Part shown: positions 1 to 64,000 of the stretch, piece by piece
Position numbering within the stretch: position 1 is the first letter of the stretch
How the letters are laid out: every line of letters starts with the position of its first letter
Source of the DNA: an uncultured Bacteroidales bacterium
GTDB lineage: Bacteria; Bacteroidota; Bacteroidia; Bacteroidales; Paludibacteraceae
Assembly (NCBI GenBank): GCA_903911085.1
Contig: CAIWCC010000186.1
Location: forward strand, 1-64,000
Direction of reading: 5' to 3'
Length of the DNA: 64,000 nt
Notes under the pieces: generated by a model
Database searches by the model: none
What the model was told of the DNA's origin: nothing
Seen by the model: the letters and a program-made list of their open reading frames with translations, nothing else
Position numbers and translations under genes: made by a program

Positions 1-138
1 GCGAGTTTAAAAGTTTTCAGCCTACGAACGACTGATTTTTCGAGCGAAGTGGGCGAAGTCTTGACTTTTTTTGCTTACTTTTTTGCGTCAAGGCAAAAAA
101 GTGAGTGGGGCGCGGGGCTAGCCCCGATTAAAATAGTA
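1..138 (+). repeat. Multi-hairpin interspersed repeat, copy 1 (cut by window edge, internally deleted)
   Basis: This stretch matches the 290-bp repeats at 11660-11957 (opposite strand) and 14538-14825 (same strand). It starts inside the element at the window edge. It lacks the internal CCCTCTCC/GGAGAGGG hairpin and its flank, which both other copies have. It keeps the long hairpin with CTTACTTTTTTGC-type arms and the perfect 14-nt palindrome CGGGGCTAGCCCCG at the end. Similarity to the 11.7-kb copy continues about 20 bases past the palindrome. No coding potential is apparent. Confidence 0.8.
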
Positions 139-230
139 CATTATTTTGTTACAATTACATATGATTTATAAACAATTAGAAAAAAATGAATCAATATTTT
201 TATAAATTGTTGTAACGTTACATTTACAAA

Positions 231-277
231 CAAAAAAAACACTAAGCATAAACTTTCACGTTTACTTTCTTAGTGTT
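231..277 (-). terminator. Intrinsic terminator downstream of the 209-aa secreted protein
   Basis: Arms AACACTAAG (238-246) and CTTAGTGTT (269-277) enclose a second small GTAAAC/GTTTAT pairing. On the minus strand the stem is followed by eight T residues. It lies about 100 bases past the stop of the minus-strand gene at 375-1004. The region between 139 and 374 holds nothing else recognisable. Confidence 0.75.
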
Positions 278-374
278 CTTTTTAGTACGCAGCCAGTATT
301 AATTCAATAAAATCAACACATCACAAGTTTTTGTGTTTAATAGCACAAAATAATTATTTGAAATAATACAGATA

Positions 375-1004
375 TTATAAGTTCAAAATTTTATTGATTG
401 AAACAAAGATTTTTTGCATATCATCATAAGGATAATTGCGTGATTTTAATGCACTTTCAAACTCAGCAAGTTTGCTTTTAATAGTTTCGTTTTCAGTCCT
501 TTTAAATGGTTTTATCAATTTAATGATTTGTTCAATATAATTACTTTCTTCCATCATAATCCACTCACCACGATATTTGGAGAGGTAACATGGACTATTT
601 ACCGATTGCATATTAACTCCTGCAGAATATAGTTTTGAATACGTAAAATAGTACAACGGTGCCTTACCACTATTCTGTTTCATTATAAAATAACAGTTTT
701 TATCAACATTGTCGGCCAACCCAAATTTCAATCCGCAATTGCTTTCAAAGTAAACCGTATCTTTGACACCAACAACAATATAAAACCCTTTTGCATCAAG
801 CGGAAAAACCGTTTTACGAGTTCCATCATCATTCACCATTTCGAACTTATTCTGAAAGTCGAAAAGTTTTTCATATTTAATTGCATTTACAAGTGTATCA
901 TTATTGTTCATAATGATTTTTGCCATAACAAAGCGGTCTTTTGGGAATGCTACTATAGCAAAAGCAAAAAACAAGATAGTCAAAACGAATTGTTTCATTT
1001 TCAT
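375..1004 (-). CDS. Secreted hypothetical protein, 209 aa
   Basis: I do not recognise this family. The first ~20 residues (MKMKQFVLTILFFAFAIVAF) form a typical signal peptide, so the protein is probably exported to the periplasm or surface. The mature part is mixed alpha/beta-like with aromatic and charged residues. It has two Cys residues (about 90 and 99) in the middle, a third near 139, and a lysine-rich helical C-terminus. No lipobox, transmembrane segment or sorting domain is visible. It is monocistronic, with a terminator just downstream at 231-277. The next gene upstream on this strand is 427 bases away. Codon use and composition resemble the neighbours. Confidence is high that it is a gene and low for any function. 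Confidence 0.75.
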   Translation of the reverse strand: MKMKQFVLTILFFAFAIVAFPKDRFVMAKIIMNNNDTLVNAIKYEKLFDFQNKFEMVNDDGTRKTVFPLDAKGFYIVVGVKDTVYFESNCGLKFGLADNVDKNCYFIMKQNSGKAPLYYFTYSKLYSAGVNMQSVNSPCYLSKYRGEWIMMEESNYIEQIIKLIKPFKRTENETIKSKLAEFESALKSRNYPYDDMQKIFVSINKILNL

Positions 1005-1199
1005 AATTTAATTGATTAACAAGCAAAAAGTATTACTACTAATATTCAACTTGTAAACCGGTAAATGATAGTGTTTATGGTAATAAATAACAATTTCTAC
1101 TTACAAGAAATTAGCAATTATAACATTATAGCAAACGAGAAATTAACGACTTTGTTTTATTAAAATTCATTGATGTCCGTTAAACTTTTTATTTAAAAT

Positions 1200-1420
1200 C
1201 TGAAAACCGCTTCCAATAATGCTTTGAGATAATGTCGCTCCTATGGAGCTTAGATTTTATTTTTGAATATTTTCTACCATAATTTCGTCCCGATGGGACT
1301 TTATATTAATAGCTTCGGAGAAGCGACATTATGGTAGTCAATGAATTAGAATTGCCAATAAGCCCCATCTGGGCGACATTATTTTACATCTCCTTTTATC
1401 GGACGCCAATGATTAAAATT
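1200..1420. repeat. Cluster of short GTCGC / GGGAC palindromic repeats
   Basis: The gap between the 209-aa gene and the acetylesterase holds several related motifs: GTCGCTCCTATGGAGC, CGTCCCGATGGGAC and CCCATCTGGGCGACATTAT. An inverted repeat also runs from CTACCATAATTTCG (about 1274) to CGACATTATGGTAG (about 1326-1339). Each motif is a small self-complementary hairpin with the consensus shape CC-n-ATGGG. They look like decayed copies of a short dispersed repeat and not like coding sequence. From 1005 to 1199 I see nothing definite. Confidence 0.5.
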
Positions 1421-1430
1421 AAAAAATGTT

Positions 1431-2846
1431 CTATTTCTTCCAATTATCGGTTCTGAACGGAATAACAGGCAAACCAGCCGTATTATAGAGGAATCCGCTT
1501 GTTGGCATATAGTTGCGGAAACTATAGCGTACAGCAACAGGCACTTTTACTTTTGGCGAATAAACGTTGGCCTGTCTTTTGGAAATAGTTAGTTTGGCTG
1601 GATAGAAAATACTGTCTTGACCTGCTACTTCAAAACTTTCTACTTCTTTGCCAAAAGTTGTGAGGCCATTCAATAAATTATCAAATGTGAGCACCGCCAC
1701 GCTATCCTTTACTTGCATAGATTTATAAGTTGGTGACTTATATGGCAATCCGCTAAATTTATAGGTTTCGGACAAAGCCCATAATGCCAATCGTTTAGAA
1801 ACTATAGCCTTTTCGGCTGGATGAATGTTTCTTTCTTCGCCAATATCCACAGTAGCAGCCATACCAGAATTAGGGGTTAGCAGCATAGCTTTATACTGCG
1901 ATTCGCATTGCAAAGCGGAATTGGTGAGCTTTGAATTGCTGTACCAATGAGGTGCAATCTGCACAAAATAAAATGGAAATTCACCCACACCAAAGTCTGT
2001 TCTCCAATTTTTCACCATGGCGGCTTGTAGAGCAGCATAATCTTGATAATTAACGATATTTGATTCTCCCTGATACCATATTGCTCCCTTTATGTTGTAA
2101 TTAACAAGCGGTGCAATCATACCGTTGTACAAGTGAGAAGCAAGGTGATGAGCAGGTGTTTTTGTTTGCGTAGTTTGTTTAAATGCATCAGGAAAACCAG
2201 TAATAACGTCATTTTTCATCCACGCTTCGATGCGCGAACCGCCCCAGCTAGAGCAAATCATTCCCACTGGAACATTCAGGCTTTGTTGTAACATTCGTGC
2301 ATAAAAATATCCCACAGCACTAAATTTTGAAACCGACTCAGCTGTTGCTACCGACCAACTTCCTGTACAAGTATCTTGTGGCTCGTCCTTTGTGGCTTTG
2401 CCTACGGTAAATAAACGAATATTGTTATTCCCAGCAGTCAATAATGCATCTGTAGACCCATTTATCGGAGAATCGGTCATACCAGTTATCAACATTTCCA
2501 TATTTGACTGACCTGAGCAAAGCCACACCTCGCCCAAAAGTATATTTTGAAGTTGCACCTTTTCAGTTCCCGAAATTATACTAATGGAATAAGGACCACC
2601 AGCTTCGGTGGTTTTTGTTTTTACCAACCATTCTCCTTTTGCATTGGCAGAGGTGGCAATTTTTTCTTTGTTCCAACCAATCGTAATATTCAATTTTTGA
2701 TTAGGGTCGGCCTTTCCCCACAGTTTCACTTCGCTATTGCGTTGCAACAACATGTTATCGCCCAGAATAGAGGCAACTTTAATTTTGGCACTCAAAATGC
2801 TTGTAGAAAATATCAACAAGCTTAATAGAAAAATTTTTGTCTTCAT
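1431..2846 (-). CDS. Secreted SASA-family carbohydrate acetylesterase (sialate O-acetylesterase-like)
   Basis: This is a 471-aa exported esterase with a signal peptide at residues 1-20. It carries the three blocks of the SASA/SGNH fold: the nucleophile motif CSGQSNMEM (Ser114), the IWYQGESN block near 257-263, and VDIGEERNIHP with Asp334 and His342 completing the triad. Length and block order match bacterial proteins named sialate O-acetylesterase. In plant-polysaccharide loci such enzymes usually remove acetyl groups from xylan or xyloglucan and not from sialic acid. The GH74 genes a few kilobases away make acetylated xyloglucan the more likely target, which is inference. No T9SS sorting domain is seen. 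A promoter-like pair lies just upstream at 2899-2933. Confidence 0.88.
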   Translation of the reverse strand: MKTKIFLLSLLIFSTSILSAKIKVASILGDNMLLQRNSEVKLWGKADPNQKLNITIGWNKEKIATSANAKGEWLVKTKTTEAGGPYSISIISGTEKVQLQNILLGEVWLCSGQSNMEMLITGMTDSPINGSTDALLTAGNNNIRLFTVGKATKDEPQDTCTGSWSVATAESVSKFSAVGYFYARMLQQSLNVPVGMICSSWGGSRIEAWMKNDVITGFPDAFKQTTQTKTPAHHLASHLYNGMIAPLVNYNIKGAIWYQGESNIVNYQDYAALQAAMVKNWRTDFGVGEFPFYFVQIAPHWYSNSKLTNSALQCESQYKAMLLTPNSGMAATVDIGEERNIHPAEKAIVSKRLALWALSETYKFSGLPYKSPTYKSMQVKDSVAVLTFDNLLNGLTTFGKEVESFEVAGQDSIFYPAKLTISKRQANVYSPKVKVPVAVRYSFRNYMPTSGFLYNTAGLPVIPFRTDNWKK

Positions 2847-2898
2847 TTTTTTGTATTATTTTAATTTAACGTCAAACTACTTACGAGTTTTGAAGGGT

Positions 2899-2933
2899 CA
2901 AAATTACGTATATATTTTCAAGATGGTAACAAA
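2899..2933 (-). promoter_or_regulatory. Candidate Bacteroidota promoter for the acetylesterase
   Basis: On the minus strand TTTG (2930-2933) is followed after 23 bases by TAATTTTG (2899-2906), which fits the -33 TTTG / -7 TAnnTTTG pattern of Bacteroidota. Predicted transcription would begin near 2892, giving a leader of about 45 nt before the start at 2846. Confidence 0.4.
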
Positions 2934-3035
2934 CTATGCTGTAAAACATAAAAAAATTCCTAATCAGTGTCTGCCGAAAAACTCAAACAATACAATTAAT
3001 TCAATTATAAAATCCTCCGATGTGGCAAATATACC

Positions 3036-3222
3036 GTCACATGTATGTGAATGTTCCGCCGAGGGGTAAAAAGTACTTTCACACTGTTGTGATTGTTCCG
3101 CCGAGGGCAAAAAAGTACAATCACACCCTTGTGAATGGTTCGCCGAGTGCTCAGAAATACTTTCACACACTTGTGAAAGCTTCGCCGAGGGCTAAATGCT
3201 ACTTTCACAAGTATGTGACGCT
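3036..3222 (-). repeat. Tandem hairpin array A (five 42-bp-type units, CACA/TGTG version)
   Basis: Read on the minus strand, five hairpins of the TCACA-n4-TGTGA type are separated by four linkers: GCATTTAGCCCTCGGCGAAGC, then ATTTCTGAGCACTCGGCGAACC, then TTTTTTGCCCTCGGCGGAAC, then TTTTTACCCCTCGGCGGAAC in slightly shortened form. Full units are 42 bp. The order and identity of units match array E at 36187-36385 almost base for base, so the array moves as a block. Short open frames run through it on both strands only because 42 is divisible by three. Confidence 0.9.
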
Positions 3223-3240
3223 GGTTTTTTTGTAGTTTCT

Positions 3241-3345
3241 TTCTCCTGCTTAGCTTGAATTTGTTTTTTAGTATAAATGTAGCGTTTCAAACGCTTCACC
3301 ATTAACTCTGAGTTAAGAACGAGGGGGAGAGTGCGATAGGCGTTT
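3241..3345 (-). repeat. R module of the hairpin-array element (next to array A)
   Basis: On the minus strand this reads CTCCCCCTCGTTC, AGTTAATGGTGAAGCG, TTTGAAACGCTACATTTATAC, then CAAATTCAAGC and a GGAGAAAG-type end. Related copies are at 5870-5960, 32967-33067, 36388-36490 and 37328-37420. Here it precedes array A, whereas elsewhere it follows its array, so the modules can be rearranged. The segment 2847-3035 carries only the acetylesterase promoter. Confidence 0.75.
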
Positions 3346-3357
3346 CGACTTTTTATT

Positions 3358-3993
3358 TTACAGTTTAATTCCAAAATCCAAATTGAAAACCATTGTTTTA
3401 TCTTTTATCGTAAAGGGAGGATTCATATATTCTCCATTATTGTCAACTATCGAATTAAAACTTAAATTGTTTTTCCATGCAAGTCCAAGTATAATTTTCC
3501 CAAAATCATACTGAATTCCTACCCCATACCTCAAACCATAATTGATTTTATTCATCATTCCCAACCTGTCATAATCATCAAATGCACTGCTGAATTGTAA
3601 TAAATAATCTAGTCTTGGGCCTATTACCAGATAAGGTGTAAAATTATTGAAGTCATATTTAATTTTTACCTTCGTGTCAAATGTCAGGTAACTTAAATCT
3701 AATTTAATTGCTCCAGTGCCCCAATCATATTTTGCTCCTTTTTGATAAAATCCAATTCCTGTTGATAAGGCAAAGAACCTACTTTCCAAATAATCAATAT
3801 CAATCCCGCTATAAAATCCATTGGTTTTTCGAGTCCCTGTATCAATTAAAGTTGGGAGTGAATTGCCTAGATCAGCTTCCCTTTGTAAATTGGAACTTGT
3901 AATACCATAATTAAAACTAATTCTGTCAACAATCTGACCATTTAAAATTGTCACATGAATTAAAAAGGCAATGATTAGTAATTTTTTTTTCAT
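3358..3993 (-). CDS. Outer-membrane beta-barrel protein (PorT-like), 211 aa
   Basis: The protein begins MKKKLLIIAFLIHVTILNGQ, a clear signal peptide. I take the ATG at 3993 as the start because an 18-codon longer frame has no signal character at its N-terminus. The mature part shows alternating hydrophobic and polar strands with repeated patterns such as YLVIGPRLDYLLQF and GLRYGVGIQYDFGK. It ends in a short strand (FNLDFGIKL), typical of eight-stranded outer-membrane barrels of the PorT / OMP_b-brl families. These are structural porin-like or assembly-associated proteins with no defined substrate. It is flanked by repeats on both sides and appears monocistronic. Confidence 0.75.
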   Translation of the reverse strand: MKKKLLIIAFLIHVTILNGQIVDRISFNYGITSSNLQREADLGNSLPTLIDTGTRKTNGFYSGIDIDYLESRFFALSTGIGFYQKGAKYDWGTGAIKLDLSYLTFDTKVKIKYDFNNFTPYLVIGPRLDYLLQFSSAFDDYDRLGMMNKINYGLRYGVGIQYDFGKIILGLAWKNNLSFNSIVDNNGEYMNPPFTIKDKTMVFNLDFGIKL

Positions 3994-4119
3994 TTCTAAT
4001 TGTTTTATGTTTGAACGCTTGTCTGCCGAGTAAAAGTTTAAATACAATAGAATTCAGTCGTTACAGTGTCGTTTATTTAAATCCTAAAGCGGACTGTACC
4101 GTCAAAGTTTTTTCTTTCT

Positions 4120-4258
4120 CTTCGTTCTCCTAGCGTATTCATGCGTAGTTTAAGTTCGGCGTATGGCTCCAGCCTACTTTCCTTCCCACCCGACATAGCG
4201 AAAGACGTATGCCGAACTAAAAGACCGTCACACTACGCTCAACGAGGTCGTGCCGACC
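4120..4258 (-). repeat. Partial copy of the ~190-bp inverted-repeat element
   Basis: This matches, on the minus strand, the elements at 33546-33733, 34291-34484 and 35988-36172. It keeps CATAGCGAAAGACG, CCCACCCGACATAGCG-type and GCCGAACTTAAACTACGC blocks. It lacks the internal AT-rich hairpin with TTTCC/GGAAA arms. It lies directly downstream of the 265-aa secreted protein. No coding capacity is evident. Confidence 0.7.
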
Positions 4259-4284
4259 GCAGGAAGCATAAGTATTAGCAGTAG

Positions 4285-5082
4285 TTATTTGTTCATCCTT
4301 TTCATTAATTCGAATTCAGTTTCAGCCATATTTATTATCCAGGAGTATTCAGACTTTATTCCATTGTCCTTAAATTTTTCGAAGTATTCTTTTAACTCAA
4401 CAATTTCTTTTTGTGCTTTATCAATTTCATTATTCAATAAATAAAATTCTCCCAGATATAACTTTGCATATAGTACCTCTGTCTTGTCTGAGTTTTTGTT
4501 ATTTAAAATTTCGTAAATTAAACCAAGTACTTTGGAATCATTTTCGAAGTTGTCATCAAATAAATAATAACCAATCAATTTGTGCGGAGCCTCTACTTTT
4601 ATTTTCTTTTCTGTTTCCTCTGAATATAAATCATTTCTATACACTAATTTCTCTCCTTTGATAAAATACCATCTTACGAGAGAATTCTTTTCATCAGGTT
4701 TCTTTGTAAAGATTCTTTCTTTAACGTGGAAATTTGTTCGTAAAACCAATACCGTTCCAATTTTTGTATTTTCATAGATAGAAAAGATTAGTGTTGCTTT
4801 CGGTCCTTCTTTCTGTTTTATCAAAACTCCGACTAAATTTTCTTTATCTGTTCTATAAAGAGCAGTATTTATTATATTCAACATTTCATTGATGTCAAGT
4901 TGTTTATATAAATCTGTCATGAAAAATGCGTTTGCAAAAAGTTGATGTACAAAATAAAACTTATTTATTCCATAAGTATTTGTGGAATCTTGTTTCGTAA
5001 CTCGAATCTTTATTTTGTCTTGTGCAAATGCATTATAAGACATCAAAAATAAAACTGATAGTAATAGAATCTTTTTCATCAT
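4285..5082 (-). CDS. Secreted hypothetical protein, 265 aa
   Basis: The sequence starting MMKKILLLSVLFLMSYNAFA has a strong signal peptide, so I place the start at 5082 (or 5079). The frame stays open for 45 more codons, but that part lies inside a structured intergenic repeat and looks non-coding. The mature protein has no family I can name. Its C-terminal third (about 180-260) is lysine- and glutamate-rich and probably helical, resembling a tetratricopeptide-type pair (YAKLYLGEFYLLNNEIDKAQ). It may be a TPR-containing periplasmic protein. It stands alone between repeats. Confidence 0.7.
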   Translation of the reverse strand: MMKKILLLSVLFLMSYNAFAQDKIKIRVTKQDSTNTYGINKFYFVHQLFANAFFMTDLYKQLDINEMLNIINTALYRTDKENLVGVLIKQKEGPKATLIFSIYENTKIGTVLVLRTNFHVKERIFTKKPDEKNSLVRWYFIKGEKLVYRNDLYSEETEKKIKVEAPHKLIGYYLFDDNFENDSKVLGLIYEILNNKNSDKTEVLYAKLYLGEFYLLNNEIDKAQKEIVELKEYFEKFKDNGIKSEYSWIINMAETEFELMKRMNK

Positions 5083-5089
5083 ATTTTTT

Positions 5090-5275
5090 TTAAAATTGGC
5101 GCTAACAACTAAAGCTATGGGCATTTGGCGGTTTGCGGAAGTATTCGCTGTCGTGGAGCGACAAAATGAATTGAAAATCAGCGAAGCTAATGCGGGAGCA
5201 AAACTGCCGGAATGCACGTCAGCCAGCCAATAAGCATAGATGCGTGTTTTAGCGGTTCGTTGTTTTTTCTGTCGT
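5090..5275. repeat. Long imperfect cruciform, attC-like in shape
   Basis: The sequence from CTAACAAC (about 5102) to GCGGTTCGTTGTT (about 5266) can fold back on itself. GGCGGTTTGC near 5129 pairs with GCAAAACTGCC near 5200, TTCGCTG pairs with CAGCGAA, and AAC/GTT triplets lie at the outer ends. The whole spans roughly 150 bases with bulges, the architecture of integron attC sites. The canonical core heptamer is not perfect, and no integrase is in the window. It sits just upstream of the secreted 265-aa gene and downstream of the YdeI-like gene. Confidence 0.35.
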
Positions 5276-5300
5276 ATGTTACAGTCTGCCTTTGTTCGGG

Positions 5301-5864
5301 TTAATAGTATTTATCAATTCCACCAAATCCTAAAATAAGTTTGTTGTCTCGTGTTTTTTGAATAAAGTTAGTCAGTCGTTTGGAAAATTCATCTGGTCGT
5401 TTTCTTGCACTATCAATGTACGCAATTCGTATTCGTTTGTATGGCTCTGAAAATTTTATATAGTTATTCCAAACTGTTTTGTCTTTCTTTATTTCATCTA
5501 ATATGTCTAATGGAAAAATGTACTCTTTTGAAATAATTTCTTCAACAGTTTTAAGAAATGAATGATGAATCAGATTATTTTCGGCTAACCATTTCAGTCG
5601 TTCTTTATTGGGTTGTGAATAACTGCTCTTGGCTTGTCGGACAGTAAATCGCTGAATGGTGTGGTCTTTGTCAAGGGTTTTATTTGTGCTATCAATCCAA
5701 CCAAAACATAGGGCTTCTTCAACCGCATCATTGTACAGAATGCGTTGTTCGCCAGTTGATTTTTTTGCATAAATCAGCCAAACTTCGTTCTCAATGTTGA
5801 AATTAAGTTGAAGCCAATTTCTCCATTCAGCTCTTGTTTTTATGCTAAGTGTCTTTTCTGTCAT
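5301..5864 (-). CDS. YdeI/OmpD-associated (OmdA) family protein
   Basis: This 187-aa cytosolic protein has no signal peptide. It contains the family's hallmark EALCFGWIDS (about 47-56), followed by the conserved QRFTVRQAKSSYSQPNKERLKW region and a C-terminal OmdA-like segment ending in a basic helix (RKRPDEFSKRLTNFIQKT). Members are annotated as YdeI or bacteriocin-protection proteins; their biochemical role is not settled. I start at the ATG at 5864. A GTG three codons upstream is possible. The purine-rich GAAGGTGAGAAAG in front of the ATG is the end of the adjacent R repeat module, so the mobile repeat appears to supply the leader of this gene. Confidence 0.82.
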   Translation of the reverse strand: MTEKTLSIKTRAEWRNWLQLNFNIENEVWLIYAKKSTGEQRILYNDAVEEALCFGWIDSTNKTLDKDHTIQRFTVRQAKSSYSQPNKERLKWLAENNLIHHSFLKTVEEIISKEYIFPLDILDEIKKDKTVWNNYIKFSEPYKRIRIAYIDSARKRPDEFSKRLTNFIQKTRDNKLILGFGGIDKYY

Positions 5865-5869
5865 CTTTC

Positions 5870-5960
5870 TCACCTTCGTTTAAATTTGTATTTTAAGTAT
5901 AAATGTAGCGTTACAAACGCTTCTCCATTAACTACTCGTTTGCAAACGAGAGGGAGAATT
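5870..5960 (-). repeat. R module of the hairpin-array element (following array B)
   Basis: On the minus strand this reads TTCTCCCTCTCGTTTGCAAACGAG, AGTTAATGGAGAAGCG, TTTGTAACGC, TTTATAC, CAAATTTAAACGAAG, then GGTGAGAAAG. The CTCGTTTGCAAACGAG core is a perfect 16-nt palindrome. It lies between array B and the start codon of the YdeI-like gene at 5864. Confidence 0.85.
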
Positions 5961-5984
5961 GAAAAAAAATACCGTCTCATCATG

Positions 5985-6165
5985 GAGATTGTTCCACCGA
6001 GGGGTAAAAAGTACTTTCTCATCATGGAGAAAGCTTCGCCGAGGGCAAAAAAGTACAATCACACCCTTGTGAATGGTTCGCCGAGTGCTCAGAAATACTT
6101 TCACACACTTGTGAAAGCTTTGCCTAGGGCTAAATGCTACTTTCACAAGTATGTGACGCTATTTT
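5985..6165 (-). repeat. Tandem hairpin array B (chimeric: CACA units then CTCC units)
   Basis: On the minus strand the first three hairpins are of the TCACA/TGTGA type and the last two of the TCTCC-ATGAT-GAGA type. The linkers follow the same order as in arrays A and E. A short remnant of the L module (AAACCTTATAAAAACCTTTTG) lies at about 6172-6192. The array is therefore a natural recombinant of two hairpin versions. Confidence 0.9.
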
Positions 6166-6217
6166 TTTTGTGTAAAACCTTATAAAAACCTTTTGATTAT
6201 GGGACTCAAGTTTTCGT

Positions 6218-6385
6218 GCATATATTGATTAGCAGAGCAAAGTTTGGCACTGTTGGGTGGGATTTTTTTTCAATCCCACCCTATGTACTACGAGGAACAA
6301 ACGGTCAGCGTAAGCTAATTGTATTCCGATAAACAAAAGTTTTTTTTAAGAACGGATTAAAAATCCTTCTAAGAATACAAGACTT
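6218..6385 (+). repeat. S repeat (TATATTGATTAGC...GGGTGGGATT hairpin), full copy
   Basis: The element starts TGCATATATTGATTAGCAGAGCAAAG and contains a strong hairpin GGGTGGGATT/AATCCCACCC with a T-rich loop at about 6255-6281. It continues to CCGATAAACAAAAG and ATCCTTCTAAGAATACAAG. A second full copy is at 35195-35336, with partial copies near 41478 and 43404. It lies in the gap after the BspA-like gene on the minus strand and could act as its terminator. Confidence 0.75.
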
Positions 6386-6399
6386 TTCTTTTCGTATGG

Positions 6400-8226
6400 T
6401 TACAATATTACCTTAAAAGTTTTGCTTGAAGTTTTTACCAAATATGAAGCATTTTTTTGTACTCCAATTGTCATGCGTCCACCTTCTGATTTGATGGTTT
6501 GTATTTGCTTGCCATCAATGGTATAAAGTATTACTTTCTCTCCTTGATATGTGCCTTCGATAATGATTTTGGAAGAGGCAGTATACACTTTTACACTGGC
6601 GTTGATTGACTCCTCGGTTATTTCGTTTGTGATATTTCTTTTTATAATATTTCCAGGGAAACTGCTATACCAATCTGTACTTGCTTTGTAGGCAGTAAGT
6701 GCTATATCAGTTGGCACATATACATCAGTAATTGAAGTTACTAAGTTGAAACAATAACTTCCTAACGTTGGTGGTGTTGGGTTTAAGCAATATATCGTTT
6801 TTAGACCATAGCATTCAGAAAATGAAAAATTCCCTATGCTGGTTAGCTTAGCAGGGAAGGTTAAAGTCGTGATGCCCGAGCAATACGAAAAAGCCGAACT
6901 TTCTATTTTAATAAGAGAAGTGGGGAATGTGATGTCGGTAATACGGGAACAATTTGAAAATGCATAATTTCCGATGGTTGTAACGGTATTTGGAACAATA
7001 TAATTGCCCTGCTTTCCTGCTGGGTACTGAATTATTTTAGTTTGATTTTTGTTAAATATTACACCATTTAAAGAGGAAATGAATAGATTGGTTTCAGGGA
7101 CAGTAAATTCCGAAATTCCAAAACATTCACTAAAAGCAGAACTTTCAATTGTTGTAACGGAATTAGGAACAATATAATTACCTGGCTTCCCTGCGGGATA
7201 TTGAATTAATCTAGTTTGATTCTTGTTAAATAACACACCATCTAATGAAGAATATAATTGATTAGTTTCAGGAATAATAAATTCAGTAAAATTTGAGCAA
7301 CCAGAGAAAGCTGAACTCCCGATTGAGGAAAGTGAGCTTGAAATAGTAAGAGTACTAATATGCGAACAACCAGAAAATGCATATGGTCCGATATTGATAA
7401 CGGAGGTTGGCAAGATATAATTACCAAGTTTTCCAGCAGGATACTGAATTAAGGTTGTTTGATTTTTGTCAAATAGAACTCCATTTAAAGATGAATAATT
7501 TAGAATTGTTTCAGGGATAATAAATTCAGTAAGAGAAGAGCAATTGGAAAAAGCATAATCTCCAATGCTTGTCAGAGAAATGGGAAAGGTAAATGAACTA
7601 ATATTGGAACAGTGTTCAAAGGCCGACAATCCGATGCTAACCACAGAGGTTGGAAAAGTCACATTGCCACTAATACTTGAGCATTTTAAAAATGCACAAA
7701 GTCCAATGCTATTAAGACTTGTCGGAAGTATGAGATTAGTAATACCTGAACATGAAAAGAAAGCAGCATCTCCTATATTTGTAATGCCATTTGGAAGTGA
7801 CAATGTCCCAGTAATTCCAGAGCAATAAAAAAATGCGTAATTTGCTATGCTTGTCAAAGAACTGGGAAGAGTAACTGTGCTAATTGAGGTTTTACCTTTG
7901 CCTGTATAGAGGTCGAAAAATGAAAAGCTAGGCATTTCATTTGCTTTATAGGTCGTTGAGTTCGGGTCTGTTCCAACTCCTGAATATTCCTTTATGTTTG
8001 AACCACTGAGATCCAAAACAGCAAGTAGCGACATTTCATCACGCATTGTTTTTATATCGCTGGCGTCAATATTGCCTGTTATCGTAAGGTTCGTTACTGT
8101 GTTCAGATAAGCACTAGCTAATGTATGTAAAGTGCCAGGAGTGTTTACATCTAAGGTTTGGGAAACTTGCGCTGATGCCATAAGTGCTACCAGAACGAAA
8201 ACTAAGAGAGATAATTTTTTTTTCAT
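6400..8226 (-). CDS. Secreted BspA-type leucine-rich repeat protein with T9SS-like C-terminus
   Basis: The product is 608 aa with a signal peptide (MKKKLSLLVFVLVALMASAQ). Residues ~95-510 are BspA/LRR_5 repeats of the form SLTSIGDYAFSNCSSLTEF. They are interrupted three times by a longer insert (SLNGVLFDKNQTTLIQYPAGK and variants), which is a common pattern in BspA proteins. The last ~70 residues (VKVYTASSKIIIEG through TFKVIL) resemble a T9SS sorting domain. Such proteins are cell-surface adhesion or binding proteins without catalytic activity. It is flanked by hairpin arrays on both sides and has no obvious operon partner. A role in attachment to substrate particles is inference. Confidence 0.85.
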   Translation of the reverse strand: MKKKLSLLVFVLVALMASAQVSQTLDVNTPGTLHTLASAYLNTVTNLTITGNIDASDIKTMRDEMSLLAVLDLSGSNIKEYSGVGTDPNSTTYKANEMPSFSFFDLYTGKGKTSISTVTLPSSLTSIANYAFFYCSGITGTLSLPNGITNIGDAAFFSCSGITNLILPTSLNSIGLCAFLKCSSISGNVTFPTSVVSIGLSAFEHCSNISSFTFPISLTSIGDYAFSNCSSLTEFIIPETILNYSSLNGVLFDKNQTTLIQYPAGKLGNYILPTSVINIGPYAFSGCSHISTLTISSSLSSIGSSAFSGCSNFTEFIIPETNQLYSSLDGVLFNKNQTRLIQYPAGKPGNYIVPNSVTTIESSAFSECFGISEFTVPETNLFISSLNGVIFNKNQTKIIQYPAGKQGNYIVPNTVTTIGNYAFSNCSRITDITFPTSLIKIESSAFSYCSGITTLTFPAKLTSIGNFSFSECYGLKTIYCLNPTPPTLGSYCFNLVTSITDVYVPTDIALTAYKASTDWYSSFPGNIIKRNITNEITEESINASVKVYTASSKIIIEGTYQGEKVILYTIDGKQIQTIKSEGGRMTIGVQKNASYLVKTSSKTFKVIL

Positions 8227-8504
8227 AATTCTTTTCTATTTTAGTATGAGTAATTTTAATCAATATAATTTTTTTTTTACAGACTTTCGTATTTTTTGCC
8301 GCTTGTGCCTAACCCCGAAATAATAGCATCTCCATAATGTTATTGCCCATATATCCACATTAGTTTAGTTTTTTATTGTACATACCGGCCGTATATCGAA
8401 ATATGTGTAGTCACATTTTTTATTGCAGCGCAAATATAAACTTTTTTAATGGTTAAAGAAAATAATATATTAAACTCTGGAAAATCAATCTATTTATATG
8501 GCAA

Positions 8505-8698
8505 AAATACCGTCTCATCATGGAGATTGTTCCACCGAGGGGTAAAAAGTACTTTCTCATCGTGGAGATTGTTACGCCGAGTGCTAAAAAGTACATTCTC
8601 ATCATGGAGATTGTAACGCCGAGGGCAAAAAAGTACTTTCTCATCATGGAGAAAGCTTCGCCGAGGGGTAAATGCTACTTTCTCAAGTAGGAGACGCT
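8505..8698 (-). repeat. Tandem hairpin array C (CTC/GAG version)
   Basis: On the minus strand four TCTCC-ATGAT-GAGA type hairpins and one divergent first hairpin (GTCTCCTACTTGAGAAAG) are joined by the GCCCTCGGCG linkers. All inner hairpins here are of the CTC version, as in array D. No R module follows. The stretch 8227-8504, upstream of the BspA-like gene, shows nothing recognisable. Confidence 0.9.
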
Positions 8699-8699
8699 G

Positions 8700-8835
8700 T
8701 ATTTTTGTAATAAACCCCATATAAACCTTTTGAAAACTGGACTTTCGGAAATTGAAAGCACTAAGAGATGTTGTTTTATTTCTAAAACAGGTCAAAGATA
8801 AGGTTAAATTTTAATATTGCGACTATCAATTTTAC
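8700..8835 (-). repeat. L module of the hairpin-array element (array C)
   Basis: This matches 32635-32765 in reverse orientation. Shared blocks include AAACCCCATATAAACC, GATGTTGTTTTATT, CTAAAAC, GGTCAAAGATAAGGTTAA and the AT-rich end. In both places L sits immediately outside the first unit of the array, so L plus array form one composite repeat. Confidence 0.8.
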
Positions 8836-8907
8836 AATAATTAAAAAATATTTCTTTGAAGTTGGAAGTGTATCTATATAAAGGTTTTTGAACTGGTTAT
8901 AACAAAT

Positions 8908-8955
8908 AGAAAATCCCCTTAAGAACTTACTAACTTGTAAGTTTTTAAGGGGATT
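8908..8955 (-). terminator. Intrinsic terminator after the first GH74 gene
   Basis: Nearly perfect 19-nt arms (AATCCCCTTAAGAACTTAC at 8912-8930 and its partner at 8937-8955) enclose a 6-nt loop. On the minus strand the stem ends in GGGGATTTTC, with the U-tract supplied by the AATT and TTTTC run. It lies 26 bases beyond the stop of the GH74 gene. Confidence 0.85.
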
Positions 8956-8980
8956 GTTTGTTGAACTATTTGTTATTAAA

Positions 8981-11407
8981 TTATTGTTTTACAATTTTAT
9001 ATGTTTTGCTTCCTAGTTCATCCGATACTTTTACTAAATATATGCCTGCCTTCAACTCGTTACCAAAATCAATCGACTCATTTTGATAAACAGGTGTGTT
9101 GATTGTAGATATTTTAGCTCCTTGAAGATTGTATATTTCTATCGATTTTACAGTAATATTTTTTGCTCTTAAGGTTACGCTTCCTACAAAAGGATTAGGT
9201 AACAATTCGGCATTAATATAGTCAGTTTTTAAGTCGTTTAAGCCTGTGCTGCTACTTAATCCCATCCAAGGAATTCCCATTCCGGCAGTGCTTTTATACG
9301 ATAAACCATAAACATTTTGATCTGCTTCTATAGTTCCAGCATTGGCCAAGCTGCCCCATTGGTGTGCATCATCGTTGGTTCGTACCCAAGTATTTCCCTT
9401 GTCGATAGAACGGTACATTCCTTCGGGGCTTGAACTTAATGCTTTACCCCAAATATAAATGGTGGGATAGTTAACTCCAGGTGCATTTTTTCCCAAGGCA
9501 AATGAAGAGGTAGTTGCAGCATTTGTACTAATAAATGTTTTACCACCATCAGTTGTGTATTTTAATTTGCCATTATTATTTAACCAAACATGACCTTCGT
9601 TGCCCAAAGCTACTTTTAATGCGCTCGAACCACCAGTTGAACCTACGTTCGAAACGGGAGCATAGGTTTTTCCACCATCGGCACTTTTATAAATATACCC
9701 ATTGCCTGTGTTCAATGCGTAAAATATGAGTGGATTAACAGCATCGGCCACTGGAGTTGCATTGAATCCCAAACCGCTGAGTGTCCACGTAACGCCTTTA
9801 TTTGTTGTCCAATAACATCTTGTTCCCACAGTAGCGTTATAGCCTTTCCAAAGAATAATACTTCCATCCGCCGAAATAGTAGTGGTGCCATTAGCAATAG
9901 TGTCGGCAGTTGCAGGTAGTTTGGTCCAAGTGGCAGCATTGTTTTCACTTAAATATACATTTGAAACTGATTTATCTACGGTACCAACTTTTACTGTAAC
10001 ATCCGATGTGCGAACAATGCTTTTTGTTTTTTGAGGAGCAAAAGCAAAGTAGTCAGATTGGCTTATTTGTGCTAATGGTGCTTTTGAGATATCGGTATGT
10101 ACAAATCCACCTTGGTCGCCTACGGCTGAAATTAGTGGTCCGCCAGGTATGCTAATCATGCCAGGTCCTACTGGCACTGTTTCTTCTAGTCCTTTGGCCA
10201 TAAATTTCCAAGTTGGCACTGCGGCAGCAATATTCTCAGTTGCAAATACCCCGTTTCCAGAGCAAACAAAAACCCAACCTGGTTTATTTTGACTCATAGT
10301 AGCACATCCAACCCAGTGCATTGCAGCATGTAACCAAGGAATTCCTCCATTGTCCATAGTGCAATTGGCAGCTTTTTCTTTCCAAGTAGCACCATAATCT
10401 TCGCTATAATAAATTGCATCGGCCCAGCCCCATGGTTGTTTGTTTTGCCAATAATTATAAGTTGTGGCAACCAATTTATTAGGAGAGTTTTGTAGGACGC
10501 TTATCCCACCATAATTTCTTCCAGAAGCGGGTGTAATATTTGTCCAACTTCCAGATGCAGTGTTGTATTTCATTACTGAGCCAGTAGAAAATCCTGTTCC
10601 TGCTGTGTAAGTTACATATAACATTCCATCATTGATTGAATAAGCACAGCGTTGAGGTTTTCCTCCAGGGAAACCACCTATCGACTTCCATGTTGCACCA
10701 GAATCTTTACTTACAAAAACATTATTATAAGACTTGTAACTTCCAACATAAATTGTGCCTTGGGTATTATAATCGAACGCCACGAAACCGAATGAAGCAG
10801 CTAGTCCGATACTGTCGGGGAAAGTTGTAACTTTATTCCATGTTACACCAGCATCTGTACTTTTAAACAAACCATTACTATACCTAGTTCCAAAAAATAA
10901 TGTACTACTATTAAATGGATCCACTGCAAGTGTTTCACCTTTTTGGCGATCGGAGCCATTACCATTGGCTTTAAATTTAGCCGTTACATCCGAAATTTGA
11001 TATGTGGTACCATAATCCGTGGAGCGCATAACTGCTGTAATACCACCATTCCAGTAGCTTGTACCACCTACTGCATACACTTTATTAGGTGAGTTGGGGT
11101 CAATGGCAAAAGCTTCAGTACCCAAATATGAAGTTTGCCCAGGGCTACACCATCCAAATAGTGGTGTCCAATCTTTGGTAGATTCATTCCACCTACTAAT
11201 TCCGCCCACATCTGTTTTGGCATAAAATACATTTCCGCCATTCATGTTTTCAGCAAGACTTTCGATGATAGAGCAAACATAACCACCTCCACCTATTGCC
11301 ACGTAACCGTAAGTAGGCGTTTGTGCTATGGTATTTGAAGTAGTTGCAAATAAATAGAGTGAAAGGAATAGTGCTGATTTAAGAAAATTTTTAAATGGTT
11401 TTTTCAT
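8981..11407 (-). CDS. GH74-type xyloglucanase-like protein with T9SS sorting domain (copy 1)
   Basis: This is an 808-aa secreted enzyme with a signal peptide at ~1-29. GH74 enzymes are twin seven-bladed beta-propellers that hydrolyse the beta-1,4-glucan backbone of xyloglucan. Visible features are the opening YGYVAIGGGGYV, the catalytic-base block AKTDVGG (Asp66), many BNR/Asp-box turns (STDAGVTW, SKDSGATW, SADGGKTY), and the second catalytic block VGDQGGFVH (Asp431). Both expected acidic residues are present. Residues ~735-808 (LLPNPFVGSV to TYKIVKQ) are a type A T9SS sorting domain, so the enzyme is probably attached to the cell surface. It is a full-length paralogue of the gene at 12018-14456. 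A TATTTTTG promoter-like box lies at 11466-11473. Confidence 0.88.
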   Translation of the reverse strand: MKKPFKNFLKSALFLSLYLFATTSNTIAQTPTYGYVAIGGGGYVCSIIESLAENMNGGNVFYAKTDVGGISRWNESTKDWTPLFGWCSPGQTSYLGTEAFAIDPNSPNKVYAVGGTSYWNGGITAVMRSTDYGTTYQISDVTAKFKANGNGSDRQKGETLAVDPFNSSTLFFGTRYSNGLFKSTDAGVTWNKVTTFPDSIGLAASFGFVAFDYNTQGTIYVGSYKSYNNVFVSKDSGATWKSIGGFPGGKPQRCAYSINDGMLYVTYTAGTGFSTGSVMKYNTASGSWTNITPASGRNYGGISVLQNSPNKLVATTYNYWQNKQPWGWADAIYYSEDYGATWKEKAANCTMDNGGIPWLHAAMHWVGCATMSQNKPGWVFVCSGNGVFATENIAAAVPTWKFMAKGLEETVPVGPGMISIPGGPLISAVGDQGGFVHTDISKAPLAQISQSDYFAFAPQKTKSIVRTSDVTVKVGTVDKSVSNVYLSENNAATWTKLPATADTIANGTTTISADGSIILWKGYNATVGTRCYWTTNKGVTWTLSGLGFNATPVADAVNPLIFYALNTGNGYIYKSADGGKTYAPVSNVGSTGGSSALKVALGNEGHVWLNNNGKLKYTTDGGKTFISTNAATTSSFALGKNAPGVNYPTIYIWGKALSSSPEGMYRSIDKGNTWVRTNDDAHQWGSLANAGTIEADQNVYGLSYKSTAGMGIPWMGLSSSTGLNDLKTDYINAELLPNPFVGSVTLRAKNITVKSIEIYNLQGAKISTINTPVYQNESIDFGNELKAGIYLVKVSDELGSKTYKIVKQ

Positions 11408-11465
11408 TGTGTATTATTAATTGAAAATTGATTGTGTTGGTTAATTGATAGAGAATATTATAATG

Positions 11466-11473
11466 CAAAAATA
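11466..11473 (-). promoter_or_regulatory. Candidate -7 box of the first GH74 gene
   Basis: On the minus strand TATTTTTG followed by C matches TAnnTTTG, about 58 bases before the start codon at 11407. No clear TTTG is seen at the -33 distance, so this is tentative. The rest of 11408-11659 shows nothing else definite. Confidence 0.3.
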
Positions 11474-11659
11474 CAACTTAATGTTATCACTTATATGCAT
11501 TAAATAATTTTTATTGGTGTATAAAAAAATGCGTTAATATATTTTTAACTTAAACTGAATGAATAACTAAATGTTTGATAATCTCAGCTTAGTTTGAATT
11601 TATCGAACATTCGTCATTCATCTGTTTGGATATCTTAAGTATGTGTAACAATATAATGT

Positions 11660-11957
11660 ACTATTTTAATCGGGGCTAGCCCCGCGCCCCACTCACTTTT
11701 TTGCCTTGACGCAAAAAAGTAAGCAAAAAAACACCTCACCCGCCTACGGCACCCTCTCCAAACTGGAGAGGGAAAATAGGAATTGAAGTGTTTGACTTCG
11801 CCCACTTCGCTCGAAAAATCAGTCGTTTGTAGGCTGAAAACTTTTAAACTCGCACCGACGGAATACGTCGGCACTCAAACACAAAAGTTTTCTACGCCTA
11901 CTTCACTCCATTTTTCGGCTCATTGGACGAGGTCAGTCCAAAGACTAAAAGTGCAAA
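11660..11957 (-). repeat. Multi-hairpin interspersed repeat, copy 2 (left flank of the second GH74 gene)
   Basis: This is an inverted, near-identical partner of 14538-14825. Read on the minus strand it holds, in order, a CCGACG/CGTCGG hairpin, a CCCTCTCC/GGAGAGGG hairpin (loop AGTTT), a hairpin with 13-nt CTTACTTTTTTGC/GCAAAAAAGTGAG arms, and the palindrome CGGGGCTAGCCCCG. With the right copy it brackets the GH74 gene at 12018-14456, both palindrome ends facing outward. Confidence 0.9.
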
Positions 11958-12017
11958 ATTCAGTAAATATTTTCAGACATTATAGCTTTCCTATTACTTG
12001 ATATGAATCGTCATAAT

Positions 12018-14456
12018 TTATTCTGCATGCTTAATTATTTTGTTGGTATAACTTGAGTTTTTATCAATAACTTTTACAAGGTAAACTCCAGAAACTAATT
12101 CATCTCCAAATTGAATGGTTTCATTTTGCAGATTTTGAACATTTATCTTTTTCACCAACATTCCTTGTTGATTGTAAACAAGCACAGATTGTACGTTATT
12201 ATTTAATGTCATATAAATTGAACTCTTAAATGGATTCGGATAGAGTTTCGCGTTGTTGTCATTAGCACTAATTTTATTAGTTGCCGTATAACCATCTATT
12301 CCCATCCAAGGTATCCCCATTCCGGCAGTACTTTTGTAAACTAGACCGTAAATATTTTGGTCACCTTCTATCATGCCAGCGTTAGCCAACAATCCCCACT
12401 GATGTTTGTCATCATTGGCACGAGTCCATGAAACTCCTTTGTCGATGGAACGATACATAGCTTCGGGGCCAGTGCTAGTAGCTTGTCCCCAGATATAAAT
12501 CGTCAAATAATCGGCTCCTGGTGCTTCTTTTCCTAGAGCAAATGCCACACATCTATAAATGTTTGTAGTTGTAAATGTTTTGGCACTATCAGTAGAATAT
12601 TTTAATTTTCCTGCATTATTTATCCAAACGTGACCGCCTTTGTTATATGGTGATTTTATAGTACTAGTTCCACCTTCACCTAAGTAAACTGTTGGCTTAA
12701 AAGTTTTACATCCATCTTTACTAACATACATATAGCCATTTCCAGTATTAAAAGCATAAAACTTTAACGAGTCAACAGCATCTCCAATCGGATTGGCATT
12801 AAACAACAAGCCACTTTTGTTCCAAGTTGCACCTCTATCGTTAGTCCAATAACATCGTGTCCCCAAATTTTTATCATAGCCTTTCCAAACAACTATTTTT
12901 CCGTTGGACGATATTGCAGGAATTGCTCTTTCAATGGTGTCGGATATATCTGTTAATGTTGGTGTCCAAGTTGTTCCATTGTCTTCACTTATCAATACTC
13001 TGGTTCTTACTGTTTTGATGTTATTAACCGTGGCACTAATGCTATTTGTCCGCACAATAGTAGATGGTTTTTGTCCAGCGTAGGCAAATCCCCAAGGCAT
13101 ACTTTCGAATGCTGTTGCTGGTGCTTTGGAAATATCGGTATGAACAAAGCCATTTTGGTCGCCTACTGCCGATATAAACGGACCTTTAGGAATGCTTATA
13201 AAGCAATTGGCCACTGTCTCTTCCATTCCTTTGGCCATAAACTTCCAAACTGGTTGAGTAGCAGTAATGTTTTCGGTGGCAAAAAGTCCATTTCCAGAAG
13301 TTAGAAATACCCAGCCTGGTTTGCTGTGATTCATTGTGGCACAACTTACCCAGTGCATGGCATGATGCGATATCCATGGTACACCATTTTCGTCCATCGA
13401 GCAAGTGTTTTTATTTGCTTTTTCTTTCCAGGTAGCACCATAATTTTCGCTATAAAATATAAAATCGGACCAACCCCAAGGTTGTTGATTACTAAAACTG
13501 CCCGATGTGGTAGCTACAATTTTGTTGGGTGCATTCATATCAACAGCAATTCCACTAAATGCTCCACCATAAGCATTTGGTGTAATATCATTCCACGTAA
13601 GGTTTGTCAAATTGTATCTTTTTATTGCAGGTACACCTCCACCACCATAGGTGATGTAAAAGTTTCTGTCCGAAACTGACATCGCGCATCTGTTGGGTTT
13701 TCCAGTACTATGTCCACCAGGCACTATTTGCCATGTCGCACCTGCATCTTTACTAACAAAAAGATTGTTTCCTGTTTTAAAACTCGCAACATAAATGGTT
13801 GAGCAACCTACATTTGGTATGGCTGAATCATAATCAAACATAGTAAAGCTGAATGGGTATTTTAATCCAATACTATCGGGAAAAGATGTTACGCGATCCC
13901 ATGTTTTACCAGCGTCAATACTTCTAAACAGCCCATTGTTGTAGCGTGTGCCACAATATAGAATATTTCCGTTGGCGGGATCTACTGCTAAATTTTCACC
14001 TCTTTGACGTTCGGATCCATTTCCATTGGCTTTGAATTTGGCTGTTACATCTACAGTTTCCCAAGTATCGCCATGGTCGGCAGATCGTAAAATGGCTGAT
14101 TTCCCATTATTCCAATAATTGGTACCTGCCAAAGCGTAAACTTTGTTTGGGGATGAAGCGTCAATAGCAAAGGACTCAGTACCCATAAAGCTAGTTTCGT
14201 TTACTGAGCACCAACCGAAAAGTGGAGTCCATGTTTGTGTGGCTTCATTCCACCTGTTAATTCCTCCAACATCGGTTTTAGCATAAAATACATTTGGTTC
14301 CGTGAGGCTTTCGATAATTGAAACAACAAAACCGCCACCACCAATTGCCACATAACCGTATGTGGGTGTTTGAGCATTAATACTGATTTTGTTAATGAAG
14401 AATAATAAGAAAATTGAGCAGATAATGCCGAGCTTTTTTGTGTTGATTTTTTTCAT
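12018..14456 (-). CDS. GH74-type xyloglucanase-like protein with T9SS sorting domain (copy 2)
   Basis: The 812-aa product aligns along its whole length with the neighbouring 808-aa GH74 protein, so the pair arose by gene duplication. The signal peptide is ~1-28. The catalytic-base block AKTDVGG has Asp62, and the VGDQNGFVH block has Asp433; both expected Asp residues are retained. Asp-box turns (SKDAGATW, SENYGATW, SEDNGTTW) run through the propellers. The C-terminal LYPNPFKSSI to TNKIIKHAE is a T9SS sorting domain. Divergence is spread evenly, so the two may differ in cleavage preference, for instance endo versus exo, but loop features cannot be read with certainty. The gene is framed by inverted copies of a 290-bp repeat. 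Confidence 0.88.
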   Translation of the reverse strand: MKKINTKKLGIICSIFLLFFINKISINAQTPTYGYVAIGGGGFVVSIIESLTEPNVFYAKTDVGGINRWNEATQTWTPLFGWCSVNETSFMGTESFAIDASSPNKVYALAGTNYWNNGKSAILRSADHGDTWETVDVTAKFKANGNGSERQRGENLAVDPANGNILYCGTRYNNGLFRSIDAGKTWDRVTSFPDSIGLKYPFSFTMFDYDSAIPNVGCSTIYVASFKTGNNLFVSKDAGATWQIVPGGHSTGKPNRCAMSVSDRNFYITYGGGGVPAIKRYNLTNLTWNDITPNAYGGAFSGIAVDMNAPNKIVATTSGSFSNQQPWGWSDFIFYSENYGATWKEKANKNTCSMDENGVPWISHHAMHWVSCATMNHSKPGWVFLTSGNGLFATENITATQPVWKFMAKGMEETVANCFISIPKGPFISAVGDQNGFVHTDISKAPATAFESMPWGFAYAGQKPSTIVRTNSISATVNNIKTVRTRVLISEDNGTTWTPTLTDISDTIERAIPAISSNGKIVVWKGYDKNLGTRCYWTNDRGATWNKSGLLFNANPIGDAVDSLKFYAFNTGNGYMYVSKDGCKTFKPTVYLGEGGTSTIKSPYNKGGHVWINNAGKLKYSTDSAKTFTTTNIYRCVAFALGKEAPGADYLTIYIWGQATSTGPEAMYRSIDKGVSWTRANDDKHQWGLLANAGMIEGDQNIYGLVYKSTAGMGIPWMGIDGYTATNKISANDNNAKLYPNPFKSSIYMTLNNNVQSVLVYNQQGMLVKKINVQNLQNETIQFGDELVSGVYLVKVIDKNSSYTNKIIKHAE

Positions 14457-14537
14457 TTTGTATTAATTTGATTGGTTATAATAGTTAATTAAGTAATAGG
14501 AAAGCATTAATGTCTTAAAATTTTTCCTGAGCTTTAC

Positions 14538-14825
14538 ACTTTTGCTTTTTGGACTGACCTCGTCCAGTGAGCCGAAAAATGGAGTGAAGTAGGTGTAGAA
14601 AACTTTTGTGTTTGAGTGCCGACGTATTCCGTCGGTGCGAGTTTAAAAGTTTTCAGCCTACGAACGACTGATTTTTCGAGCGAAATGGGCGAAGTCAAAC
14701 ACTACATTTCCTTTTTCCCTCTCCTGAAGGAGAGGGTGTCCGTAGGACGGGTGAGGTGTTTTTTTGCTTACTTTTTTGCGTCAAAGCAAAAAAGTAAGTG
14801 GGGTGCGGGGCTAGCCCCGATAAAA
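14538..14825 (+). repeat. Multi-hairpin interspersed repeat, copy 3 (right flank of the second GH74 gene)
   Basis: It runs from TTTGGACTGACCTCGTCCAG to the palindrome CGGGGCTAGCCCCG and carries the same four hairpins as copy 2. The second hairpin reads CCCTCTCCTGAAGGAGAGGG, so loop and closing bases differ from copy 2 while the stem is kept. Between this copy and 15072 I see only AT-rich sequence. Confidence 0.9.
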
Positions 14826-15072
14826 GAAATAGATTATATTGTTCCAGTTACTTATATCTTATTTTTAATATTAACTAATGTGATTTTTTATTGTTTTAAA
14901 GATGTCAAATTAAAAGCTTTCAAAAATATAAAAAAAATGCTGGATTGAAGTATGTGAAATCCAAATAAATGGGGTATAAAATAATACATTTTATGATTCA
15001 AATATGGGCACAGAGCCAAAAATGTAGATTTTAGAGAACCGTTTCTTTTAAAGTGTTATGGTATTGATGCAT

Positions 15073-15109
15073 AATTGCCCTAAACAAATAAGTATTGTTT
15101 AGGGCAATT
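15073..15109 (-). terminator. Perfect 15-nt inverted repeat, probable terminator
   Basis: Arms AATTGCCCTAAACAA (15073-15087) and TTGTTTAGGGCAATT (15095-15109) are perfectly complementary around a 7-nt loop. It lies 20 bases past the stop of the PepSY-like lipoprotein gene. The T-tract on the minus strand is short, so termination strength is uncertain. Confidence 0.65.
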
Positions 15110-15128
15110 TCAAATAATTAAGGTTGTT

Positions 15129-15980
15129 TTATTTTTCACATAACACTGAACCATCAGCTTTAAATGTTACCATTTTACGAGTGCCAGATAATGATAAATA
15201 CACTTTATATTCTAATGAATTGTCAGCCATAGTAAATATCTCGCCTCTTGTCATTACAGTGTATGTGCTGTAATTAGTTGTAACGGCTGTTGAAACTTCT
15301 GTTGGTACATTAGAATAAAGTGCTCTTTCTGCTTTTAATAGATATGTACCAGCAGCATCAAAAACAAGTTTGATAGGTTCTTGACTGCTCGAACTTACTA
15401 GAACCTCTGTTACAACACCTTGGCAAATAGTATCAACTTCGGCGTGAAGTACAGTAAAGCCTGCATAATTTGTACTAATGTAGGTGTTGATTGTAGTTGA
15501 TAATGAATCAATTGAAATTGAATTTAATCCATGATCGCCACGTCCAGAACCATCTTTTGTACCTTTGTCGCCATGTCCACCCTTGCCACCTTTGCCACCT
15601 TTATCGCCATGACCACCTTTGCCGCCACGACCACCAGATTTGTCACCGTCGTGTCCATGTCTGCCACCAGCAATACTATCAATGTGAATGCTGTCGGTGG
15701 TTGTTAGTCCTAAACTGTCGGCTTTCATTCCATACTCCGAATTGTTTGAATAAGATACAACCGTACCTGAAGTTGTAAATGTGATAGCTTCACCAGTGTT
15801 CAAAGTGGCAGTAATTGTAGAGTTTTCGTTTACCTTCGACATTATCGTAGCATCAGGATAATTGTTGTCGACATAAGTTTGAATTGCACTTGCAGCACTT
15901 TCTGAAATTACTGCGTCATCGCTACTACATGAAATCATTGTAGCTCCTAAAATTAGAACTGAAAAAATTAGCTTCTTCAT
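15129..15980 (-). CDS. Lipoprotein with two PepSY-like domains and a Gly/His/Lys/Asp linker
   Basis: The 283-aa product has a lipoprotein signal (MKKLIFSVLILGATMISCSS, probable lipidated Cys19). Two segments (about 30-95 and 155-283) resemble the PepSY-like/DUF2874 repeats common in Bacteroidota: helix-forming AIQTYVDNNYPDATI and TINTYISTNYAGFTV followed by strands. Between them (about 105-150) lies a low-complexity stretch built from HGDKGGKGG-type repeats, rich in His, Asp, Lys and Gly. The linker could bind metal ions or polyanions, which is inference. PepSY-like proteins are often periplasmic or surface inhibitors or sensors. It is transcribed divergently from the esterase at 16394. Confidence 0.7.
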   Translation of the reverse strand: MKKLIFSVLILGATMISCSSDDAVISESAASAIQTYVDNNYPDATIMSKVNENSTITATLNTGEAITFTTSGTVVSYSNNSEYGMKADSLGLTTTDSIHIDSIAGGRHGHDGDKSGGRGGKGGHGDKGGKGGKGGHGDKGTKDGSGRGDHGLNSISIDSLSTTINTYISTNYAGFTVLHAEVDTICQGVVTEVLVSSSSQEPIKLVFDAAGTYLLKAERALYSNVPTEVSTAVTTNYSTYTVMTRGEIFTMADNSLEYKVYLSLSGTRKMVTFKADGSVLCEK

Positions 15981-16104
15981 ACTGAATTAATTTAAATTGT
16001 AACTGAATTGATTGTTTTAAATGAGAAGTATTCATTTTTCATAAGACAAGTGTTTTTTGAATAATTATTACTTACATGATTGAACATGTTCGATTTCTTG
16101 AGTG

Positions 16105-16112
16105 CAAAGATA
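16105..16112 (-). promoter_or_regulatory. Candidate -7 box for the PepSY-like lipoprotein gene
   Basis: On the minus strand TATCTTTG followed by C fits the Bacteroidota -7 consensus and would start transcription about 118 bases before the start codon at 15980. The -33 element is not clear. The intergenic region 15981-16393 is otherwise AT-rich and holds only the two divergent promoters. Confidence 0.35.
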
Positions 16113-16354
16113 TATGTGGAAAAACGCATTAAATTCATAAATATAGGTGAAGTGTTGAAATTTGGCATTGAAACGTATGAAGTATTAATTGAAGTGTAAT
16201 TTTTTATAGCCAGTGTTAGAGTGTTTAACGGATACATTCGATAAAAAATTGCACAAGTAAATATAAAATACAGTTTAAAGTGTAGATTATACATTTCAAC
16301 AATAGAGAATGACATTTCGCAAATATTTATAACTGCTGATAATATTGATAATTC

Positions 16355-16362
16355 TACTTTTG
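16355..16362 (+). promoter_or_regulatory. Candidate -7 box for the esterase gene
   Basis: TACTTTTG followed by C fits TAnnTTTG and would place the transcript start near 16369, about 25 bases before the ATG at 16394. A convincing -33 TTTG is missing. Confidence 0.35.
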
Positions 16363-16393
16363 CAACCAAATTAATTTGTCAATAAAATAATAT

Positions 16394-17302
16394 ATGAATA
16401 TGAAAGCAGTATTTAAATTTTTGTCCGTCTTTATTTTAGTAGCCATTTTGGCTTCGTGCAGTTCTAGTGATGAAAATGCAACAACTTATACAAATGTGAG
16501 CTACGCAAGTGTTTCTTCGTCCAACAAATTGGATATTTATGTTCCCTCCAGTGGCAATGGTCCTTTTCCTGTAGTGGTTTGGATTCATGGTGGTGCTTTT
16601 ATGATGGGCTCCAAAAGTATGGTTTCGGGTGTTGAGCCTTATTTAGTTAGCAAAGGATATGCTGTTGTAAGTGTCGATTATCGTTTAAGTGGTGAGGCAC
16701 TTTTCCCAGCTCAAATTTATGATGTGAAAGCTGCAATCCGATTTATTAAAGCCAATGCTGCCAAATACAACTTGAATGCAAATAAAATTGCTACTTGGGG
16801 CGAGTCAGCAGGAGCCGGTTTAGCAGCTTTAGCCGGAACTTCGGGTGGTGTGGCTTCATTAGAAGACATGAGCATGGGTAATAGCGACCAAACGAGTACT
16901 GTACAAGCTACTGTCGATTTGTTTGGGCCAATAAACTTCTTGACCATGGACAGTCAGTGGATAACCTTGGGTGTGAGCGGTCAAAGTCATGATGCAGCTA
17001 ATTCACCTGAATCTATTTTGATGGGTGGAGCAATTCAAACAAAACAAGCACTTTGCAACATGTACAATCCCGAAACTTATATTACAGCCGATGATCCTGC
17101 ATTTTATATCCAACATGGTTCGAGTGATGTTTTAATACCATATTTACAAGCAAAATCTTTCTATGATAAATTGGTACCAGTTATTGGAAGTGATAAAGTT
17201 ACATATAATTTGCTTTCGGGTGCTGGTCACGCAAGTTCGGCTTTTGGTACAACTTCAAATCTCGATTTGTTAATTGCCTTTTTGGATAAGTATTTGAAAT
17301 AA
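16394..17302 (+). CDS. Lipoprotein alpha/beta-hydrolase (carbohydrate esterase / lipase-like)
   Basis: The product is 302 aa with a lipoprotein signal ending in LASCSSSD. It has all elements of the hormone-sensitive-lipase/BD-FAE type esterases: oxyanion loop WIHGGAF (about 56-62), nucleophile elbow GESAGAG (Ser about 138), an acid at SSDVLIP (about 248-254) and the catalytic His in GAGHAS (about 278). The lipid anchor places it on the outer membrane or periplasmic face. Such esterases remove acetyl or feruloyl groups from plant glycans. It precedes the LytS/LytTR genes and the SusCD operon, and the promoter for the two-component pair begins inside its last codons. The exact ester is not predictable. 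Confidence 0.82.
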   Translation: MNMKAVFKFLSVFILVAILASCSSSDENATTYTNVSYASVSSSNKLDIYVPSSGNGPFPVVVWIHGGAFMMGSKSMVSGVEPYLVSKGYAVVSVDYRLSGEALFPAQIYDVKAAIRFIKANAAKYNLNANKIATWGESAGAGLAALAGTSGGVASLEDMSMGNSDQTSTVQATVDLFGPINFLTMDSQWITLGVSGQSHDAANSPESILMGGAIQTKQALCNMYNPETYITADDPAFYIQHGSSDVLIPYLQAKSFYDKLVPVIGSDKVTYNLLSGAGHASSAFGTTSNLDLLIAFLDKYLK

Positions 17303-17322
17303 TAAAAAAAGTAGTATATTTG
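17293..17322 (+). promoter_or_regulatory. Candidate promoter of the LytS/LytTR pair
   Basis: TTTG (17293-17296) and TATATTTG (17315-17322, followed by C) are 18 bases apart, a good match to the Bacteroidota consensus. The -33 element overlaps the end of the esterase gene. Predicted transcript start is near 17329, giving a leader of about 190 nt. Confidence 0.5.
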
Positions 17323-17517
17323 CAGGGGTTGTGAACATCGCATTTGCCATATAAATGTAAATTGTATTTCACGGCCAAAGACTACAAATCGAAGCAAACA
17401 ATATATTTGAATTATTGCAGTAATTGCAGTAATTCAAATATATAATTGCTTTTTGAAAGTGTGTAAAAAAATTCAAATCATTATTAGTGCACTGTTATTT
17501 TGTTTATTTTGAAAATC

Positions 17518-18525
17518 ATGAAGAAAAATTTACTTAGTATAAAATTTATTGTGTTATATGCTTTAATAGCAGGCCTATTAATGTCATTAACACCAATATC
17601 ACTTGCCTTTTTACCCAATAGACATGGCCCTTCAAATACTTCAATTCAAATGGTTGATGCATTTGTAATATTCTTACTAAATAGTGTGCTATTTTTTAGT
17701 AGTTTATGGGTTAATTTACAATTGTTAGACAAAACGGTAATTAAAAAAGTAACTTTTAATTTGTTAGCATATTTTTTATTATGTTTCTTTGCAATTATGG
17801 CGCATAGGCCAGTTTGGATGATGCTCGAGCGCTTACCAATTAGTTTTTTTATCCGAGATGAGTTTATTCGGAATTTTTTAATTTTCTCAATTAGTATCAT
17901 TGTTGCTCAAGCTTTTGAAACTTTTTGGCAGAATCAGCAAATGAAGAATAAAATAATGGAGATTCAACGCGAGAGTCTTTCGGGGCAGATAGAATCGTTG
18001 AAACAGCAAATAAATCCGCATTTCTTCTTCAACTCGCTCAATACACTCAGTGGATTAGCACAGGAAAATTCGCAAAAAACGGTAGAATTTATCGAAAAGC
18101 TTTCAATGGTGTTTCGTTATGTGCTGGAAATTCAAGAGAAAAATTTAGTGACTATAACCGAGGAATTAAATTTTGCGAAAGCATATATCTATCTTTTGAA
18201 AGTTCGATTTGCCGATAAATTTATTATTTATATTAATGTTCCTGAGGGTGAATTGGAGTTAATACCTTCATTATGTACGCAATTATTGCTCGAAAATTGC
18301 TTTAAACACAATGGTATGAGCAATCAACACCCTTTGCGAATTGAAATACTTAAAGAGCCTGGTTTTTTGGTGGTGCGTAACTCCATTTCGCCAATGAACA
18401 ATTCAGGTGGTACAAAAATTGGACTAAAAAATTTGAATGAACGTAGCAGATTGCTAACTGGCCAATCAATAATTATTGAGACCATTGATAATAATTTTTC
18501 CGTTAAAATTCCAACTCTGCAATAA
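17518..18525 (+). CDS. LytS-type sensor histidine kinase (His_kinase / PF06580 family)
   Basis: I start at the ATG at 17518 (MKKNLLSIKF); an upstream TTG would add six residues. The 335-aa protein has four predicted membrane spans in the first ~130 residues, a short coiled stretch (QMKNKIMEIQRESLSGQIESL), then the family's H-box QQINPHFFFNSLN with the phospho-acceptor His168. A compact ATPase domain follows with LLLENCFKHN (N-box) and TKIGLKNLNERS (G-box). There is no separate periplasmic domain, so the signal is probably sensed in the membrane. It is followed six bases later by its LytTR regulator. Confidence 0.92.
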   Translation: MKKNLLSIKFIVLYALIAGLLMSLTPISLAFLPNRHGPSNTSIQMVDAFVIFLLNSVLFFSSLWVNLQLLDKTVIKKVTFNLLAYFLLCFFAIMAHRPVWMMLERLPISFFIRDEFIRNFLIFSISIIVAQAFETFWQNQQMKNKIMEIQRESLSGQIESLKQQINPHFFFNSLNTLSGLAQENSQKTVEFIEKLSMVFRYVLEIQEKNLVTITEELNFAKAYIYLLKVRFADKFIIYINVPEGELELIPSLCTQLLLENCFKHNGMSNQHPLRIEILKEPGFLVVRNSISPMNNSGGTKIGLKNLNERSRLLTGQSIIIETIDNNFSVKIPTLQ

Positions 18526-18531
18526 AGATAT

Positions 18532-19308
18532 ATGAAAGTAGTATTAATAGAAGATGAGGCAATTGCCATGCGTATGTTGCGCAATATTATTCAATCAGTT
18601 AACAATAAAATTGAAATTGTAGCTGAATTAGAATCGGTTGCCGAAGCTCAATTATGGTTCCAAAATAATAGCATTGAAGATATTGATATTATATTCTCGG
18701 ATATTCAGCTTTCCGATGGACTGTCATTCGAGATATTTGAAAAACTATCAATCAAATTACCAATAATATTTACAACTGCATACAACGAATATGCTATTAG
18801 GGCATTCAAAGTGAATGGAGTTGATTATTTACTTAAACCCATTCAAGAAGCTGATGTTGCACAGGCCTTAAAGAAATTTGAACAATCCAATGTGCAATAC
18901 AACAAGATACAATTGACTGATTTGCAGCAATTAATGCGAAGCTTTCAAGTACCACCTGTAGTAATAAATCCAACTTTTTTAGCTTATCAAAAAGACAAGA
19001 TAGTACCAGTTCAAAGTGATAATATATCTTGGATAAATACACAAAATCAAGTTGTTACGGTAGTAATGAATAATAATCATAAGTTACACTTGGACGAAAC
19101 GCTAGAAGAAATTGAAAAGCGATTACCTACTCATAGCTTTTTTAGAGCCAATCGACAATATATCATTTCTCGAAAAGCTGTTGTAGAAGCCGAACTTTAT
19201 TTTAACAACAGATTGTCGGTGAAACTGAATCCTCCAGCACCAGAATCTGTAATTATTAGTCGCGAAAAAGTTAGCCAATTCCGAAATTGGTTACAAGGAT
19301 TGGTGTAA
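18532..19308 (+). CDS. LytTR-family response regulator
   Basis: The 258-aa protein has a receiver domain at ~1-120: acidic pair EDE (7-9), phospho-acceptor Asp57 in FSDIQLSDG, the Thr of FTTAY and the Lys of DYLLKPI. A LytTR DNA-binding domain follows at ~155-255 with the typical WINTQNQVVTVV and LPTHSFFRANRQYIIS blocks. It partners the LytS kinase just upstream, and a strong terminator follows at 19367. LytTR regulators bind paired direct repeats. The nearest likely target is the SusC promoter region starting 100 bases downstream, which is inference from position. Confidence 0.93.
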   Translation: MKVVLIEDEAIAMRMLRNIIQSVNNKIEIVAELESVAEAQLWFQNNSIEDIDIIFSDIQLSDGLSFEIFEKLSIKLPIIFTTAYNEYAIRAFKVNGVDYLLKPIQEADVAQALKKFEQSNVQYNKIQLTDLQQLMRSFQVPPVVINPTFLAYQKDKIVPVQSDNISWINTQNQVVTVVMNNNHKLHLDETLEEIEKRLPTHSFFRANRQYIISRKAVVEAELYFNNRLSVKLNPPAPESVIISREKVSQFRNWLQGLV

Positions 19309-19366
19309 ATTTATTGTTATTTTTTATTGAAAACCATATATTACTTGTTTTTTAATTCATGAATTT

Positions 19367-19407
19367 AAGGCTTAAAATAGTAACCTATTTTAAGCCTTTT
19401 TTATTTT
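19367..19407 (+). terminator. Intrinsic terminator after the two-component genes
   Basis: Perfect 14-nt arms AAGGCTTAAAATAG and CTATTTTAAGCCTT surround the loop TAAC and are followed by TTTTATTTT. It separates the regulator genes from the SusC operon. Confidence 0.92.
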
Positions 19408-19411
19408 CAAA

Positions 19412-19444
19412 TTGGTATAATTACATCCAGAAACACTACATTTG
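19412..19444 (+). promoter_or_regulatory. Candidate promoter of the SusC operon
   Basis: TTG (19412-19414) and TACATTTG (19437-19444) are 22 bases apart. Transcription would start near 19451, leaving a leader of about 315 nt before the SusC start, longer than usual. The leader is AT-rich and includes a CACA-n6-TGTG inverted repeat near 19471. No riboswitch fold was recognised. Confidence 0.35.
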
Positions 19445-19765
19445 TTTGTTGATTTGTTTTAATACTTTTCCTCAATATCACATTCTATTGTGTTAAATAC
19501 ACATGTTTATTAACAGAAAGACTACTGTTTTGCGATTTTGTTATGATTTTAGACCTATATTGTTATGTTATAAGTAAGGTATATTGTTTTTGAAATGCCT
19601 TATTTTGTAAGCTCAAAAAAGCAATTATAAAATACTGAAAGTTGAATTCTTGTCACATTTGAATATTCTGAGTTGAACTGTACAGAAGTATAAATGAATT
19701 TTGAAAAGTATTAAGAAGCAATAATTATAAAATCAACAAAATCGAGAAATGTTAATTATCTATTT

Positions 19766-22700
19766 ATGAAAAACAAAAACAAAATGAAAATGAAAAGTTC
19801 TGCGGGAAGAAATTCTCATCGAATGGCTAAGTGGGTTTTGTTATCCCTATTCATGCTGATTGGGAGCGCGACTTTCGTTGCCTATGGTCAATCGACCAAA
19901 TCAGGAACTATTACTGGTGTGGTAACCGACGAAACTGGATCGAACGTGCCAGGTGCTAGTGTAATGATTGAAGGTACTTCAACAGGTACTGTTACCGATT
20001 TAGATGGTAAGTTTTCAATCCGCGCTTCGAGCAATGATGTATTGGTGTTTTCCTTTATTGGTTACACAAAACAAAGAATCAAAGTTGGCGATCAAACCAA
20101 AATTAAAGTTGAATTTAAAAGCGACACACAGATGTTAGGCGAAATGCAAGTAGTTGCATTTGGTAAGCAAAAAAAATCGAGTGTAATTGGTTCTATTACC
20201 ACCATCGACACCAAGGAATTGAAAGTACCTTCAAGTAACCTTACCACGGCTTTTGCTGGTAAATTGGCAGGTGTAATTTCTTATCAAAAGGGTGGTGATC
20301 CAGGAGCTGAAAACAATATCGACTTCTTTGTGCGTGGTGTGTCTACCATGGGTGCCTCAAGTAGTCCATTAATATTGATTGACGGAATTGAAAGTACTAC
20401 AACAGATTTATCGCGCTTGCAACCTGATGATATTGCTACTTTCTCTATTATGAAAGATGCTACTTCTACTGCACTTTATGGTGCTCGTGGTGCCAATGGT
20501 GTAATGTTGGTTACTACCAAAGAAGGTAAAGAAGGAAAAGCTAAACTTTCGGTTCGTATTGAAAACACAACTTCAATGCCAACTAGTACTGTTAAGTTTG
20601 CCGACCCAGTAACTTACATGCAGATGAATAATGAAGCGACTACAACTCGTGGATTACAGGAAATTTATTATCCTGAAAAAATCGAAAATACGATTGCAGG
20701 AACCAACCAATATTATTATCCTGCTGTTGATTGGCAAGATATGTTGTTTAAAAAATCAACAAGCAATCAACGTATCAACTTCAATATTTCGGGTGGTAGC
20801 AAAGTAGCTCGTTATTATGTAGGATGTACATATAATGTTGATAATGGGGTTTTGAAAGTAAACGGTACGAACAACTTCAATAACAATATCAAGTTAAATA
20901 CTTACCAACTTCGTTCCAATGTAAATGTGAATATCACTAAAACCACAGAAGTAATTCTTCGTTTAGGAATTACAATGGACAATTACCAAGGACCATTGGA
21001 TGGTGGTACTGGTTTGTATCGAAAAGTGGTTATGTCAAGTCCTGTTGATTTCCCAGCTTATTATCCAAAAACAGATGATTTATCGTATATTCACCACGTA
21101 ATGTTTGGTAACAGAGATTATAATGGTGGTTTTATGTTGAATCCGTATGCCGACATGGTAAAAGGTTATAAAGCAACCTCTAAATCAACAGTTGTTTCAA
21201 CTTTTGAATTGAAACAAGATTTGAACGGTTTAACCAAAGGACTTACTGCACGTGGTATGTTTACCACCAACAGATATGCTACAAGCGGTGCAAGTCGTGA
21301 ATACATACCATATTATTATAATATATCTCCTGCTGATTACAATCCAGTACTTAATACTTACAAGGCTACCAATTTGAATCCATTGACAGCACGAGAGTAT
21401 CTTTCGTACTCACAAGATGTTCCGTTTGTTACAACTACCACTTATTTTGAAGGCGCTATGAACTATGATAGAACTTTTGGAAAACATGGAGTAAACGGAT
21501 TGTTGGTAGGTTATTTACGTAATTACGAAAGAACAGCTACAAGTAGCGATGCTGATCCATTGATTTCTACTTTACCAACACGTAATATGGGGCTTTCTGG
21601 TCGTTTGGCTTATAACTACGATACACGTTATTTTATAGAAGCTAACTTTGGCTATAATGGTTCTGAACGTTTTGCTGCTAGTCACCGTTTTGGATTTTTC
21701 CCATCTGTTGGTGGTGGTTGGTTAATTTCAAACGAAAAATTCTGGCAAGATTACTTTATTAGTGCAATTTCAAAATTAAAATTAAAAGCTACTTATGGTA
21801 AAGTAGGTAATGATAATTTGAGTAATGATCCTGCTGATAGATATTTTTACCTTTCACAAGTATCATTGGCTAATTCAAGTTACGGTTATACTTTTGGACA
21901 AAACAGAAATACTTCTATGGCTGGTGTTTCTATCAACCGTTATGCTAATGAAGATATTTCTTGGGAATTGTCAACCAAAACTAATTATGGTTTTGAACTA
22001 GAATTATTCCGTGCTTTAGAATTGCAAGTTGATTATTTTACCGATAATCGTACCAACGTATTAATGACTCGTTCAAATGTTCCATCAACTCTCGGTCTTA
22101 TCGATTATTCAAAAGTAAGAGCAAATACTGGTGCTATCGAAAGTCATGGGGTAGATTTATCTTTGGATTACAAGAAAAATTTCAAAGGTGGATTTTGGGT
22201 AACTTCTCACAATACATTTACTTTTGCTACCAACAAAATCACAAAAAAGGATGAGCCTAATTATAGCGCAACACCTTGGTTGTCGAATATCGGTAATAAC
22301 TATAATCAAAGTTATGGATATGTAGCAGAGCGTCTTTTTGTAGATGAACAAGATATTGTTAACTCGCCAGACCAAAGAAGTTCTTTTGGAACTGTACAAG
22401 CTGGTGATATCAAATACAAAGATATTAACAAAGACGGTAAAATTGACGGTTACGATAGAGTGCCAATTGGTAATCCTACAGTTCCCGAAATTACTTACGG
22501 TTTTGGTATTTCTACTGGTTACAAAGGTTTTGACTTTTCTGTTTTCTTCCAAGGATCAGCAAACAGAGCTTTCTGGATTAATCCTACAACAACTTCACCA
22601 TTCGTAAATACCTCTAGTTCTAGTGGTGCTTCAATAAGTGGTGCTTACAATCAATTATTGCAAGTTTATGCCGATGATCACTGGACAGAAGCTAACCGTA

Positions 22701-22996
22701 ATCCTTATGCTTTGTGGCCACGTCTTTCAACTACTTTGATTTCTAATAACGTGCAAAACAGTACTTGGTTTATGCGTGATGGTAGTTTTATGCGTCTAAA
22801 AAATGTTGAGTTTGGATATTCTTTCCCTGTAAAGAAACTAAGAATAATTGGAATGGAAAGTGCACGTATTTACTATAGTGGAACGAACCTTTTGACATTT
22901 AGTAAATTCAAATTATGGGATCCAGAAATGGGTGGAAACGGATTGGCTTACCCAATTCAGAAAACTCATAATATTGGTTTAACAGTGTCGTTTTAA
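19766..22996 (+). CDS. SusC/RagA-family TonB-dependent outer-membrane receptor
   Basis: The 1076-aa protein begins with a long basic N-region and a signal peptide ending near residue 42. Residues ~47-130 form the carboxypeptidase-D-regulatory-like domain (SGTITGVVTDETGSNVPGAS). Next is the TonB plug with FVRGVSTMGASSSPLILIDG and the SusC signature SIMKDATSTALYGARGANG, then the beta-barrel up to the final aromatic strand ending in F (IGLTVSF). It imports oligosaccharides across the outer membrane, with the SusD-like protein as lid. The SusD gene follows after 12 bases. It is the only SusC homologue in the window. Confidence 0.97.
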   Translation: MKNKNKMKMKSSAGRNSHRMAKWVLLSLFMLIGSATFVAYGQSTKSGTITGVVTDETGSNVPGASVMIEGTSTGTVTDLDGKFSIRASSNDVLVFSFIGYTKQRIKVGDQTKIKVEFKSDTQMLGEMQVVAFGKQKKSSVIGSITTIDTKELKVPSSNLTTAFAGKLAGVISYQKGGDPGAENNIDFFVRGVSTMGASSSPLILIDGIESTTTDLSRLQPDDIATFSIMKDATSTALYGARGANGVMLVTTKEGKEGKAKLSVRIENTTSMPTSTVKFADPVTYMQMNNEATTTRGLQEIYYPEKIENTIAGTNQYYYPAVDWQDMLFKKSTSNQRINFNISGGSKVARYYVGCTYNVDNGVLKVNGTNNFNNNIKLNTYQLRSNVNVNITKTTEVILRLGITMDNYQGPLDGGTGLYRKVVMSSPVDFPAYYPKTDDLSYIHHVMFGNRDYNGGFMLNPYADMVKGYKATSKSTVVSTFELKQDLNGLTKGLTARGMFTTNRYATSGASREYIPYYYNISPADYNPVLNTYKATNLNPLTAREYLSYSQDVPFVTTTTYFEGAMNYDRTFGKHGVNGLLVGYLRNYERTATSSDADPLISTLPTRNMGLSGRLAYNYDTRYFIEANFGYNGSERFAASHRFGFFPSVGGGWLISNEKFWQDYFISAISKLKLKATYGKVGNDNLSNDPADRYFYLSQVSLANSSYGYTFGQNRNTSMAGVSINRYANEDISWELSTKTNYGFELELFRALELQVDYFTDNRTNVLMTRSNVPSTLGLIDYSKVRANTGAIESHGVDLSLDYKKNFKGGFWVTSHNTFTFATNKITKKDEPNYSATPWLSNIGNNYNQSYGYVAERLFVDEQDIVNSPDQRSSFGTVQAGDIKYKDINKDGKIDGYDRVPIGNPTVPEITYGFGISTGYKGFDFSVFFQGSANRAFWINPTTTSPFVNTSSSSGASISGAYNQLLQVYADDHWTEANRNPYALWPRLSTTLISNNVQNSTWFMRDGSFMRLKNVEFGYSFPVKKLRIIGMESARIYYSGTNLLTFSKFKLWDPEMGGNGLAYPIQKTHNIGLTVSF

Positions 22997-23008
22997 TCAA
23001 ATAAAATA

Positions 23009-24973
23009 ATGAAAGATATGAAAAAAATTAAATATATATTGATTGTAGCTCTAATGCTACCAATAATTAATGCTTGTAATTATCTGGACGTTGTGCCTGA
23101 TAATATAGCTACTATTGATAACGTTTTTCGTGATAGAAATTCTGCCGAAAGTTATCTATACACTTGCTACTCGTTTATGCCAGCACATAACAATACTCAG
23201 GCAAATCCAGGTAATATGTTGTCTGATGAGTTTGCCAATAATAAATTAAATTGGGCTACAAATAGAACAATAACAGAAACTGGTAACAATGCTTCTAATC
23301 CAATGATAAACTATTGGGATGGAAGTAAAAGTATGTTTACTGGTATCAGATGTTGCAATTTGTTTTTGGAGCAAATTGATAATATTCCAGATATTTCGGC
23401 AGAAGAAGCGTTGCGTTGGAAAGCCGAAGCCAATTTTTTGAAAGCCTATTATCATTGGTATTTGTTTAGTCTTTACGGTCCAATTCCAATTATTGATAAT
23501 AATTTATCTATCAATGCAAGCGCCGATGATATGAAAGTATATCGCGAGCCAGTTGATAAGGTAGTTGATTATATTGTGGCTACAATTGATGCTGCTTTGC
23601 CCGATCTACCGTCTGATTTGACAGGCAAGGAATTGACTGAAATAGGACGAATAACGCGTCCAGCGGCAATGGCAATTAAAGCGCGCGTTTTAGTAACTGC
23701 AGCAAGCCCTTTGTTCAATGGAAATGCCGATTACAATACATTTAAAGATAACAGAGGACTTAATTTGTTTCCAACAGGTGATGCTAAAATTGAGAAATGG
23801 CAACGTGCTGCCACGGCTTGTAAAGAAGCTATCGACGCATGTGAAGCTTCAGGTTTAGGATTGTATCATTTTGGAGGAGTACCATATAGTGCACCTGCAG
23901 GTCTTAAAATTAACGACTCTATCAGATATGAAATTCAACCAGCAATGATTTTTGGTGAGATTACTGCCAATAATGAGGCTATTTGGTTACAAACTAATGT
24001 TACAGCTGGTCAATCGACAAATATTCCTCAAGCATTGTTTACAGGTATCGTAAGTTCAACAACTTTATATGGTGCAAGTAATGCATACCCATGGGAATCG
24101 CCTTCGCTTAATTCAGCTGAGTTATTCTACTCAAAAGATGGTGTGCCTATCGACGAAGATAGTGCTTGGGTAAACAATGGTTGGTTCAACGACCGTTTTA
24201 AAGTAGATCCAAATTACTTGACAAGACAAGACCATAGATTTTATATCAAACAAGGTTATCAAACTGCAATTTTTCACTTGAACAGAGAAAGCCGTTATTA
24301 TGGTTCATTAGGTTTTGATGGTGCCAATTGGTTTGGATTTGGTGTTACAGATGTAAATAATCAGTATTTTGTGAAAGATTTTAATGGTTCATATACAAAC
24401 CCATTGTCTGGATTTTATAACAGAAAATTTGTGCCATACAAAACAGTTATGGATGCAAAAACGCCTGGTAGTATTCAAAACGGTATTACTTATTGGTCAA
24501 ATTCTTTCCCAATAATGCGTATGGCCGATTTGTATTTATTGTATGCCGAAGCTTTGAATGAAGTTGACCCAAGTACAACAAATCCAGATATTCTTAAATA
24601 TGTTGATATGGTTCGCGAAAGAGCTAATCTAAAAGGCGTTGCTTATAGCTGGAATACTTTTGCATTACCAATTTACAAAAACAAATATGCTAATCAAGCA
24701 GGTATGCGTCAAATTATTCAACGCGAACGTATGATTGAATTGGCTTTCGAGGGTCAAGGTGGTTTCGACCGTCGTCGTTGGAAAATGATGGATAAATTGC
24801 TTGCTAAGGGTACAATTAGAGGTTTTGCAACTGTGAAAAATGAAACTTTAGAATCATATCTAACTCCAGATGTACTTTGGGCAACAGATTTTAAATTTAG
24901 AGATTATTTTTGGCCTATCAAAACTAGTAACTTGCAAGTTAATACTAATCTAGTTCAAAATCCAGGATGGTAA
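23009..24973 (+). CDS. SusD/RagB-family glycan-binding lipoprotein
   Basis: The 654-aa product has a lipoprotein signal (LMLPIINAC, Cys23) and the SusD N-terminal and C-terminal domains. Typical parts are NYLDVVPDNIATIDNVF at the mature start, the TPR-like WKAEANFLKAYYHWYLFSLYG, RPAAMAIKARVLVTAASPLFNG, and the C-terminal PIMRMADLYLLYAEALNE and IIQRERMIELAFEGQ blocks. It caps the SusC transporter and binds the glycan at the surface. It is translationally close to SusC and followed after 88 bases by the DUF4959-type lipoprotein. Confidence 0.96.
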   Translation: MKDMKKIKYILIVALMLPIINACNYLDVVPDNIATIDNVFRDRNSAESYLYTCYSFMPAHNNTQANPGNMLSDEFANNKLNWATNRTITETGNNASNPMINYWDGSKSMFTGIRCCNLFLEQIDNIPDISAEEALRWKAEANFLKAYYHWYLFSLYGPIPIIDNNLSINASADDMKVYREPVDKVVDYIVATIDAALPDLPSDLTGKELTEIGRITRPAAMAIKARVLVTAASPLFNGNADYNTFKDNRGLNLFPTGDAKIEKWQRAATACKEAIDACEASGLGLYHFGGVPYSAPAGLKINDSIRYEIQPAMIFGEITANNEAIWLQTNVTAGQSTNIPQALFTGIVSSTTLYGASNAYPWESPSLNSAELFYSKDGVPIDEDSAWVNNGWFNDRFKVDPNYLTRQDHRFYIKQGYQTAIFHLNRESRYYGSLGFDGANWFGFGVTDVNNQYFVKDFNGSYTNPLSGFYNRKFVPYKTVMDAKTPGSIQNGITYWSNSFPIMRMADLYLLYAEALNEVDPSTTNPDILKYVDMVRERANLKGVAYSWNTFALPIYKNKYANQAGMRQIIQRERMIELAFEGQGGFDRRRWKMMDKLLAKGTIRGFATVKNETLESYLTPDVLWATDFKFRDYFWPIKTSNLQVNTNLVQNPGW

Positions 24974-25061
24974 TTATTTAAAGAATTAATTTAACGTGGC
25001 GTGTTTTGAGTATTATTCAAATTTCTTCAAAAACGGCACTTAATCAAAATACAATAAAAAT

Positions 25062-26309
25062 ATGAAAAAAATAATTTTAATGCTGATTTCGGTCTTAGCA
25101 ATGGGTATGTACTCATGCAAAGAGGATATTATTGGGCAATACCCAGTGGAATTTACACCACCTGGAGTTGTGTCGGATGTAACATACGATACTTTGCCAG
25201 GTGCTGTATTGCTATCATACAAACTTCCAATTGACAAGGATTTAATGTACGTAAAAGCTACTTACACTTTGGATAATGGAACAAAAATGGAGGCTGCTGC
25301 TTCTGCTTTTACCAATAAATTATTAATTGATGGGTTTGGAAAAGGCGATAGCGTTAGAACAGTAACTTTGGTTGCTGTGGACTTAAATCAAAATGTTTCG
25401 GCACCTATTGAAGTTAAAGTAGTTCCTAAAGAATCTCCAATTTATGACGTATTTAGATCAATTAAAGCAGGAGTAGATTTTGGTGGAATATATTTGAAAT
25501 GGAAAAATCCATTAAAAGCCAAAGTGATTGTAATTGCTACCACACCTGATGCAGCAGGAAAACCTGTAGTTACGCTTGGTGGAAAATTCTATTCTTTTGC
25601 CGATTCTGCTACTGTTAATGTGAGAGGTTATGATACTATACCACGTAATTTTTATATTCAAATTGCTGACAGATGGGGTAATAAAACAGCCATTGATACT
25701 TTGAAAGAGGTAAAACCATTGTATGAAATCGAAATTCCAAAAATCAATTTCAGAAAATGGAACCCAACAGATATACCTTACCAAGAATATAATGGATCAT
25801 TTGGAATTAGTGTAACTTGGGATGGTAAATGGGGTGCACTTTTTGGTAATCAATGTTACAGTACTGCTAGTGGTGGTAATACAACTTCAAGTGTCACTTA
25901 TGATTTGAATTACTTGGCTCAAACAACAGGAAAAGGTTTAGTTATTCCAAGTCGTATGAAAATTTACGCACGTTCTGGTTATGGTTTCTCAGCTATTCCA
26001 AAGAATATAAGAGTTTGGGGTTCTACAAGTGCAAGTGTACTCACTACTAATACTGAAGGTCCTGATGCTTGGGTGCTTTTAAGCCCACCCGAAGGTTTCC
26101 TAATTGCACCTCTATCTGGAGCAAGTGGTTTAACTCCAACTGCCGCCGATAAAAAAGCAATTGAAGAAGATGGAATTGATTTAATTTTTGGACCAGGAAA
26201 GCAACCTATTAGATACGTTCGTATTGAAAGTGTTTCAATGTGGAATACTGCGGCATCAATTAAGTCGTTCACTTATGCCGAAATTACTTGGTTTGGAAAA
26301 GTTCAATAG
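25062..26309 (+). CDS. SusD-associated surface lipoprotein, DUF4959/DUF5126/DUF5000 type
   Basis: The 415-aa product has a lipoprotein signal (LAMGMYSCKED). The N-terminal half has two fibronectin-like modules: about 30-120 with PGVVSDVTYDTLPGAVLLSY (DUF4959), and about 125-225 with GGIYLKWKNPLKAKVIVI (DUF5126). The C-terminal third (~245-415) is a discoidin-like DUF5000 domain with IRYVRIESVSMW near its end. These three-domain proteins occur downstream of many SusCD pairs and are thought to be accessory surface glycan-binding proteins. It is 16 bases upstream of the DUF4998 gene. Confidence 0.85.
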   Translation: MKKIILMLISVLAMGMYSCKEDIIGQYPVEFTPPGVVSDVTYDTLPGAVLLSYKLPIDKDLMYVKATYTLDNGTKMEAAASAFTNKLLIDGFGKGDSVRTVTLVAVDLNQNVSAPIEVKVVPKESPIYDVFRSIKAGVDFGGIYLKWKNPLKAKVIVIATTPDAAGKPVVTLGGKFYSFADSATVNVRGYDTIPRNFYIQIADRWGNKTAIDTLKEVKPLYEIEIPKINFRKWNPTDIPYQEYNGSFGISVTWDGKWGALFGNQCYSTASGGNTTSSVTYDLNYLAQTTGKGLVIPSRMKIYARSGYGFSAIPKNIRVWGSTSASVLTTNTEGPDAWVLLSPPEGFLIAPLSGASGLTPTAADKKAIEEDGIDLIFGPGKQPIRYVRIESVSMWNTAASIKSFTYAEITWFGKVQ

Positions 26310-26325
26310 TATTATTTTAAAATAT

Positions 26326-27051
26326 ATGAAAATGAAAAATATTAAATATGTAATAATAGTCCTATTGGCTTTTGTAGGACTTGTTGGATGTACCGACAAT
26401 AATGCACTTCACGACCAATATTTGGCAAATGGTGAAGATATGTTGATTGGAAAATTGGATACCATCAGATTTTATGGTGGCGATCAAAGGGGTAGATTGG
26501 TTATTTGGGCTGGCGATTTTAGAGCTACCAAATTTTCTATATCTCGCAACGATACTGTGTTGAAAAAGTTCGACTTAAGTGCAACCAATAGAAAGGATTC
26601 TATGGTGTTCTTTTTTAATAACTTATTGGAAGGTACCAATGTTTTGCAATTCCTTACATGGAATGCCGACAGTACAGTACATTCAATTGCGATTAGCAAA
26701 ACTGTAACCACTTGGGGTAATAAATACCGTTCGTTTTTGACTTATAGAAATATATTGTCATCGAAATTTAATTTGTTGACCAAGGCTTATACGCTAACTT
26801 GGACTGCTAATAATGCAGTAGAACCAATGTTTGGTAAATTTGCAATTGGACACGAGATTACTTATGTAAATACCGATCTTGAAACAAAATTCATTCGTGA
26901 TATTTATACAAATTTATCGTCGCCAACTATTACTACTCCATTATTAAAATTCCCTACTACTGGAGGTTCGTATTCTTATAGAATGTTGTATTTACCAGAT
27001 GCTTCTTGTATTGATACATTTAGAACTGCGTATAAAACAATTACTCCTTAA
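26326..27051 (+). CDS. DUF4998-type surface lipoprotein
   Basis: I begin at the ATG at 26326 (MKMKNIKYVIIVLLAFVGLVGC), since the signal peptide and lipobox follow immediately. An upstream extension would overlap the previous gene in another frame. The 241-aa mature part starts DNNALHDQYLANGE and has GKLDTIRFYGGDQRGRLVIWAGD, the pattern of DUF4998 proteins that accompany DUF4959/DUF5000 lipoproteins in Bacteroidota. A role in glycan binding or surface assembly is assumed by association only. It is the last gene of the SusC operon and is followed by a strong terminator. Confidence 0.8.
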   Translation: MKMKNIKYVIIVLLAFVGLVGCTDNNALHDQYLANGEDMLIGKLDTIRFYGGDQRGRLVIWAGDFRATKFSISRNDTVLKKFDLSATNRKDSMVFFFNNLLEGTNVLQFLTWNADSTVHSIAISKTVTTWGNKYRSFLTYRNILSSKFNLLTKAYTLTWTANNAVEPMFGKFAIGHEITYVNTDLETKFIRDIYTNLSSPTITTPLLKFPTTGGSYSYRMLYLPDASCIDTFRTAYKTITP

Positions 27052-27093
27052 TAATTATCAAATTGCTATTTTAAGGAAGATTTATTTTTTATC

Positions 27094-27140
27094 TGAGACC
27101 TCAATATTATTTTTCTAATGTTGAGGTCTCATTTTTTTTA
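27094..27140 (+). terminator. Strong intrinsic terminator ending the SusCD operon
   Basis: TGAGACCTCAATATTA pairs with TAATGTTGAGGTCTCA and is followed by eight T residues. It lies 43 bases after the stop of the DUF4998 gene. Confidence 0.93.
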
Positions 27141-27250
27141 TTCAGACATTGTTAAATACATATTTTTATAATTGAATTAAAATATTTGCTTATAAATTCA
27201 ATAAATGGTATAAATTTGTTCCAAATCGACCATTATAAGTAACATTTATA

Positions 27251-27282
27251 TTGTTATCTAACATAAGATTATATTATCTTTG
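27251..27282 (+). promoter_or_regulatory. Candidate promoter upstream of the GH95 gene
   Basis: TTG (27251-27253) and TATCTTTG (27275-27282) are 21 bases apart. The transcript would run through the 200-bp inverted repeat at 27349-27545, giving a leader of about 450 nt before the ATG at 27740. A closer promoter cannot be excluded. Confidence 0.35.
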
Positions 27283-27348
27283 TCATCCCAAATGACGTTT
27301 TTAAAATGAATTAAGTTATGGACAAAATAGGATGTCGTATGAATAAAA

Positions 27349-27545
27349 AAGAATAGAACACGGATTTGACGGATTAAGCGGATAAATACGGATAATATTT
27401 TAACGGATTGAGAACTGATTTAAGTCATGTAAACATGACTGATAATACCTAAACAATTGAAAATCATTCCGATTTATCGGAATTAAAATCCGTTTTTTTA
27501 TCCGCTTAATCAGCGTTTATCCGCGTTCCATTCATTTTCTTTTTA
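27349..27545. repeat. ~200-bp imperfect inverted repeat (MITE-like)
   Basis: The left arm AGAATAGAACACGGATTTGACGG...AAGCGGATAAATACGGAT is the reverse complement of the right arm around ATCCGCTTAATCAGCGTTTATCCGCGTTCCATTC. Near the centre are two perfect palindromes, AGTCATGTAAACATGACT (27423-27440) and ATTCCGATTTATCGGAAT (27467-27484). It has no coding capacity. GCGGAT-rich inverted repeats of this kind are widespread in Bacteroidota genomes. The other parts of 27141-27739 hold only the promoter candidate. Confidence 0.75.
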
Positions 27546-27739
27546 ATACAATAAATACGACATTATTTACTTCCACTTACTTAATTCACATTTCCAATAA
27601 ATTATTCTTACAACTTGGCTATTAAGAATTCTATGGTTGATAATTTCAAAAAAAATAACTGCGTCTGTAATTTTCATTGTTTATAATATCAACAAAGCAG
27701 CAAACAATCTTTAATAATTATATTTATAATTTTTCACTC

Positions 27740-30109
27740 ATGACAAATCACTTTCGTTTTTTATCGAGAAAGCTATTTTTATTAGTTTTTGTAATTCAAG
27801 TAGTGTTCAGTAATTTATCTGCCCAGCAGTATAAACTATGGTACGACAAACCCGCACAACGTTGGACCGAAGCATTGCCTATTGGTAACGGTCGACTTGG
27901 TGCAATGATTTACGGTGGCACCGAAAAAGAAACCATTCAGTTCAACGAAGAAACCGTTTGGTCGGGTCAGCCGCACGATTATGCACACAAAGGTGCTTAT
28001 CAGTTTCTGGATTCTATTCGCAACCTGCTTTGGGCAGGTAAGCAGAAAGAGGCTCATAGCCTTGGTGACAAGGAATTTATGTCTCAACCGCTTGGCCAAC
28101 AATGCTACCAACCATTTGGAGATGTGCTGTTGAATTTTCCTGGACATGCTACTGCTACCAATTTTTATCGCGATTTAACCTTGAGCAATGCCTTATCATC
28201 TGTTAGCTACGAAGTTGCTGGTGTGAAATACAAACGTGAAGTTTTTGCATCTTTTCCCGACCAAGCAATTTTTATCAAAATTACAGCAGATAAGCCCAAA
28301 TCGTTGAGTTTTTCAGTTTCAATGGCTTGTCCACACAAACAGAATACGATTACTGCAAATGGTAATCAATTGGTTTTGAAAGGAAAATCTAATAATTACT
28401 ATAGCACTAGTTATCCCGAAAGTAAAATTACTTTCGAGTCCCGACTGCTGGTTCAGAACGAGGGTGGAAAACTTACTATTAATCAAAATTCAATTAACGT
28501 TGAACAAGCTACTAGCGTAGTGTTGAAATTAGTGGCGGCTACCAATTTTGTGAATTATAAAGATATAAGTGCCAATCCTTCTGCTCGTTGCGATGCATAT
28601 CAACAAAAGGTTACTGGTGAAAATTACGAAATTGCACGCGCTAAACATATTGCCGATTATCAAAAACTTTATAATCGTACCACCATCGATTTGGGCAAAA
28701 GCGAACTATCGAACCGTCCCACCAATATACGTTTGAATACCTACAAAGACGATAAAGACCCTAATTTGGTGTCGATTCTTTATCAGTACGGTCGCTATTT
28801 GCTTATTTCTTCTTCACGCCCCGGAACTCAACCAGCCAATTTACAAGGAATTTGGAATGATAAACTTTTTCCACCTTGGGATAGCAAATATACAACCAAC
28901 ATCAATACCGAGATGAATTATTGGTTGGCCGAAATGACCAATCTGTCGGAATGTACGCAACCACTTTTCGAAATGCTAAAAGACTTGTCGGTTACTGGAC
29001 AAAATGTGGCGAAAGAGCATTACAACCAAAAAGGATGGGTTCTTCATCACAATACCGATATCTGGCGGGGAGCTGCACCTATAAATGCGTCTAATCATGG
29101 TATTTGGATGGGTGGTAGCGGTTGGTTATGCGAACATCTATGGTGGCATTACGAATATACCGGCGACAAGAAATTCCTGAGCCAAACGGCTTATCCTGTT
29201 ATGAAAGGTGCTGCTGAATTTTACGCTGGTTTTTTGGTTCCCGACCCAAAACACCCTGAGTGGTTGGTAAGCGGACCAAGCAACAGCCCTGAAAATGGCG
29301 GGTTGGTAATGGGGCCAACCATGGATCATCAGATTATTCGTAATCTTTTTGCCAATACCATTGATGCGGCAAAAATACTTGGAGTGGATACAAAATTTAG
29401 TTCCATGTTGAAGGAAAAAATGGCTAAAATTGCACCCAATCAGATTGGAAAATACGGACAACTTCAGGAATGGGTGGAAGACAAAGACGATCCGAAAAGT
29501 CAGCACCGCCATGTTTCGCATTTATGGGGATTGCATCCGGGCAACGAAATTTCGCCACTCACTACTCCCGAATTGGCAGAGGCTTGCCGTGTTACATTAA
29601 AACACCGTGGCGACGAAGGTACAGGTTGGTCGCGTGCATGGAAAATCAACTTTTGGGCACGTTTGCTCGATGGCGATCATGCATACTTGATTCTTAATAA
29701 CCTTATTCTGCCATCTCTTACACCAGATGCCGTAAATATGAATGAAGGTGGTGGACTTTATCCAAACTTGTTTGATGCGCATCCACCTTTCCAAATTGAT
29801 GGTAATTTCGGCGCAACTTCGGGCATTACCGAAATGTTGCTTCAAACACATTTACGCGACAAAAACGGCGATTATTTCCTCGATATTTTGCCTGCATTAC
29901 CAACAAAACTTGCCGATGGTAAAGTTACAGGCTTAATTGCTCGTGGTGGTTTTGGTGTAAGTATTGAATGGAAAAATGGTTCGTTGGTTGCTTTACAAGT
30001 TGTTTCAAAAAATGGAAATAAGTTGAATGTGAGATACAAAGGAAAAGTTGTAACTCAGAAAACAGAAAAAGCTAAAGTGTATAAATTTACATCGGTAAAC
30101 TTTAAATAA
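27740..30109 (+). CDS. GH95 alpha-L-fucosidase
   Basis: The ATG at 27740 gives 789 aa with a signal peptide (to LSAQQ); an upstream TTG frame is less likely. GH95 enzymes invert and typically release alpha-1,2-linked L-fucose (or L-galactose). The N-terminal beta-domain has [14 protein letters not shown] and [13 protein letters not shown]. The (alpha/alpha)6 domain has [11 protein letters not shown], whose two Asn (387, 389) match the Asn pair known to activate water in this family. It also has SPENG (Glu519, probable general acid) and FQIDGNFG (Asp687). All expected residues are present. The next gene, 42 bases on, is a divergent relative. Fucosylated xyloglucan side chains or AGP fucose are plausible substrates. 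Confidence 0.93.
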
Positions 30110-30150
30110 AATTCAAATTGAATACAAATTTTATAAATCAAAAACAGATT

Positions 30151-32466
30151 ATGAAGTCTCTTATTGCCTCTTCGGGGGCTAAGGGGCTTCTGTTTATTTT
30201 AGTACTGCTTCTGCCTTTCAACGCATTTTCTCAAACAGTTAATAAAATCGACTGGCCAAATTTCATGCAGCAGCACGATCTTATTTTTGAAGAATTGCCG
30301 TTGCAATGGAACGAAGGCGCTTTTGTGGGCAACGGACAAGTGGGAATGATGATGTATGCCACTATGAAAGACAACCGTATCGATTTTCATATTGGTCGAC
30401 AGGATGTGACTGACCACCGCAAATCGCCAGACAGAAAAACATCCTTGGGTGTGCCGGGTGCTTCGGTGTTGTTCGATTTTCCAAGGTTGGATATTGGTCG
30501 CATGGCGTTACGTCCGGTTGGAAAAATCCTTTCTGGTTCACTTCGTCAGGACTTGTGGAATGCCGAAATCCGCGGAACTATTGTTACCGATTTAGGCACA
30601 ATAACCCTCAGAGCCTATACGCCTTACGACAGAATGGTGAACGTAATTGAGTTGACTTCCACCGAAAAAAAAGATGGCAAACAAGTAAATTATGCATGGG
30701 AGTTTCGTCCGGGAAATCCGGCTTCGCCACGCATTCAGGTTTTTCCAACGAGCGATAAAACCTATGTAACCAATCCACAACCAGTATTGGGAACAGATAA
30801 AAACATTCACAGTTGTGTGCAATCATTATTGGCGGGGGGCGATTATGCAACCGTTTGGACAGAAAAGAAAACCGGAAAAACACAATCTACACTCTTTATT
30901 TCTACTGCCAACGAAGTTCCAGCTGCAAATAAATCGCTTGCTGTAGCAACAAAATCGGTGGTTGATGCATCCAAAACATCAACGCCTAAATTGCTAAAAC
31001 CGCATCGCGATTGGTGGCATGCCTTTTATCAAAAATCTTTTCTGAGTATTCCCGACGGGCAAATGGAATCGTTTTACTGGATTCAGATGTACAAAATGGC
31101 TTCTTGTTCACGTCCCGATGGTCCGGCATTGGATTTATTCGGTCCGTTTTTTCGCATTAGTCAATGGCCGGGTTTGTGGTGGAACCTCAACATTCAACTT
31201 ACTTACTGGAATGTGCTGCAAAGTAATCATTTGGAGCAAGGCGAAAATCTGATAACGCTGGTTGACGGGCAATTTGAATCGCTTTTAACTAAATTCGATA
31301 GTCAGAAGCTGGGCGATTTTACATGGACAATGCACAACTATTGGTTGCAACTCCGGTATGCTGGCAATTGGAAAACCGTAAATGATAAATGGCTTCCAAA
31401 AGCTATGCAGATTGCCAAACTGTACGAAAAACGGTTGACCAAAAATGCTGCCGGACAACTGGAAATGCAAGCCATGGAGTCGCCAGAATATGAAGGCTTT
31501 AAGATCTACAAAAATTCCAACTACAATATGGCTTTGTACCGCTGGCTGCTGGGTGCAATGATAGAATGTGCCGACAAAAATAATGTTAGCATGACCGAAA
31601 CAGCCCAATGGAAACAAACGCTGAAAGATTTGATTCCGCTTTCGACCAACGAAAACGGTTTGATGATTGGCAGTGAGCAAGCGTTGGACAAATCGCATCG
31701 TCATTATTCACATTTAATGAGTTTGTACCCCTTGTTTGTTTTGAACCCAGATGATGAAAAAGACAGGCTGCTAGTGGATAAATCTGTTGTGCATTGGCAC
31801 AAAATTGATGGTGGCAAAGAGCTTGCAGGTTACTCCTATACCGGTGCCGCATCACTTTATAATGCGTTGGGCAGAGGCAACGATGCTGAGAGTATTCTCC
31901 ATCATTTTCTGAATGGAAATATTGGTATTAGCGTGTTGCTTTCCAATACTTTTTATGTAGAATCCAATGGGTCGAATCCGGTAATTGAAACGCCGCTAAG
32001 TGCTGCCAATGCCATTTCGGAAATGTTGTTGCAAAGCTGGGGCGGTAAAATCCGCATTTTCCCCGCTATGCCCGACAAATGGAAGGAAGCATCGTTCGAA
32101 GATTTGCGTACGCAGGGTGCATTTTTGGTAAGTGCCAACCGAAGAAATGGCGCTACGCAATGGGTTTCCGTAAAAAGTCTGGCTGGCGAACCATGCGTAG
32201 TGAAAATTCCAGGTTGGGCAAAAGCCGTTCAGTACAACAAAGGCCGAAAAATTAGCATTTCAGCTTTGCCAAACAACGAATTTGCGCTGGATTTGAAAGC
32301 CAACGAAGAAGTGTTATTATTCCCCAACGAAAACACTCAACCGGCAGTTGTGGAGCCAATAATTCATAGTGCCGAAACACAAAACCTGTACGGATTGCGC
32401 AAAGGCAAGCACCTCAAATGGGATCAATCGTGGAAACTGCCCGAATATGTTATAGAGAAAAAATAA
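30151..32466 (+). CDS. Divergent GH95-related (alpha/alpha)6 glycoside hydrolase
   Basis: The ATG at 30151 gives 771 aa with a signal peptide (LLFILVLLLPFNAFSQ). The layout parallels the upstream GH95: an N-terminal beta-domain with GAFVGNGQVGMMMYAT, a helical catalytic domain with WWNLNIQLTYW (the Asn-x-Asn pair is kept), and MESPEYEGF (Glu kept). HRHYSHLMSLYP also corresponds to a GH95 block. The final motif differs: FQIDGNFG is replaced by VIETPLSAAN, so the conserved Asp is a Glu. It may cleave another sugar or linkage, for example L-galactose or an unusual fucoside. It is probably co-transcribed with the GH95 gene. I am sure of the fold family, not of the substrate. Confidence 0.8.
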   Translation: MKSLIASSGAKGLLFILVLLLPFNAFSQTVNKIDWPNFMQQHDLIFEELPLQWNEGAFVGNGQVGMMMYATMKDNRIDFHIGRQDVTDHRKSPDRKTSLGVPGASVLFDFPRLDIGRMALRPVGKILSGSLRQDLWNAEIRGTIVTDLGTITLRAYTPYDRMVNVIELTSTEKKDGKQVNYAWEFRPGNPASPRIQVFPTSDKTYVTNPQPVLGTDKNIHSCVQSLLAGGDYATVWTEKKTGKTQSTLFISTANEVPAANKSLAVATKSVVDASKTSTPKLLKPHRDWWHAFYQKSFLSIPDGQMESFYWIQMYKMASCSRPDGPALDLFGPFFRISQWPGLWWNLNIQLTYWNVLQSNHLEQGENLITLVDGQFESLLTKFDSQKLGDFTWTMHNYWLQLRYAGNWKTVNDKWLPKAMQIAKLYEKRLTKNAAGQLEMQAMESPEYEGFKIYKNSNYNMALYRWLLGAMIECADKNNVSMTETAQWKQTLKDLIPLSTNENGLMIGSEQALDKSHRHYSHLMSLYPLFVLNPDDEKDRLLVDKSVVHWHKIDGGKELAGYSYTGAASLYNALGRGNDAESILHHFLNGNIGISVLLSNTFYVESNGSNPVIETPLSAANAISEMLLQSWGGKIRIFPAMPDKWKEASFEDLRTQGAFLVSANRRNGATQWVSVKSLAGEPCVVKIPGWAKAVQYNKGRKISISALPNNEFALDLKANEEVLLFPNENTQPAVVEPIIHSAETQNLYGLRKGKHLKWDQSWKLPEYVIEKK

Positions 32467-32557
32467 TATCCGCGCTGTTTTTTTTGCAGTAAATGGATTA
32501 TTATGAAGCGCAAAATATCTAATCAGATCTATTTCAGATAAGATTTTATAATCGAAT

Positions 32558-32613
32558 AATACCAACAGTACATATAAAATGACTTTGAGTCACTTTTATG
32601 TACAGTTGGTATT
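32558..32613 (+). terminator. Long hairpin after the GH95 pair
   Basis: AATACCAACAGTACATATAA at the left pairs with TTATGTACAGTTGGTATT at the right, with an inner TGACT/AGTCA pairing. One A/A mismatch and one bulge interrupt an otherwise 24-nt stem. The bases after it are AT-rich (ATTTCATTTTTTT about 15 bases later). It is either the operon's terminator or a REP-like element. Confidence 0.6.
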
Positions 32614-32634
32614 AATAATATTATTTCATTTTTT

Positions 32635-32765
32635 TAAAATTAATAGTTACAATTCTAAAAATTAACCTTATCTTTGACCCGTTTTAGAATAAAAACAACA
32701 TCGCTCATCACTTTCAATTCCTGAAACTCCCGTTTTCAGACGGTTTAAATGGGGTTTAGACAAAA
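32635..32765 (+). repeat. L module of the hairpin-array element (array D)
   Basis: Homologous to the reverse complement of 8700-8835, sharing TTAACCTTATCTTTGACC, TTTTAGAATAAAAACAACATCG and GGTTTAAATGGGGTTTAGA blocks. It directly precedes array D. Confidence 0.8.
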
Positions 32766-32774
32766 AAAACAGCG

Positions 32775-32965
32775 TCTCCTGCTTGTGAAAGTAGCAATTA
32801 GCCCTCGGCGAAGCATTCTCCATGAGGAGAAAGTACTTTTTTGCCCTCGGCAGAACAATCTCCATGATGAGAAAGTACTTTTTTGCCCTCGGTGGAACAA
32901 TCTCCATGAGGAGAAAGTACTTTTTAGCCCTCGGCGGAACAATCTCCATGATGAGACGGCATTTT
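32775..32965 (+). repeat. Tandem hairpin array D (CTC/GAG version)
   Basis: Five hairpins: a hybrid first one (GTCTCCTGCTTGTGAAAG) and four of the TCTCCATGAKGAGA type. They are joined by the linkers GCAATTAGCCCTCGGCGAAGC, TTTTTTGCCCTCGGCAGAAC, TTTTTTGCCCTCGGTGGAAC and TTTTTAGCCCTCGGCGGAAC. The first hairpin joins a CTC left arm to a TGTG right arm, which leaves it poorly paired. The array is flanked by L on the left and R on the right, making this the only complete L-array-R element in the window. Confidence 0.92.
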
Positions 32966-32966
32966 T

Positions 32967-33067
32967 TTTCAATTCTCCCTCTCATTTGCAAACGAGGAGT
33001 TAATGGTGAAGCGTTTGTAACGCAATGATTATACTAAAAAGCAAATTCAAAACGTAGGGGAGAAAGA
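32967..33067 (+). repeat. R module of the hairpin-array element (array D)
   Basis: TTCTCCCTCTCATTTGCAAACGAGG, AGTTAATGGTGAAGCG, TTTGTAACGCAATG, TATACTAAAAAGCAAATTC and GTAGGGGAGAAAG follow array D directly. Confidence 0.85.
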
Positions 33068-33074
33068 AATAAAT

Positions 33075-33135
33075 CCCAACAACGAAGTAGCATTATTTGT
33101 ACATTTAAAGAATATATCCGGTGGGACGGGTGAGA
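33075..33135 (+). repeat. K repeat (CCCAACAACGAAGTAGCATT), copy 1
   Basis: The block from CCCAACAACGAAGTAGCATT through ATATCCGGTGGGACGGGTGAG recurs almost identically at 35388-35449. Both copies lie a short way upstream of a small gene. No fold or coding function is recognised. Confidence 0.75.
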
Positions 33136-33162
33136 CAATGTAACGGAAGGGAGATAAAATTT

Positions 33163-33522
33163 ATGGCAATGGCAATTAAAAAAGGAAAATTTGTTGTTAA
33201 GAAGTATTTTTCTTTAAGCAAGAGTCAAATCTTTTGGTTAATATTTTCGGTATTGTTTATTTGGTATATAATTATTAGGCCTGATTATAACATCAGTAGA
33301 CTTCGAGATGACGGAAAAGAAGTAAAAGGCTGGATTTACAGAAAATCAGGAGTTGGATCAAAGGGTACAATTCGATGCTTTTATAATTTTGAAGTTAAAG
33401 GTAAGGATTATGAAGGATTTTATGATAATAATAAATTGAGTCAAGGAGATAGCCTTGAAATTATTTATTATACAAAAGATCCAAGTTTAAATCAAGCAAA
33501 GCAATTTGTATTAGACTATTAA
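33163..33522 (+). CDS. Small membrane protein, DUF3592-like, 119 aa
   Basis: I choose the ATG at 33163, because the frame upstream (from a GTG at 33121) runs through the K repeat. A basic N-terminus is followed by one membrane span (FWLIFSVLFIWYIII, about residues 23-37). A soluble domain follows with the DUF3592-like pattern of alternating strands: VKGWIYRKSGVGSKG, CFYNFEVKGKDYEGF and GDSLEIIYYTKDPS. Function is unknown. It resembles the 148-aa protein at 34689 in the soluble part (KIYSGSAGF..GDSIKVYYLPDYS), so the two are probably distant paralogues. Confidence 0.65.
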   Translation: MAMAIKKGKFVVKKYFSLSKSQIFWLIFSVLFIWYIIIRPDYNISRLRDDGKEVKGWIYRKSGVGSKGTIRCFYNFEVKGKDYEGFYDNNKLSQGDSLEIIYYTKDPSLNQAKQFVLDY

Positions 33523-33545
33523 AAAAATGAAAGATCCTCAACCCC

Positions 33546-33733
33546 TGTTCAGCATAGCGTAGTTCAGTCGTCTTTTTGGTTCGGCGTCTTTCGCTATGTC
33601 GGGTGGGAAGGAAAGCTCCACTTTCCTTATTCAAATATAATATGGAAAGCAAAGCTTTCCTTCTAGCTGCGACGTAGGCAAAGAGCCATACGCCGAACTT
33701 TAACTACGCAGGATTACGCTACGGGGAACGAGG
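33546..33733 (+). repeat. ~190-bp inverted-repeat element, copy M1
   Basis: It begins CTGTTCAGCATAGCGTAG and ends CTACGGGGAACGAGG. The ends are inverted (GTTC/GAAC plus TAGCGTAG/CTACG). The middle has a TTTCC/GGAAAG hairpin around TTATTCAAATATAATA. It is near-identical to 34291-34484 and 35988-36172, with partial relatives at 4120, 35150 and 42178. Confidence 0.85.
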
Positions 33734-33808
33734 AATCAAACGACATAAAATCAATTAAAAGACACACAGTAACGGCTAAAAAGCAAAAACACTAAGACAT
33801 TAACAATT

Positions 33809-34273
33809 GTGAAGAAGAAATTAATAATTGGAATATCATTAACCGTAATAATTATAACAACAATGGGATTTTTCGACTTATTTGCTACAAAACAGAATTC
33901 AGACAAAAAGTATGTAACTGAAGAAGCGTACAAGAAAAACAAAGAAAATCAATTAAACATGACACCTAAAACTCTTAAACAGCTTAGAGATTTAGGAGTA
34001 ACCGAATCAAAAGAATTGAAACTTGAGTACTTTTTTTACACTAACTCTGTTGACAAAGCCAAGAAACTTGCTGATGAAATTCAAAAAGAGAATTATAAAG
34101 TTGAATATGGTAAATCAGCAGGAGATAAGAAACTTTTTGTTATAACTGGTTGGACAACTAAAATGATTATGTCTGACACCGTAGTAATTGATTGGACTAA
34201 TAAAATGTGTGACTTGGGTTATGAATTTGACTGTGATTTTGACGGTTGGGGGACAGAACCTGACCAAGAATGA
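33809..34273 (+). CDS. Membrane-anchored RraB-like protein (regulator of RNase E family), GTG start
   Basis: The 154-aa product starts at a GTG (KKKLIIGISLTVIIITTMGFF) with a single N-terminal membrane span or uncleaved signal. Residues ~68-150 match the RraB fold: LEYFFYTNSVDKAKKLADEI, YKVEYGKSAG, LFVITGWTTKMIMS and the family's C-terminal EYDGWGTEPD-like FDGWGTEPDQ. RraB of Enterobacteria binds and modulates RNase E. A membrane-tethered version in Bacteroidota may do something else. It lies between two copies of the 190-bp repeat and looks like a passenger gene. Confidence 0.8.
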   Translation: MKKKLIIGISLTVIIITTMGFFDLFATKQNSDKKYVTEEAYKKNKENQLNMTPKTLKQLRDLGVTESKELKLEYFFYTNSVDKAKKLADEIQKENYKVEYGKSAGDKKLFVITGWTTKMIMSDTVVIDWTNKMCDLGYEFDCDFDGWGTEPDQE

Positions 34274-34290
34274 AATAAAAAACCACCCTT

Positions 34291-34484
34291 GTTCGGCATA
34301 GCGTAGTTCAGTCGTCTTTTTGTTCGGAATAGCGTCTTTCGCTATGTCGGGTGGGAAGAAAAGCTCCGCTTTCCATATTCAAATATAATATGGAAAGCAA
34401 AACTTTCCTTCTAGCTGCGACGTAGGCTGGAGCCATACGACGCCGAACTTAAACTACGCAGGATTTCGCTACGGGGAACGAGGG
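34291..34484 (+). repeat. ~190-bp inverted-repeat element, copy M2
   Basis: From CCTTGTTCGGCATAGCGTAG to CTACGGGGAACGAGGG. The termini CCCTTGTTC and GAACGAGGG are inverted copies. The interior is as in M1, including the AT-rich hairpin. Confidence 0.85.
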
Positions 34485-34573
34485 TTGCTCATATTTTGGT
34501 GTTAGCAGCAAGCCAAAAAAAAGAAAGAAGAAACGAATTCCATAAAATCAGCCGAAATTAAAAATACAGCATC

Positions 34574-34681
34574 TTGACTTTAGATCAATATATCAACAAC
34601 ATTAACCAACGTTACAAACTTGGAAATGCTATCAAACAAAACTATCTTAACGACTTACAGAAAGTATTGTTCCCAAAATAG
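34574..34681 (+). pseudogene. N-terminal scrap of a restriction-modification methylase-like gene
   Basis: A 35-codon frame starting TTG reads LTLDQYINNINQRYKLGNA and continues IKQNYLNDLQKVLFPK before a stop. From memory, large N-6 DNA methylase / type I-S-P-like R-M proteins of Bacteroidota begin with a similar YINxINxRYKxGNATEHTxRGDLQ segment. Here only this piece remains, and the downstream gene at 34689 is unrelated. I read it as a decayed remnant. It could also be a very small gene, but it lacks a convincing start. Confidence 0.35.
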
Positions 34682-34688
34682 AAAATAA

Positions 34689-35135
34689 ATGAAACGTAAA
34701 CCAATATACAAATTAATAGTTTCTGGAGTTATTATAATATTGATTATACTTATTCAAATAAATGGTACGAAGAATGATGTATATGTCAGAAAACATGGCT
34801 TATTGACCAAAGCTAAAGTTGAAAATATATATGGAAGAACTTCAACAGTACAAGTAAGTATTAATGATAAAATATACTCTGGAAGTGCTGGCTTTAGGGG
34901 GAATGTAGGTGATAGCATAAAAGTTTATTATCTTCCGGACTATTCAAATGTTATTCTAGAGGATGAGAGAGTTTCTTATTTTCAATTTATATTTATGGCC
35001 TGGTACTTCCTGATTGCAGTAGGTGTCGCATTACTTGGTTGGGGCATTGTCGGCGTTAAAGTGAAAATTAAACAACCACAGATTAAAACTACTAAGCGTG
35101 ACAGACGTAGAGAATTTAATAGAAATGGGAATTGA
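34689..35135 (+). CDS. Two-span membrane protein, DUF3592-like, 148 aa
   Basis: The protein has a membrane span at ~9-25 (LIVSGVIIILIILIQIN) and another at ~97-120 (FIFMAWYFLIAVGVALLGWGIVG). Between them is a soluble segment with TKAKVENIYGRTSTVQVSI and GDSIKVYYLPDYSNVIL, the DUF3592 pattern. The cytosolic tail is strongly basic (KTTKRDRRREFNRNGN). Function is unknown. It begins 7 bases after the R-M scrap and is followed by repeats. Confidence 0.7.
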   Translation: MKRKPIYKLIVSGVIIILIILIQINGTKNDVYVRKHGLLTKAKVENIYGRTSTVQVSINDKIYSGSAGFRGNVGDSIKVYYLPDYSNVILEDERVSYFQFIFMAWYFLIAVGVALLGWGIVGVKVKIKQPQIKTTKRDRRREFNRNGN

Positions 35136-35149
35136 GTCTCAGTTCGACG

Positions 35150-35188
35150 TAGCGTAGTTTAGTCGTCTTTTAGTTCGGCATAGCGCCT
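35150..35188 (+). repeat. Left-end fragment of the ~190-bp element
   Basis: GTTCGACGTAGCGTAGTTTAG, TCGTC and GTTCGGCATAGCG match the first 40 bases of M1-M3. It then switches to the S repeat, so this is a truncated copy. Confidence 0.55.
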
Positions 35189-35194
35189 TGTCCA

Positions 35195-35336
35195 CGTGGA
35201 TATATTGATTAGTTGAGCAAAGTTTGGCACTGTTGGGTGGGATTTATTTCTAATCCCACCCTATGTACTATGAGGAATTGCATTCCGATAAACAAAAGTT
35301 TTTTAAGAACGGATTAAAAATCTAAGAATACAAGAG
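35195..35336 (+). repeat. S repeat, second full copy
   Basis: It starts GTGGATATATTGATTAGTTG, carries the GGGTGGGATT/AATCCCACCC hairpin at about 35235-35261, and ends CTAAGAATACAAG. It matches 6218-6385 except for a short deletion. Confidence 0.75.
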
Positions 35337-35387
35337 TTGGGATTAGAAATAATTAGCTCCGAATACCGAGTCGCTGACAAATAGTTC

Positions 35388-35449
35388 CCAACAACGAAGT
35401 AGCATTATTTGTACATTTTAAGAATATATCCGGGGGGACGAGGGACAAC
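35388..35449 (+). repeat. K repeat, copy 2
   Basis: CCCAACAACGAAGTAGCATT through AATATATCCGGGGGGACGAGG. It is near-identical to 33075-33135 and lies 43 bases upstream of the META-like gene. Confidence 0.75.
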
Positions 35450-35491
35450 TTATTAGCATTTGATTATAATATACAAAACAAGAAAAACAAT

Positions 35492-35929
35492 ATGAAGAAC
35501 AAATCAACTTTACTTGTACTTGCATTATTGACATTTGGACTATGTCAACAACTTACATCACAAACTTTAAATGGATATTGGAGTTTCATCTGTTATTCAG
35601 ACATTATAACTGGAAAACAAGATTGTATGAATATAAAAAACGAATCAGAAACAGTTTCACTCGAATTTAAAGACAATGGAAAAATTGGGAAAATGTCTGG
35701 TCATACATATGTAAACATTGTTGATGGCGATTATACCATTAGTGAGAATAATAAAATTAAAGTCAAAAACTTTGGTGGGACAAAAGTAGGTGAATTGTAT
35801 TTTAAATATGATTTTTGGCATACAATTAGTCAATCAAGCTCATTTAAATTTAATGGTGACACTTTGGTTATATTGTATGACAATGACACAAAAGCAATGA
35901 AATTTATACAACTTACAAAAAAGAAATAA
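35492..35929 (+). CDS. Secreted META/lipocalin-like small protein, 145 aa
   Basis: A signal peptide (MKNKSTLLVLALLTFGLCQQ) is followed by a compact beta-rich domain. Elements are LNGYWSFICYSD, VSLEFKDNGKIGKMSGHTYVNIVDGDYTIS, IKVKNFGGTKVGE and the C-terminal FNGDTLVILYDND. The arrangement (Trp near the start, Gly-rich middle, late GDTLxL strand) is that of META/HslJ-like or lipocalin-like proteins. It probably acts in the periplasm; the ligand is unknown. Confidence 0.7.
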   Translation: MKNKSTLLVLALLTFGLCQQLTSQTLNGYWSFICYSDIITGKQDCMNIKNESETVSLEFKDNGKIGKMSGHTYVNIVDGDYTISENNKIKVKNFGGTKVGELYFKYDFWHTISQSSSFKFNGDTLVILYDNDTKAMKFIQLTKKK

Positions 35930-35987
35930 AACAGAATTTCTTGATTGACATAAGCATAGATTCTGAAAAGAAAAGTCCTTGTCCTCT

Positions 35988-36172
35988 GTTCGGCATAGCG
36001 TAGTTCAGTCGTCTTTTTGGTTCGGCGTCTTTCGCTATGTCGGATGGGTAGCAAGGCTCTGCCTTGCATATTCAAATATAATATGGAAAGTAAAGCTTTC
36101 CTTCTAGCTGCGACGTAGGTTGGTGCCATACGCCGAACTTTAACTACGCAGGATTACGCTACTGGGAACAGA
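35988..36172 (+). repeat. ~190-bp inverted-repeat element, copy M3
   Basis: From CTGTTCGGCATAGCGTAG to GCTACTGGGAACAGAG. Here both ends read CTGTTC/GAACAG and are again perfectly inverted, so the termini have changed together relative to M1 and M2. Confidence 0.85.
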
Positions 36173-36186
36173 GATAGTTACCAAAA

Positions 36187-36385
36187 ATAGCGTCACATAC
36201 TTGTGAAAGTATCATTTAGCCCTCGGCGAAGCTTTCACATGTGTGTGAAAGTATTTCTGAGCACTCAGCGAACCAATCACAAGGGTGTGATTGTACTTTT
36301 TTGCCCTCGGCGGAACAATCACAACAGTGTGAAAGTACTTTTTACCCCTCGGCGGAACATTCACATACGTGTGACGGTGTTTTTG
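36187..36385 (+). repeat. Tandem hairpin array E (CACA/TGTG version)
   Basis: Five hairpins (GTCACATACTTGTGAAAG, TTTCACATGTGTGTGAAAG, AATCACAAGGGTGTGATT, AATCACAACAGTGTGAAAG, ATTCACATACGTGTGACG) are separated by the same four ordered linkers as in array A. It is followed directly by an R module and starts 15 bases after element M3. Confidence 0.92.
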
Positions 36386-36387
36386 CC

Positions 36388-36490
36388 ATATCGATTCACA
36401 CTCCCACTCGTTTCCAACGATGGGTTAATGATGAAGCGTTTGTAACGCAATATTTATACTAAAAAACAAATTCAAACGAAGGGGAGAAAG
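36388..36490 (+). repeat. R module of the hairpin-array element (array E)
   Basis: CACTCCCACTCGTTTCCAACG, GGTTAATGATGAAGCG, TTTGTAACGCAATATTTATAC, CAAATTCAAACGAAGG and GGAGAAAG. It ends 17 bases before the ATG at 36508, where its purine-rich end sits in the leader of that gene. Confidence 0.85.
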
Positions 36491-36507
36491 AAAAAATAAA
36501 AATCTGA

Positions 36508-37290
36508 ATGAAAACTTTTACATTGACATTTATTATTGTTTTTGTTTTTTGCAGTTGCAACAAGACGAATATACTTAGAGAAAACAACATTATTGTGTTT
36601 AAAAACTTCTTAGTCTCGGATAAAATACCATATGACTTATCGAATTCATTTGAAACAATACTGCTTGACACAATTAATGCAGGTCTTTTTTCAAAAGGGA
36701 ATATTTACAAGCAATTGGAACCGAAAATTGCTAGTTTCTTAATTTCTGAGTACTTAAGGAGTTCGACCGAATTCTACAAAATCACCTCTGGTGCCGATGC
36801 AAAGTATATTATAAGAGATTCTTCCAAAGTAAAATACATAGCATATTCCTTAGGTAAGATAATTATACACGATAAAATTAATGGGTATTTGGTATTGCTG
36901 AAACAAGATCACTTCTCAAATAGTGAAGACGACTATTATAATGCTGTATTATATAATGTAATGGATAATAAAATCCAATCAATAGTCAACTTATTTGAGG
37001 GAACATCTAAACCAGACAATAGATATTTAACAGAACATAAAAAGGGATTATTTAGTACTTTGAACTCCTTTTATGGCCCGGCAGATATGACCTATGAAGT
37101 TAATTGGCTCAATATTAGAAGCTGGTACGAGTTAAAATTAAAATTAGGTCTGGAGTCCTATCAGAAACACACGATTTTTTACACAAATTATTATATTGAT
37201 GAAATTGGATTTGTGCGTTTTACATTTTTAAATGGATATGGACAGCCTGAAATAGTTGAAAAAGAAAAAAAAAGAATTTCAAAACTATGA
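36508..37290 (+). CDS. Hypothetical lipoprotein, 260 aa
   Basis: The start MKTFTLTFIIVFVFCSCNK is a lipoprotein signal (Cys15 or Cys17). The mature protein has no recognised family. It contains strand-rich stretches (AKYIIRDSSKVKYIAYSLGKIIIHDKINGYLVLL) and a C-terminal part with GFVRFTFLNGYGQPEIVEKE. It is probably exposed on the periplasmic or outer surface. It lies alone between array E and a further R module, and its leader derives from the R repeat. Confidence 0.7.
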   Translation: MKTFTLTFIIVFVFCSCNKTNILRENNIIVFKNFLVSDKIPYDLSNSFETILLDTINAGLFSKGNIYKQLEPKIASFLISEYLRSSTEFYKITSGADAKYIIRDSSKVKYIAYSLGKIIIHDKINGYLVLLKQDHFSNSEDDYYNAVLYNVMDNKIQSIVNLFEGTSKPDNRYLTEHKKGLFSTLNSFYGPADMTYEVNWLNIRSWYELKLKLGLESYQKHTIFYTNYYIDEIGFVRFTFLNGYGQPEIVEKEKKRISKL

Positions 37291-37327
37291 TTAAATGACA
37301 GAATAATAAACTTAGAAATATAGACAA

Positions 37328-37475
37328 ATCACACTCCCCTTCGTTTGCAACTCAGGGTTAATGTTGAAGCGTTTGTAACGCAATATTTATACTAAAAAAA
37401 CAAATTCAAACGAAGTGATTTAATGCTTTGTTGTAAACAAATAACCATTTACTCCTCGTTTGGAAACGAGGAGGA
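37328..37475 (+). repeat. Isolated R module plus CTCCTCGTTT palindrome
   Basis: ACTCCCCTTCGTTTGCAAC, GGTTAATGTTGAAGCG, TTTGTAACGCAATATTTATAC and CAAATTCAAACGAAG match the R module without an adjoining array. It is followed by CTCCTCGTTTGGAAACGAGGAG (37452-37473), a perfect palindrome that resembles the 5' end of another R copy. Together they fill the gap before the FG-GAP/BACON gene. Confidence 0.75.
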
Positions 37476-37592
37476 GAAGGAGGAGAAGAAATCAAGAAAA
37501 CGAATTGCGAGTAACACTTTAATTCGTGCTTTTACACAATACTTTTATAAAACTAAAAAAAATAAATTATTCATCTTTTAAAATTAACACAA

Positions 37593-40500
37593 ATGAAATT
37601 ACAATTAAAATGTTTGTTTATCCTCGTTTTATTTTGCTGTTCATCTATCATGTACAGTGCTAAACCAGTTCCTAATAACCTTTACAATAAGAGTGTTGTA
37701 AATGAAAAAGGGGAAAGAATTAATTATACAAGGTCTGAGCTTGAGAGTCAAAAAGTGGTAAGCAAAGCTCCACAAATCAAGCAATCTGCTCCAAGTAATA
37801 TTTCTTCAATATCAAAAACTCCTTTCACTGGCAAAATTGACAACCTATGCTCTATTATGGGTACATCGATAGGTAGAAATTCGATGCATTCATTGGATAT
37901 AGATAAAGATGGAAGTGTTGAATTGATTTGTACTGCTAGCAATCAAGGCTTTGGTGCTGGAAATTTTTGGTATATAATGAAATACGACTCGAATGATAAA
38001 GTTTGGAATAATACTTGGGCGAGTGTTCAGTACTCTGTAAGTATAAGTTGCCTTGAGATTGCAGATTACAACAATGATGGCATGAATGAAATTCTTTTGG
38101 GTTTATCAAATGGAACAATCGAAATATATAATGGTGTAACAAAAGAATTAATTAAAAGTGCAAGTTGTGCAACAGAAGGAATTAACTCTATTGTTTATGC
38201 CGATGCCGATAATGATGCGGTGAATGATATTGTAATTTCTTGTTCATCGAAGACTTATATTTTAAATGCTTCAACTTTTGCTGTGAAATTCACTATCGAC
38301 AAAGGGGCAAATTATGTTAGAGTTGGCGTGTTGGATAATACAAATAAAAATGAAATTGTTCTTTCTACGGGATATGTTTACAAATTAATAGGAACAACTT
38401 TGACTACAGAATGGAATTACAACGCTTCCAATGAAGGGTATTTGGAGTTGTCGGATATTGATAACGACTCAAAAAAGGAGATTGTTTTTGCTCAGTCGTG
38501 GAACAGTATTATTGTGTATGATGTTGATAGCAAAACCACAAAATACACAATTAAAACCGACTTGGACATAAATTCATTATGTTTAACTGACGTGAATAAA
38601 GATGGTGTTGACGAAATACTTTACGGTGATGGACAATGGGGAAGTGTTTTTTGCTACAACGCAGTGACACTACAAAAAATGTGGTCGGTCAGAAATCCAG
38701 AACATGGAGTTTGTGCCATAAATTATGCCGATGTGAACAATGACGGACAAAATGAATTAATTTGGACAGCAGGATGGACATCGACAGGTTCGGATTATTT
38801 GTATATTTATGATGTTCCAGGAAATAAATTATTGTGGAGAAGTGATGATATTGTAGGTCCAATGTATGCTGTGGCTTCGGGTGATGTGGATGATGATGGA
38901 AAGCAAGAAATAGTTGCAGTATCGTACGAAAGCGAAAGTGGTTATCAGAGTGGTATTTTGTTTATTATAGATGCTGAAACAAATAAATTAAAATGGAAAA
39001 GTACCGGAAACTTCATAACGAATTGTTGGACCGGATTATACGACGTGTCTGTGAATGATATTGATAATGATGGAAAAAATGAAATTGTAATTGGTGCTGG
39101 ATATTTATATACTGGTTCTATTATGATTATTGATGGTAAAAATCATATTATCAAGTCAAATCACACATTCTCAACCGAAAATATAAGTGAGTTTTACTCC
39201 CTGACCATTGATGATGTTGATAAAGATGGGAAAAAGGAAATGTTGGCATTGAACGGTTCGAATCTGTATGTGATAAATCCTGTCGACTGGTCAATAAAAT
39301 GGAATGCAACACTTTCATCATCATACACAAAACCAGTTCTCAGAAGTGTTGATATCAATGGAGATGGAAATAAAGAAATTGTGGTTTGCAAAGGCAACCT
39401 TCTGATTGTAAATAGCTCCGATCATAGCGTTTGGACTTCGACAGAATCAAATTATAGTAATTTTGATATTTTTGATTATAATAATGATGGCGTACAAGAT
39501 ATCGTTGCTTCCACTTCTGCAGGACAAATAGTGGTGATTGATGGTAAAACAAAAGCTAAAATTAGTGATTTTACACCCGAAACAACTTCAATAAGTGCCA
39601 TTAGAGTTTTCAAAAGTAATAACTCAATTTTCTTCGTATACAGTTGTGACGGAAAAATAAATCTTTATCAAAGCAATACTAATTGCAGTGTAAGCAAGTA
39701 TTTGGGTAGTAATGTGGGAGATATCGAAAGCTTGAAGTTATTTAATAGTCAGACATCATCTACTGAAATATTAATTGGCACTTCAACTTCTGTTTTGAAA
39801 ATGTATTGGAATGTTATTACCACATCCACAAATAGTCTAACAATTGCTGCCGACGAAAATAGCAAAGCCTCATTAGGTATTACTACATTGAAAAACTGGT
39901 CTGCTACATCTGATCAAAATTGGTTGTCAATCAATACCTCAACAGGTACTGGCAACTCAACATTAACTGTTACTGCCACTGCCAATCCAAAAGCTGAAAA
40001 GCGAACTGCCAACCTAATTATTACCGAAAATGGAAGTAATACACAGCTTGTTACAGTAACTCAAGATGGAGCAATACCAGTTTTGACGACATCAAAAACA
40101 TCATTAACAATAGGTGCATTGTCAGATAGTTCAAATTCTTTGAGCATTACCTCCAACCTAAACTGGTCTGCAAGTTGTGATCAAAGTTGGCTGAAATTAG
40201 GAGCTACAACCGGTTCAGGAAATGCAGTTTTGAATCTTACAGCAAGTTCAAACCCAACTATTGGAACGAGAACTGCCACAATCACACTTAAAGGAACTGG
40301 CATTTTAGCACAAACTATAACAGTAATTCAAGATGCAGGTGCAGCATTTTTGACAACATCAACAAATAGTTTGACTATTGCACAAGCACTTAATAGCTCA
40401 AGATCTATAAGTGTTTATTCCAACATAAACTTGACTGCAAGTAGTGACCAAACTTGGTTGAAAGTAAGTCCGACAAGTATTACAAATAATATTGCTACAA

Positions 40501-41402
40501 TGTACACAATGACATTTACTGCTCAAGCTAATCCAACAACAAATACGAGAACGGCAAATGTTACCATATCGGGAGTAGGCGTAACTTCACAAATTGTAAC
40601 AATAACACAAGAAGGTCAAGTACCTGCAATGATTGTGAGTACCAATACATTAAATATTGGGGCTTATGCTAACAGCATCCAAACTTTGACAATAGCATCA
40701 AATATCAACTGGACAGCAAGTAGTAATCAGGATTGGTTGTCGTTAAGCAGCTATTCGGGTACAAATAATGCAACTATAACGCTGACTGCTCAAAACAACC
40801 CTACAGTACTAAAACGAACTGCCACAGTTGTGATTTCGGGCAATTCTGTTCAATCACAAACAATTACTGTTACACAGGCTGAAGGTGCAGCTGTATTAGC
40901 TGTTTCAATCAATTTTATATCAATCAACGATCAAAATCCGCAAGTAACATTTAATGTTGTTTCAAACACATCTTGGATAGTTTCGTCTAATCAACCTTGG
41001 TTGTTGGCAAATAATATAAGTGGAATTGAAAATTCAACAGTTAGTTTTTCTGCTGAAAAAAATACAACTAAAGCAGCAAGAGCAGCATCGTTAATTGTAT
41101 CGGGCCCAGGTTTTACACCACAAGCCATAACTGTAATTCAAGATGTTACTAATGGAATTGGCCAACTTGAAGAAAATGCAATCAGTCTTTATCCAAACCC
41201 AGTAATTGATAACTTGATTGTAAACAACCTAAATAACGAATCAAAAATATATTTTTATAATTTGAATGGTATTTTAATGATTTATAAATTTGCTGAAACA
41301 GCAAATGAGAAAATTGATGTCAGCAGTTTACCAAAGGGTGTTTATACAATTAAAATATCTGATAATACCGGAACTAAATTTTCAAAAATCATTAAGATAT
41401 AA
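37593..41402 (+). CDS. Giant secreted FG-GAP/VCBS propeller protein with five BACON domains and T9SS sorting domain
   Basis: The 1269-aa protein has a signal peptide (to MYSAKPVPN). Residues ~90-740 hold at least ten calcium-binding FG-GAP-type motifs (DIDKDGSVE, DYNNDGMNE, DVNKDGVDE, DVDDDGKQE, DINGDGNKE and others), which predict integrin-like beta-propellers. Five BACON domains follow at ~747-1180, each of the form SLTIxxxxNS...WSASxDQxWLxxxxxxGxGN...RTAxxxIxG...QxITVTQ. A T9SS sorting domain (LYPNPVIDNL to FSKIIKI) ends the protein. No catalytic domain is visible. BACON domains are linked to carbohydrate or mucin contact, so a surface glycan-binding or adhesion role is likely. It sits between two repeat-rich gaps. 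Confidence 0.9.
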   Translation: MKLQLKCLFILVLFCCSSIMYSAKPVPNNLYNKSVVNEKGERINYTRSELESQKVVSKAPQIKQSAPSNISSISKTPFTGKIDNLCSIMGTSIGRNSMHSLDIDKDGSVELICTASNQGFGAGNFWYIMKYDSNDKVWNNTWASVQYSVSISCLEIADYNNDGMNEILLGLSNGTIEIYNGVTKELIKSASCATEGINSIVYADADNDAVNDIVISCSSKTYILNASTFAVKFTIDKGANYVRVGVLDNTNKNEIVLSTGYVYKLIGTTLTTEWNYNASNEGYLELSDIDNDSKKEIVFAQSWNSIIVYDVDSKTTKYTIKTDLDINSLCLTDVNKDGVDEILYGDGQWGSVFCYNAVTLQKMWSVRNPEHGVCAINYADVNNDGQNELIWTAGWTSTGSDYLYIYDVPGNKLLWRSDDIVGPMYAVASGDVDDDGKQEIVAVSYESESGYQSGILFIIDAETNKLKWKSTGNFITNCWTGLYDVSVNDIDNDGKNEIVIGAGYLYTGSIMIIDGKNHIIKSNHTFSTENISEFYSLTIDDVDKDGKKEMLALNGSNLYVINPVDWSIKWNATLSSSYTKPVLRSVDINGDGNKEIVVCKGNLLIVNSSDHSVWTSTESNYSNFDIFDYNNDGVQDIVASTSAGQIVVIDGKTKAKISDFTPETTSISAIRVFKSNNSIFFVYSCDGKINLYQSNTNCSVSKYLGSNVGDIESLKLFNSQTSSTEILIGTSTSVLKMYWNVITTSTNSLTIAADENSKASLGITTLKNWSATSDQNWLSINTSTGTGNSTLTVTATANPKAEKRTANLIITENGSNTQLVTVTQDGAIPVLTTSKTSLTIGALSDSSNSLSITSNLNWSASCDQSWLKLGATTGSGNAVLNLTASSNPTIGTRTATITLKGTGILAQTITVIQDAGAAFLTTSTNSLTIAQALNSSRSISVYSNINLTASSDQTWLKVSPTSITNNIATMYTMTFTAQANPTTNTRTANVTISGVGVTSQIVTITQEGQVPAMIVSTNTLNIGAYANSIQTLTIASNINWTASSNQDWLSLSSYSGTNNATITLTAQNNPTVLKRTATVVISGNSVQSQTITVTQAEGAAVLAVSINFISINDQNPQVTFNVVSNTSWIVSSNQPWLLANNISGIENSTVSFSAEKNTTKAARAASLIVSGPGFTPQAITVIQDVTNGIGQLEENAISLYPNPVIDNLIVNNLNNESKIYFYNLNGILMIYKFAETANEKIDVSSLPKGVYTIKISDNTGTKFSKIIKI

Positions 41403-41418
41403 TTCAAAATCCCTTCTG

Positions 41419-41503
41419 TTCAGCCAATCAATTTTCACCTCGCTGGCGCGGATCTGTATGATCGGTACATTGCCTCGTGGATATATTGATTGGCTGAGTA
41501 AAG
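41419..41503. repeat. Inverted repeat with partial S element
   Basis: CAGCCAATCAAT (41421-41432) is the inverse of ATTGATTGGCTG (41485-41496). The right arm belongs to the S repeat start (GTGGATATATTGATTGGCTGAG). It lies just after the FG-GAP/BACON gene and could act as a transcript end, though no T-run follows. Confidence 0.5.
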
Positions 41504-41566
41504 GTGGGTAATGGTGGTTGGGAGCTGGTGGCAGTTCTCTTTGGTAATAATCTTAAAATATTATTT

Positions 41567-42121
41567 ATGAAAGCAATTATATTTAAACTAATTACGAATT
41601 TAATTTTAACATCTATATTTCTTTCACTATTTAGTTGCTGCAAATCACTTATTCCAGCTGATGACGAACTCACTTTGAAAAGGGAAAATTACGATGGTAA
41701 AGATATAAGAACTGATGGGTATTATTTCCGATTAAATTACACTAAAGAGGAGGGGCATTATGACACATACTTTTTTTATAAAAACGGAATAGTATTATAT
41801 TCTGGCACTATACCTGAGAGTACGTTAAATAAATTTATTGATTATCTTCAAAATTTTGATAAAAGCAAAAACAATTATAAAAGTAGTTGGGGAGTTTTTT
41901 TAATAACTGACTCAATAATTAAATTTGAAAAATGGTATCCTTCCTCTGCTTTTGAACCAACTCCAACTTATATTAGAGAAGGGAAAATACTTAATGATAC
42001 TACTTTTCAAATCACAAAAACCTATCGTGGTAATGGAAGTGAGCTAAAAGAAGTAGATGAAATCTATCATTTTAAAAAGTTCAGCCCCAAACCTGATAGT
42101 ACTAATGTGTTTATTAAGTAG
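41567..42121 (+). CDS. Hypothetical lipoprotein, 184 aa
   Basis: The ATG at 41567 opens a lipoprotein signal (MKAIIFKLITNLILTSIFLS then LFSCCKS, Cys24 or 25). An upstream extension of 21 codons looks non-coding. The mature protein has strands with DGYYFRLNYTKEEGHYDTYFFYKNGIVLYSG, reminiscent of small periplasmic beta-proteins, and ends in a basic tail. No family is recognised. Confidence 0.65.
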   Translation: MKAIIFKLITNLILTSIFLSLFSCCKSLIPADDELTLKRENYDGKDIRTDGYYFRLNYTKEEGHYDTYFFYKNGIVLYSGTIPESTLNKFIDYLQNFDKSKNNYKSSWGVFLITDSIIKFEKWYPSSAFEPTPTYIREGKILNDTTFQITKTYRGNGSELKEVDEIYHFKKFSPKPDSTNVFIK

Positions 42122-42177
42122 TGTTTGGAAATCCTGTTCTCGTGCATTCTTATTATTTTCAGTAAAAGGTATTTCCC

Positions 42178-42212
42178 CTGTTCGGCATACCGTCTTTCGC
42201 TATGTCGGGCTG
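42178..42212 (+). repeat. Fragment of the ~190-bp element
   Basis: CTGTTCGGCATACCGTCTTT and CGCTATGTCGGG match M1-M3. The stretch after it (42213-42330) has loosely repeated TTTAGCCxAAG motifs and nothing else. Confidence 0.45.
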
Positions 42213-42345
42213 TTACAATTTAGCCAAAGATTATTACACTTTAGCCGAAGTCTATGATAATTTATCCGAAAGCAATTACATAAAAGTCGGACGTCAATTT
42301 ACTTTTGACGCTGTCTAATACAATTTAGACCCTTACTGTTTTACT

Positions 42346-43032
42346 TTATTCTATTGGTACTGCTATTTCCATTGCTGTCTGTTGAATTCTGTGTGTCGCT
42401 TTTCCTGTCTTGTTGTACAAATATCCACCAAGTGAATTTCCATTTTTAAATTTCAGTTTCTTCATTATTTCACCCGTGCTATAGAACTCAATCCAGACAC
42501 CTTCTTTAAGCCCGTTAGAATTCAGCATATTTATGGTATCGTTCTTATATAATTCAAATTTCAATGGTTTATTTGGACAGCCGCATAACGATACCTCATT
42601 GTATTGTATGACTGACGGAGCCTTTTTAAACCCAACTAAGGTGTAAATTCGTTTTTGATACGGATTCCAACCATCTATTGAAATACTACTACTTTCAAGC
42701 ATATGAAGTATTTCTTTTTTCTTTGTTTTTGGATTGTAATATATTGAATCTCTGACCTTCTGGACTTTGTATGCATCATGGAAATTTAATATGTCATTGT
42801 GATAACTAAATGAGTCAGTCACTCCCTTTGTAAGATTCTTTATGTTTTGAATATAAAACTGAACAACAAGCGTATCACCTATTATTTTGTTCAAATCATA
42901 ACAATAACCAGTTTTATTAAAATCTCTAGAATGATCTACTTGTTTTGTTACACTTAATATTCTGTATTTCTGAGAATTCATTGAATTCACAAAAGCCAAG
43001 TTAATCAAAAGAATTATGATTCCATTTTTCAT
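42346..43032 (-). CDS. Secreted protein with C-terminal MORN/YwqK-like repeat, 228 aa
   Basis: A signal peptide (MKNGIIILLINLAFVNSMNS) precedes ~140 residues of unrecognised, mostly beta sequence with several Cys (YCYDL, SLCGCPNK). Residues ~170-205 contain NGLKEGVWIEFYSTGEIMKKLKFKNG, a MORN-like repeat of the type found in YwqK-family proteins. A surface or periplasmic role is likely; function is unknown. It is convergent with the lipoprotein gene at 41567. Confidence 0.65.
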   Translation of the reverse strand: MKNGIIILLINLAFVNSMNSQKYRILSVTKQVDHSRDFNKTGYCYDLNKIIGDTLVVQFYIQNIKNLTKGVTDSFSYHNDILNFHDAYKVQKVRDSIYYNPKTKKKEILHMLESSSISIDGWNPYQKRIYTLVGFKKAPSVIQYNEVSLCGCPNKPLKFELYKNDTINMLNSNGLKEGVWIEFYSTGEIMKKLKFKNGNSLGGYLYNKTGKATHRIQQTAMEIAVPIE

Positions 43033-43087
43033 TTCTAACTTCTCATTTTCTCAACGTTGATAACTTCTGTAATTTTTTTTCTTTTTT

Positions 43088-43154
43088 CCTCGGCTTGCTG
43101 CTAACATGTATCTATGCGATCTCTAATTGGCTATGCGAACTCGTAGTTCGCATA
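43088..43154. repeat. GGCTTGCTGCTAACA boundary motif and TATGCGAACT hairpin
   Basis: GGCTTGCTGCTAACA (about 43092-43106) is the exact reverse complement of TGTTAGCAGCAAGCC at about 34500-34514. The hairpin TATGCGAACT-CGT-AGTTCGCATA (43132-43154) follows. The shared motif lies at the edge of two repeat-rich regions and may mark an insertion boundary. Confidence 0.4.
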
Positions 43155-43403
43155 TATCTACTGTAAGAACTACATTTATAATTGTTATTGTATTGATATA
43201 TAGCTAAATGATTAAATTAATCGTTTTTGTTAAGTATTCGCACATCCAACTTGTTAATAAGTTCATATATGGATGTTTGTTGTTTAATTAATTTGAATGT
43301 CAAAGATAAACAGTATTTTTTACATAATCACTATTTTACAAATATATTTTTAATTTATTTAAAGGACATTAAATTGGTCATTACTTATTCCCCGTTTTCG
43401 TGG

Positions 43404-43450
43404 ATTTAATGTTGAGCTGAGCAAAGTTTAACACTGTTGGGTGGGAGTAC
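43404..43450 (+). repeat. Partial S repeat
   Basis: GAGCTGAGCAAAGTTTAACA and CTGTTGGGTGGGA match the left part of the S repeat at 6218 and 35195. The hairpin's right arm is missing. The remainder of 43155-43691 is AT-rich, with only the operator-like site at 43514. Confidence 0.55.
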
Positions 43451-43513
43451 TTGTACAATTAAAGTTTATATCCAAATGCTCTGAAGTTAATGATAATTTT
43501 TTCCTTCGGTTTC

Positions 43514-43525
43514 GTAAACGATTAC
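43514..43525. promoter_or_regulatory. LacI-type operator-like site upstream of the first GH16 gene
   Basis: GTAAACGATTAC, within TCGTAAACGATTACAA, is an imperfect palindrome of the type bound by LacI/CcpA-family regulators. The identical 12-mer occurs at 45826-45837 before the second GH16 gene. It lies 166 bases upstream of the ATG at 43692. Confidence 0.45.
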
Positions 43526-43691
43526 AATGATTTTTGTCATTTATAATCGGCTAAAATACTGTTTATTGATTAGCAAAGTATTTTTTAACTCACAAAGTAC
43601 TATTTTTATCCCAAATTTTATGATAGAAATTTGGATTAGTTTGATTGTTTAAAATCGGATAAAAAAGTACTCATTTAAAAAATACAGTGAA

Positions 43692-45689
43692 ATGGAAAAG
43701 AAGCAACTTATTTTAGTCATAGCTTGCATTTTAGGTGTTTGCCTTACAAGTTTATCAGCCCAAAACTCCCCTTATGTTCCAGCAGGTTATGTAAAAACCT
43801 TTGCCGATGAATTTGATGGTACAACGGTAAATACTAGCAATTGGACTTTCAGACTTGACTCGCGCTGGGATGGAATTAACCTGGAAAAAAATGTACGCTT
43901 GGGTGGTGGAAAATTGTATATCGATTTTTTATATGAGCCACGAGGTACTACAACTTACTCTGGTGGTGGAATTATCACAAAACGCAATCTTGGATACGGT
44001 TATTACGAAGTTTCTTCTAAAACATTTGGTGCTACAGGTGGTTTACATAGCTCGTTTTGGACAATGGGAGTTAATGGGAACGGAATTGATGCACCAAGAT
44101 ATAATCAAGTGATTGAAATTGATGGTTATGAAGTAAATTCCCTCCCGCCTTGCACACCCTATTCTTGTGTTCATTATTATATTGGCAGTCATACTTCACT
44201 TGGGGGAGCTGGTAGTACGTTGGTAAATATGTCATCGCAGTATGTTACAAGTGCTTTTGAATATACTCCTACATACATCAAATATTATATCAATGGAACA
44301 CTTACTCGCACATTAACAGGCCTTAAATACATTGCTGCTCAAAATTTTTGGTTGACAGCTTTGGGCGGGACTCACTTCGAAGCGGTGGACAACACTAAAT
44401 TGCCTGGTTACTCGGAGTGGGAATATTTTAGGTATTATGCTAAAGAAATGAGCGGTTACAATTGGATATCAAATTATGATTTTGAGTACAACAAAGCACC
44501 AAATCAAGTGAATGTTCAGTATCCAGTTTCGTGGATAGAAATTGGAAATGCTGATGCTTCGCTTGTTGATACATTTGCCACGGCTTATACTAGTAAATGT
44601 AAGTTAATTCATTTTTCTACCACTGATTATACAGTTCAAACAATTCAAAAACTGGATTATATCCCCAATGGAACATACACAATGAAGGCTTGGGTGCGCT
44701 CTTCTGGTGGACAGCGGGTGGCACAACTTTTTGCAACTCAATGTGGTGCATCATCTTTTGCCGTGAATATCCCTCAATTGGATACTTGGACTCAAATAAC
44801 ACTAAGCAATATTAAGGTTGAAAATAATAGTTGTATTCTTGGTCTAAATTCGGTTGCGGCTGCTTATCAATGGTTAGAAATGGACAATGTGGAATTTATA
44901 CAAACGGCTAAAGCTGGTCTTGACACTCCGGTGAGCAGCAATTTGATCAAAGACAGTTCGTTTGACCTTAACTTTTCGAACACATACAATCCTTCAACAA
45001 TTGAATTGGGATGGAGCAGTATTACAAATTTTAATACTGGCGAATTTGTATCGTCAAAAGTATCTGAAACCAATGGAAACAATTTTTATAGATGTACAAC
45101 CAGTATTGCCAAAGATGACTTCAATCATGCATTGGCACAATTTACTTCAAAGGAAATTGCACCGGGAAAGTATAAACTCACTTTTCGGTCCAAAGCTGAT
45201 GCCGGTGATTTTTATCTGAAACTGAGTACGAAAAATGCAGTTTCCACTTTTTTGCCCACCAATTTATCGGAAGCTTCTAATGGTATTACATTAATTGCAA
45301 ACAAGTTATATATTGCACCTACAACGGAGTGGCAAAATTACTCCTGCGTTTTCGATTTGAATTTTTTAATTACTGATTATTTACGAGTCTTTTTTCAATT
45401 TCCAAATAAAGGAACTTACGACATTGACGATGTTCAACTTATTCCTATTGCCACTACTGCTATAAATGAAGTTGAGAGTAAATTTAATATTTTCGGTAGA
45501 AATGGTACTATCTGCATCTCTGGCGATGTTCACTGTGGAATGTTGGAAATATATTCGATAACTGGTGAATTGATTCGACAAATTAATGTTAATGACTGTA
45601 AGAATTATTCTTTTGCAAAAGGAGTTTATATAGTAAAATTAACGAATGATAAATCTGTTTTGAAAGTTAGCAAAGTAATAATTCAATAA
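43692..45689 (+). CDS. GH16 endo-glycanase with two CBM-like modules and T9SS sorting domain (copy 1)
   Basis: The 665-aa enzyme has a signal peptide at ~1-23. The GH16 jelly roll (~28-255) holds the catalytic motif IEIDGYE (Glu142 nucleophile, Asp144, Glu147 acid/base). This is the ExDxxE form seen in laminarinase- and agarase-type GH16. Two carbohydrate-binding-module-like beta-sandwiches follow (about 262-405, opening SNYDFEYN, and 415-590, opening LIKDSSFDLN). The last ~70 residues (FNIFGRNGTICISG to KVSKVIIQ) are a T9SS sorting domain. It is probably surface-bound and cuts beta-1,3-linked glucan or galactan internally. It shares domain layout with the next gene. Confidence 0.88.
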   Translation: MEKKQLILVIACILGVCLTSLSAQNSPYVPAGYVKTFADEFDGTTVNTSNWTFRLDSRWDGINLEKNVRLGGGKLYIDFLYEPRGTTTYSGGGIITKRNLGYGYYEVSSKTFGATGGLHSSFWTMGVNGNGIDAPRYNQVIEIDGYEVNSLPPCTPYSCVHYYIGSHTSLGGAGSTLVNMSSQYVTSAFEYTPTYIKYYINGTLTRTLTGLKYIAAQNFWLTALGGTHFEAVDNTKLPGYSEWEYFRYYAKEMSGYNWISNYDFEYNKAPNQVNVQYPVSWIEIGNADASLVDTFATAYTSKCKLIHFSTTDYTVQTIQKLDYIPNGTYTMKAWVRSSGGQRVAQLFATQCGASSFAVNIPQLDTWTQITLSNIKVENNSCILGLNSVAAAYQWLEMDNVEFIQTAKAGLDTPVSSNLIKDSSFDLNFSNTYNPSTIELGWSSITNFNTGEFVSSKVSETNGNNFYRCTTSIAKDDFNHALAQFTSKEIAPGKYKLTFRSKADAGDFYLKLSTKNAVSTFLPTNLSEASNGITLIANKLYIAPTTEWQNYSCVFDLNFLITDYLRVFFQFPNKGTYDIDDVQLIPIATTAINEVESKFNIFGRNGTICISGDVHCGMLEIYSITGELIRQINVNDCKNYSFAKGVYIVKLTNDKSVLKVSKVIIQ

Positions 45690-45739
45690 TCTCACATAAA
45701 AGTTTATTTAATCTTTTATTCTCCAAAAAATGCTGATAA

Positions 45740-45768
45740 TTAAATAAATGTGCAACACATTTATTTAA
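45740..45768 (+). terminator. Perfect hairpin after the first GH16 gene
   Basis: TTAAATAAATGTG pairs perfectly with CACATTTATTTAA around the loop CAA. It lies 50 bases past the GH16 stop. The following U-tract is poor, so termination is likely but not certain. Confidence 0.6.
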
Positions 45769-45825
45769 AATATTAGGTGAGATGCAAAAAAGGAAAACAA
45801 GATAATTTTTACGCGAAAAATTTTC

Positions 45826-45837
45826 GTAAACGATTAC
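45826..45837. promoter_or_regulatory. LacI-type operator-like site O1
   Basis: GTAAACGATTAC, identical to the 12-mer at 43514. It starts exactly 30 bases before O2, about three turns of DNA, so both would face the same side of the helix. Confidence 0.5.
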
Positions 45838-45855
45838 AACGAATTTATATGTTTT

Positions 45856-45867
45856 GTAAACGTTTAC
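45856..45867. promoter_or_regulatory. LacI-type operator-like site O2 (perfect palindrome)
   Basis: GTAAACGTTTAC is a perfect 12-nt palindrome with the CG centre typical of LacI-family operators. It is centred about 66 bases upstream of the predicted transcript start of the second GH16 gene. Confidence 0.55.
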
Positions 45868-45889
45868 ATCGATTAATTCATCTGTTTAT

Positions 45890-45921
45890 TTTGTGTGCTA
45901 GCGGAATGTATTTTATATTTG
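45890..45921 (+). promoter_or_regulatory. Promoter of the GH16-GH30-GH29-GH106 run
   Basis: TTTG (45890-45893) and TATATTTG (45914-45921) are 20 bases apart, the best match to the Bacteroidota consensus in this region. Transcription should begin near 45928, giving a leader of about 58 nt before the ATG at 45986. Confidence 0.6.
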
Positions 45922-45985
45922 TGGTGCTAATTGTATTCTTTAGAATAGCAATAGCAAATTATTAACCACTAATACAAAAATACAG

Positions 45986-48508
45986 ATGAAAATCCGACTA
46001 AGTTTGCCTCTCTTTTTGATGTTTATTTGCTTGACTTTTTCTACAATTGTAAATGCAGTTCCACCTGCCAACAAAGGCTATAAATTACTTTTTGATGAGT
46101 CATTTGTGGGCGACACACTCAACACCAATAACTGGTACTATCGCATTGGTCCACGCACTGGTACTGGTATCGATGGGCTAAACTTGAAGGAAAATGTGTT
46201 TGTAAAAGACGGCACTTTGCATATTACCGCTAAGTACGAAATGATTAGCGGAGCTTATGAAAATACCGGTGGTGGAATTATTACCAAAAATGATTTTGGC
46301 TATGGTTATTACGAATGTCTATCAAAGCCCTTTATGTTAGGCAGGGGAGTGCATTCGGCTTTTTGGCAGGCGGGTAGTTTAGTGCCAAACAATAACATTT
46401 TCGAAATTGATTCTTACGAGATTGATTCAAAATCGTGGATGGCTTGCAATAATTTGTATTATAAGATTTGTCCAACAGCTTACACCGAATATCCATGGCC
46501 TCACAGAGCCAATATCCCTTTTAAGTTCAATACCGACGGATGGTTTTTGGACGCTTATGAACGCACTCCCGAAGGCGTAATTTTCTACGACAATGGTGAG
46601 GTTGTAGCCCGAGCAGAATGGGATGAACTAAATGCTGCGCAAATGGTGTGGCTCACTTCCCTCAATGGGGTTGGAACGGTAGAAACAGCTAAACTGCCTG
46701 GTGAAAGCTTGTTTAAGTATTTCCGCTTTTATGCCAAAGATTATCCCGGATACAACATTTTGCCCAATGGAAATTTTGAGTGCAACCAGGATAGAATTAC
46801 CGCTTCAAATCCAGTATCGTGGGTTGTAACTGGTACCGCGGATGCAGTTACTATTGTCAAAGGAAATGCATCGCGCGATAATTACAAACTTAGAATTTCC
46901 AAAACAGCAGCTTACCAAACTACACTTTCACAAAGACTTACCTATATCATGAATGGTGACTATACTCTTACTGCCATGGTACGTTCATCGGGTGGGCAAA
47001 CTGAAGCCAAGCTGAAAGCCAAAGATTTTGGTGGTGCGGAAGTGTTTGCCAACATAACTGCCAACTCAAGCTGGACCAAAATCACCATACCACATGTTGA
47101 AGTTGTTAACAATAAAATCAATATTGATATTACAACTACTGGTGCAGCTGGCCAGTGGTTAGAAATTGATGATATTAACCTGATGAAGCCCGTATTGCAG
47201 GGACAAGTTGCACCCACTCCACTACCATTTCAAACTTTAAGCGAACCATTGTGGAAATTGGCTGAAAAAGAGGCTGTTAAATTTATGGGAGATGATAAAT
47301 TTTACTTTTTCGACAGAAATGTAGGTTATGGTGATGCAATCTCAGTTTCATTTACCATAACTGCCGATATGAAAGCAAATATGACTCCCATTGCACGCAT
47401 ACCAAAAACAGGTACTTCGGGATGGGCAGTACAGCTGAATGAAGATGGAAGTTTGATTTTCAGGATTGGAAGCGTGGCTAGCCATACCGATGTGTTGGCT
47501 TCCAATGTTTATACAGTTGGTCAGCCAGTAAATGTATGTTGCGTTTACAATTCTGGAACTGCATTTATTTTTATCAACGGAAGCCTTGTAAGCAAAGTAA
47601 CTGGAATTACTCAGTTTACAAAAGATGGAACAGCTGCAGGAAGACTTGGCGCTGTTGGGTCTGCCTATTCTGCTGTGGGCGAAGTGGTTTTGCCCGATTC
47701 TACAATTGTGAATACCAATACAACCATGAAAAACTTCAAAGGTTCGATTCAGCACCTCCGTGTATATAACATTGCTATTTTGGGTGATCCAAACACTGAA
47801 TATATAAAAAATGGTGGTTTCGAAACTACCACAGCCGGACAAATAAATTGGGAAATGACCCGTGATTTACTTAATTATTCAGCTTTTACATGGCTAAATA
47901 CCGATCCTGCTGAAAAACTTAATTCAATGCGTGTGGTATCCCAAAACAGCGCTAATCTATTCGGTGCAAGCCTCTCACAAAAGATTGCGGTTAGCGAAGG
48001 CCGCTACCAGTTGAAATTCAAAGCCCGAGCAACTAACACCGTGGCGCCCAATAATAAATTTGCTTTTAAGTTTACCGATTATAATTCAGGAAAGTCTATT
48101 ATGTTGAACGATAGTGCTCCCCGAATAGTGCTACCAACTTCGGTGTGGCAATCGTACAACTATATGGTGGATTTAAATGAAAACTTTAGTGCCAAACTTA
48201 ACTTTGGATATGCAAATGCTGGCAATTTTGATATGGATAGTATATCACTTGTTCGTATTGGAAATGTGATTTCAGGCACTTCAAAAGTATTTCAGAACGA
48301 CGCCAATGTAAAAGTTGTTAATAGCAAAATAATGGTGAGTTCTACCACTGCTCAACATCTTGAAGTATTTTCATTTTCGGGACTTCTACTTGTTTCAAAA
48401 CATATTCCAGCTGGTGAAAGTAGTTACCAACTAAAGCAAAATGGAGTTTTTATTATCCGACTTTGGAATGAAAATACTTTGCTAACCAAAAAATTAATAG
48501 TTGGTTAA
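45986..48508 (+). CDS. GH16 enzyme with CBM, LamG-like and second CBM modules (copy 2)
   Basis: The 840-aa protein has a signal peptide at ~1-24. GH16 covers ~30-255 with FEIDSYE (Glu140, Asp142, Glu145), the ExDxxE form. A CBM-like sandwich (~258-405, opening LPNGNFECNQ) is homologous to that of the previous GH16. A concanavalin/LamG-type domain (~410-605, with GYGDAISVSFTIT and FINGSLVSKVTG) follows. A further CBM-like module (~608-765, opening IKNGGFETTTAGQINWEMT) is shared with the next gene. The end (VKVVNSKIMVSS to LLTKKLIVG) is a T9SS sorting domain of a slightly different type. It is probably a surface endo-glycanase. It heads the promoter and operator region at 45826-45921. Confidence 0.88.
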   Translation: MKIRLSLPLFLMFICLTFSTIVNAVPPANKGYKLLFDESFVGDTLNTNNWYYRIGPRTGTGIDGLNLKENVFVKDGTLHITAKYEMISGAYENTGGGIITKNDFGYGYYECLSKPFMLGRGVHSAFWQAGSLVPNNNIFEIDSYEIDSKSWMACNNLYYKICPTAYTEYPWPHRANIPFKFNTDGWFLDAYERTPEGVIFYDNGEVVARAEWDELNAAQMVWLTSLNGVGTVETAKLPGESLFKYFRFYAKDYPGYNILPNGNFECNQDRITASNPVSWVVTGTADAVTIVKGNASRDNYKLRISKTAAYQTTLSQRLTYIMNGDYTLTAMVRSSGGQTEAKLKAKDFGGAEVFANITANSSWTKITIPHVEVVNNKINIDITTTGAAGQWLEIDDINLMKPVLQGQVAPTPLPFQTLSEPLWKLAEKEAVKFMGDDKFYFFDRNVGYGDAISVSFTITADMKANMTPIARIPKTGTSGWAVQLNEDGSLIFRIGSVASHTDVLASNVYTVGQPVNVCCVYNSGTAFIFINGSLVSKVTGITQFTKDGTAAGRLGAVGSAYSAVGEVVLPDSTIVNTNTTMKNFKGSIQHLRVYNIAILGDPNTEYIKNGGFETTTAGQINWEMTRDLLNYSAFTWLNTDPAEKLNSMRVVSQNSANLFGASLSQKIAVSEGRYQLKFKARATNTVAPNNKFAFKFTDYNSGKSIMLNDSAPRIVLPTSVWQSYNYMVDLNENFSAKLNFGYANAGNFDMDSISLVRIGNVISGTSKVFQNDANVKVVNSKIMVSSTTAQHLEVFSFSGLLLVSKHIPAGESSYQLKQNGVFIIRLWNENTLLTKKLIVG

Positions 48509-48551
48509 AGGAAAAATACTTATCGAAAAATAATCATAAAATATCACTATC

Positions 48552-50570
48552 ATGAAACGAAATTCAACATTTTCAATTAGAATATTTCAATTTTCAATTT
48601 TTATTTTATTTCTATCGAATAATATTTTTGCAGCAGATGCTCCAAAGCCAATTTTACCGGGTGGAAATGACAAATGGAAACTAAAATGGAACGATGAATT
48701 TGATTATTCAAATGCTGCCTTGGATAATGCATGGTATTCTGCCAATGGAGCTCAAACATGGATATTGTGTAGTCGCTGGCGCGAAAATGCCGTGGTGAGT
48801 AACGGTACACTCAAATTGATGAATAAAAAGGAGGTTCGTGGAGGTCAGAACTGGACTTCGGGTAGCATCTGGACTAAACAGCAATTTCAGTACGGTTATT
48901 ATGAGTGCAGGTATCGTTATGCCGCTGCAACTGGTACTAATAACTCATTTTGGTTAATGAGTCAATCAGCCCCAACGGTTGGTAAAAAGTTTGAATTGGA
49001 CATAAACGAAGGACATTATCCATCTGATATGGCAACAAATATCCACAACTGGACTGACGTAACCACTAACCCTACTACAGGTGCTCAGACACATCCAAGC
49101 TCAAGCAAATCGTTTAAGTTTTCAACCACACCTGATGTTTCAATTCCATTGGAAACCCCAATTATTACTCGTAAAATTCGTTTGACTTCGAATTATGCAA
49201 CACATTTTCATCTTCAAGAATTTCGCATATACAACGTTAATGCAGCTGGTTTTCCGTCAGCAATATCTGCCACTGCCGATAATGACGTTACAGGATTGAC
49301 TAATTATGCTCGCGACCCTTTGACTAAGGTCACTTCGAGTGGTGTGTACGGAGCTGGTTACGAACTGGCAAAAGTGGCAGATGGGTCTTTGACCACTCAT
49401 TGGGTTTCGCAAACCGCTGGTGCTAAGTGGATTGAATTTGAGTTTAGTGCAGATAAAACCATTGGTTGTATTCAGTTTGTAAGTGGCTGGTTGAGTGGCA
49501 CAACGTACAACAATATCTTGGATGATTACAAAGTACAATATTTGAATGGAACGGAATGGGTTGACATTCAATCTTTGGATCCTTCTGTTGCAGGTGTTAA
49601 CTTTGGTCGCGATTTTCATTATTTTGGACTTAAATGGTCGGCCGATTCATTGGCTTTTTATTGCGATGGAAAACAAATGCGCAGTGTGAAGAATGATTTT
49701 TGTTTTAGTCCAGCTCCTGTTTACTTGAGCGAAGCTATTATTTCATGGGCTGGAACCGTTACCGATGCTATTGACGGCACTCAAATGGAAGTAGATTATG
49801 TTCGTATTTACGACCCCACAACTCCTTCTGCTACTCCAACAGAACAATTGCTAAATGGCGGTTTTGAGGTTACTACAGCTGGTTCTATTAATTGGGAAAT
49901 GACTCGCGATTTACTGAATTATACCAGTTATTCATGGCTCAAAACAGATCCGGGCGACAAGTTGGTTTCGTTGCGTGTGAAATCGGAAAGCAGTAGCAAT
50001 CCATTTGCAGCTATTTTAGGACAAAAAGTGGCGTTGGACAAAGGTGAGTACTTGTTGCGTTTTAAAGCTCGATCGAGCGCTGTGCTGCCTGCCGACAATA
50101 AATTTGTGTTTAAGTTCAGCAATATGTATACCGATAAAACTATGTTTATGAATGACTCAACACCACGCGTAGTTATTCCTACTCCTGAATGGAAATCATA
50201 TAGTTACAAGTTGAATTTAAAAGAGGATTATTCGGGAAAAATAACCTTTGGTTTCGGAAATTTGGGGACATTCGATCTCGACAGTATTTCATTAGTCAGA
50301 CTTGGAGATGCAGTAGTTTCAGCTGTTCATGCTCCTGCTACAAATAAGGTGGAAGTTTACGGTGCAAATGGTAAATTGGTAATAAAATCAGAAACAAGTC
50401 AGCATATTGAAGTTTATAATCTTGATGGTTCAATGCTCGTTTCGACACAGGTGCCTGAAGGCGAAAGTTATATCACTCTCAAAAGAAGCGGCATTCTGTT
50501 AGTTCGTTTGCGAAACAAGGATGGGGTTGCAACAAAAAAAGTATTAATAAGTTTTGATAAAAAGATTTAA
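48552..50570 (+). CDS. GH16 enzyme with a discoidin-like domain inserted in the catalytic domain (copy 3)
   Basis: The 672-aa protein has a signal peptide to ~28. The GH16 fold begins WKLKWNDEFDYSNAALDNAWY and has the motif FELDINE (Glu148, Asp150, Glu153). At ~196-350 a discoidin (F5/8 type C)-like domain (HFHLQEFRIYNVN, ADGSLTTHWVS, DYKVQYLNGTEWVDI) is inserted. The GH16 fold then resumes (RDFHYFGLKWSADSLAFYCDG, MEVDYVRIYDPT, to ~422). A CBM-like module (~433-595, LLNGGFEVTTAGSINWEMT) and a T9SS-like C-terminus end it. The insertion is within one frame and not a fusion at an end. Its stop overlaps the start of the GH30 gene (TAATG). Confidence 0.85.
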   Translation: MKRNSTFSIRIFQFSIFILFLSNNIFAADAPKPILPGGNDKWKLKWNDEFDYSNAALDNAWYSANGAQTWILCSRWRENAVVSNGTLKLMNKKEVRGGQNWTSGSIWTKQQFQYGYYECRYRYAAATGTNNSFWLMSQSAPTVGKKFELDINEGHYPSDMATNIHNWTDVTTNPTTGAQTHPSSSKSFKFSTTPDVSIPLETPIITRKIRLTSNYATHFHLQEFRIYNVNAAGFPSAISATADNDVTGLTNYARDPLTKVTSSGVYGAGYELAKVADGSLTTHWVSQTAGAKWIEFEFSADKTIGCIQFVSGWLSGTTYNNILDDYKVQYLNGTEWVDIQSLDPSVAGVNFGRDFHYFGLKWSADSLAFYCDGKQMRSVKNDFCFSPAPVYLSEAIISWAGTVTDAIDGTQMEVDYVRIYDPTTPSATPTEQLLNGGFEVTTAGSINWEMTRDLLNYTSYSWLKTDPGDKLVSLRVKSESSSNPFAAILGQKVALDKGEYLLRFKARSSAVLPADNKFVFKFSNMYTDKTMFMNDSTPRVVIPTPEWKSYSYKLNLKEDYSGKITFGFGNLGTFDLDSISLVRLGDAVVSAVHAPATNKVEVYGANGKLVIKSETSQHIEVYNLDGSMLVSTQVPEGESYITLKRSGILLVRLRNKDGVATKKVLISFDKKI

Positions 50571-51967
50571 TGAAAAATTTAGGTCTGATAATTTTATTGG
50601 CAAGCTATTTAGCTTGCGGTTCGTTAGTAGCTGCCACATCAGCAAAAGTTTTTTATATATCATTTAAATCGACTGATCAAATTCTGGGTAATCCCGTGAA
50701 AGAGTATCCGCAGGATAGTATTTCTACCTCAGCAAAAGAAAAAATCACCATCTTCCCTCAAATTAAATATCAGACAATTACCGGGATAGGTGGTTGTTTT
50801 AATGAAAATGGCGGGGAAGCATTGTTGAGCTTACCGAAAGAGAAACAGCAAGAAATCCTTAGAAATTTGTTTGACGAAAAAACGGGTTGCGGTTTCAACT
50901 TTTGCCGTACAGCCATTGGTGCAAGCGATTTTGGGCTGGATGCTTATAGCTATTCCGAAACGGCAGGCGACTATAAACAATCGAAATTCTCTATCGACCG
51001 CGATAAAAAATACGTATTGCCCTATATCAAATCGGCATTGGAAATTAATCCCAAAATTAAACTCTTTGCCTCGCCCTGGAGCCCGCCGGCGTGGATGAAA
51101 GTTTCGGGTATAATGGTGGGTGTGCGTCCCGATAATACGCTGAAAGACAGTACCCAGATTTACAAGGCTTATGCTATCTATTTGGCTAAATATATTAAAT
51201 CTTACGCAAAAGAAGGCGTGATAGTTAGCCGCATTCATCCACAAAACGAAACGGATATGAATTCCACTTATCCGTCGTGTGTGATGACTACCAAAGAGAT
51301 GAGTAATCTGGTAATGAATTATTTGATTCCAGAATTTAAACGCTCGAACGTGAAAACCGAAATTTGGGCAGGCACCTACCGCACTTATGGAAAACTGGAA
51401 GCGCTGGAGCTTTTTGCGGATGCGAAATTCCGTAATTCCGTTTCAGGAGTTGGTTTGCAATACACCAAACCCATTCACCTGAACGATTTCAGAGCACTTT
51501 TTCCCAATGTGAAAATGATGCACACCGAAGGCAAATGCTACAATGGAGATAACAGCATGAAACAAGCTCAGGCTCGCTGGACAGAAGTGTCCGACTACCT
51601 GAACGGTGGTGTTGAAAATTACGCTTATTGGAATATGATTCTGAACGAAACTGGTAAAAGTGCTTGGAACTGGAAACAAAACGGCTTAATAAACATCGAC
51701 CGAAACAAAGGCACTGTAACTTACAATCCCGATTATGCTGTGATGTATCTGGTGAGCAAATTTATACGTCCGGGCACTGTTCGGGTGGCTCATTTTACTA
51801 CCGGAGAACCTACTTCGTTAGTAGTCAAAAATACCAAAGGAAGCTATACTATTGTGCTGCAAAACGATGCGGAAACAGATAAAATCGTTTCGGTACAATT
51901 CGACGATAGTAAACCACTTTTGGTAAAAATTCCTGCGCTGGCTTTGTCGGCTGTAGTACTTCAATAG
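50570..51967 (+). CDS. GH30 glycoside hydrolase
   Basis: The 465-aa enzyme begins at the ATG overlapping the previous stop. A signal peptide (LIILLASYLACGSLVAA) precedes a (beta/alpha)8 barrel with SPWSPPAWMK, RIHPQNETD (Glu227, acid/base) and MMHTEGKC (Glu320, nucleophile). A small beta-sandwich made of both termini (IFPQIKYQTITGIGG and YTIVLQNDAETDKIVSVQF) flanks the barrel, as usual in GH30. There is no sorting domain, so it is probably periplasmic or a soluble secreted enzyme. Known activities include beta-1,6-glucanase, beta-1,6-galactanase, beta-glucosidase and xylanase. Alongside GH16, a 1,6-branch cleaver is plausible. Confidence 0.9.
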   Translation: MKNLGLIILLASYLACGSLVAATSAKVFYISFKSTDQILGNPVKEYPQDSISTSAKEKITIFPQIKYQTITGIGGCFNENGGEALLSLPKEKQQEILRNLFDEKTGCGFNFCRTAIGASDFGLDAYSYSETAGDYKQSKFSIDRDKKYVLPYIKSALEINPKIKLFASPWSPPAWMKVSGIMVGVRPDNTLKDSTQIYKAYAIYLAKYIKSYAKEGVIVSRIHPQNETDMNSTYPSCVMTTKEMSNLVMNYLIPEFKRSNVKTEIWAGTYRTYGKLEALELFADAKFRNSVSGVGLQYTKPIHLNDFRALFPNVKMMHTEGKCYNGDNSMKQAQARWTEVSDYLNGGVENYAYWNMILNETGKSAWNWKQNGLINIDRNKGTVTYNPDYAVMYLVSKFIRPGTVRVAHFTTGEPTSLVVKNTKGSYTIVLQNDAETDKIVSVQFDDSKPLLVKIPALALSAVVLQ

Positions 51968-51988
51968 TAAAAATCTAATTTACAAATA

Positions 51989-54900
51989 ATGAAAAACACA
52001 CTTTCTTTTTTAATCCTTTTCGCTTGTTTCAATTTTTTGGCAAGCGCTAAAACAAACCAAACTGACGATTTGGCTAGTCAGAATTTTGATGCAATAGTTT
52101 TGGGCACAACTGCCAATGTAGCTGCCAATGGCGCAATCACTTTTACGAGTGCAAAATGGACAAACGATGAATCCACCGGAACCGGAACAAATGCTGTTTG
52201 GAATAAGTTTTATTCGAATCAGGTATCTATAGCCAAAGATGCTACGGGTGCTAATACATCGAATTACATAACTTCCACCAACGACCGTTTGAGTTTGCTC
52301 TTTACGCCTCAAACTGCAGGTACAGTGGTGCTTGAAGCAAGAGTGAAAACACCGGCTACAACTGGTAGCAGTGGTTTTATTTCGCTAGATAATGACCCTG
52401 GTGCTACAAGTGGAAGTGCAACTGGGCGCTCTAATCTGATTTATTTTAATACTACCGCTGCCGGAACTACCACCATTTCGTATACCAATACTACCCAAGT
52501 GATGGCTACCGGACTTACACCTGCAACATGGTATTACATAAAAGTGGTTTATTATATTACTGGTACTAAGGCTGGTAAATGGGATTTGTATTATGGTGCA
52601 ACAGAGCCTACTACTTTAATTACGGCTAATCCTATTGCTTATCAAACAAGTGTTTCGGCGTATGCGTTGCAACGATTGTATGTTTCTGGGCCGTTTCTTA
52701 TCGACGATATTCGCATTTACCAACCACCATTGGCTGCACCTGCACCTACTTCAACCGTTTCTATGGCAGTTGATGGCAATAAAGCAATTATAGGCAAGGA
52801 AATAACTGGTAGTTATACCTATAGCTCCTCTACTTCGCTTCCCGAAAAGGGCTCTAAATGGGCATTGGTGAGAGCCGATGATGCTGGATTTAATAGTCAA
52901 AAGGACACTTTAGATAGTGGTTTTACCAATGGTGCAGCAACTTTTCAATTATCGCCCTACACCATATCTGCCAGTGATGCTTACAAATATATCAGGCTGG
53001 AAATAACGCCTATAGACAACAAAGGGAGCATTGGAAATAATGGTGTAAGTACTGCAATTGGACCAGTTTTGGACAGTTATGGAAGTTATAAATCCATGGT
53101 TTTAGTGGATAATGAAAATGGTGCGCCACAATATACTACCGGTGGAACGGTTGGTGGATGGGGTACATTGGCATCAGGTCAATTGGTAGGATTTACTCAG
53201 ACTCGCTCTTTCAAAAACAGTGTGGCTGGTGATATATTAGGGAATTTTGCCACATATAAACCCGATTTTGCATCTTTGGGTGCTGGTTATTACCAAGTAA
53301 AAGTTGTTTCTGTGGCTTCAGGGTCGCCTTTTACAGTGGATATTCATCACGCCAATCCTATGGCAGCTGGTCAATACATCGACGAAGCCCAGCTTACTGT
53401 AACTCCTCTAGCCACCAAGTCGCAATGGATTGATTTGGGTTTTTTCTATTTTTCGGGTGATGGTACAGAAACAGTAAAACTATCGGCTACCAATAAGTCT
53501 ACTGTTTTGCGTACTGATGCGGTGAGCTTTACTAAATTTATAGCTTCGGATACCGATAACCGACTGCTGACGTTAACCACCAATGTCGGTACACTCATTC
53601 AAACCGCCAATACTGATAACGGTTTCAATTCTGACATTATTGATTATACGCTTGTTTTACCGGTTTCTACAACTTCATATACTGTAGCAGCTCTTTCTAA
53701 TTCGTCGAATTCCACAATCACTGTCAACAGTACACCCTTAAACAACTTTTCGGCTTCGGCAGCCATCAACTTTGATGCAACAGCAACAATTGTAGTTACC
53801 AATAACGGAATTTCAAAAACATATACCATCAAAACGGTTCCTCCGGCTCAATCGATTGCTAATAAGCTCATTTTGTTTGAACCCATCCGCGATGCCGCAG
53901 GTAGCTTTTCTGTTATTCCGGTTATCGACACAAATTATTCGGTGAATATAACTTCTATGTCGCCTGCCGGAATTATCAATGCCGATGGTACTGTTCTTTC
54001 TCGCCCTGCAACCACTACATTTGTTGAGGTTTCGGTACAAATTCAAAGTAAAACGAATGCAGCAGATGTTGCTACCAAAACATTGCAGGTAAAAGTGACA
54101 CCAACCTATACGGCACCCACCGGCGATTTAGCTGATGCTCAAGCTGCTTTTAGTCGTAAAAAAATGGGTTTCTTTGTGCATTATGTCCCTTATCTTACAT
54201 CCGGAAAAAATGGTATTGTAAAAGACATCAATGTTTTAGCCGACAACTTTGATGTGGAACAATTTGCGCAGGATGCGGCTGATTTTGGTCTGGAATATGT
54301 GGTGTTTACAGGTTGGCATGCACGTATGTTGCCGCTTTTTCCAAGCAAAGTGGTGAAAAAATGGCGCGACGACCGCCGTACTATTCCGCAAGCACCGTCA
54401 TATTCAAACCGCGACGTGATTGGTGATTTAATCAAAGCATTGAAAGCCAAAAATATAGATTTACATCTTTATATGCACCCTACAGATGGTCACGATTTTA
54501 AAGATTATGGTCCCTCTGAGAATATTCTTCAGGATCAGGCTCTTACAGGATATACCGATAGCTCCAATGGGTATGCCTACTGGAATCAGTATCTGAATGA
54601 ATTACTCAATGAAATGTGTGAGCGATATGGTGATGGAATTAAGGGCTTTTGGATTGATGGTGGCGCCACACGACTGGATGTACCACGCCTGAGAAAAACG
54701 CTACGGTCGTACAACCCGAATATGATGATAGTTGAAAATATAGGTGGAAACAGAGGTTTATCCTTAAAAACACCCGGCTATACCGGTATGGCCGATCACA
54801 ATGCCTGGGAGGTAAGTCATATCAATTCGGGTTCATTAAGCCTTTTGACGCCTAATCCGGCATTGGTGTTGACCGACGGAAAAACATGGCCGGCTTATGT

Positions 54901-55717
54901 GCCTCAAGTGGCATTGGTAGTGGGCAATGGATGGTGGGCCAAAGAGGGAACAAACAACTCGCAATATGCGGCAAAAGACCTTTATTTGTACAATGTGTTG
55001 ATTGCATCGCAGAATAAATCGGGTGGTCTGCTCTACTCTACAGGCTGTTCGACCGGTAAAGCGAGCGACTTTGCCAATGCTAATATTTGGGATGGTGGTG
55101 CCGGAAATGGCAATATTTACGCTACTTTAAAAGCTGTGAATGATTACATTAAGCCTGTTGAAGAATCAATTAAAAACACCAATTTAAGTACTGCTTACCC
55201 CACAAATACTACTGGATACGCGTGGTTAGACCAGTACCAATGGGGCGTTTCTACCGAGTCGGCCGACAGTAAATATGTGTATCTGCATGTAGTGAAACCG
55301 CCCGTTGGCAAAACATTGTCTATTGGCCTGCCTACCGACAACAGCGCTTTTTCAACTACTGCCGTTGTGCTTAAATCGAAACAAACAGTAAGCTTTGCCA
55401 AAACGGCTACCGGCTATAATATCACTTTGCCCGAAACCGAAAATTGGGATGCTGTGAATACGGTTATTCGTTTAGAAAGAGCAACTACATCGTCTAAATA
55501 CGTAAATGAAAACCTAAGTTATGTGCGAGTCGTTGATGGTAAGCTACTGGTTACAAGCAATGTTTCGCAGAAGTTGGATGTATTCGCTGTTGATGGCACT
55601 AAAATAATGTCGATTCCATTAATTGCTGGTGAAAACACCGTTTCATTAAATTATAAAGGAATGTTTATTGTCAGCTTGAGTGCCAATAAGGGTAAGGTTT
55701 TGAAATTGATTTTGTGA
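51989..55717 (+). CDS. Multidomain GH29-like protein with golvesin-like and beta-sandwich modules and T9SS end
   Basis: The 1242-aa protein has a signal peptide (~1-20). The N-terminal ~250 residues form a concanavalin-like beta-sandwich. A golvesin-like module covers ~365-515 (SMVLVDNENGAPQYTTGG, GYYQVKVVSVASGSPFTVDI), with a cadherin-like/Ig-like linker to ~705. The catalytic domain at ~715-1165 is alpha-L-fucosidase-like: MGFFVHYVPY replaces the usual FGMFIHWG, AADFGLEYVVFTGWHARM follows, and the nucleophile is IKGFWIDGG (Asp890). The last ~70 residues (VRVVDGKLLVTS to GKVLKLIL) are a T9SS sorting domain. The changed first motif sets it apart from standard GH29. It may be a GH29 subgroup or a related unassigned family. 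Confidence 0.78.
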   Translation: MKNTLSFLILFACFNFLASAKTNQTDDLASQNFDAIVLGTTANVAANGAITFTSAKWTNDESTGTGTNAVWNKFYSNQVSIAKDATGANTSNYITSTNDRLSLLFTPQTAGTVVLEARVKTPATTGSSGFISLDNDPGATSGSATGRSNLIYFNTTAAGTTTISYTNTTQVMATGLTPATWYYIKVVYYITGTKAGKWDLYYGATEPTTLITANPIAYQTSVSAYALQRLYVSGPFLIDDIRIYQPPLAAPAPTSTVSMAVDGNKAIIGKEITGSYTYSSSTSLPEKGSKWALVRADDAGFNSQKDTLDSGFTNGAATFQLSPYTISASDAYKYIRLEITPIDNKGSIGNNGVSTAIGPVLDSYGSYKSMVLVDNENGAPQYTTGGTVGGWGTLASGQLVGFTQTRSFKNSVAGDILGNFATYKPDFASLGAGYYQVKVVSVASGSPFTVDIHHANPMAAGQYIDEAQLTVTPLATKSQWIDLGFFYFSGDGTETVKLSATNKSTVLRTDAVSFTKFIASDTDNRLLTLTTNVGTLIQTANTDNGFNSDIIDYTLVLPVSTTSYTVAALSNSSNSTITVNSTPLNNFSASAAINFDATATIVVTNNGISKTYTIKTVPPAQSIANKLILFEPIRDAAGSFSVIPVIDTNYSVNITSMSPAGIINADGTVLSRPATTTFVEVSVQIQSKTNAADVATKTLQVKVTPTYTAPTGDLADAQAAFSRKKMGFFVHYVPYLTSGKNGIVKDINVLADNFDVEQFAQDAADFGLEYVVFTGWHARMLPLFPSKVVKKWRDDRRTIPQAPSYSNRDVIGDLIKALKAKNIDLHLYMHPTDGHDFKDYGPSENILQDQALTGYTDSSNGYAYWNQYLNELLNEMCERYGDGIKGFWIDGGATRLDVPRLRKTLRSYNPNMMIVENIGGNRGLSLKTPGYTGMADHNAWEVSHINSGSLSLLTPNPALVLTDGKTWPAYVPQVALVVGNGWWAKEGTNNSQYAAKDLYLYNVLIASQNKSGGLLYSTGCSTGKASDFANANIWDGGAGNGNIYATLKAVNDYIKPVEESIKNTNLSTAYPTNTTGYAWLDQYQWGVSTESADSKYVYLHVVKPPVGKTLSIGLPTDNSAFSTTAVVLKSKQTVSFAKTATGYNITLPETENWDAVNTVIRLERATTSSKYVNENLSYVRVVDGKLLVTSNVSQKLDVFAVDGTKIMSIPLIAGENTVSLNYKGMFIVSLSANKGKVLKLIL

Positions 55718-55767
55718 CAAATTACAGAGTTGGCATGGTAAGAAATATATTAGATTAGAAAAAAAGT

Positions 55768-58700
55768 ATGAAAAGTCCATTTCTGAAGTTGATTGTGATT
55801 TTTAGTTTTTTTCATCTGCTCCCTTTTTTAGGGCAAGCAAAAATTAAAAATCAAAATGTAGTAAGTATTCAATCCGATACTTTAGAGGCTAATTTCTTAG
55901 CACCTCCGGCTGCAACACGTCCCCACGCTTGGTGGAGATGGTATGGAGGTCAGATAACCAGAGATGGGATTACCCGCGACATGGAAGCTTTTAAACGAGT
56001 GGGTTATGGTGGTGTCCAGTTTTTTCAGGAATCATTTGGTACTGCGGTGGGTGCATCGTCTATTATTCCAAATGTAACCATTTTTAGTCCAGAGTGGTGG
56101 AACTTGGTTCAGTTTGCCATTGAAGAAGCCAATCGTTGTGGAGTTCATTTCACTTTTCAGAATTGTTTGGGCTACTCTACCAGTGGTGGTCCATGGATAA
56201 CTCCAGAGCTATCTATGCAAAAACTGGTTTGGAGCACATTGACAGTAACTGGTGGCACAACACTTTCTGCTACGCTGGCAAAACCAACCGTTGATGCCAC
56301 TTGGAACTACTACAAAGATGTGGCAGTGATGGCTATGAAAATGGATGGCACTTCAACGACTAATGTAACGCAAGTGGTGGATGTGAGTACGCAAATGGCT
56401 GTAAATGGCTCTATTAGTTGGGTTGTACCCGCAGGTAGTTGGAAAATTATTCGCATTGGTCATACCACTACAGGTAAAATGCAACATCCAGTTCCTACCT
56501 CAGTGAATGGTTTGGAATGCGATAAAATGAACCGTGATGCTGTAAAAGTACATTTCGATAATTATCCAGCTAAAATAATTCAGAAGGCAGGTGCAATTCC
56601 TATCACTGTGATGACCGATAGTTATGAGGCAGGTCCTCACAACTGGACACCAAAGTTCAGAGATGAATTTATAAAACGACGTGGTTATGACCCACTGCCT
56701 TGGTTGCCAGCTTTGAATAGTTTTGTATTGGAAAATAGCGAAAAAACAACCCGTTTCAAATACGACATGAACCGTACCATTGAGGAGTTGATGATTACCG
56801 AACATTATAAAGCTATGGGTGAATATACGCACCAATATCCAAACATTAAGTATGAGTTTCAGCCTTATAATACCCCTTTTAACCTAGTTGAAGGTGGAAC
56901 CGTAGCCGATAATGCTGCGGGCGAATTCTGGCATGTAAACAAAGGATATGGTTGGTGGACGTTGAGTTTGATTGCTTCGGTATCGCATTTTACCGGAAAT
57001 CCAATTGTTACAGCAGAATCATTTACGGCTGAACCACAGCATTCTAAATGGGATTTAGATGCTTATGCTTTGAAAACAGAAGGCGACCTTGCTTTTGCCA
57101 ATGGTGTTAATAGTATGCAAATGTCCGTAGCACCTCACCAACCTTGGGATCCAAAATACAAACCGGGTATGGTCGAAACTTTTGGTTCTTGGTTTAATCC
57201 TAATAATACTTGGTGGGAACAATCAAAAGCATGGTTAACTTACCTGAGCCGTTGTCAGTACTTACTTCGTCAGGGTAAGTTTGTGGGCGATATATGTTAC
57301 CTGTATCCCAATGGTCTACGTGGAGTAACGTATCCTGCTGGTTATAACGGGGATGCAATGGATGCGTCGAGCTTAATCAAGTTGATGAGTGTGGCTGATG
57401 GTCGATTGATAACTCCTGGTGGTGCTAGCTATCGTCTGCTTTATATGCAAGAAAATCAAGCTTATACAGTTGAGTTGGTGCGGAAAATAAAAGATTTAGT
57501 GGCCAACGGAGCCGTAATTATTGGCCCTAAGCCTTTAAAATCGGTGAGTTTAAGCAACTATCCAACCTGCGATTCTATTGTGAAACATGTAGCCGATTCT
57601 GTTTGGGGCAATTGCAATGGCACTACTATTACAGAAAATAGTTTTGGAGCAGGAAAGGTTTACTGGGGTAAAACAATTCAGGAGGTATTAACAACGCTGA
57701 ATGTTACTAAAGATTTTGATGGTCCAGGGCTTTCTGCAGGAAATGTGGCATGGACGCATCGTCGCGACGGATCTTCCGAAATATATTTTGTTTCTAATCA
57801 GCAAAAGAAAGCGGTTAGTATCAACTGCAATTTTCGGGTTTCGGGATTAATTCCCGAAATTTGGAATGCAGAAACTGGCGAAGCAATTGATGCTCCAATT
57901 TGGAGTAAACTGGGCAATATGACAACTGTAAAATTGAATCTTACACAGGCGGGTTCTTGTTTTGTAGTTTTCAGAAGACCATCTGTACAGGTTGATCCGG
58001 TAACAATTATTACTGCTGATGGACTGGCCGACAATGTATCTACCGTTAAATTCAGTAGCGATAGTTTGTTTCTTATGGCATCAAAAAACGCCAACTATGC
58101 TGTTAGAACCGAAAGTGGATTGGTAAGTAATGTATCTGTGACTGATTTACCTGCTGACACAGTAATGGCTACCAACTGGAAAGTGACGTTCCCTGTAGAA
58201 TCTGGCATAAATTCACCGGTTACATTCCCAACTCTTACTTCGTGGACGAGAAATACGGACAAGCAAATCAAGTATTTTTCGGGAACAGCCACTTATTCCA
58301 AAGATTTTGTACTTACTGCTGCACAACTTGCAAGCAATAATTTTCCATACATCGATTTAGGAACTGCAAGCAATTTTGCCGAAGTGGTACTAAACGGAAA
58401 ATCACTAGGCGTTATGTGGAAACCCCCATATAAAGTGGATATTACTGATGCAGCTATTGTAGGCCTGAATCATTTGGAAATAAAAGTGACCAATACTTTC
58501 CAAAACCGAATGATTGGCGATGAGCAGGAACCCGATGATGTGACTTGGAAGACAGGCAGTTATAGCACTGATCCAACACCTTTGTATAAAGGCAAAGCTA
58601 TGTCTGAATTACCAGCTTGGTTTTTAAATGGCACAGCACGTCCATCCACCGGTCGCAAGACATTTACCAACGTGAATTTCTATTTCCCTACTGATAGTTT

Positions 58701-60363
58701 ACTTCAATCGGGAATAATTGGACCAGTAAAAATAGGATTTTTTAAAAAATACTTGTTGCGAAATTTTGTTGCAAAGCCGCTTTTAACTTCTTACTACGTT
58801 CGCCCTACCGGCGATACATTGGCCTGGAAAAAGCAATTTACGGAAAACCCGGAGCAAGTTCTGTCGCTTACAAATGTAAATAGTATTGCATCATTACCCG
58901 AAGGTACTGAGTTTTTTTTCTCCACAGGTTCATACGCATGTAGTAACACTACTCTTTCAGGACTTAAAGTTAATGGTGGTTTCAGTGGAAAAGAGGCTGA
59001 AATTACCGATTTGAATAAACGTGTAAGAGAAGATAATGATGCTAACGGTATTGTAGAACCTTGGGAATTTAAATATCCTACTTATTTTCAAAGTAATAGT
59101 ATTGCTTTGATGCCCGATAGAATGATTGAGATAAATCAGAATGCAGTACTCGATGGTGTTACGTTGCGAAATTTTATTTGCAATCTTCAAACTCCAATTT
59201 CTATTGGCACTTTGCAAACCACTGTAGGAACTTCCAATGCTGGTACAGCTGCAAAAATAGTGAATTGTACGGTTGATAATATCATGAACTCGAATGGAAA
59301 TTATTGTTGCGTGGGGTTGTCAAATGGCTCGAAAATGGAGAGTTGTTTGGTACAGAATAGCCAAATTGCTTCTAATCTTGGAGTTGTATGGATGCTAGGA
59401 AATGGTACAACTATTTCAAAATCGGTGTTCAGAAATAATAAGTCGGCTACAGGTGGTTTTGTGGTTTTAGGACAGCACAACGAAAGCAATGCTATGCAAA
59501 AGGTGGAAAACTGTTTGTTTGTGAATAATACCACTGGATATAGTGTACTTCGCTCCGAAGGAACAAATGCAACAGGTGCTCAAATTGGATTGAATGTTGT
59601 TAACTCCACATTTTATGCCAACACATCTACTAATGCTGCGGCCATTGTTGATTTTAACAAAGCATCGGGCAAGGCAATCAACTTGTTACTGCATGGCACT
59701 ACGCCATCGACCGCTAATGGAGGCATTCGTAAAGTGACTGCAACTGCTACCGTTGATGTTTCCAATGTGCTTTCTACAGTGGCAATTGGCACAGCGTCTA
59801 ATGTAACATTGGCTGCGAGCACAAACTATGTGGCCGGAGCTGCAATTGCCGATTTAAAATTGAACGGAGCCACCACTTCTAATGGTTATCAAACACCTAC
59901 TACTTCAACAACTGATGCTTATGCAAATTTGTTGAAAGCCAACTACATCCCACAGGCAAATCATTCTTTGTCAAGTGTCGAAACATTTACAGGCTCCATT
60001 ATTCCAACTGCTGACTTATTGGGTTTTAGCCGTGCAAGTGGAGCTTCTACCTTAGGTGGTTATCAGGTTGGCAGTGTTATATCCTATCCTACGCCAGAGC
60101 AGGAATATGTACCTAACGGACTGAATACAAGAAAAGTAAATTCTACATTTCAGATTTACCCCAATCCGGTTTTAGATAGATTAAATGTTGTGGGTGACGG
60201 AATTACCCGCATAGAAATTTTTAATGAAAATGGAGTGAAAATGAAAGATATTCGAATGTATAATACGCGTTCTATAGTTGTAAGTGATTTGCCAAAGGGC
60301 ATTTATTATGTTCGTGTTATTGCTAACGGAAATTATTCAGGAGCAGCATTTTTGAAAAAATAA
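55768..60363 (+). CDS. GH106-like alpha-L-rhamnosidase with beta-helix and T9SS sorting domain
   Basis: The 1531-aa protein has a signal peptide (to ~26). GH106-like sequence covers ~38-1010: FLAPPAATRPHAWWRWYGGQ, ITRDMEAFKRVGYGGVQFF, the conserved TDSYEAGPHNWTPKFRDEF, and TAESFTAEP, with C-terminal galactose-binding-like strands FAEVVLNGKSLGVMWKPPYK. A right-handed beta-helix region follows (~1030-1380; repeated short strands such as AKIVNCTVDNIMNSNGNYCC). The end IYPNPVLDRL to SGAAFLKK is a T9SS sorting domain. GH106 enzymes remove alpha-linked L-rhamnose. The downstream gene is a paralogue that lacks the helix and the sorting domain, so the two act in different places, perhaps surface and periplasm. 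Confidence 0.85.
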   Translation: MKSPFLKLIVIFSFFHLLPFLGQAKIKNQNVVSIQSDTLEANFLAPPAATRPHAWWRWYGGQITRDGITRDMEAFKRVGYGGVQFFQESFGTAVGASSIIPNVTIFSPEWWNLVQFAIEEANRCGVHFTFQNCLGYSTSGGPWITPELSMQKLVWSTLTVTGGTTLSATLAKPTVDATWNYYKDVAVMAMKMDGTSTTNVTQVVDVSTQMAVNGSISWVVPAGSWKIIRIGHTTTGKMQHPVPTSVNGLECDKMNRDAVKVHFDNYPAKIIQKAGAIPITVMTDSYEAGPHNWTPKFRDEFIKRRGYDPLPWLPALNSFVLENSEKTTRFKYDMNRTIEELMITEHYKAMGEYTHQYPNIKYEFQPYNTPFNLVEGGTVADNAAGEFWHVNKGYGWWTLSLIASVSHFTGNPIVTAESFTAEPQHSKWDLDAYALKTEGDLAFANGVNSMQMSVAPHQPWDPKYKPGMVETFGSWFNPNNTWWEQSKAWLTYLSRCQYLLRQGKFVGDICYLYPNGLRGVTYPAGYNGDAMDASSLIKLMSVADGRLITPGGASYRLLYMQENQAYTVELVRKIKDLVANGAVIIGPKPLKSVSLSNYPTCDSIVKHVADSVWGNCNGTTITENSFGAGKVYWGKTIQEVLTTLNVTKDFDGPGLSAGNVAWTHRRDGSSEIYFVSNQQKKAVSINCNFRVSGLIPEIWNAETGEAIDAPIWSKLGNMTTVKLNLTQAGSCFVVFRRPSVQVDPVTIITADGLADNVSTVKFSSDSLFLMASKNANYAVRTESGLVSNVSVTDLPADTVMATNWKVTFPVESGINSPVTFPTLTSWTRNTDKQIKYFSGTATYSKDFVLTAAQLASNNFPYIDLGTASNFAEVVLNGKSLGVMWKPPYKVDITDAAIVGLNHLEIKVTNTFQNRMIGDEQEPDDVTWKTGSYSTDPTPLYKGKAMSELPAWFLNGTARPSTGRKTFTNVNFYFPTDSLLQSGIIGPVKIGFFKKYLLRNFVAKPLLTSYYVRPTGDTLAWKKQFTENPEQVLSLTNVNSIASLPEGTEFFFSTGSYACSNTTLSGLKVNGGFSGKEAEITDLNKRVREDNDANGIVEPWEFKYPTYFQSNSIALMPDRMIEINQNAVLDGVTLRNFICNLQTPISIGTLQTTVGTSNAGTAAKIVNCTVDNIMNSNGNYCCVGLSNGSKMESCLVQNSQIASNLGVVWMLGNGTTISKSVFRNNKSATGGFVVLGQHNESNAMQKVENCLFVNNTTGYSVLRSEGTNATGAQIGLNVVNSTFYANTSTNAAAIVDFNKASGKAINLLLHGTTPSTANGGIRKVTATATVDVSNVLSTVAIGTASNVTLAASTNYVAGAAIADLKLNGATTSNGYQTPTTSTTDAYANLLKANYIPQANHSLSSVETFTGSIIPTADLLGFSRASGASTLGGYQVGSVISYPTPEQEYVPNGLNTRKVNSTFQIYPNPVLDRLNVVGDGITRIEIFNENGVKMKDIRMYNTRSIVVSDLPKGIYYVRVIANGNYSGAAFLKK

Positions 60364-60428
60364 AAATAAATCGAAAGAGCTGGTTAGAAATAATAGGAGT
60401 TTTTTGAAAATAGGTAAATTTAAATAGA

Positions 60429-63400
60429 ATGAAACGAGATTTTGTTAAGGTTGGGTTAGTTTTGGTGTTGATGCAAATTCTTCATTTTACGAGCTACGCA
60501 AAAGATAAAGCTAACAAAAATACTTTGAAAATTGACTCTTTGGTGTCAAATTTTCAATCACCCCCCGCCAATGCCCGACCCAAAGTGTGGTGGCGCTGGA
60601 TGGGTGGTCAGATCAGTCGTGCCGGAATTACCCGCGACATGGAAGCCCTAAAAAAAGCCGGGTTTGGTGGTGTTGTGTTTTTTCAGCTCGATTTTGCGCC
60701 TTCACTCAATATCACTTCTACTGTTACCCCCGAAATTAGGATTTTTAGTCCCGAATGGTGGAGTTTGGTACAGTTTGCCATTCAGGAGGCTAATCGTTGC
60801 GGTTTGGAGTTCACGTTTCAAAATGCGATGGGCTTTTCTGCACATGGCGGCCCGTGGATAACGCCCGAAATGTCGATGCAAAAGCTGGTGTGGAGCGAAA
60901 CTGCTGCCACTGAAAATACTACTTTCAGCACTGCTTTACCCAAACCAACGGTGGATGCTGCCTGGAATTATTACAAGGACATTGCCGTGTTGGCTATCAA
61001 TAAAAATGCTACTTCTGGTATTGTAAATGAGGTGATTGACCTGACTTCAAAAATGGATGCCAATGGTGCAATTAGCTGGAAAGTGCCCGCCGGAACGTGG
61101 AAAATTATCCGCATGGGACACACCACCACTGGCGTGAAGCAGCATCCTGTGCCCAATTATGCAAACGGCCTCGAGTGCGACAAAATGAACAAAGATGCCA
61201 TGAAGTTACATTTTGATAACTATCCTGCCAAAGTGATACAGGCTGCCGGCAAAACTCCCGTTACCGTGTTTGTGGATAGCTATGAGGCGGGATTGCAGAA
61301 CTGGTCGCCCCGTTTCCGCAATGAGTTTATCAAACGCAGAGGTTACGACCCACTTTTGTGGTTGCCTGCTGTAAATAACTACATTGTTGAGAGTGAGGAG
61401 AAAACCACCCGCTTCAAATACGATATGAATCGCACCATCGAGGAGCTGATGATTGACGAAAGTTACAGGGCACTGGGCGAATTTTCTCACCAATATCCGA
61501 ATGCAAATTATCAGATTCAACCCTATAATACCGCTTTCAATCTTGTAGAGGGAGGAACGGTAGCCGACAGAGTTTCGGGCGAATTTTGGCACAAAAATAC
61601 GACTTACGGCTGGTGGACACTCAGTCTGGCGGCTTCGGTTGCGCATTTTACAGGTAACCCCATTGTTGTTTCGGAGGCATTTACCACTTCGCCACAACAT
61701 GCCAACTGGAACGATGATGCCTACGAGCTAAAAGCCGAAGGCGACCTCGCTTTTGCACGTGGGGTAAACAGTATGGAGATGCACGTGATGGCGCATCAAC
61801 CATGGGATCCGAAATACAAACCCGGCATGCAGGCAGGTCCTTACGGCTATCACATCAACCCCAACAATACATGGTGGAATCAGTCCATTGGATGGACAAC
61901 CTATCTCACTCGTTCGCAATATATGCTTCGTCAAGGTGGCTTCGTCGGGGATATTTGCTATCTGTATCCCAATGGATTAAGAGGCGTTACTTTTCCCAAC
62001 GGATACAACGGCGATATCATGGATGCCGCCAGTTTTATCAAACTGTTGGATGTGGTGGAAGGTCGTTTGGTTACGCCCAGTGGAGCAAGTTACAGGGTTT
62101 TGTATATGCAGAATGACCAGGCTTATACACCAGAACTGGTGAATAAAATAAAATCGCTAGTGGCCAAAGGTGCGGTGGTTATCGGCCCGAAACCGGTGAA
62201 ATCTGTCAGCTTGAGCAACTATCCGCTTTGCGATGATATGGTGAAACAAGTAGCCGATTCGGTTTGGGGCAAATGCGATGGTGTTACCATCAAAGAAAAT
62301 GGTTTTGGTAAAGGAAAAGTATATTCCGGCAAAACAATAAAAGAGGTGTTGGACATGCTGAATGTCGCGTCTGATTTTGAGCTGTTGGGTGGTTCTTACA
62401 GCGATATTGGCTGGACACACCGCCGGGCAGGTAGCACCGATATCTATTTTGTTTCCAATCAATTGAAGAAAGATGTTTCGCTGAATTGCCGCTTCCGGGT
62501 TTCGGGATTAACCCCTGAAATATGGAATGCCGAAACGGGTAAAATCATCAACGCACCCTTGTGGAGCAGTGCCGGCGATAAAACAACGGTCAACATCCAA
62601 CTTTCAGCCGTGGGAGCATGTTTCGTTGTTTTCCGTAAACCGTCAACTGTGGCCGACCCGGCAGTTTCGATGAGCGTAACTGGTGGTGCCGACAATTTCT
62701 CTTCGGTAGAAGTTAGCAACGACAGTATGTTTTTGATTGCCGGAAAAAATGCCGAATATCTTGTTCGTACTGCGGCCGGCAAAAAGTGTAGCGAGACCGT
62801 TAAAAATGTAATTGCCCCTTTATCGCTTAGCGAAAAATGGACGGTGACTTTCCCTTCCGAAACGGGCATAACAACGCCTGTGGCATTCCCAACGCTAAGC
62901 TCGTGGACAGAAAATAGCGATGCCCGCATCAAATATTTTTCGGGTACAGCCACCTACAGTAAAGACTTTAAGCTCTCGGGCAAGCAGCTGGCCAAAGACA
63001 ATGTTGTTTACCTCGATTTGGGTAATGTGCGCAATTTTGCTGAAATTACCCTGAATGGAAAATCGCTGTCTGTGTTGTGGAAACCGCCTTACAAGCTCAA
63101 CATCTCTGATTATGCCGTTATCGGAAACAACCACATCGAAATAAAAGTAACCAATACCTGGACTAACCGCATGATTGGCGACGAACAGGAACCCGATGAT
63201 GTTTCGTGGGGAAAACAAACTTTCACCACCGATGCTTCGCCATTATACAGGGGTAAAGCAATCAGCGAATTACCGTCGTGGTTGCTCAACGGAACAAATC
63301 GTACATCAACCGGTCGCCAAACATTCAGTACCTGGAATTATTACAGAGCTACCGATTCGCTTCTTCCTTCGGGTATTGTTGGTCCAGTAAATATTGTGTT

Positions 63401-63458
63401 TGCACGCAAAAAAATGCTCAAGAATTTTATTTCCAAAAAAGTTGATACTGGTTTATAG
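60429..63458 (+). CDS. GH106-like alpha-L-rhamnosidase, periplasmic-type paralogue
   Basis: The 1009-aa protein aligns along its full length with residues ~1-1020 of the upstream GH106-like protein. It has QSPPANARPKVWWRWMGGQ (first residue may vary), the GITRDMEALKKAGFGGVVFF block, VDSYEAGLQNWSPRFRNEF, VVSEAFTTSP and FAEITLNGKSLSVLWKPPYK. A signal peptide precedes it (VKVGLVLVLMQILHFTSYA). There is no beta-helix or sorting domain. It is noticeably richer in GC-ending codons than its paralogue. A duplication followed by loss or gain of the C-terminal modules is the simplest history. Confidence 0.87.
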   Translation: MKRDFVKVGLVLVLMQILHFTSYAKDKANKNTLKIDSLVSNFQSPPANARPKVWWRWMGGQISRAGITRDMEALKKAGFGGVVFFQLDFAPSLNITSTVTPEIRIFSPEWWSLVQFAIQEANRCGLEFTFQNAMGFSAHGGPWITPEMSMQKLVWSETAATENTTFSTALPKPTVDAAWNYYKDIAVLAINKNATSGIVNEVIDLTSKMDANGAISWKVPAGTWKIIRMGHTTTGVKQHPVPNYANGLECDKMNKDAMKLHFDNYPAKVIQAAGKTPVTVFVDSYEAGLQNWSPRFRNEFIKRRGYDPLLWLPAVNNYIVESEEKTTRFKYDMNRTIEELMIDESYRALGEFSHQYPNANYQIQPYNTAFNLVEGGTVADRVSGEFWHKNTTYGWWTLSLAASVAHFTGNPIVVSEAFTTSPQHANWNDDAYELKAEGDLAFARGVNSMEMHVMAHQPWDPKYKPGMQAGPYGYHINPNNTWWNQSIGWTTYLTRSQYMLRQGGFVGDICYLYPNGLRGVTFPNGYNGDIMDAASFIKLLDVVEGRLVTPSGASYRVLYMQNDQAYTPELVNKIKSLVAKGAVVIGPKPVKSVSLSNYPLCDDMVKQVADSVWGKCDGVTIKENGFGKGKVYSGKTIKEVLDMLNVASDFELLGGSYSDIGWTHRRAGSTDIYFVSNQLKKDVSLNCRFRVSGLTPEIWNAETGKIINAPLWSSAGDKTTVNIQLSAVGACFVVFRKPSTVADPAVSMSVTGGADNFSSVEVSNDSMFLIAGKNAEYLVRTAAGKKCSETVKNVIAPLSLSEKWTVTFPSETGITTPVAFPTLSSWTENSDARIKYFSGTATYSKDFKLSGKQLAKDNVVYLDLGNVRNFAEITLNGKSLSVLWKPPYKLNISDYAVIGNNHIEIKVTNTWTNRMIGDEQEPDDVSWGKQTFTTDASPLYRGKAISELPSWLLNGTNRTSTGRQTFSTWNYYRATDSLLPSGIVGPVNIVFARKKMLKNFISKKVDTGL

Positions 63459-63534
63459 GCTATTTCTCATGATTGTTTTTTTTTGATTTTAGTTTGTAAT
63501 AATAATCTTTTGTAGATTGTAAATATTTAGAATA

Positions 63535-64000
63535 ATGAAAAAAATTGCTTTAATGCTTTTGGCTTTGGTTTTGGTTTTGTTCCAAAGCACAATGAATGCT
63601 CAGTCCAAAACATCTAACGATGCCAAAATGCAATGGTGGAAAGATGCCAAGTATGGCATGTTCATTCATTGGGGTTTATATGCTGTTCCGTCGGGTAAAT
63701 GGGGCGAACGTACCACTTGTGGCGAGTGGCTAATGTTGGAAGGGAAAATTTCGCGTAACGAGTATGCTAAATTGGCAACGCAATTTAATCCTACAAAATT
63801 TAATGCCGAAGAGTGGGTTAAATTGGCCAAAGATGCAGGTCAAAAATACATTGTAATTACATCGAAACACCACGATGGTTTTGCCATGTTTAAATCGAGC
63901 GATCCATATAATGTGGTGGATGCCACGCCATTTAAACGCGACGTTATAAAAGAGATGGCCGAAGCTTGTCGCAAATATGATATGAAATTTGGGTTGTATT
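63535..64000 (+). CDS. GH29 alpha-L-fucosidase, N-terminal part (runs off the window)
   Basis: The frame starts at the ATG at 63535 with a signal peptide (MKKIALMLLALVLVLFQSTM then NAQ). The mature start MQWWKDAKYGMFIHWGLYAVP followed by SGKWGERTTCGEW is the classic GH29 opening. QKYIVITSKHHDGFAMF is the second conserved block, whose His pair lines the fucose pocket. The nucleophile Asp and the rest lie beyond base 64000, so completeness cannot be judged. It continues the plus-strand enzyme run, 76 bases after the GH106 stop. Unlike the GH29-like protein at 51989, it has the standard motifs. Confidence 0.93.
   Translation, partial: MKKIALMLLALVLVLFQSTMNAQSKTSNDAKMQWWKDAKYGMFIHWGLYAVPSGKWGERTTCGEWLMLEGKISRNEYAKLATQFNPTKFNAEEWVKLAKDAGQKYIVITSKHHDGFAMFKSSDPYNVVDATPFKRDVIKEMAEACRKYDMKFGLY

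Follow-up and report, generated by a model that had tools for sequence, protein, structure and literature searches.

Tandem arrays of helically phased palindromes, often upstream of DUF6261 genes in Bacteroidales

Introduction

Among described systems, the closest to the arrays reported here are helically phased operator and iteron-type arrays, such as parC, iterons, and multi-operator promoters. As in our arrays, several sites lie on one DNA face beside a gene that is presumably controlled. What sets apart the arrays upstream of DUF6261 genes is a half-site that varies by locus while a single protein family follows, together with up to 21 DUF6261 genes in one genome and no recurrent partner gene adjoining them. 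Type III toxin-antitoxin loci (ToxIN, CptIN, and TenpIN) carry a few locus-specific tandem repeats of ~40 nt just before one gene. The DUF6261 arrays are likewise tandem repeats directly before one gene, but their substitutions point away from RNA stems, and the one DUF6261 protein searched for a ToxN/CptN/TenpN-type endoribonuclease (C71) matched only DUF6261 in Pfam and nothing convincing in NCBIfam or PADLOC.

Two families of dispersed repeats must also be considered. REP palindromes, GTAG- or CGTC-tagged, are described in the accessible part of one report as short and intergenic, with 8-bp stems and loops of 4 to 5 nt, and CGTC repeats are reported there in Bacteroidetes and without a transposase (PMC3733652). 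The arrays of the genome studied here similarly start with CCGTC; however, in most of them only the first unit has CGTC (in C71 that unit has CAGTC, and C239 has CGTC at unit 3 as well), the remaining units starting with CTTTC, CAATC, CATTC or, once, GTTTC. Our arrays differ further in their fixed 41- to 42-bp period, their roughly five units in direct order, and their bond to DUF6261. The BrickBuilt MITE minisatellites of Porphyromonas, intergenic tandem repeats with promoter activity (PMC4596501), resemble our arrays as tandem repeats of Bacteroidales intergenic regions, but their units are of 23 nt, and the accessible part of the report mentions neither a palindrome nor DUF6261. Literature searches, incomplete in coverage, returned no published description of arrays like those below, which are apparently a widespread and undescribed kind, often located before DUF6261 genes in Bacteroidales.

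Five phased arrays and their copies in one genome

The window, by which we mean the whole stretch of 64,000 nucleotides analysed (contig CAIWCC010000186.1, from an uncultured bacterium of the Paludibacteraceae), contains five arrays, A to E, in each of which five palindromes repeat every 42 bp exactly. All five had been recognized in a sequence-only reading, all are picked up by Tandem Repeats Finder, and they are the 5 positives among 129 window stretches in a scan for phased same-stem palindromes, which had a single hit among 294 stretches (139 kb) from other organisms. Array A (3034-3221, plus strand) consists of type 1 palindromes, TCACA-n4-TGTGA, as does array E (36190-36377, minus strand), which is 95% identical to A over 212 bp. 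Array C (8510-8697, plus strand) has five palindromes of type 2, TCTCA..GGAGA. Array D (32772-32959, minus strand) is also of type 2, with a half-converted unit 5 (TCACA..GGAGA), and array B (5972-6159, plus strand) is a recombinant, with units 1 and 2 of type 2 and units 3 to 5 of type 1. The two types differ by one core pair per hairpin, swapped from A-T to T-A, and the innermost pair of type 2 hairpins is mostly an A-G mismatch. Arrays A, B, and E share one order of all four linker variants, as the earlier reading had noted, and its failure to name a repeat class is matched in Rfam, where no family was found either in the whole window at gathering score or in window positions 2900-8900 at E<=1.

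Arrays occupy 12 places in this genome, which we take as about 9 arrays because contig ends have identical overlaps of 88 and 136 bp. Whole arrays have been copied together with their flanks, in agreement with the suggestion that they move as wholes. One flanking repeat (RF1; 8700-8857, minus strand) is common to arrays C, D, C40, and C90 and holds, as read from the sequence, a promoter-like TAnnTTTG motif directed into the array, which we take to be the Bacteroidetes -7 box. Another (LF1; 8309-8505, minus strand) lies between array C and the next gene and recurs, whole or in part, beside arrays C71, C72, and C239. The window arrays are orphan copies, sitting before genes other than DUF6261: a sialic acid acetylesterase family gene (PF03629; 1431-2846, minus strand) follows array A in the array's T orientation, and directly after B, C, D, and E come, respectively, an OmdA/YdeI-like gene (PF13376; 5301-5873, minus strand), a BspA-type LRR protein gene (PF13306; 6400-8226, minus strand), and genes for proteins of 133 aa (33121-33522, plus strand) and 260 aa (36508-37290, plus strand), both without a Pfam family. 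The next gene is co-directional in 9/9 arrays of this genome, two short array-overlapping ORFs being disregarded. When orphan stems were compared with the DUF6261-linked stems of the same genome (11 tested), only type 1 matched above chance.

Arrays upstream of DUF6261 genes across Bacteroidales

Searches tied to the exact sequence led to no further arrays. The exact linker pattern gave one match each in 3 of 59 other genomes and 18 single matches in a wider genome contig collection, none of them an array, and no match in viral contigs; a BLAST-type DNA search of the genus found arrays in the own genome only (1/48), and a DNA-level search of phages and plasmids found none. A covariance model built from the window arrays, the search proposed in the earlier reading, was productive: nine further genomes of the genus proved to have arrays, built on other stems. 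These matches led to a gene family, DUF6261 (PF19775), which all 10 genomes with a match at E<1e-3 contain, versus 31/48 genomes overall.

With an upstream array defined as at least four same-stem palindromes at 41 to 43 bp within 600 nt, 71 of the 110 distinct DUF6261 genes of the genus have one (111 loci were scored, L116 and L143 being one gene), several of these arrays being AT-rich and perhaps spurious (L132, L151, L212, L245, and L251). Arrays were scored at 4/111 loci downstream, at 0/111 in shuffles, and in 7/604 other stretches of these loci. The array ends 54 to 163 nt before the ATG in 64 of the 71. Some of the 39 loci without a detected array have a truncated upstream region, and the C63 gene of the own genome scored as lacking an array, yet one is present further upstream. 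The 110 genes come from 145 DUF6261 matches in the genus, and 31 of the 35 left out are the weakest. Those 35 also include a stronger match, G063:C212, with an array of its own (L091). Of 73 matches in other genera of the order, the 27 obtained as loci, from 14 genera, were examined, and 18/27 have an upstream array and 0/27 a downstream or shuffled one; a named Prevotella nigrescens locus also pairs DUF6261 with an array. No DUF6261 gene was confirmed in viral contigs, and a search for a recurrent neighbor of DUF6261 found none, the commonest neighbor occurring in 6 loci. The association provides a first functional lead for DUF6261, an uncharacterized multi-copy Bacteroidales family also present in a human oral Prevotella, and links it to a DNA architecture that is strict and can be checked.

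Operators in duplex DNA or hairpins in RNA

Over 105 regions, the period was 41 bp in 28, 42 bp in 20, and 43 bp in 1, with only doubled periods besides in the tested range of 14 to 99 bp; among unit spacings in relatives, 41 bp is the commonest (182/298). Such a period is what sites on one face of B-DNA would give. Half-period dyads are also present (.36/.35 vs about.26), and the dyad sites are phased at whole helical turns, as in a dyad operator array.

The reading that we favor, tentatively and at slightly less than an even chance, is that the arrays are double-stranded, helically phased operators close to promoters that control the following gene, with the DUF6261 product as leading candidate for the reader. 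About five dyad-symmetric sites of 14 to 16 bp recur every 41 to 42 bp, or four helical turns, and a weaker second dyad lies halfway, at two turns, so that the sites would share one side of the helix. Each array has its own half-site, near-identical across its units. A dimeric DNA-binding protein, perhaps the linked DUF6261 product itself, would bind the sites cooperatively, and the resulting nucleoprotein block would then control the gene; orphan arrays may have spread with their flanks by recombination or fragment copying. We prefer a duplex reading because of the 41- to 43-bp period, the absence of RNA-type substitution patterns, and the odd-centered symmetry described below.

The main competitor, which we consider unlikely, is a tandem-hairpin leader RNA that would be bound by the product of the next gene or would control it, in the manner of type III antitoxin repeats. 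The position of locus-specific repeats just before one gene suits it, as does their constant orientation in the own genome, and the folds of arrays A and C beat those of shuffled sequences (z -2.5 to -3.6). A promoter motif is recognizable at 28/89 arrays, TAnnTTTG being absent from both usual places in the other 61. It lies upstream in 20/89, usually 95 to 125 bp before the array, with clear enrichment at one position: between -120 and -101, counted from the array start, the forward motif occurs 18 times and the reverse motif once, other 20-nt bins having 0 to 7. The array would then be transcribed, which fits RNA too. However, in ten arrays the motif lies on the gene side, before the gene begins, two of these arrays having an upstream one as well, and the phasing at 41 or 42 bp also speaks against a leader RNA.

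The substitutions point away from a leader RNA, and from the expectation in the sequence-only reading of selection for structure in RNA or single-stranded DNA. In 2623 stem pairs from 89 arrays, G-T/T-G mismatches number 73 versus 84 for A-C/C-A, so that there is no G-U excess. Departures within arrays are one-sided in 179 cases and compensated in 13, a count from which 51 stem positions with a non-pair consensus were dropped; 13/18 two-sided changes restore pairing, which is few, though more than we would expect by chance. Moreover, in the 36 odd-centered arrays, the two bases on either side of the single central one are complementary in 0.66 of cases, and since such a pair cannot form in a hairpin, this symmetry counts against folding; the innermost pair of the 53 even-centered arrays is complementary no more often than chance (0.29) and thus uninformative. 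The related claim that both arms change together in most units was overstated, with two-sided change in 18/320 cells of eight full arrays. None of 500 column shuffles, which do not allow for relatedness, reached 18 (mean 9.0). These changes come mostly from a single pair in each hairpin, within two types of array, and a control that paired neighboring units did as well, giving 21 two-sided cells, with 80.6 vs 80.9% of cells paired. On the window alone, with B recombinant and D half-converted at unit 5, the observation comes close to the refutation that the earlier reading set for itself; it survives because relatives carry different stems.

Stem differences and possible rewriting of the half-site

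Stems are uniform inside an array and different between arrays. The most striking case is a pair of DUF6261 paralogues of one genome, 93% identical, with the unrelated stems CGTAC and AATCC, and near-identical proteins with different repeats speak against a leader RNA as well. Across 37 arrays whose linkers are less than 65% identical, the stems still stand at 87%, a figure inflated by the scan itself, which requires similar stems. The palindromes look constrained, stems being replaced while symmetry stays. A bolder possibility, doubtful but worth stating, is that DUF6261 loci are self-addressed units, each with some ten helix-phased dyads whose locus-specific half-site is rewritten in concert in all units. 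No firmer is its corollary that, in at least one paralogue pair, rewriting may outpace change in protein or linkers, so that many differently addressed copies coexist in one genome. Loci L120 and L163 of the genome with the 93%-identical paralogues share CGTAC and differ in linkers, which counts against strictly private addresses. If the loci are self-addressed, rewriting would need either targeted copying of palindromes only or selection for addresses without cross-reaction. Concerted, locus-specific palindrome turnover with linkers kept is hard to fit to known repeat evolution, and the co-evolution of tandem sites with a partner becomes directly testable.

As to that partner, the DUF6261 protein is helical as read from its sequence and has, by eye, a basic R/K C-terminal tail; no known DNA-binding domain was found in it, and a PDB sequence search gave no convincing relative. 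No segment that tracks the stem stands out among DUF6261 proteins, and this, together with the unrelated stems of near-identical paralogues, means that DUF6261 may not be the reader of the putative operators.

Mutation and mobility

An improbable explanation is that the arrays are mutational products, with template switching during replication perfecting palindromes and spreading one stem to neighbors, the stem itself having no function. It would account for uniform stems and fast stem turnover, and the mixed units in B and D and the near-identical tandem repeats of some arrays (e.g., L183 and L124) are what it would leave behind, but it does not explain the fixed period, the half-period dyads, the unit number, the position before DUF6261 over many genera, or the retention of stems while linkers diverge.

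Very improbable, in our view, is a mobile palindromic repeat (REP/BIME or MITE) whose single-strand hairpin is read by a Y1/RAYT-type transposase. The copying of whole arrays with flanks is suggestive, as are the array ends, which form an imperfect inverted repeat beside flanks that are themselves repeats. Y1 transposases are strongly matched at three places in the own genome, each surrounded by hairpin repeats of its own kind, but 0/7 Y1 loci have a unit or any phased array. A fixed period is not a known REP trait, REP unit spacing being variable, whereas the spacing here is only 41 to 43 bp and doubles of these; on both grounds RAYT-borne REPs were rejected, and the tie to DUF6261 across genera further opposes mobility of this kind. 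Integron attC cassettes were rejected too, as none of 13 TIGR02249 matches in the draft genome exceeds the cut-off. Finally, a protein of 14-residue repeats can be dismissed with near certainty: most own arrays can be read through in one frame, but array E and the last type 2 units of C, C40, and C239 contain in-frame stops, and the 41-bp spacing commonest in relatives, not a multiple of 3, refutes it.

Palindrome arrays of the window and its genome

The sequence-only reading had described five arrays of five hairpin units at 42 bp, and all are present, each with five palindromes exactly 42 bp apart: A (3034-3221), B (5972-6159, a recombinant) and C (8510-8697) on the forward strand, and D (32772-32959, its last unit half-converted) and E (36190-36377) on the reverse. 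Their stems come in two versions, type 1 (TCACA-n4-TGTGA) and type 2 (TCTCA-n4-GGAGA). Further copies lie on contigs C40, C71, C72, C90, C131, C146 and C239 of the same assembly (6.25 Mb, 269 contigs), all but C146 having a contig end inside an array. Since these ends overlap identically over 88 or 136 bp, the genome holds about nine arrays rather than 12 array-bearing places; as the assembly breaks at arrays, array counts in draft genomes need care. The 44 units contain no internal indels, and the C146 array has four units, not five. In the eight full arrays, exchange between the types affects, for the most part, a single compensated pair in each hairpin, and two-sided exchange exceeds all 500 shuffles, which ignore relatedness; pairing between neighbouring units fits the exchange as well as pairing within units. 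Thus, the covariation of arms noted earlier is real within the window, but thin.

Association with DUF6261 genes

Searching relatives with a covariance model had also been proposed, and such a model, built from three units and run on 48 genomes of the genus, recovered further arrays with replaced stems in nine other genomes at E<1e-3 (12 of 48 at E<=1, own genome included). Their period is 42 bp or near, and their stems differ from those of the window's genome, with inner bases CCA, CGA, AGA, TCA or TCC, and ACA again in one. Stems are nearly uniform across the units of an array; the linkers are variable, many of them built on GACCCCTCGG as a core. One intergenic stretch (L088 1292-1688) holds two successive five-unit arrays with different stems (CCGA, CCCA).

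Some of these arrays, like the C71 copy, directly precede a gene of the uncharacterised family DUF6261 (PF19775), which has 145 matches in 31 of the 48 genomes, up to 21 per genome. Of the 111 loci examined in the genus (30 + 80 + C71; 110 distinct genes), 71 have an upstream array, defined as four or more palindromes with a common stem, 41-43 bp apart, within the 600 nt preceding the ATG, against 4/111 in the 600 nt after the gene and 0/111 in shuffled sequence. Across the order, where the family occurs in 15 of 149 genomes and 15 genera, the loci outside the window's genome gave 18/27 upstream, 0/27 downstream and 0/27 shuffled. Other stretches of DUF6261 loci gave 7/604, and stretches from other organisms 1/294. 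In Prevotella nigrescens FDAARGOS_1486 the annotated start of the DUF6261 gene falls within an array of five palindromes (TGCCGA-n3-TCGGCA; L252 3724-3907), and thus was probably placed too early. Six loci with no upstream array detected (L142, L149, L150, L196, L214, L215) share related ORFs immediately upstream; the one in L142 begins MKFVVSSTDLLSNLEAISRP.

The arrays are apparently undescribed: no account was found in the literature covered (on DUF6261, Bacteroidetes or Bacteroidales tandem and palindromic repeats, type III systems and BrickBuilt; most subscription journals lie outside it), passages of PMC3733652, PMC4596501 and PMC5771137 included.

Duplex or RNA

The number of units per array ranges from 4 to 9 and is most commonly five (36/89). 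When exact periods of 14 to 99 bp were scanned, 28 loci showed 41 bp, 20 showed 42 and one showed 43, the only other periods being doubles; complementarity spans some 14-16 bp per site, and a second, weaker dyad lies at the half-period position. The motif TAnnTTTG, which we take to be the -7 box of Bacteroidetes promoters, occurs 18 times in forward and once in reverse orientation at -120 to -101 of the array start. By array, it lies at -125 to -95 in 20 of 89 and after the array, 40-60 nt before the ATG, in 10, two of which also carry the upstream one; 61 have it in neither place.

The sequence-only reading had invoked selection for structure in RNA or single-stranded DNA, and three substitution and symmetry tests on the 89 arrays point away from this. 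Stem mismatches reveal no wobble preference on either strand (G-T/T-G 73 versus A-C/C-A 84). Departures from each array's own consensus comprise 179 one-sided changes, 13 paired doubles and 5 unpaired doubles, where independence predicts 10.3 doubles; the 13 of 18 doubles that pair hint slightly at compensation. In the 36 odd-centred arrays the pair flanking the single central base, which the scan does not select for and no hairpin can form, is complementary in 0.66 of cases; the corresponding figure for the innermost pair of the 53 even-centred arrays is 0.29, about chance. Together with the phasing of the sites, these tests favour a reading in which duplex dyads would be recognized sequence-specifically. 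That the arrays act as RNA is retained as a rival because they are likely positioned in leaders, keep a constant orientation and have fold energies below shuffles, but the absent wobble excess, the predominance of one-sided changes, the odd-centred symmetry and the phasing make it less likely.

If duplex dyads are what is recognized, DUF6261 may be the reader. Stems are more similar among DUF6261 proteins over 50% identical than among distant ones. The family is poorly conserved, helical by our reading, with a short basic tail at its end; its literature match is reportedly a study on daptomycin resistance in streptococci. It is only the leading candidate, since a pair of paralogues sharing 93% identity in a single genome have unlike stems (CGTAC versus AATCC) with related linkers, CGTAC recurs at a further locus there, no part of the protein stands out as tracking the stem, and database matches are wanting: the C71 protein has none in PDB or PADLOC and none convincing in NCBIfam, and a 26-sequence profile none convincing in PDB.

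Orphan arrays and their surroundings

None of the ten DUF6261 matches of the window's genome lies on its contig (C186), so the window arrays are orphans, followed by acetylesterase-type, OmdA-type and LRR protein genes and two genes without a Pfam family. The following gene is co-directional with the array in 9/9 arrays of the genome. Because window-array flanks are common to other arrays and to other dispersed repeats, the arrays likely spread by recombination or fragment copying.

A second dispersed palindromic repeat adjoins arrays A, B, D and E (3238-3333, 5864-5957, 32974-33067, 36397-36491, 37330-37418); as several copies lie beside a Y1 transposase fragment (L075 1063-1402), it probably represents a REP family accompanied by its RAYT, the Y1 transposase tied to such palindromes. 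Three Y1 transposase genes (L072, L073, L074) each have their own hairpin repeats around them, as RAYTs would show. Window positions 33121-36173 hold four small co-oriented ORFs (133-154 aa) in cassette-like order, separated by a repeat of about 190 bp (33541-33733, 34285-34483, 35983-36173) and another (35195-35444); no integron integrase match exceeded the cut-off in this genome. Downstream of the window, L059 13592-13913 is a tandem array with self-matches at multiples of 21 bp.
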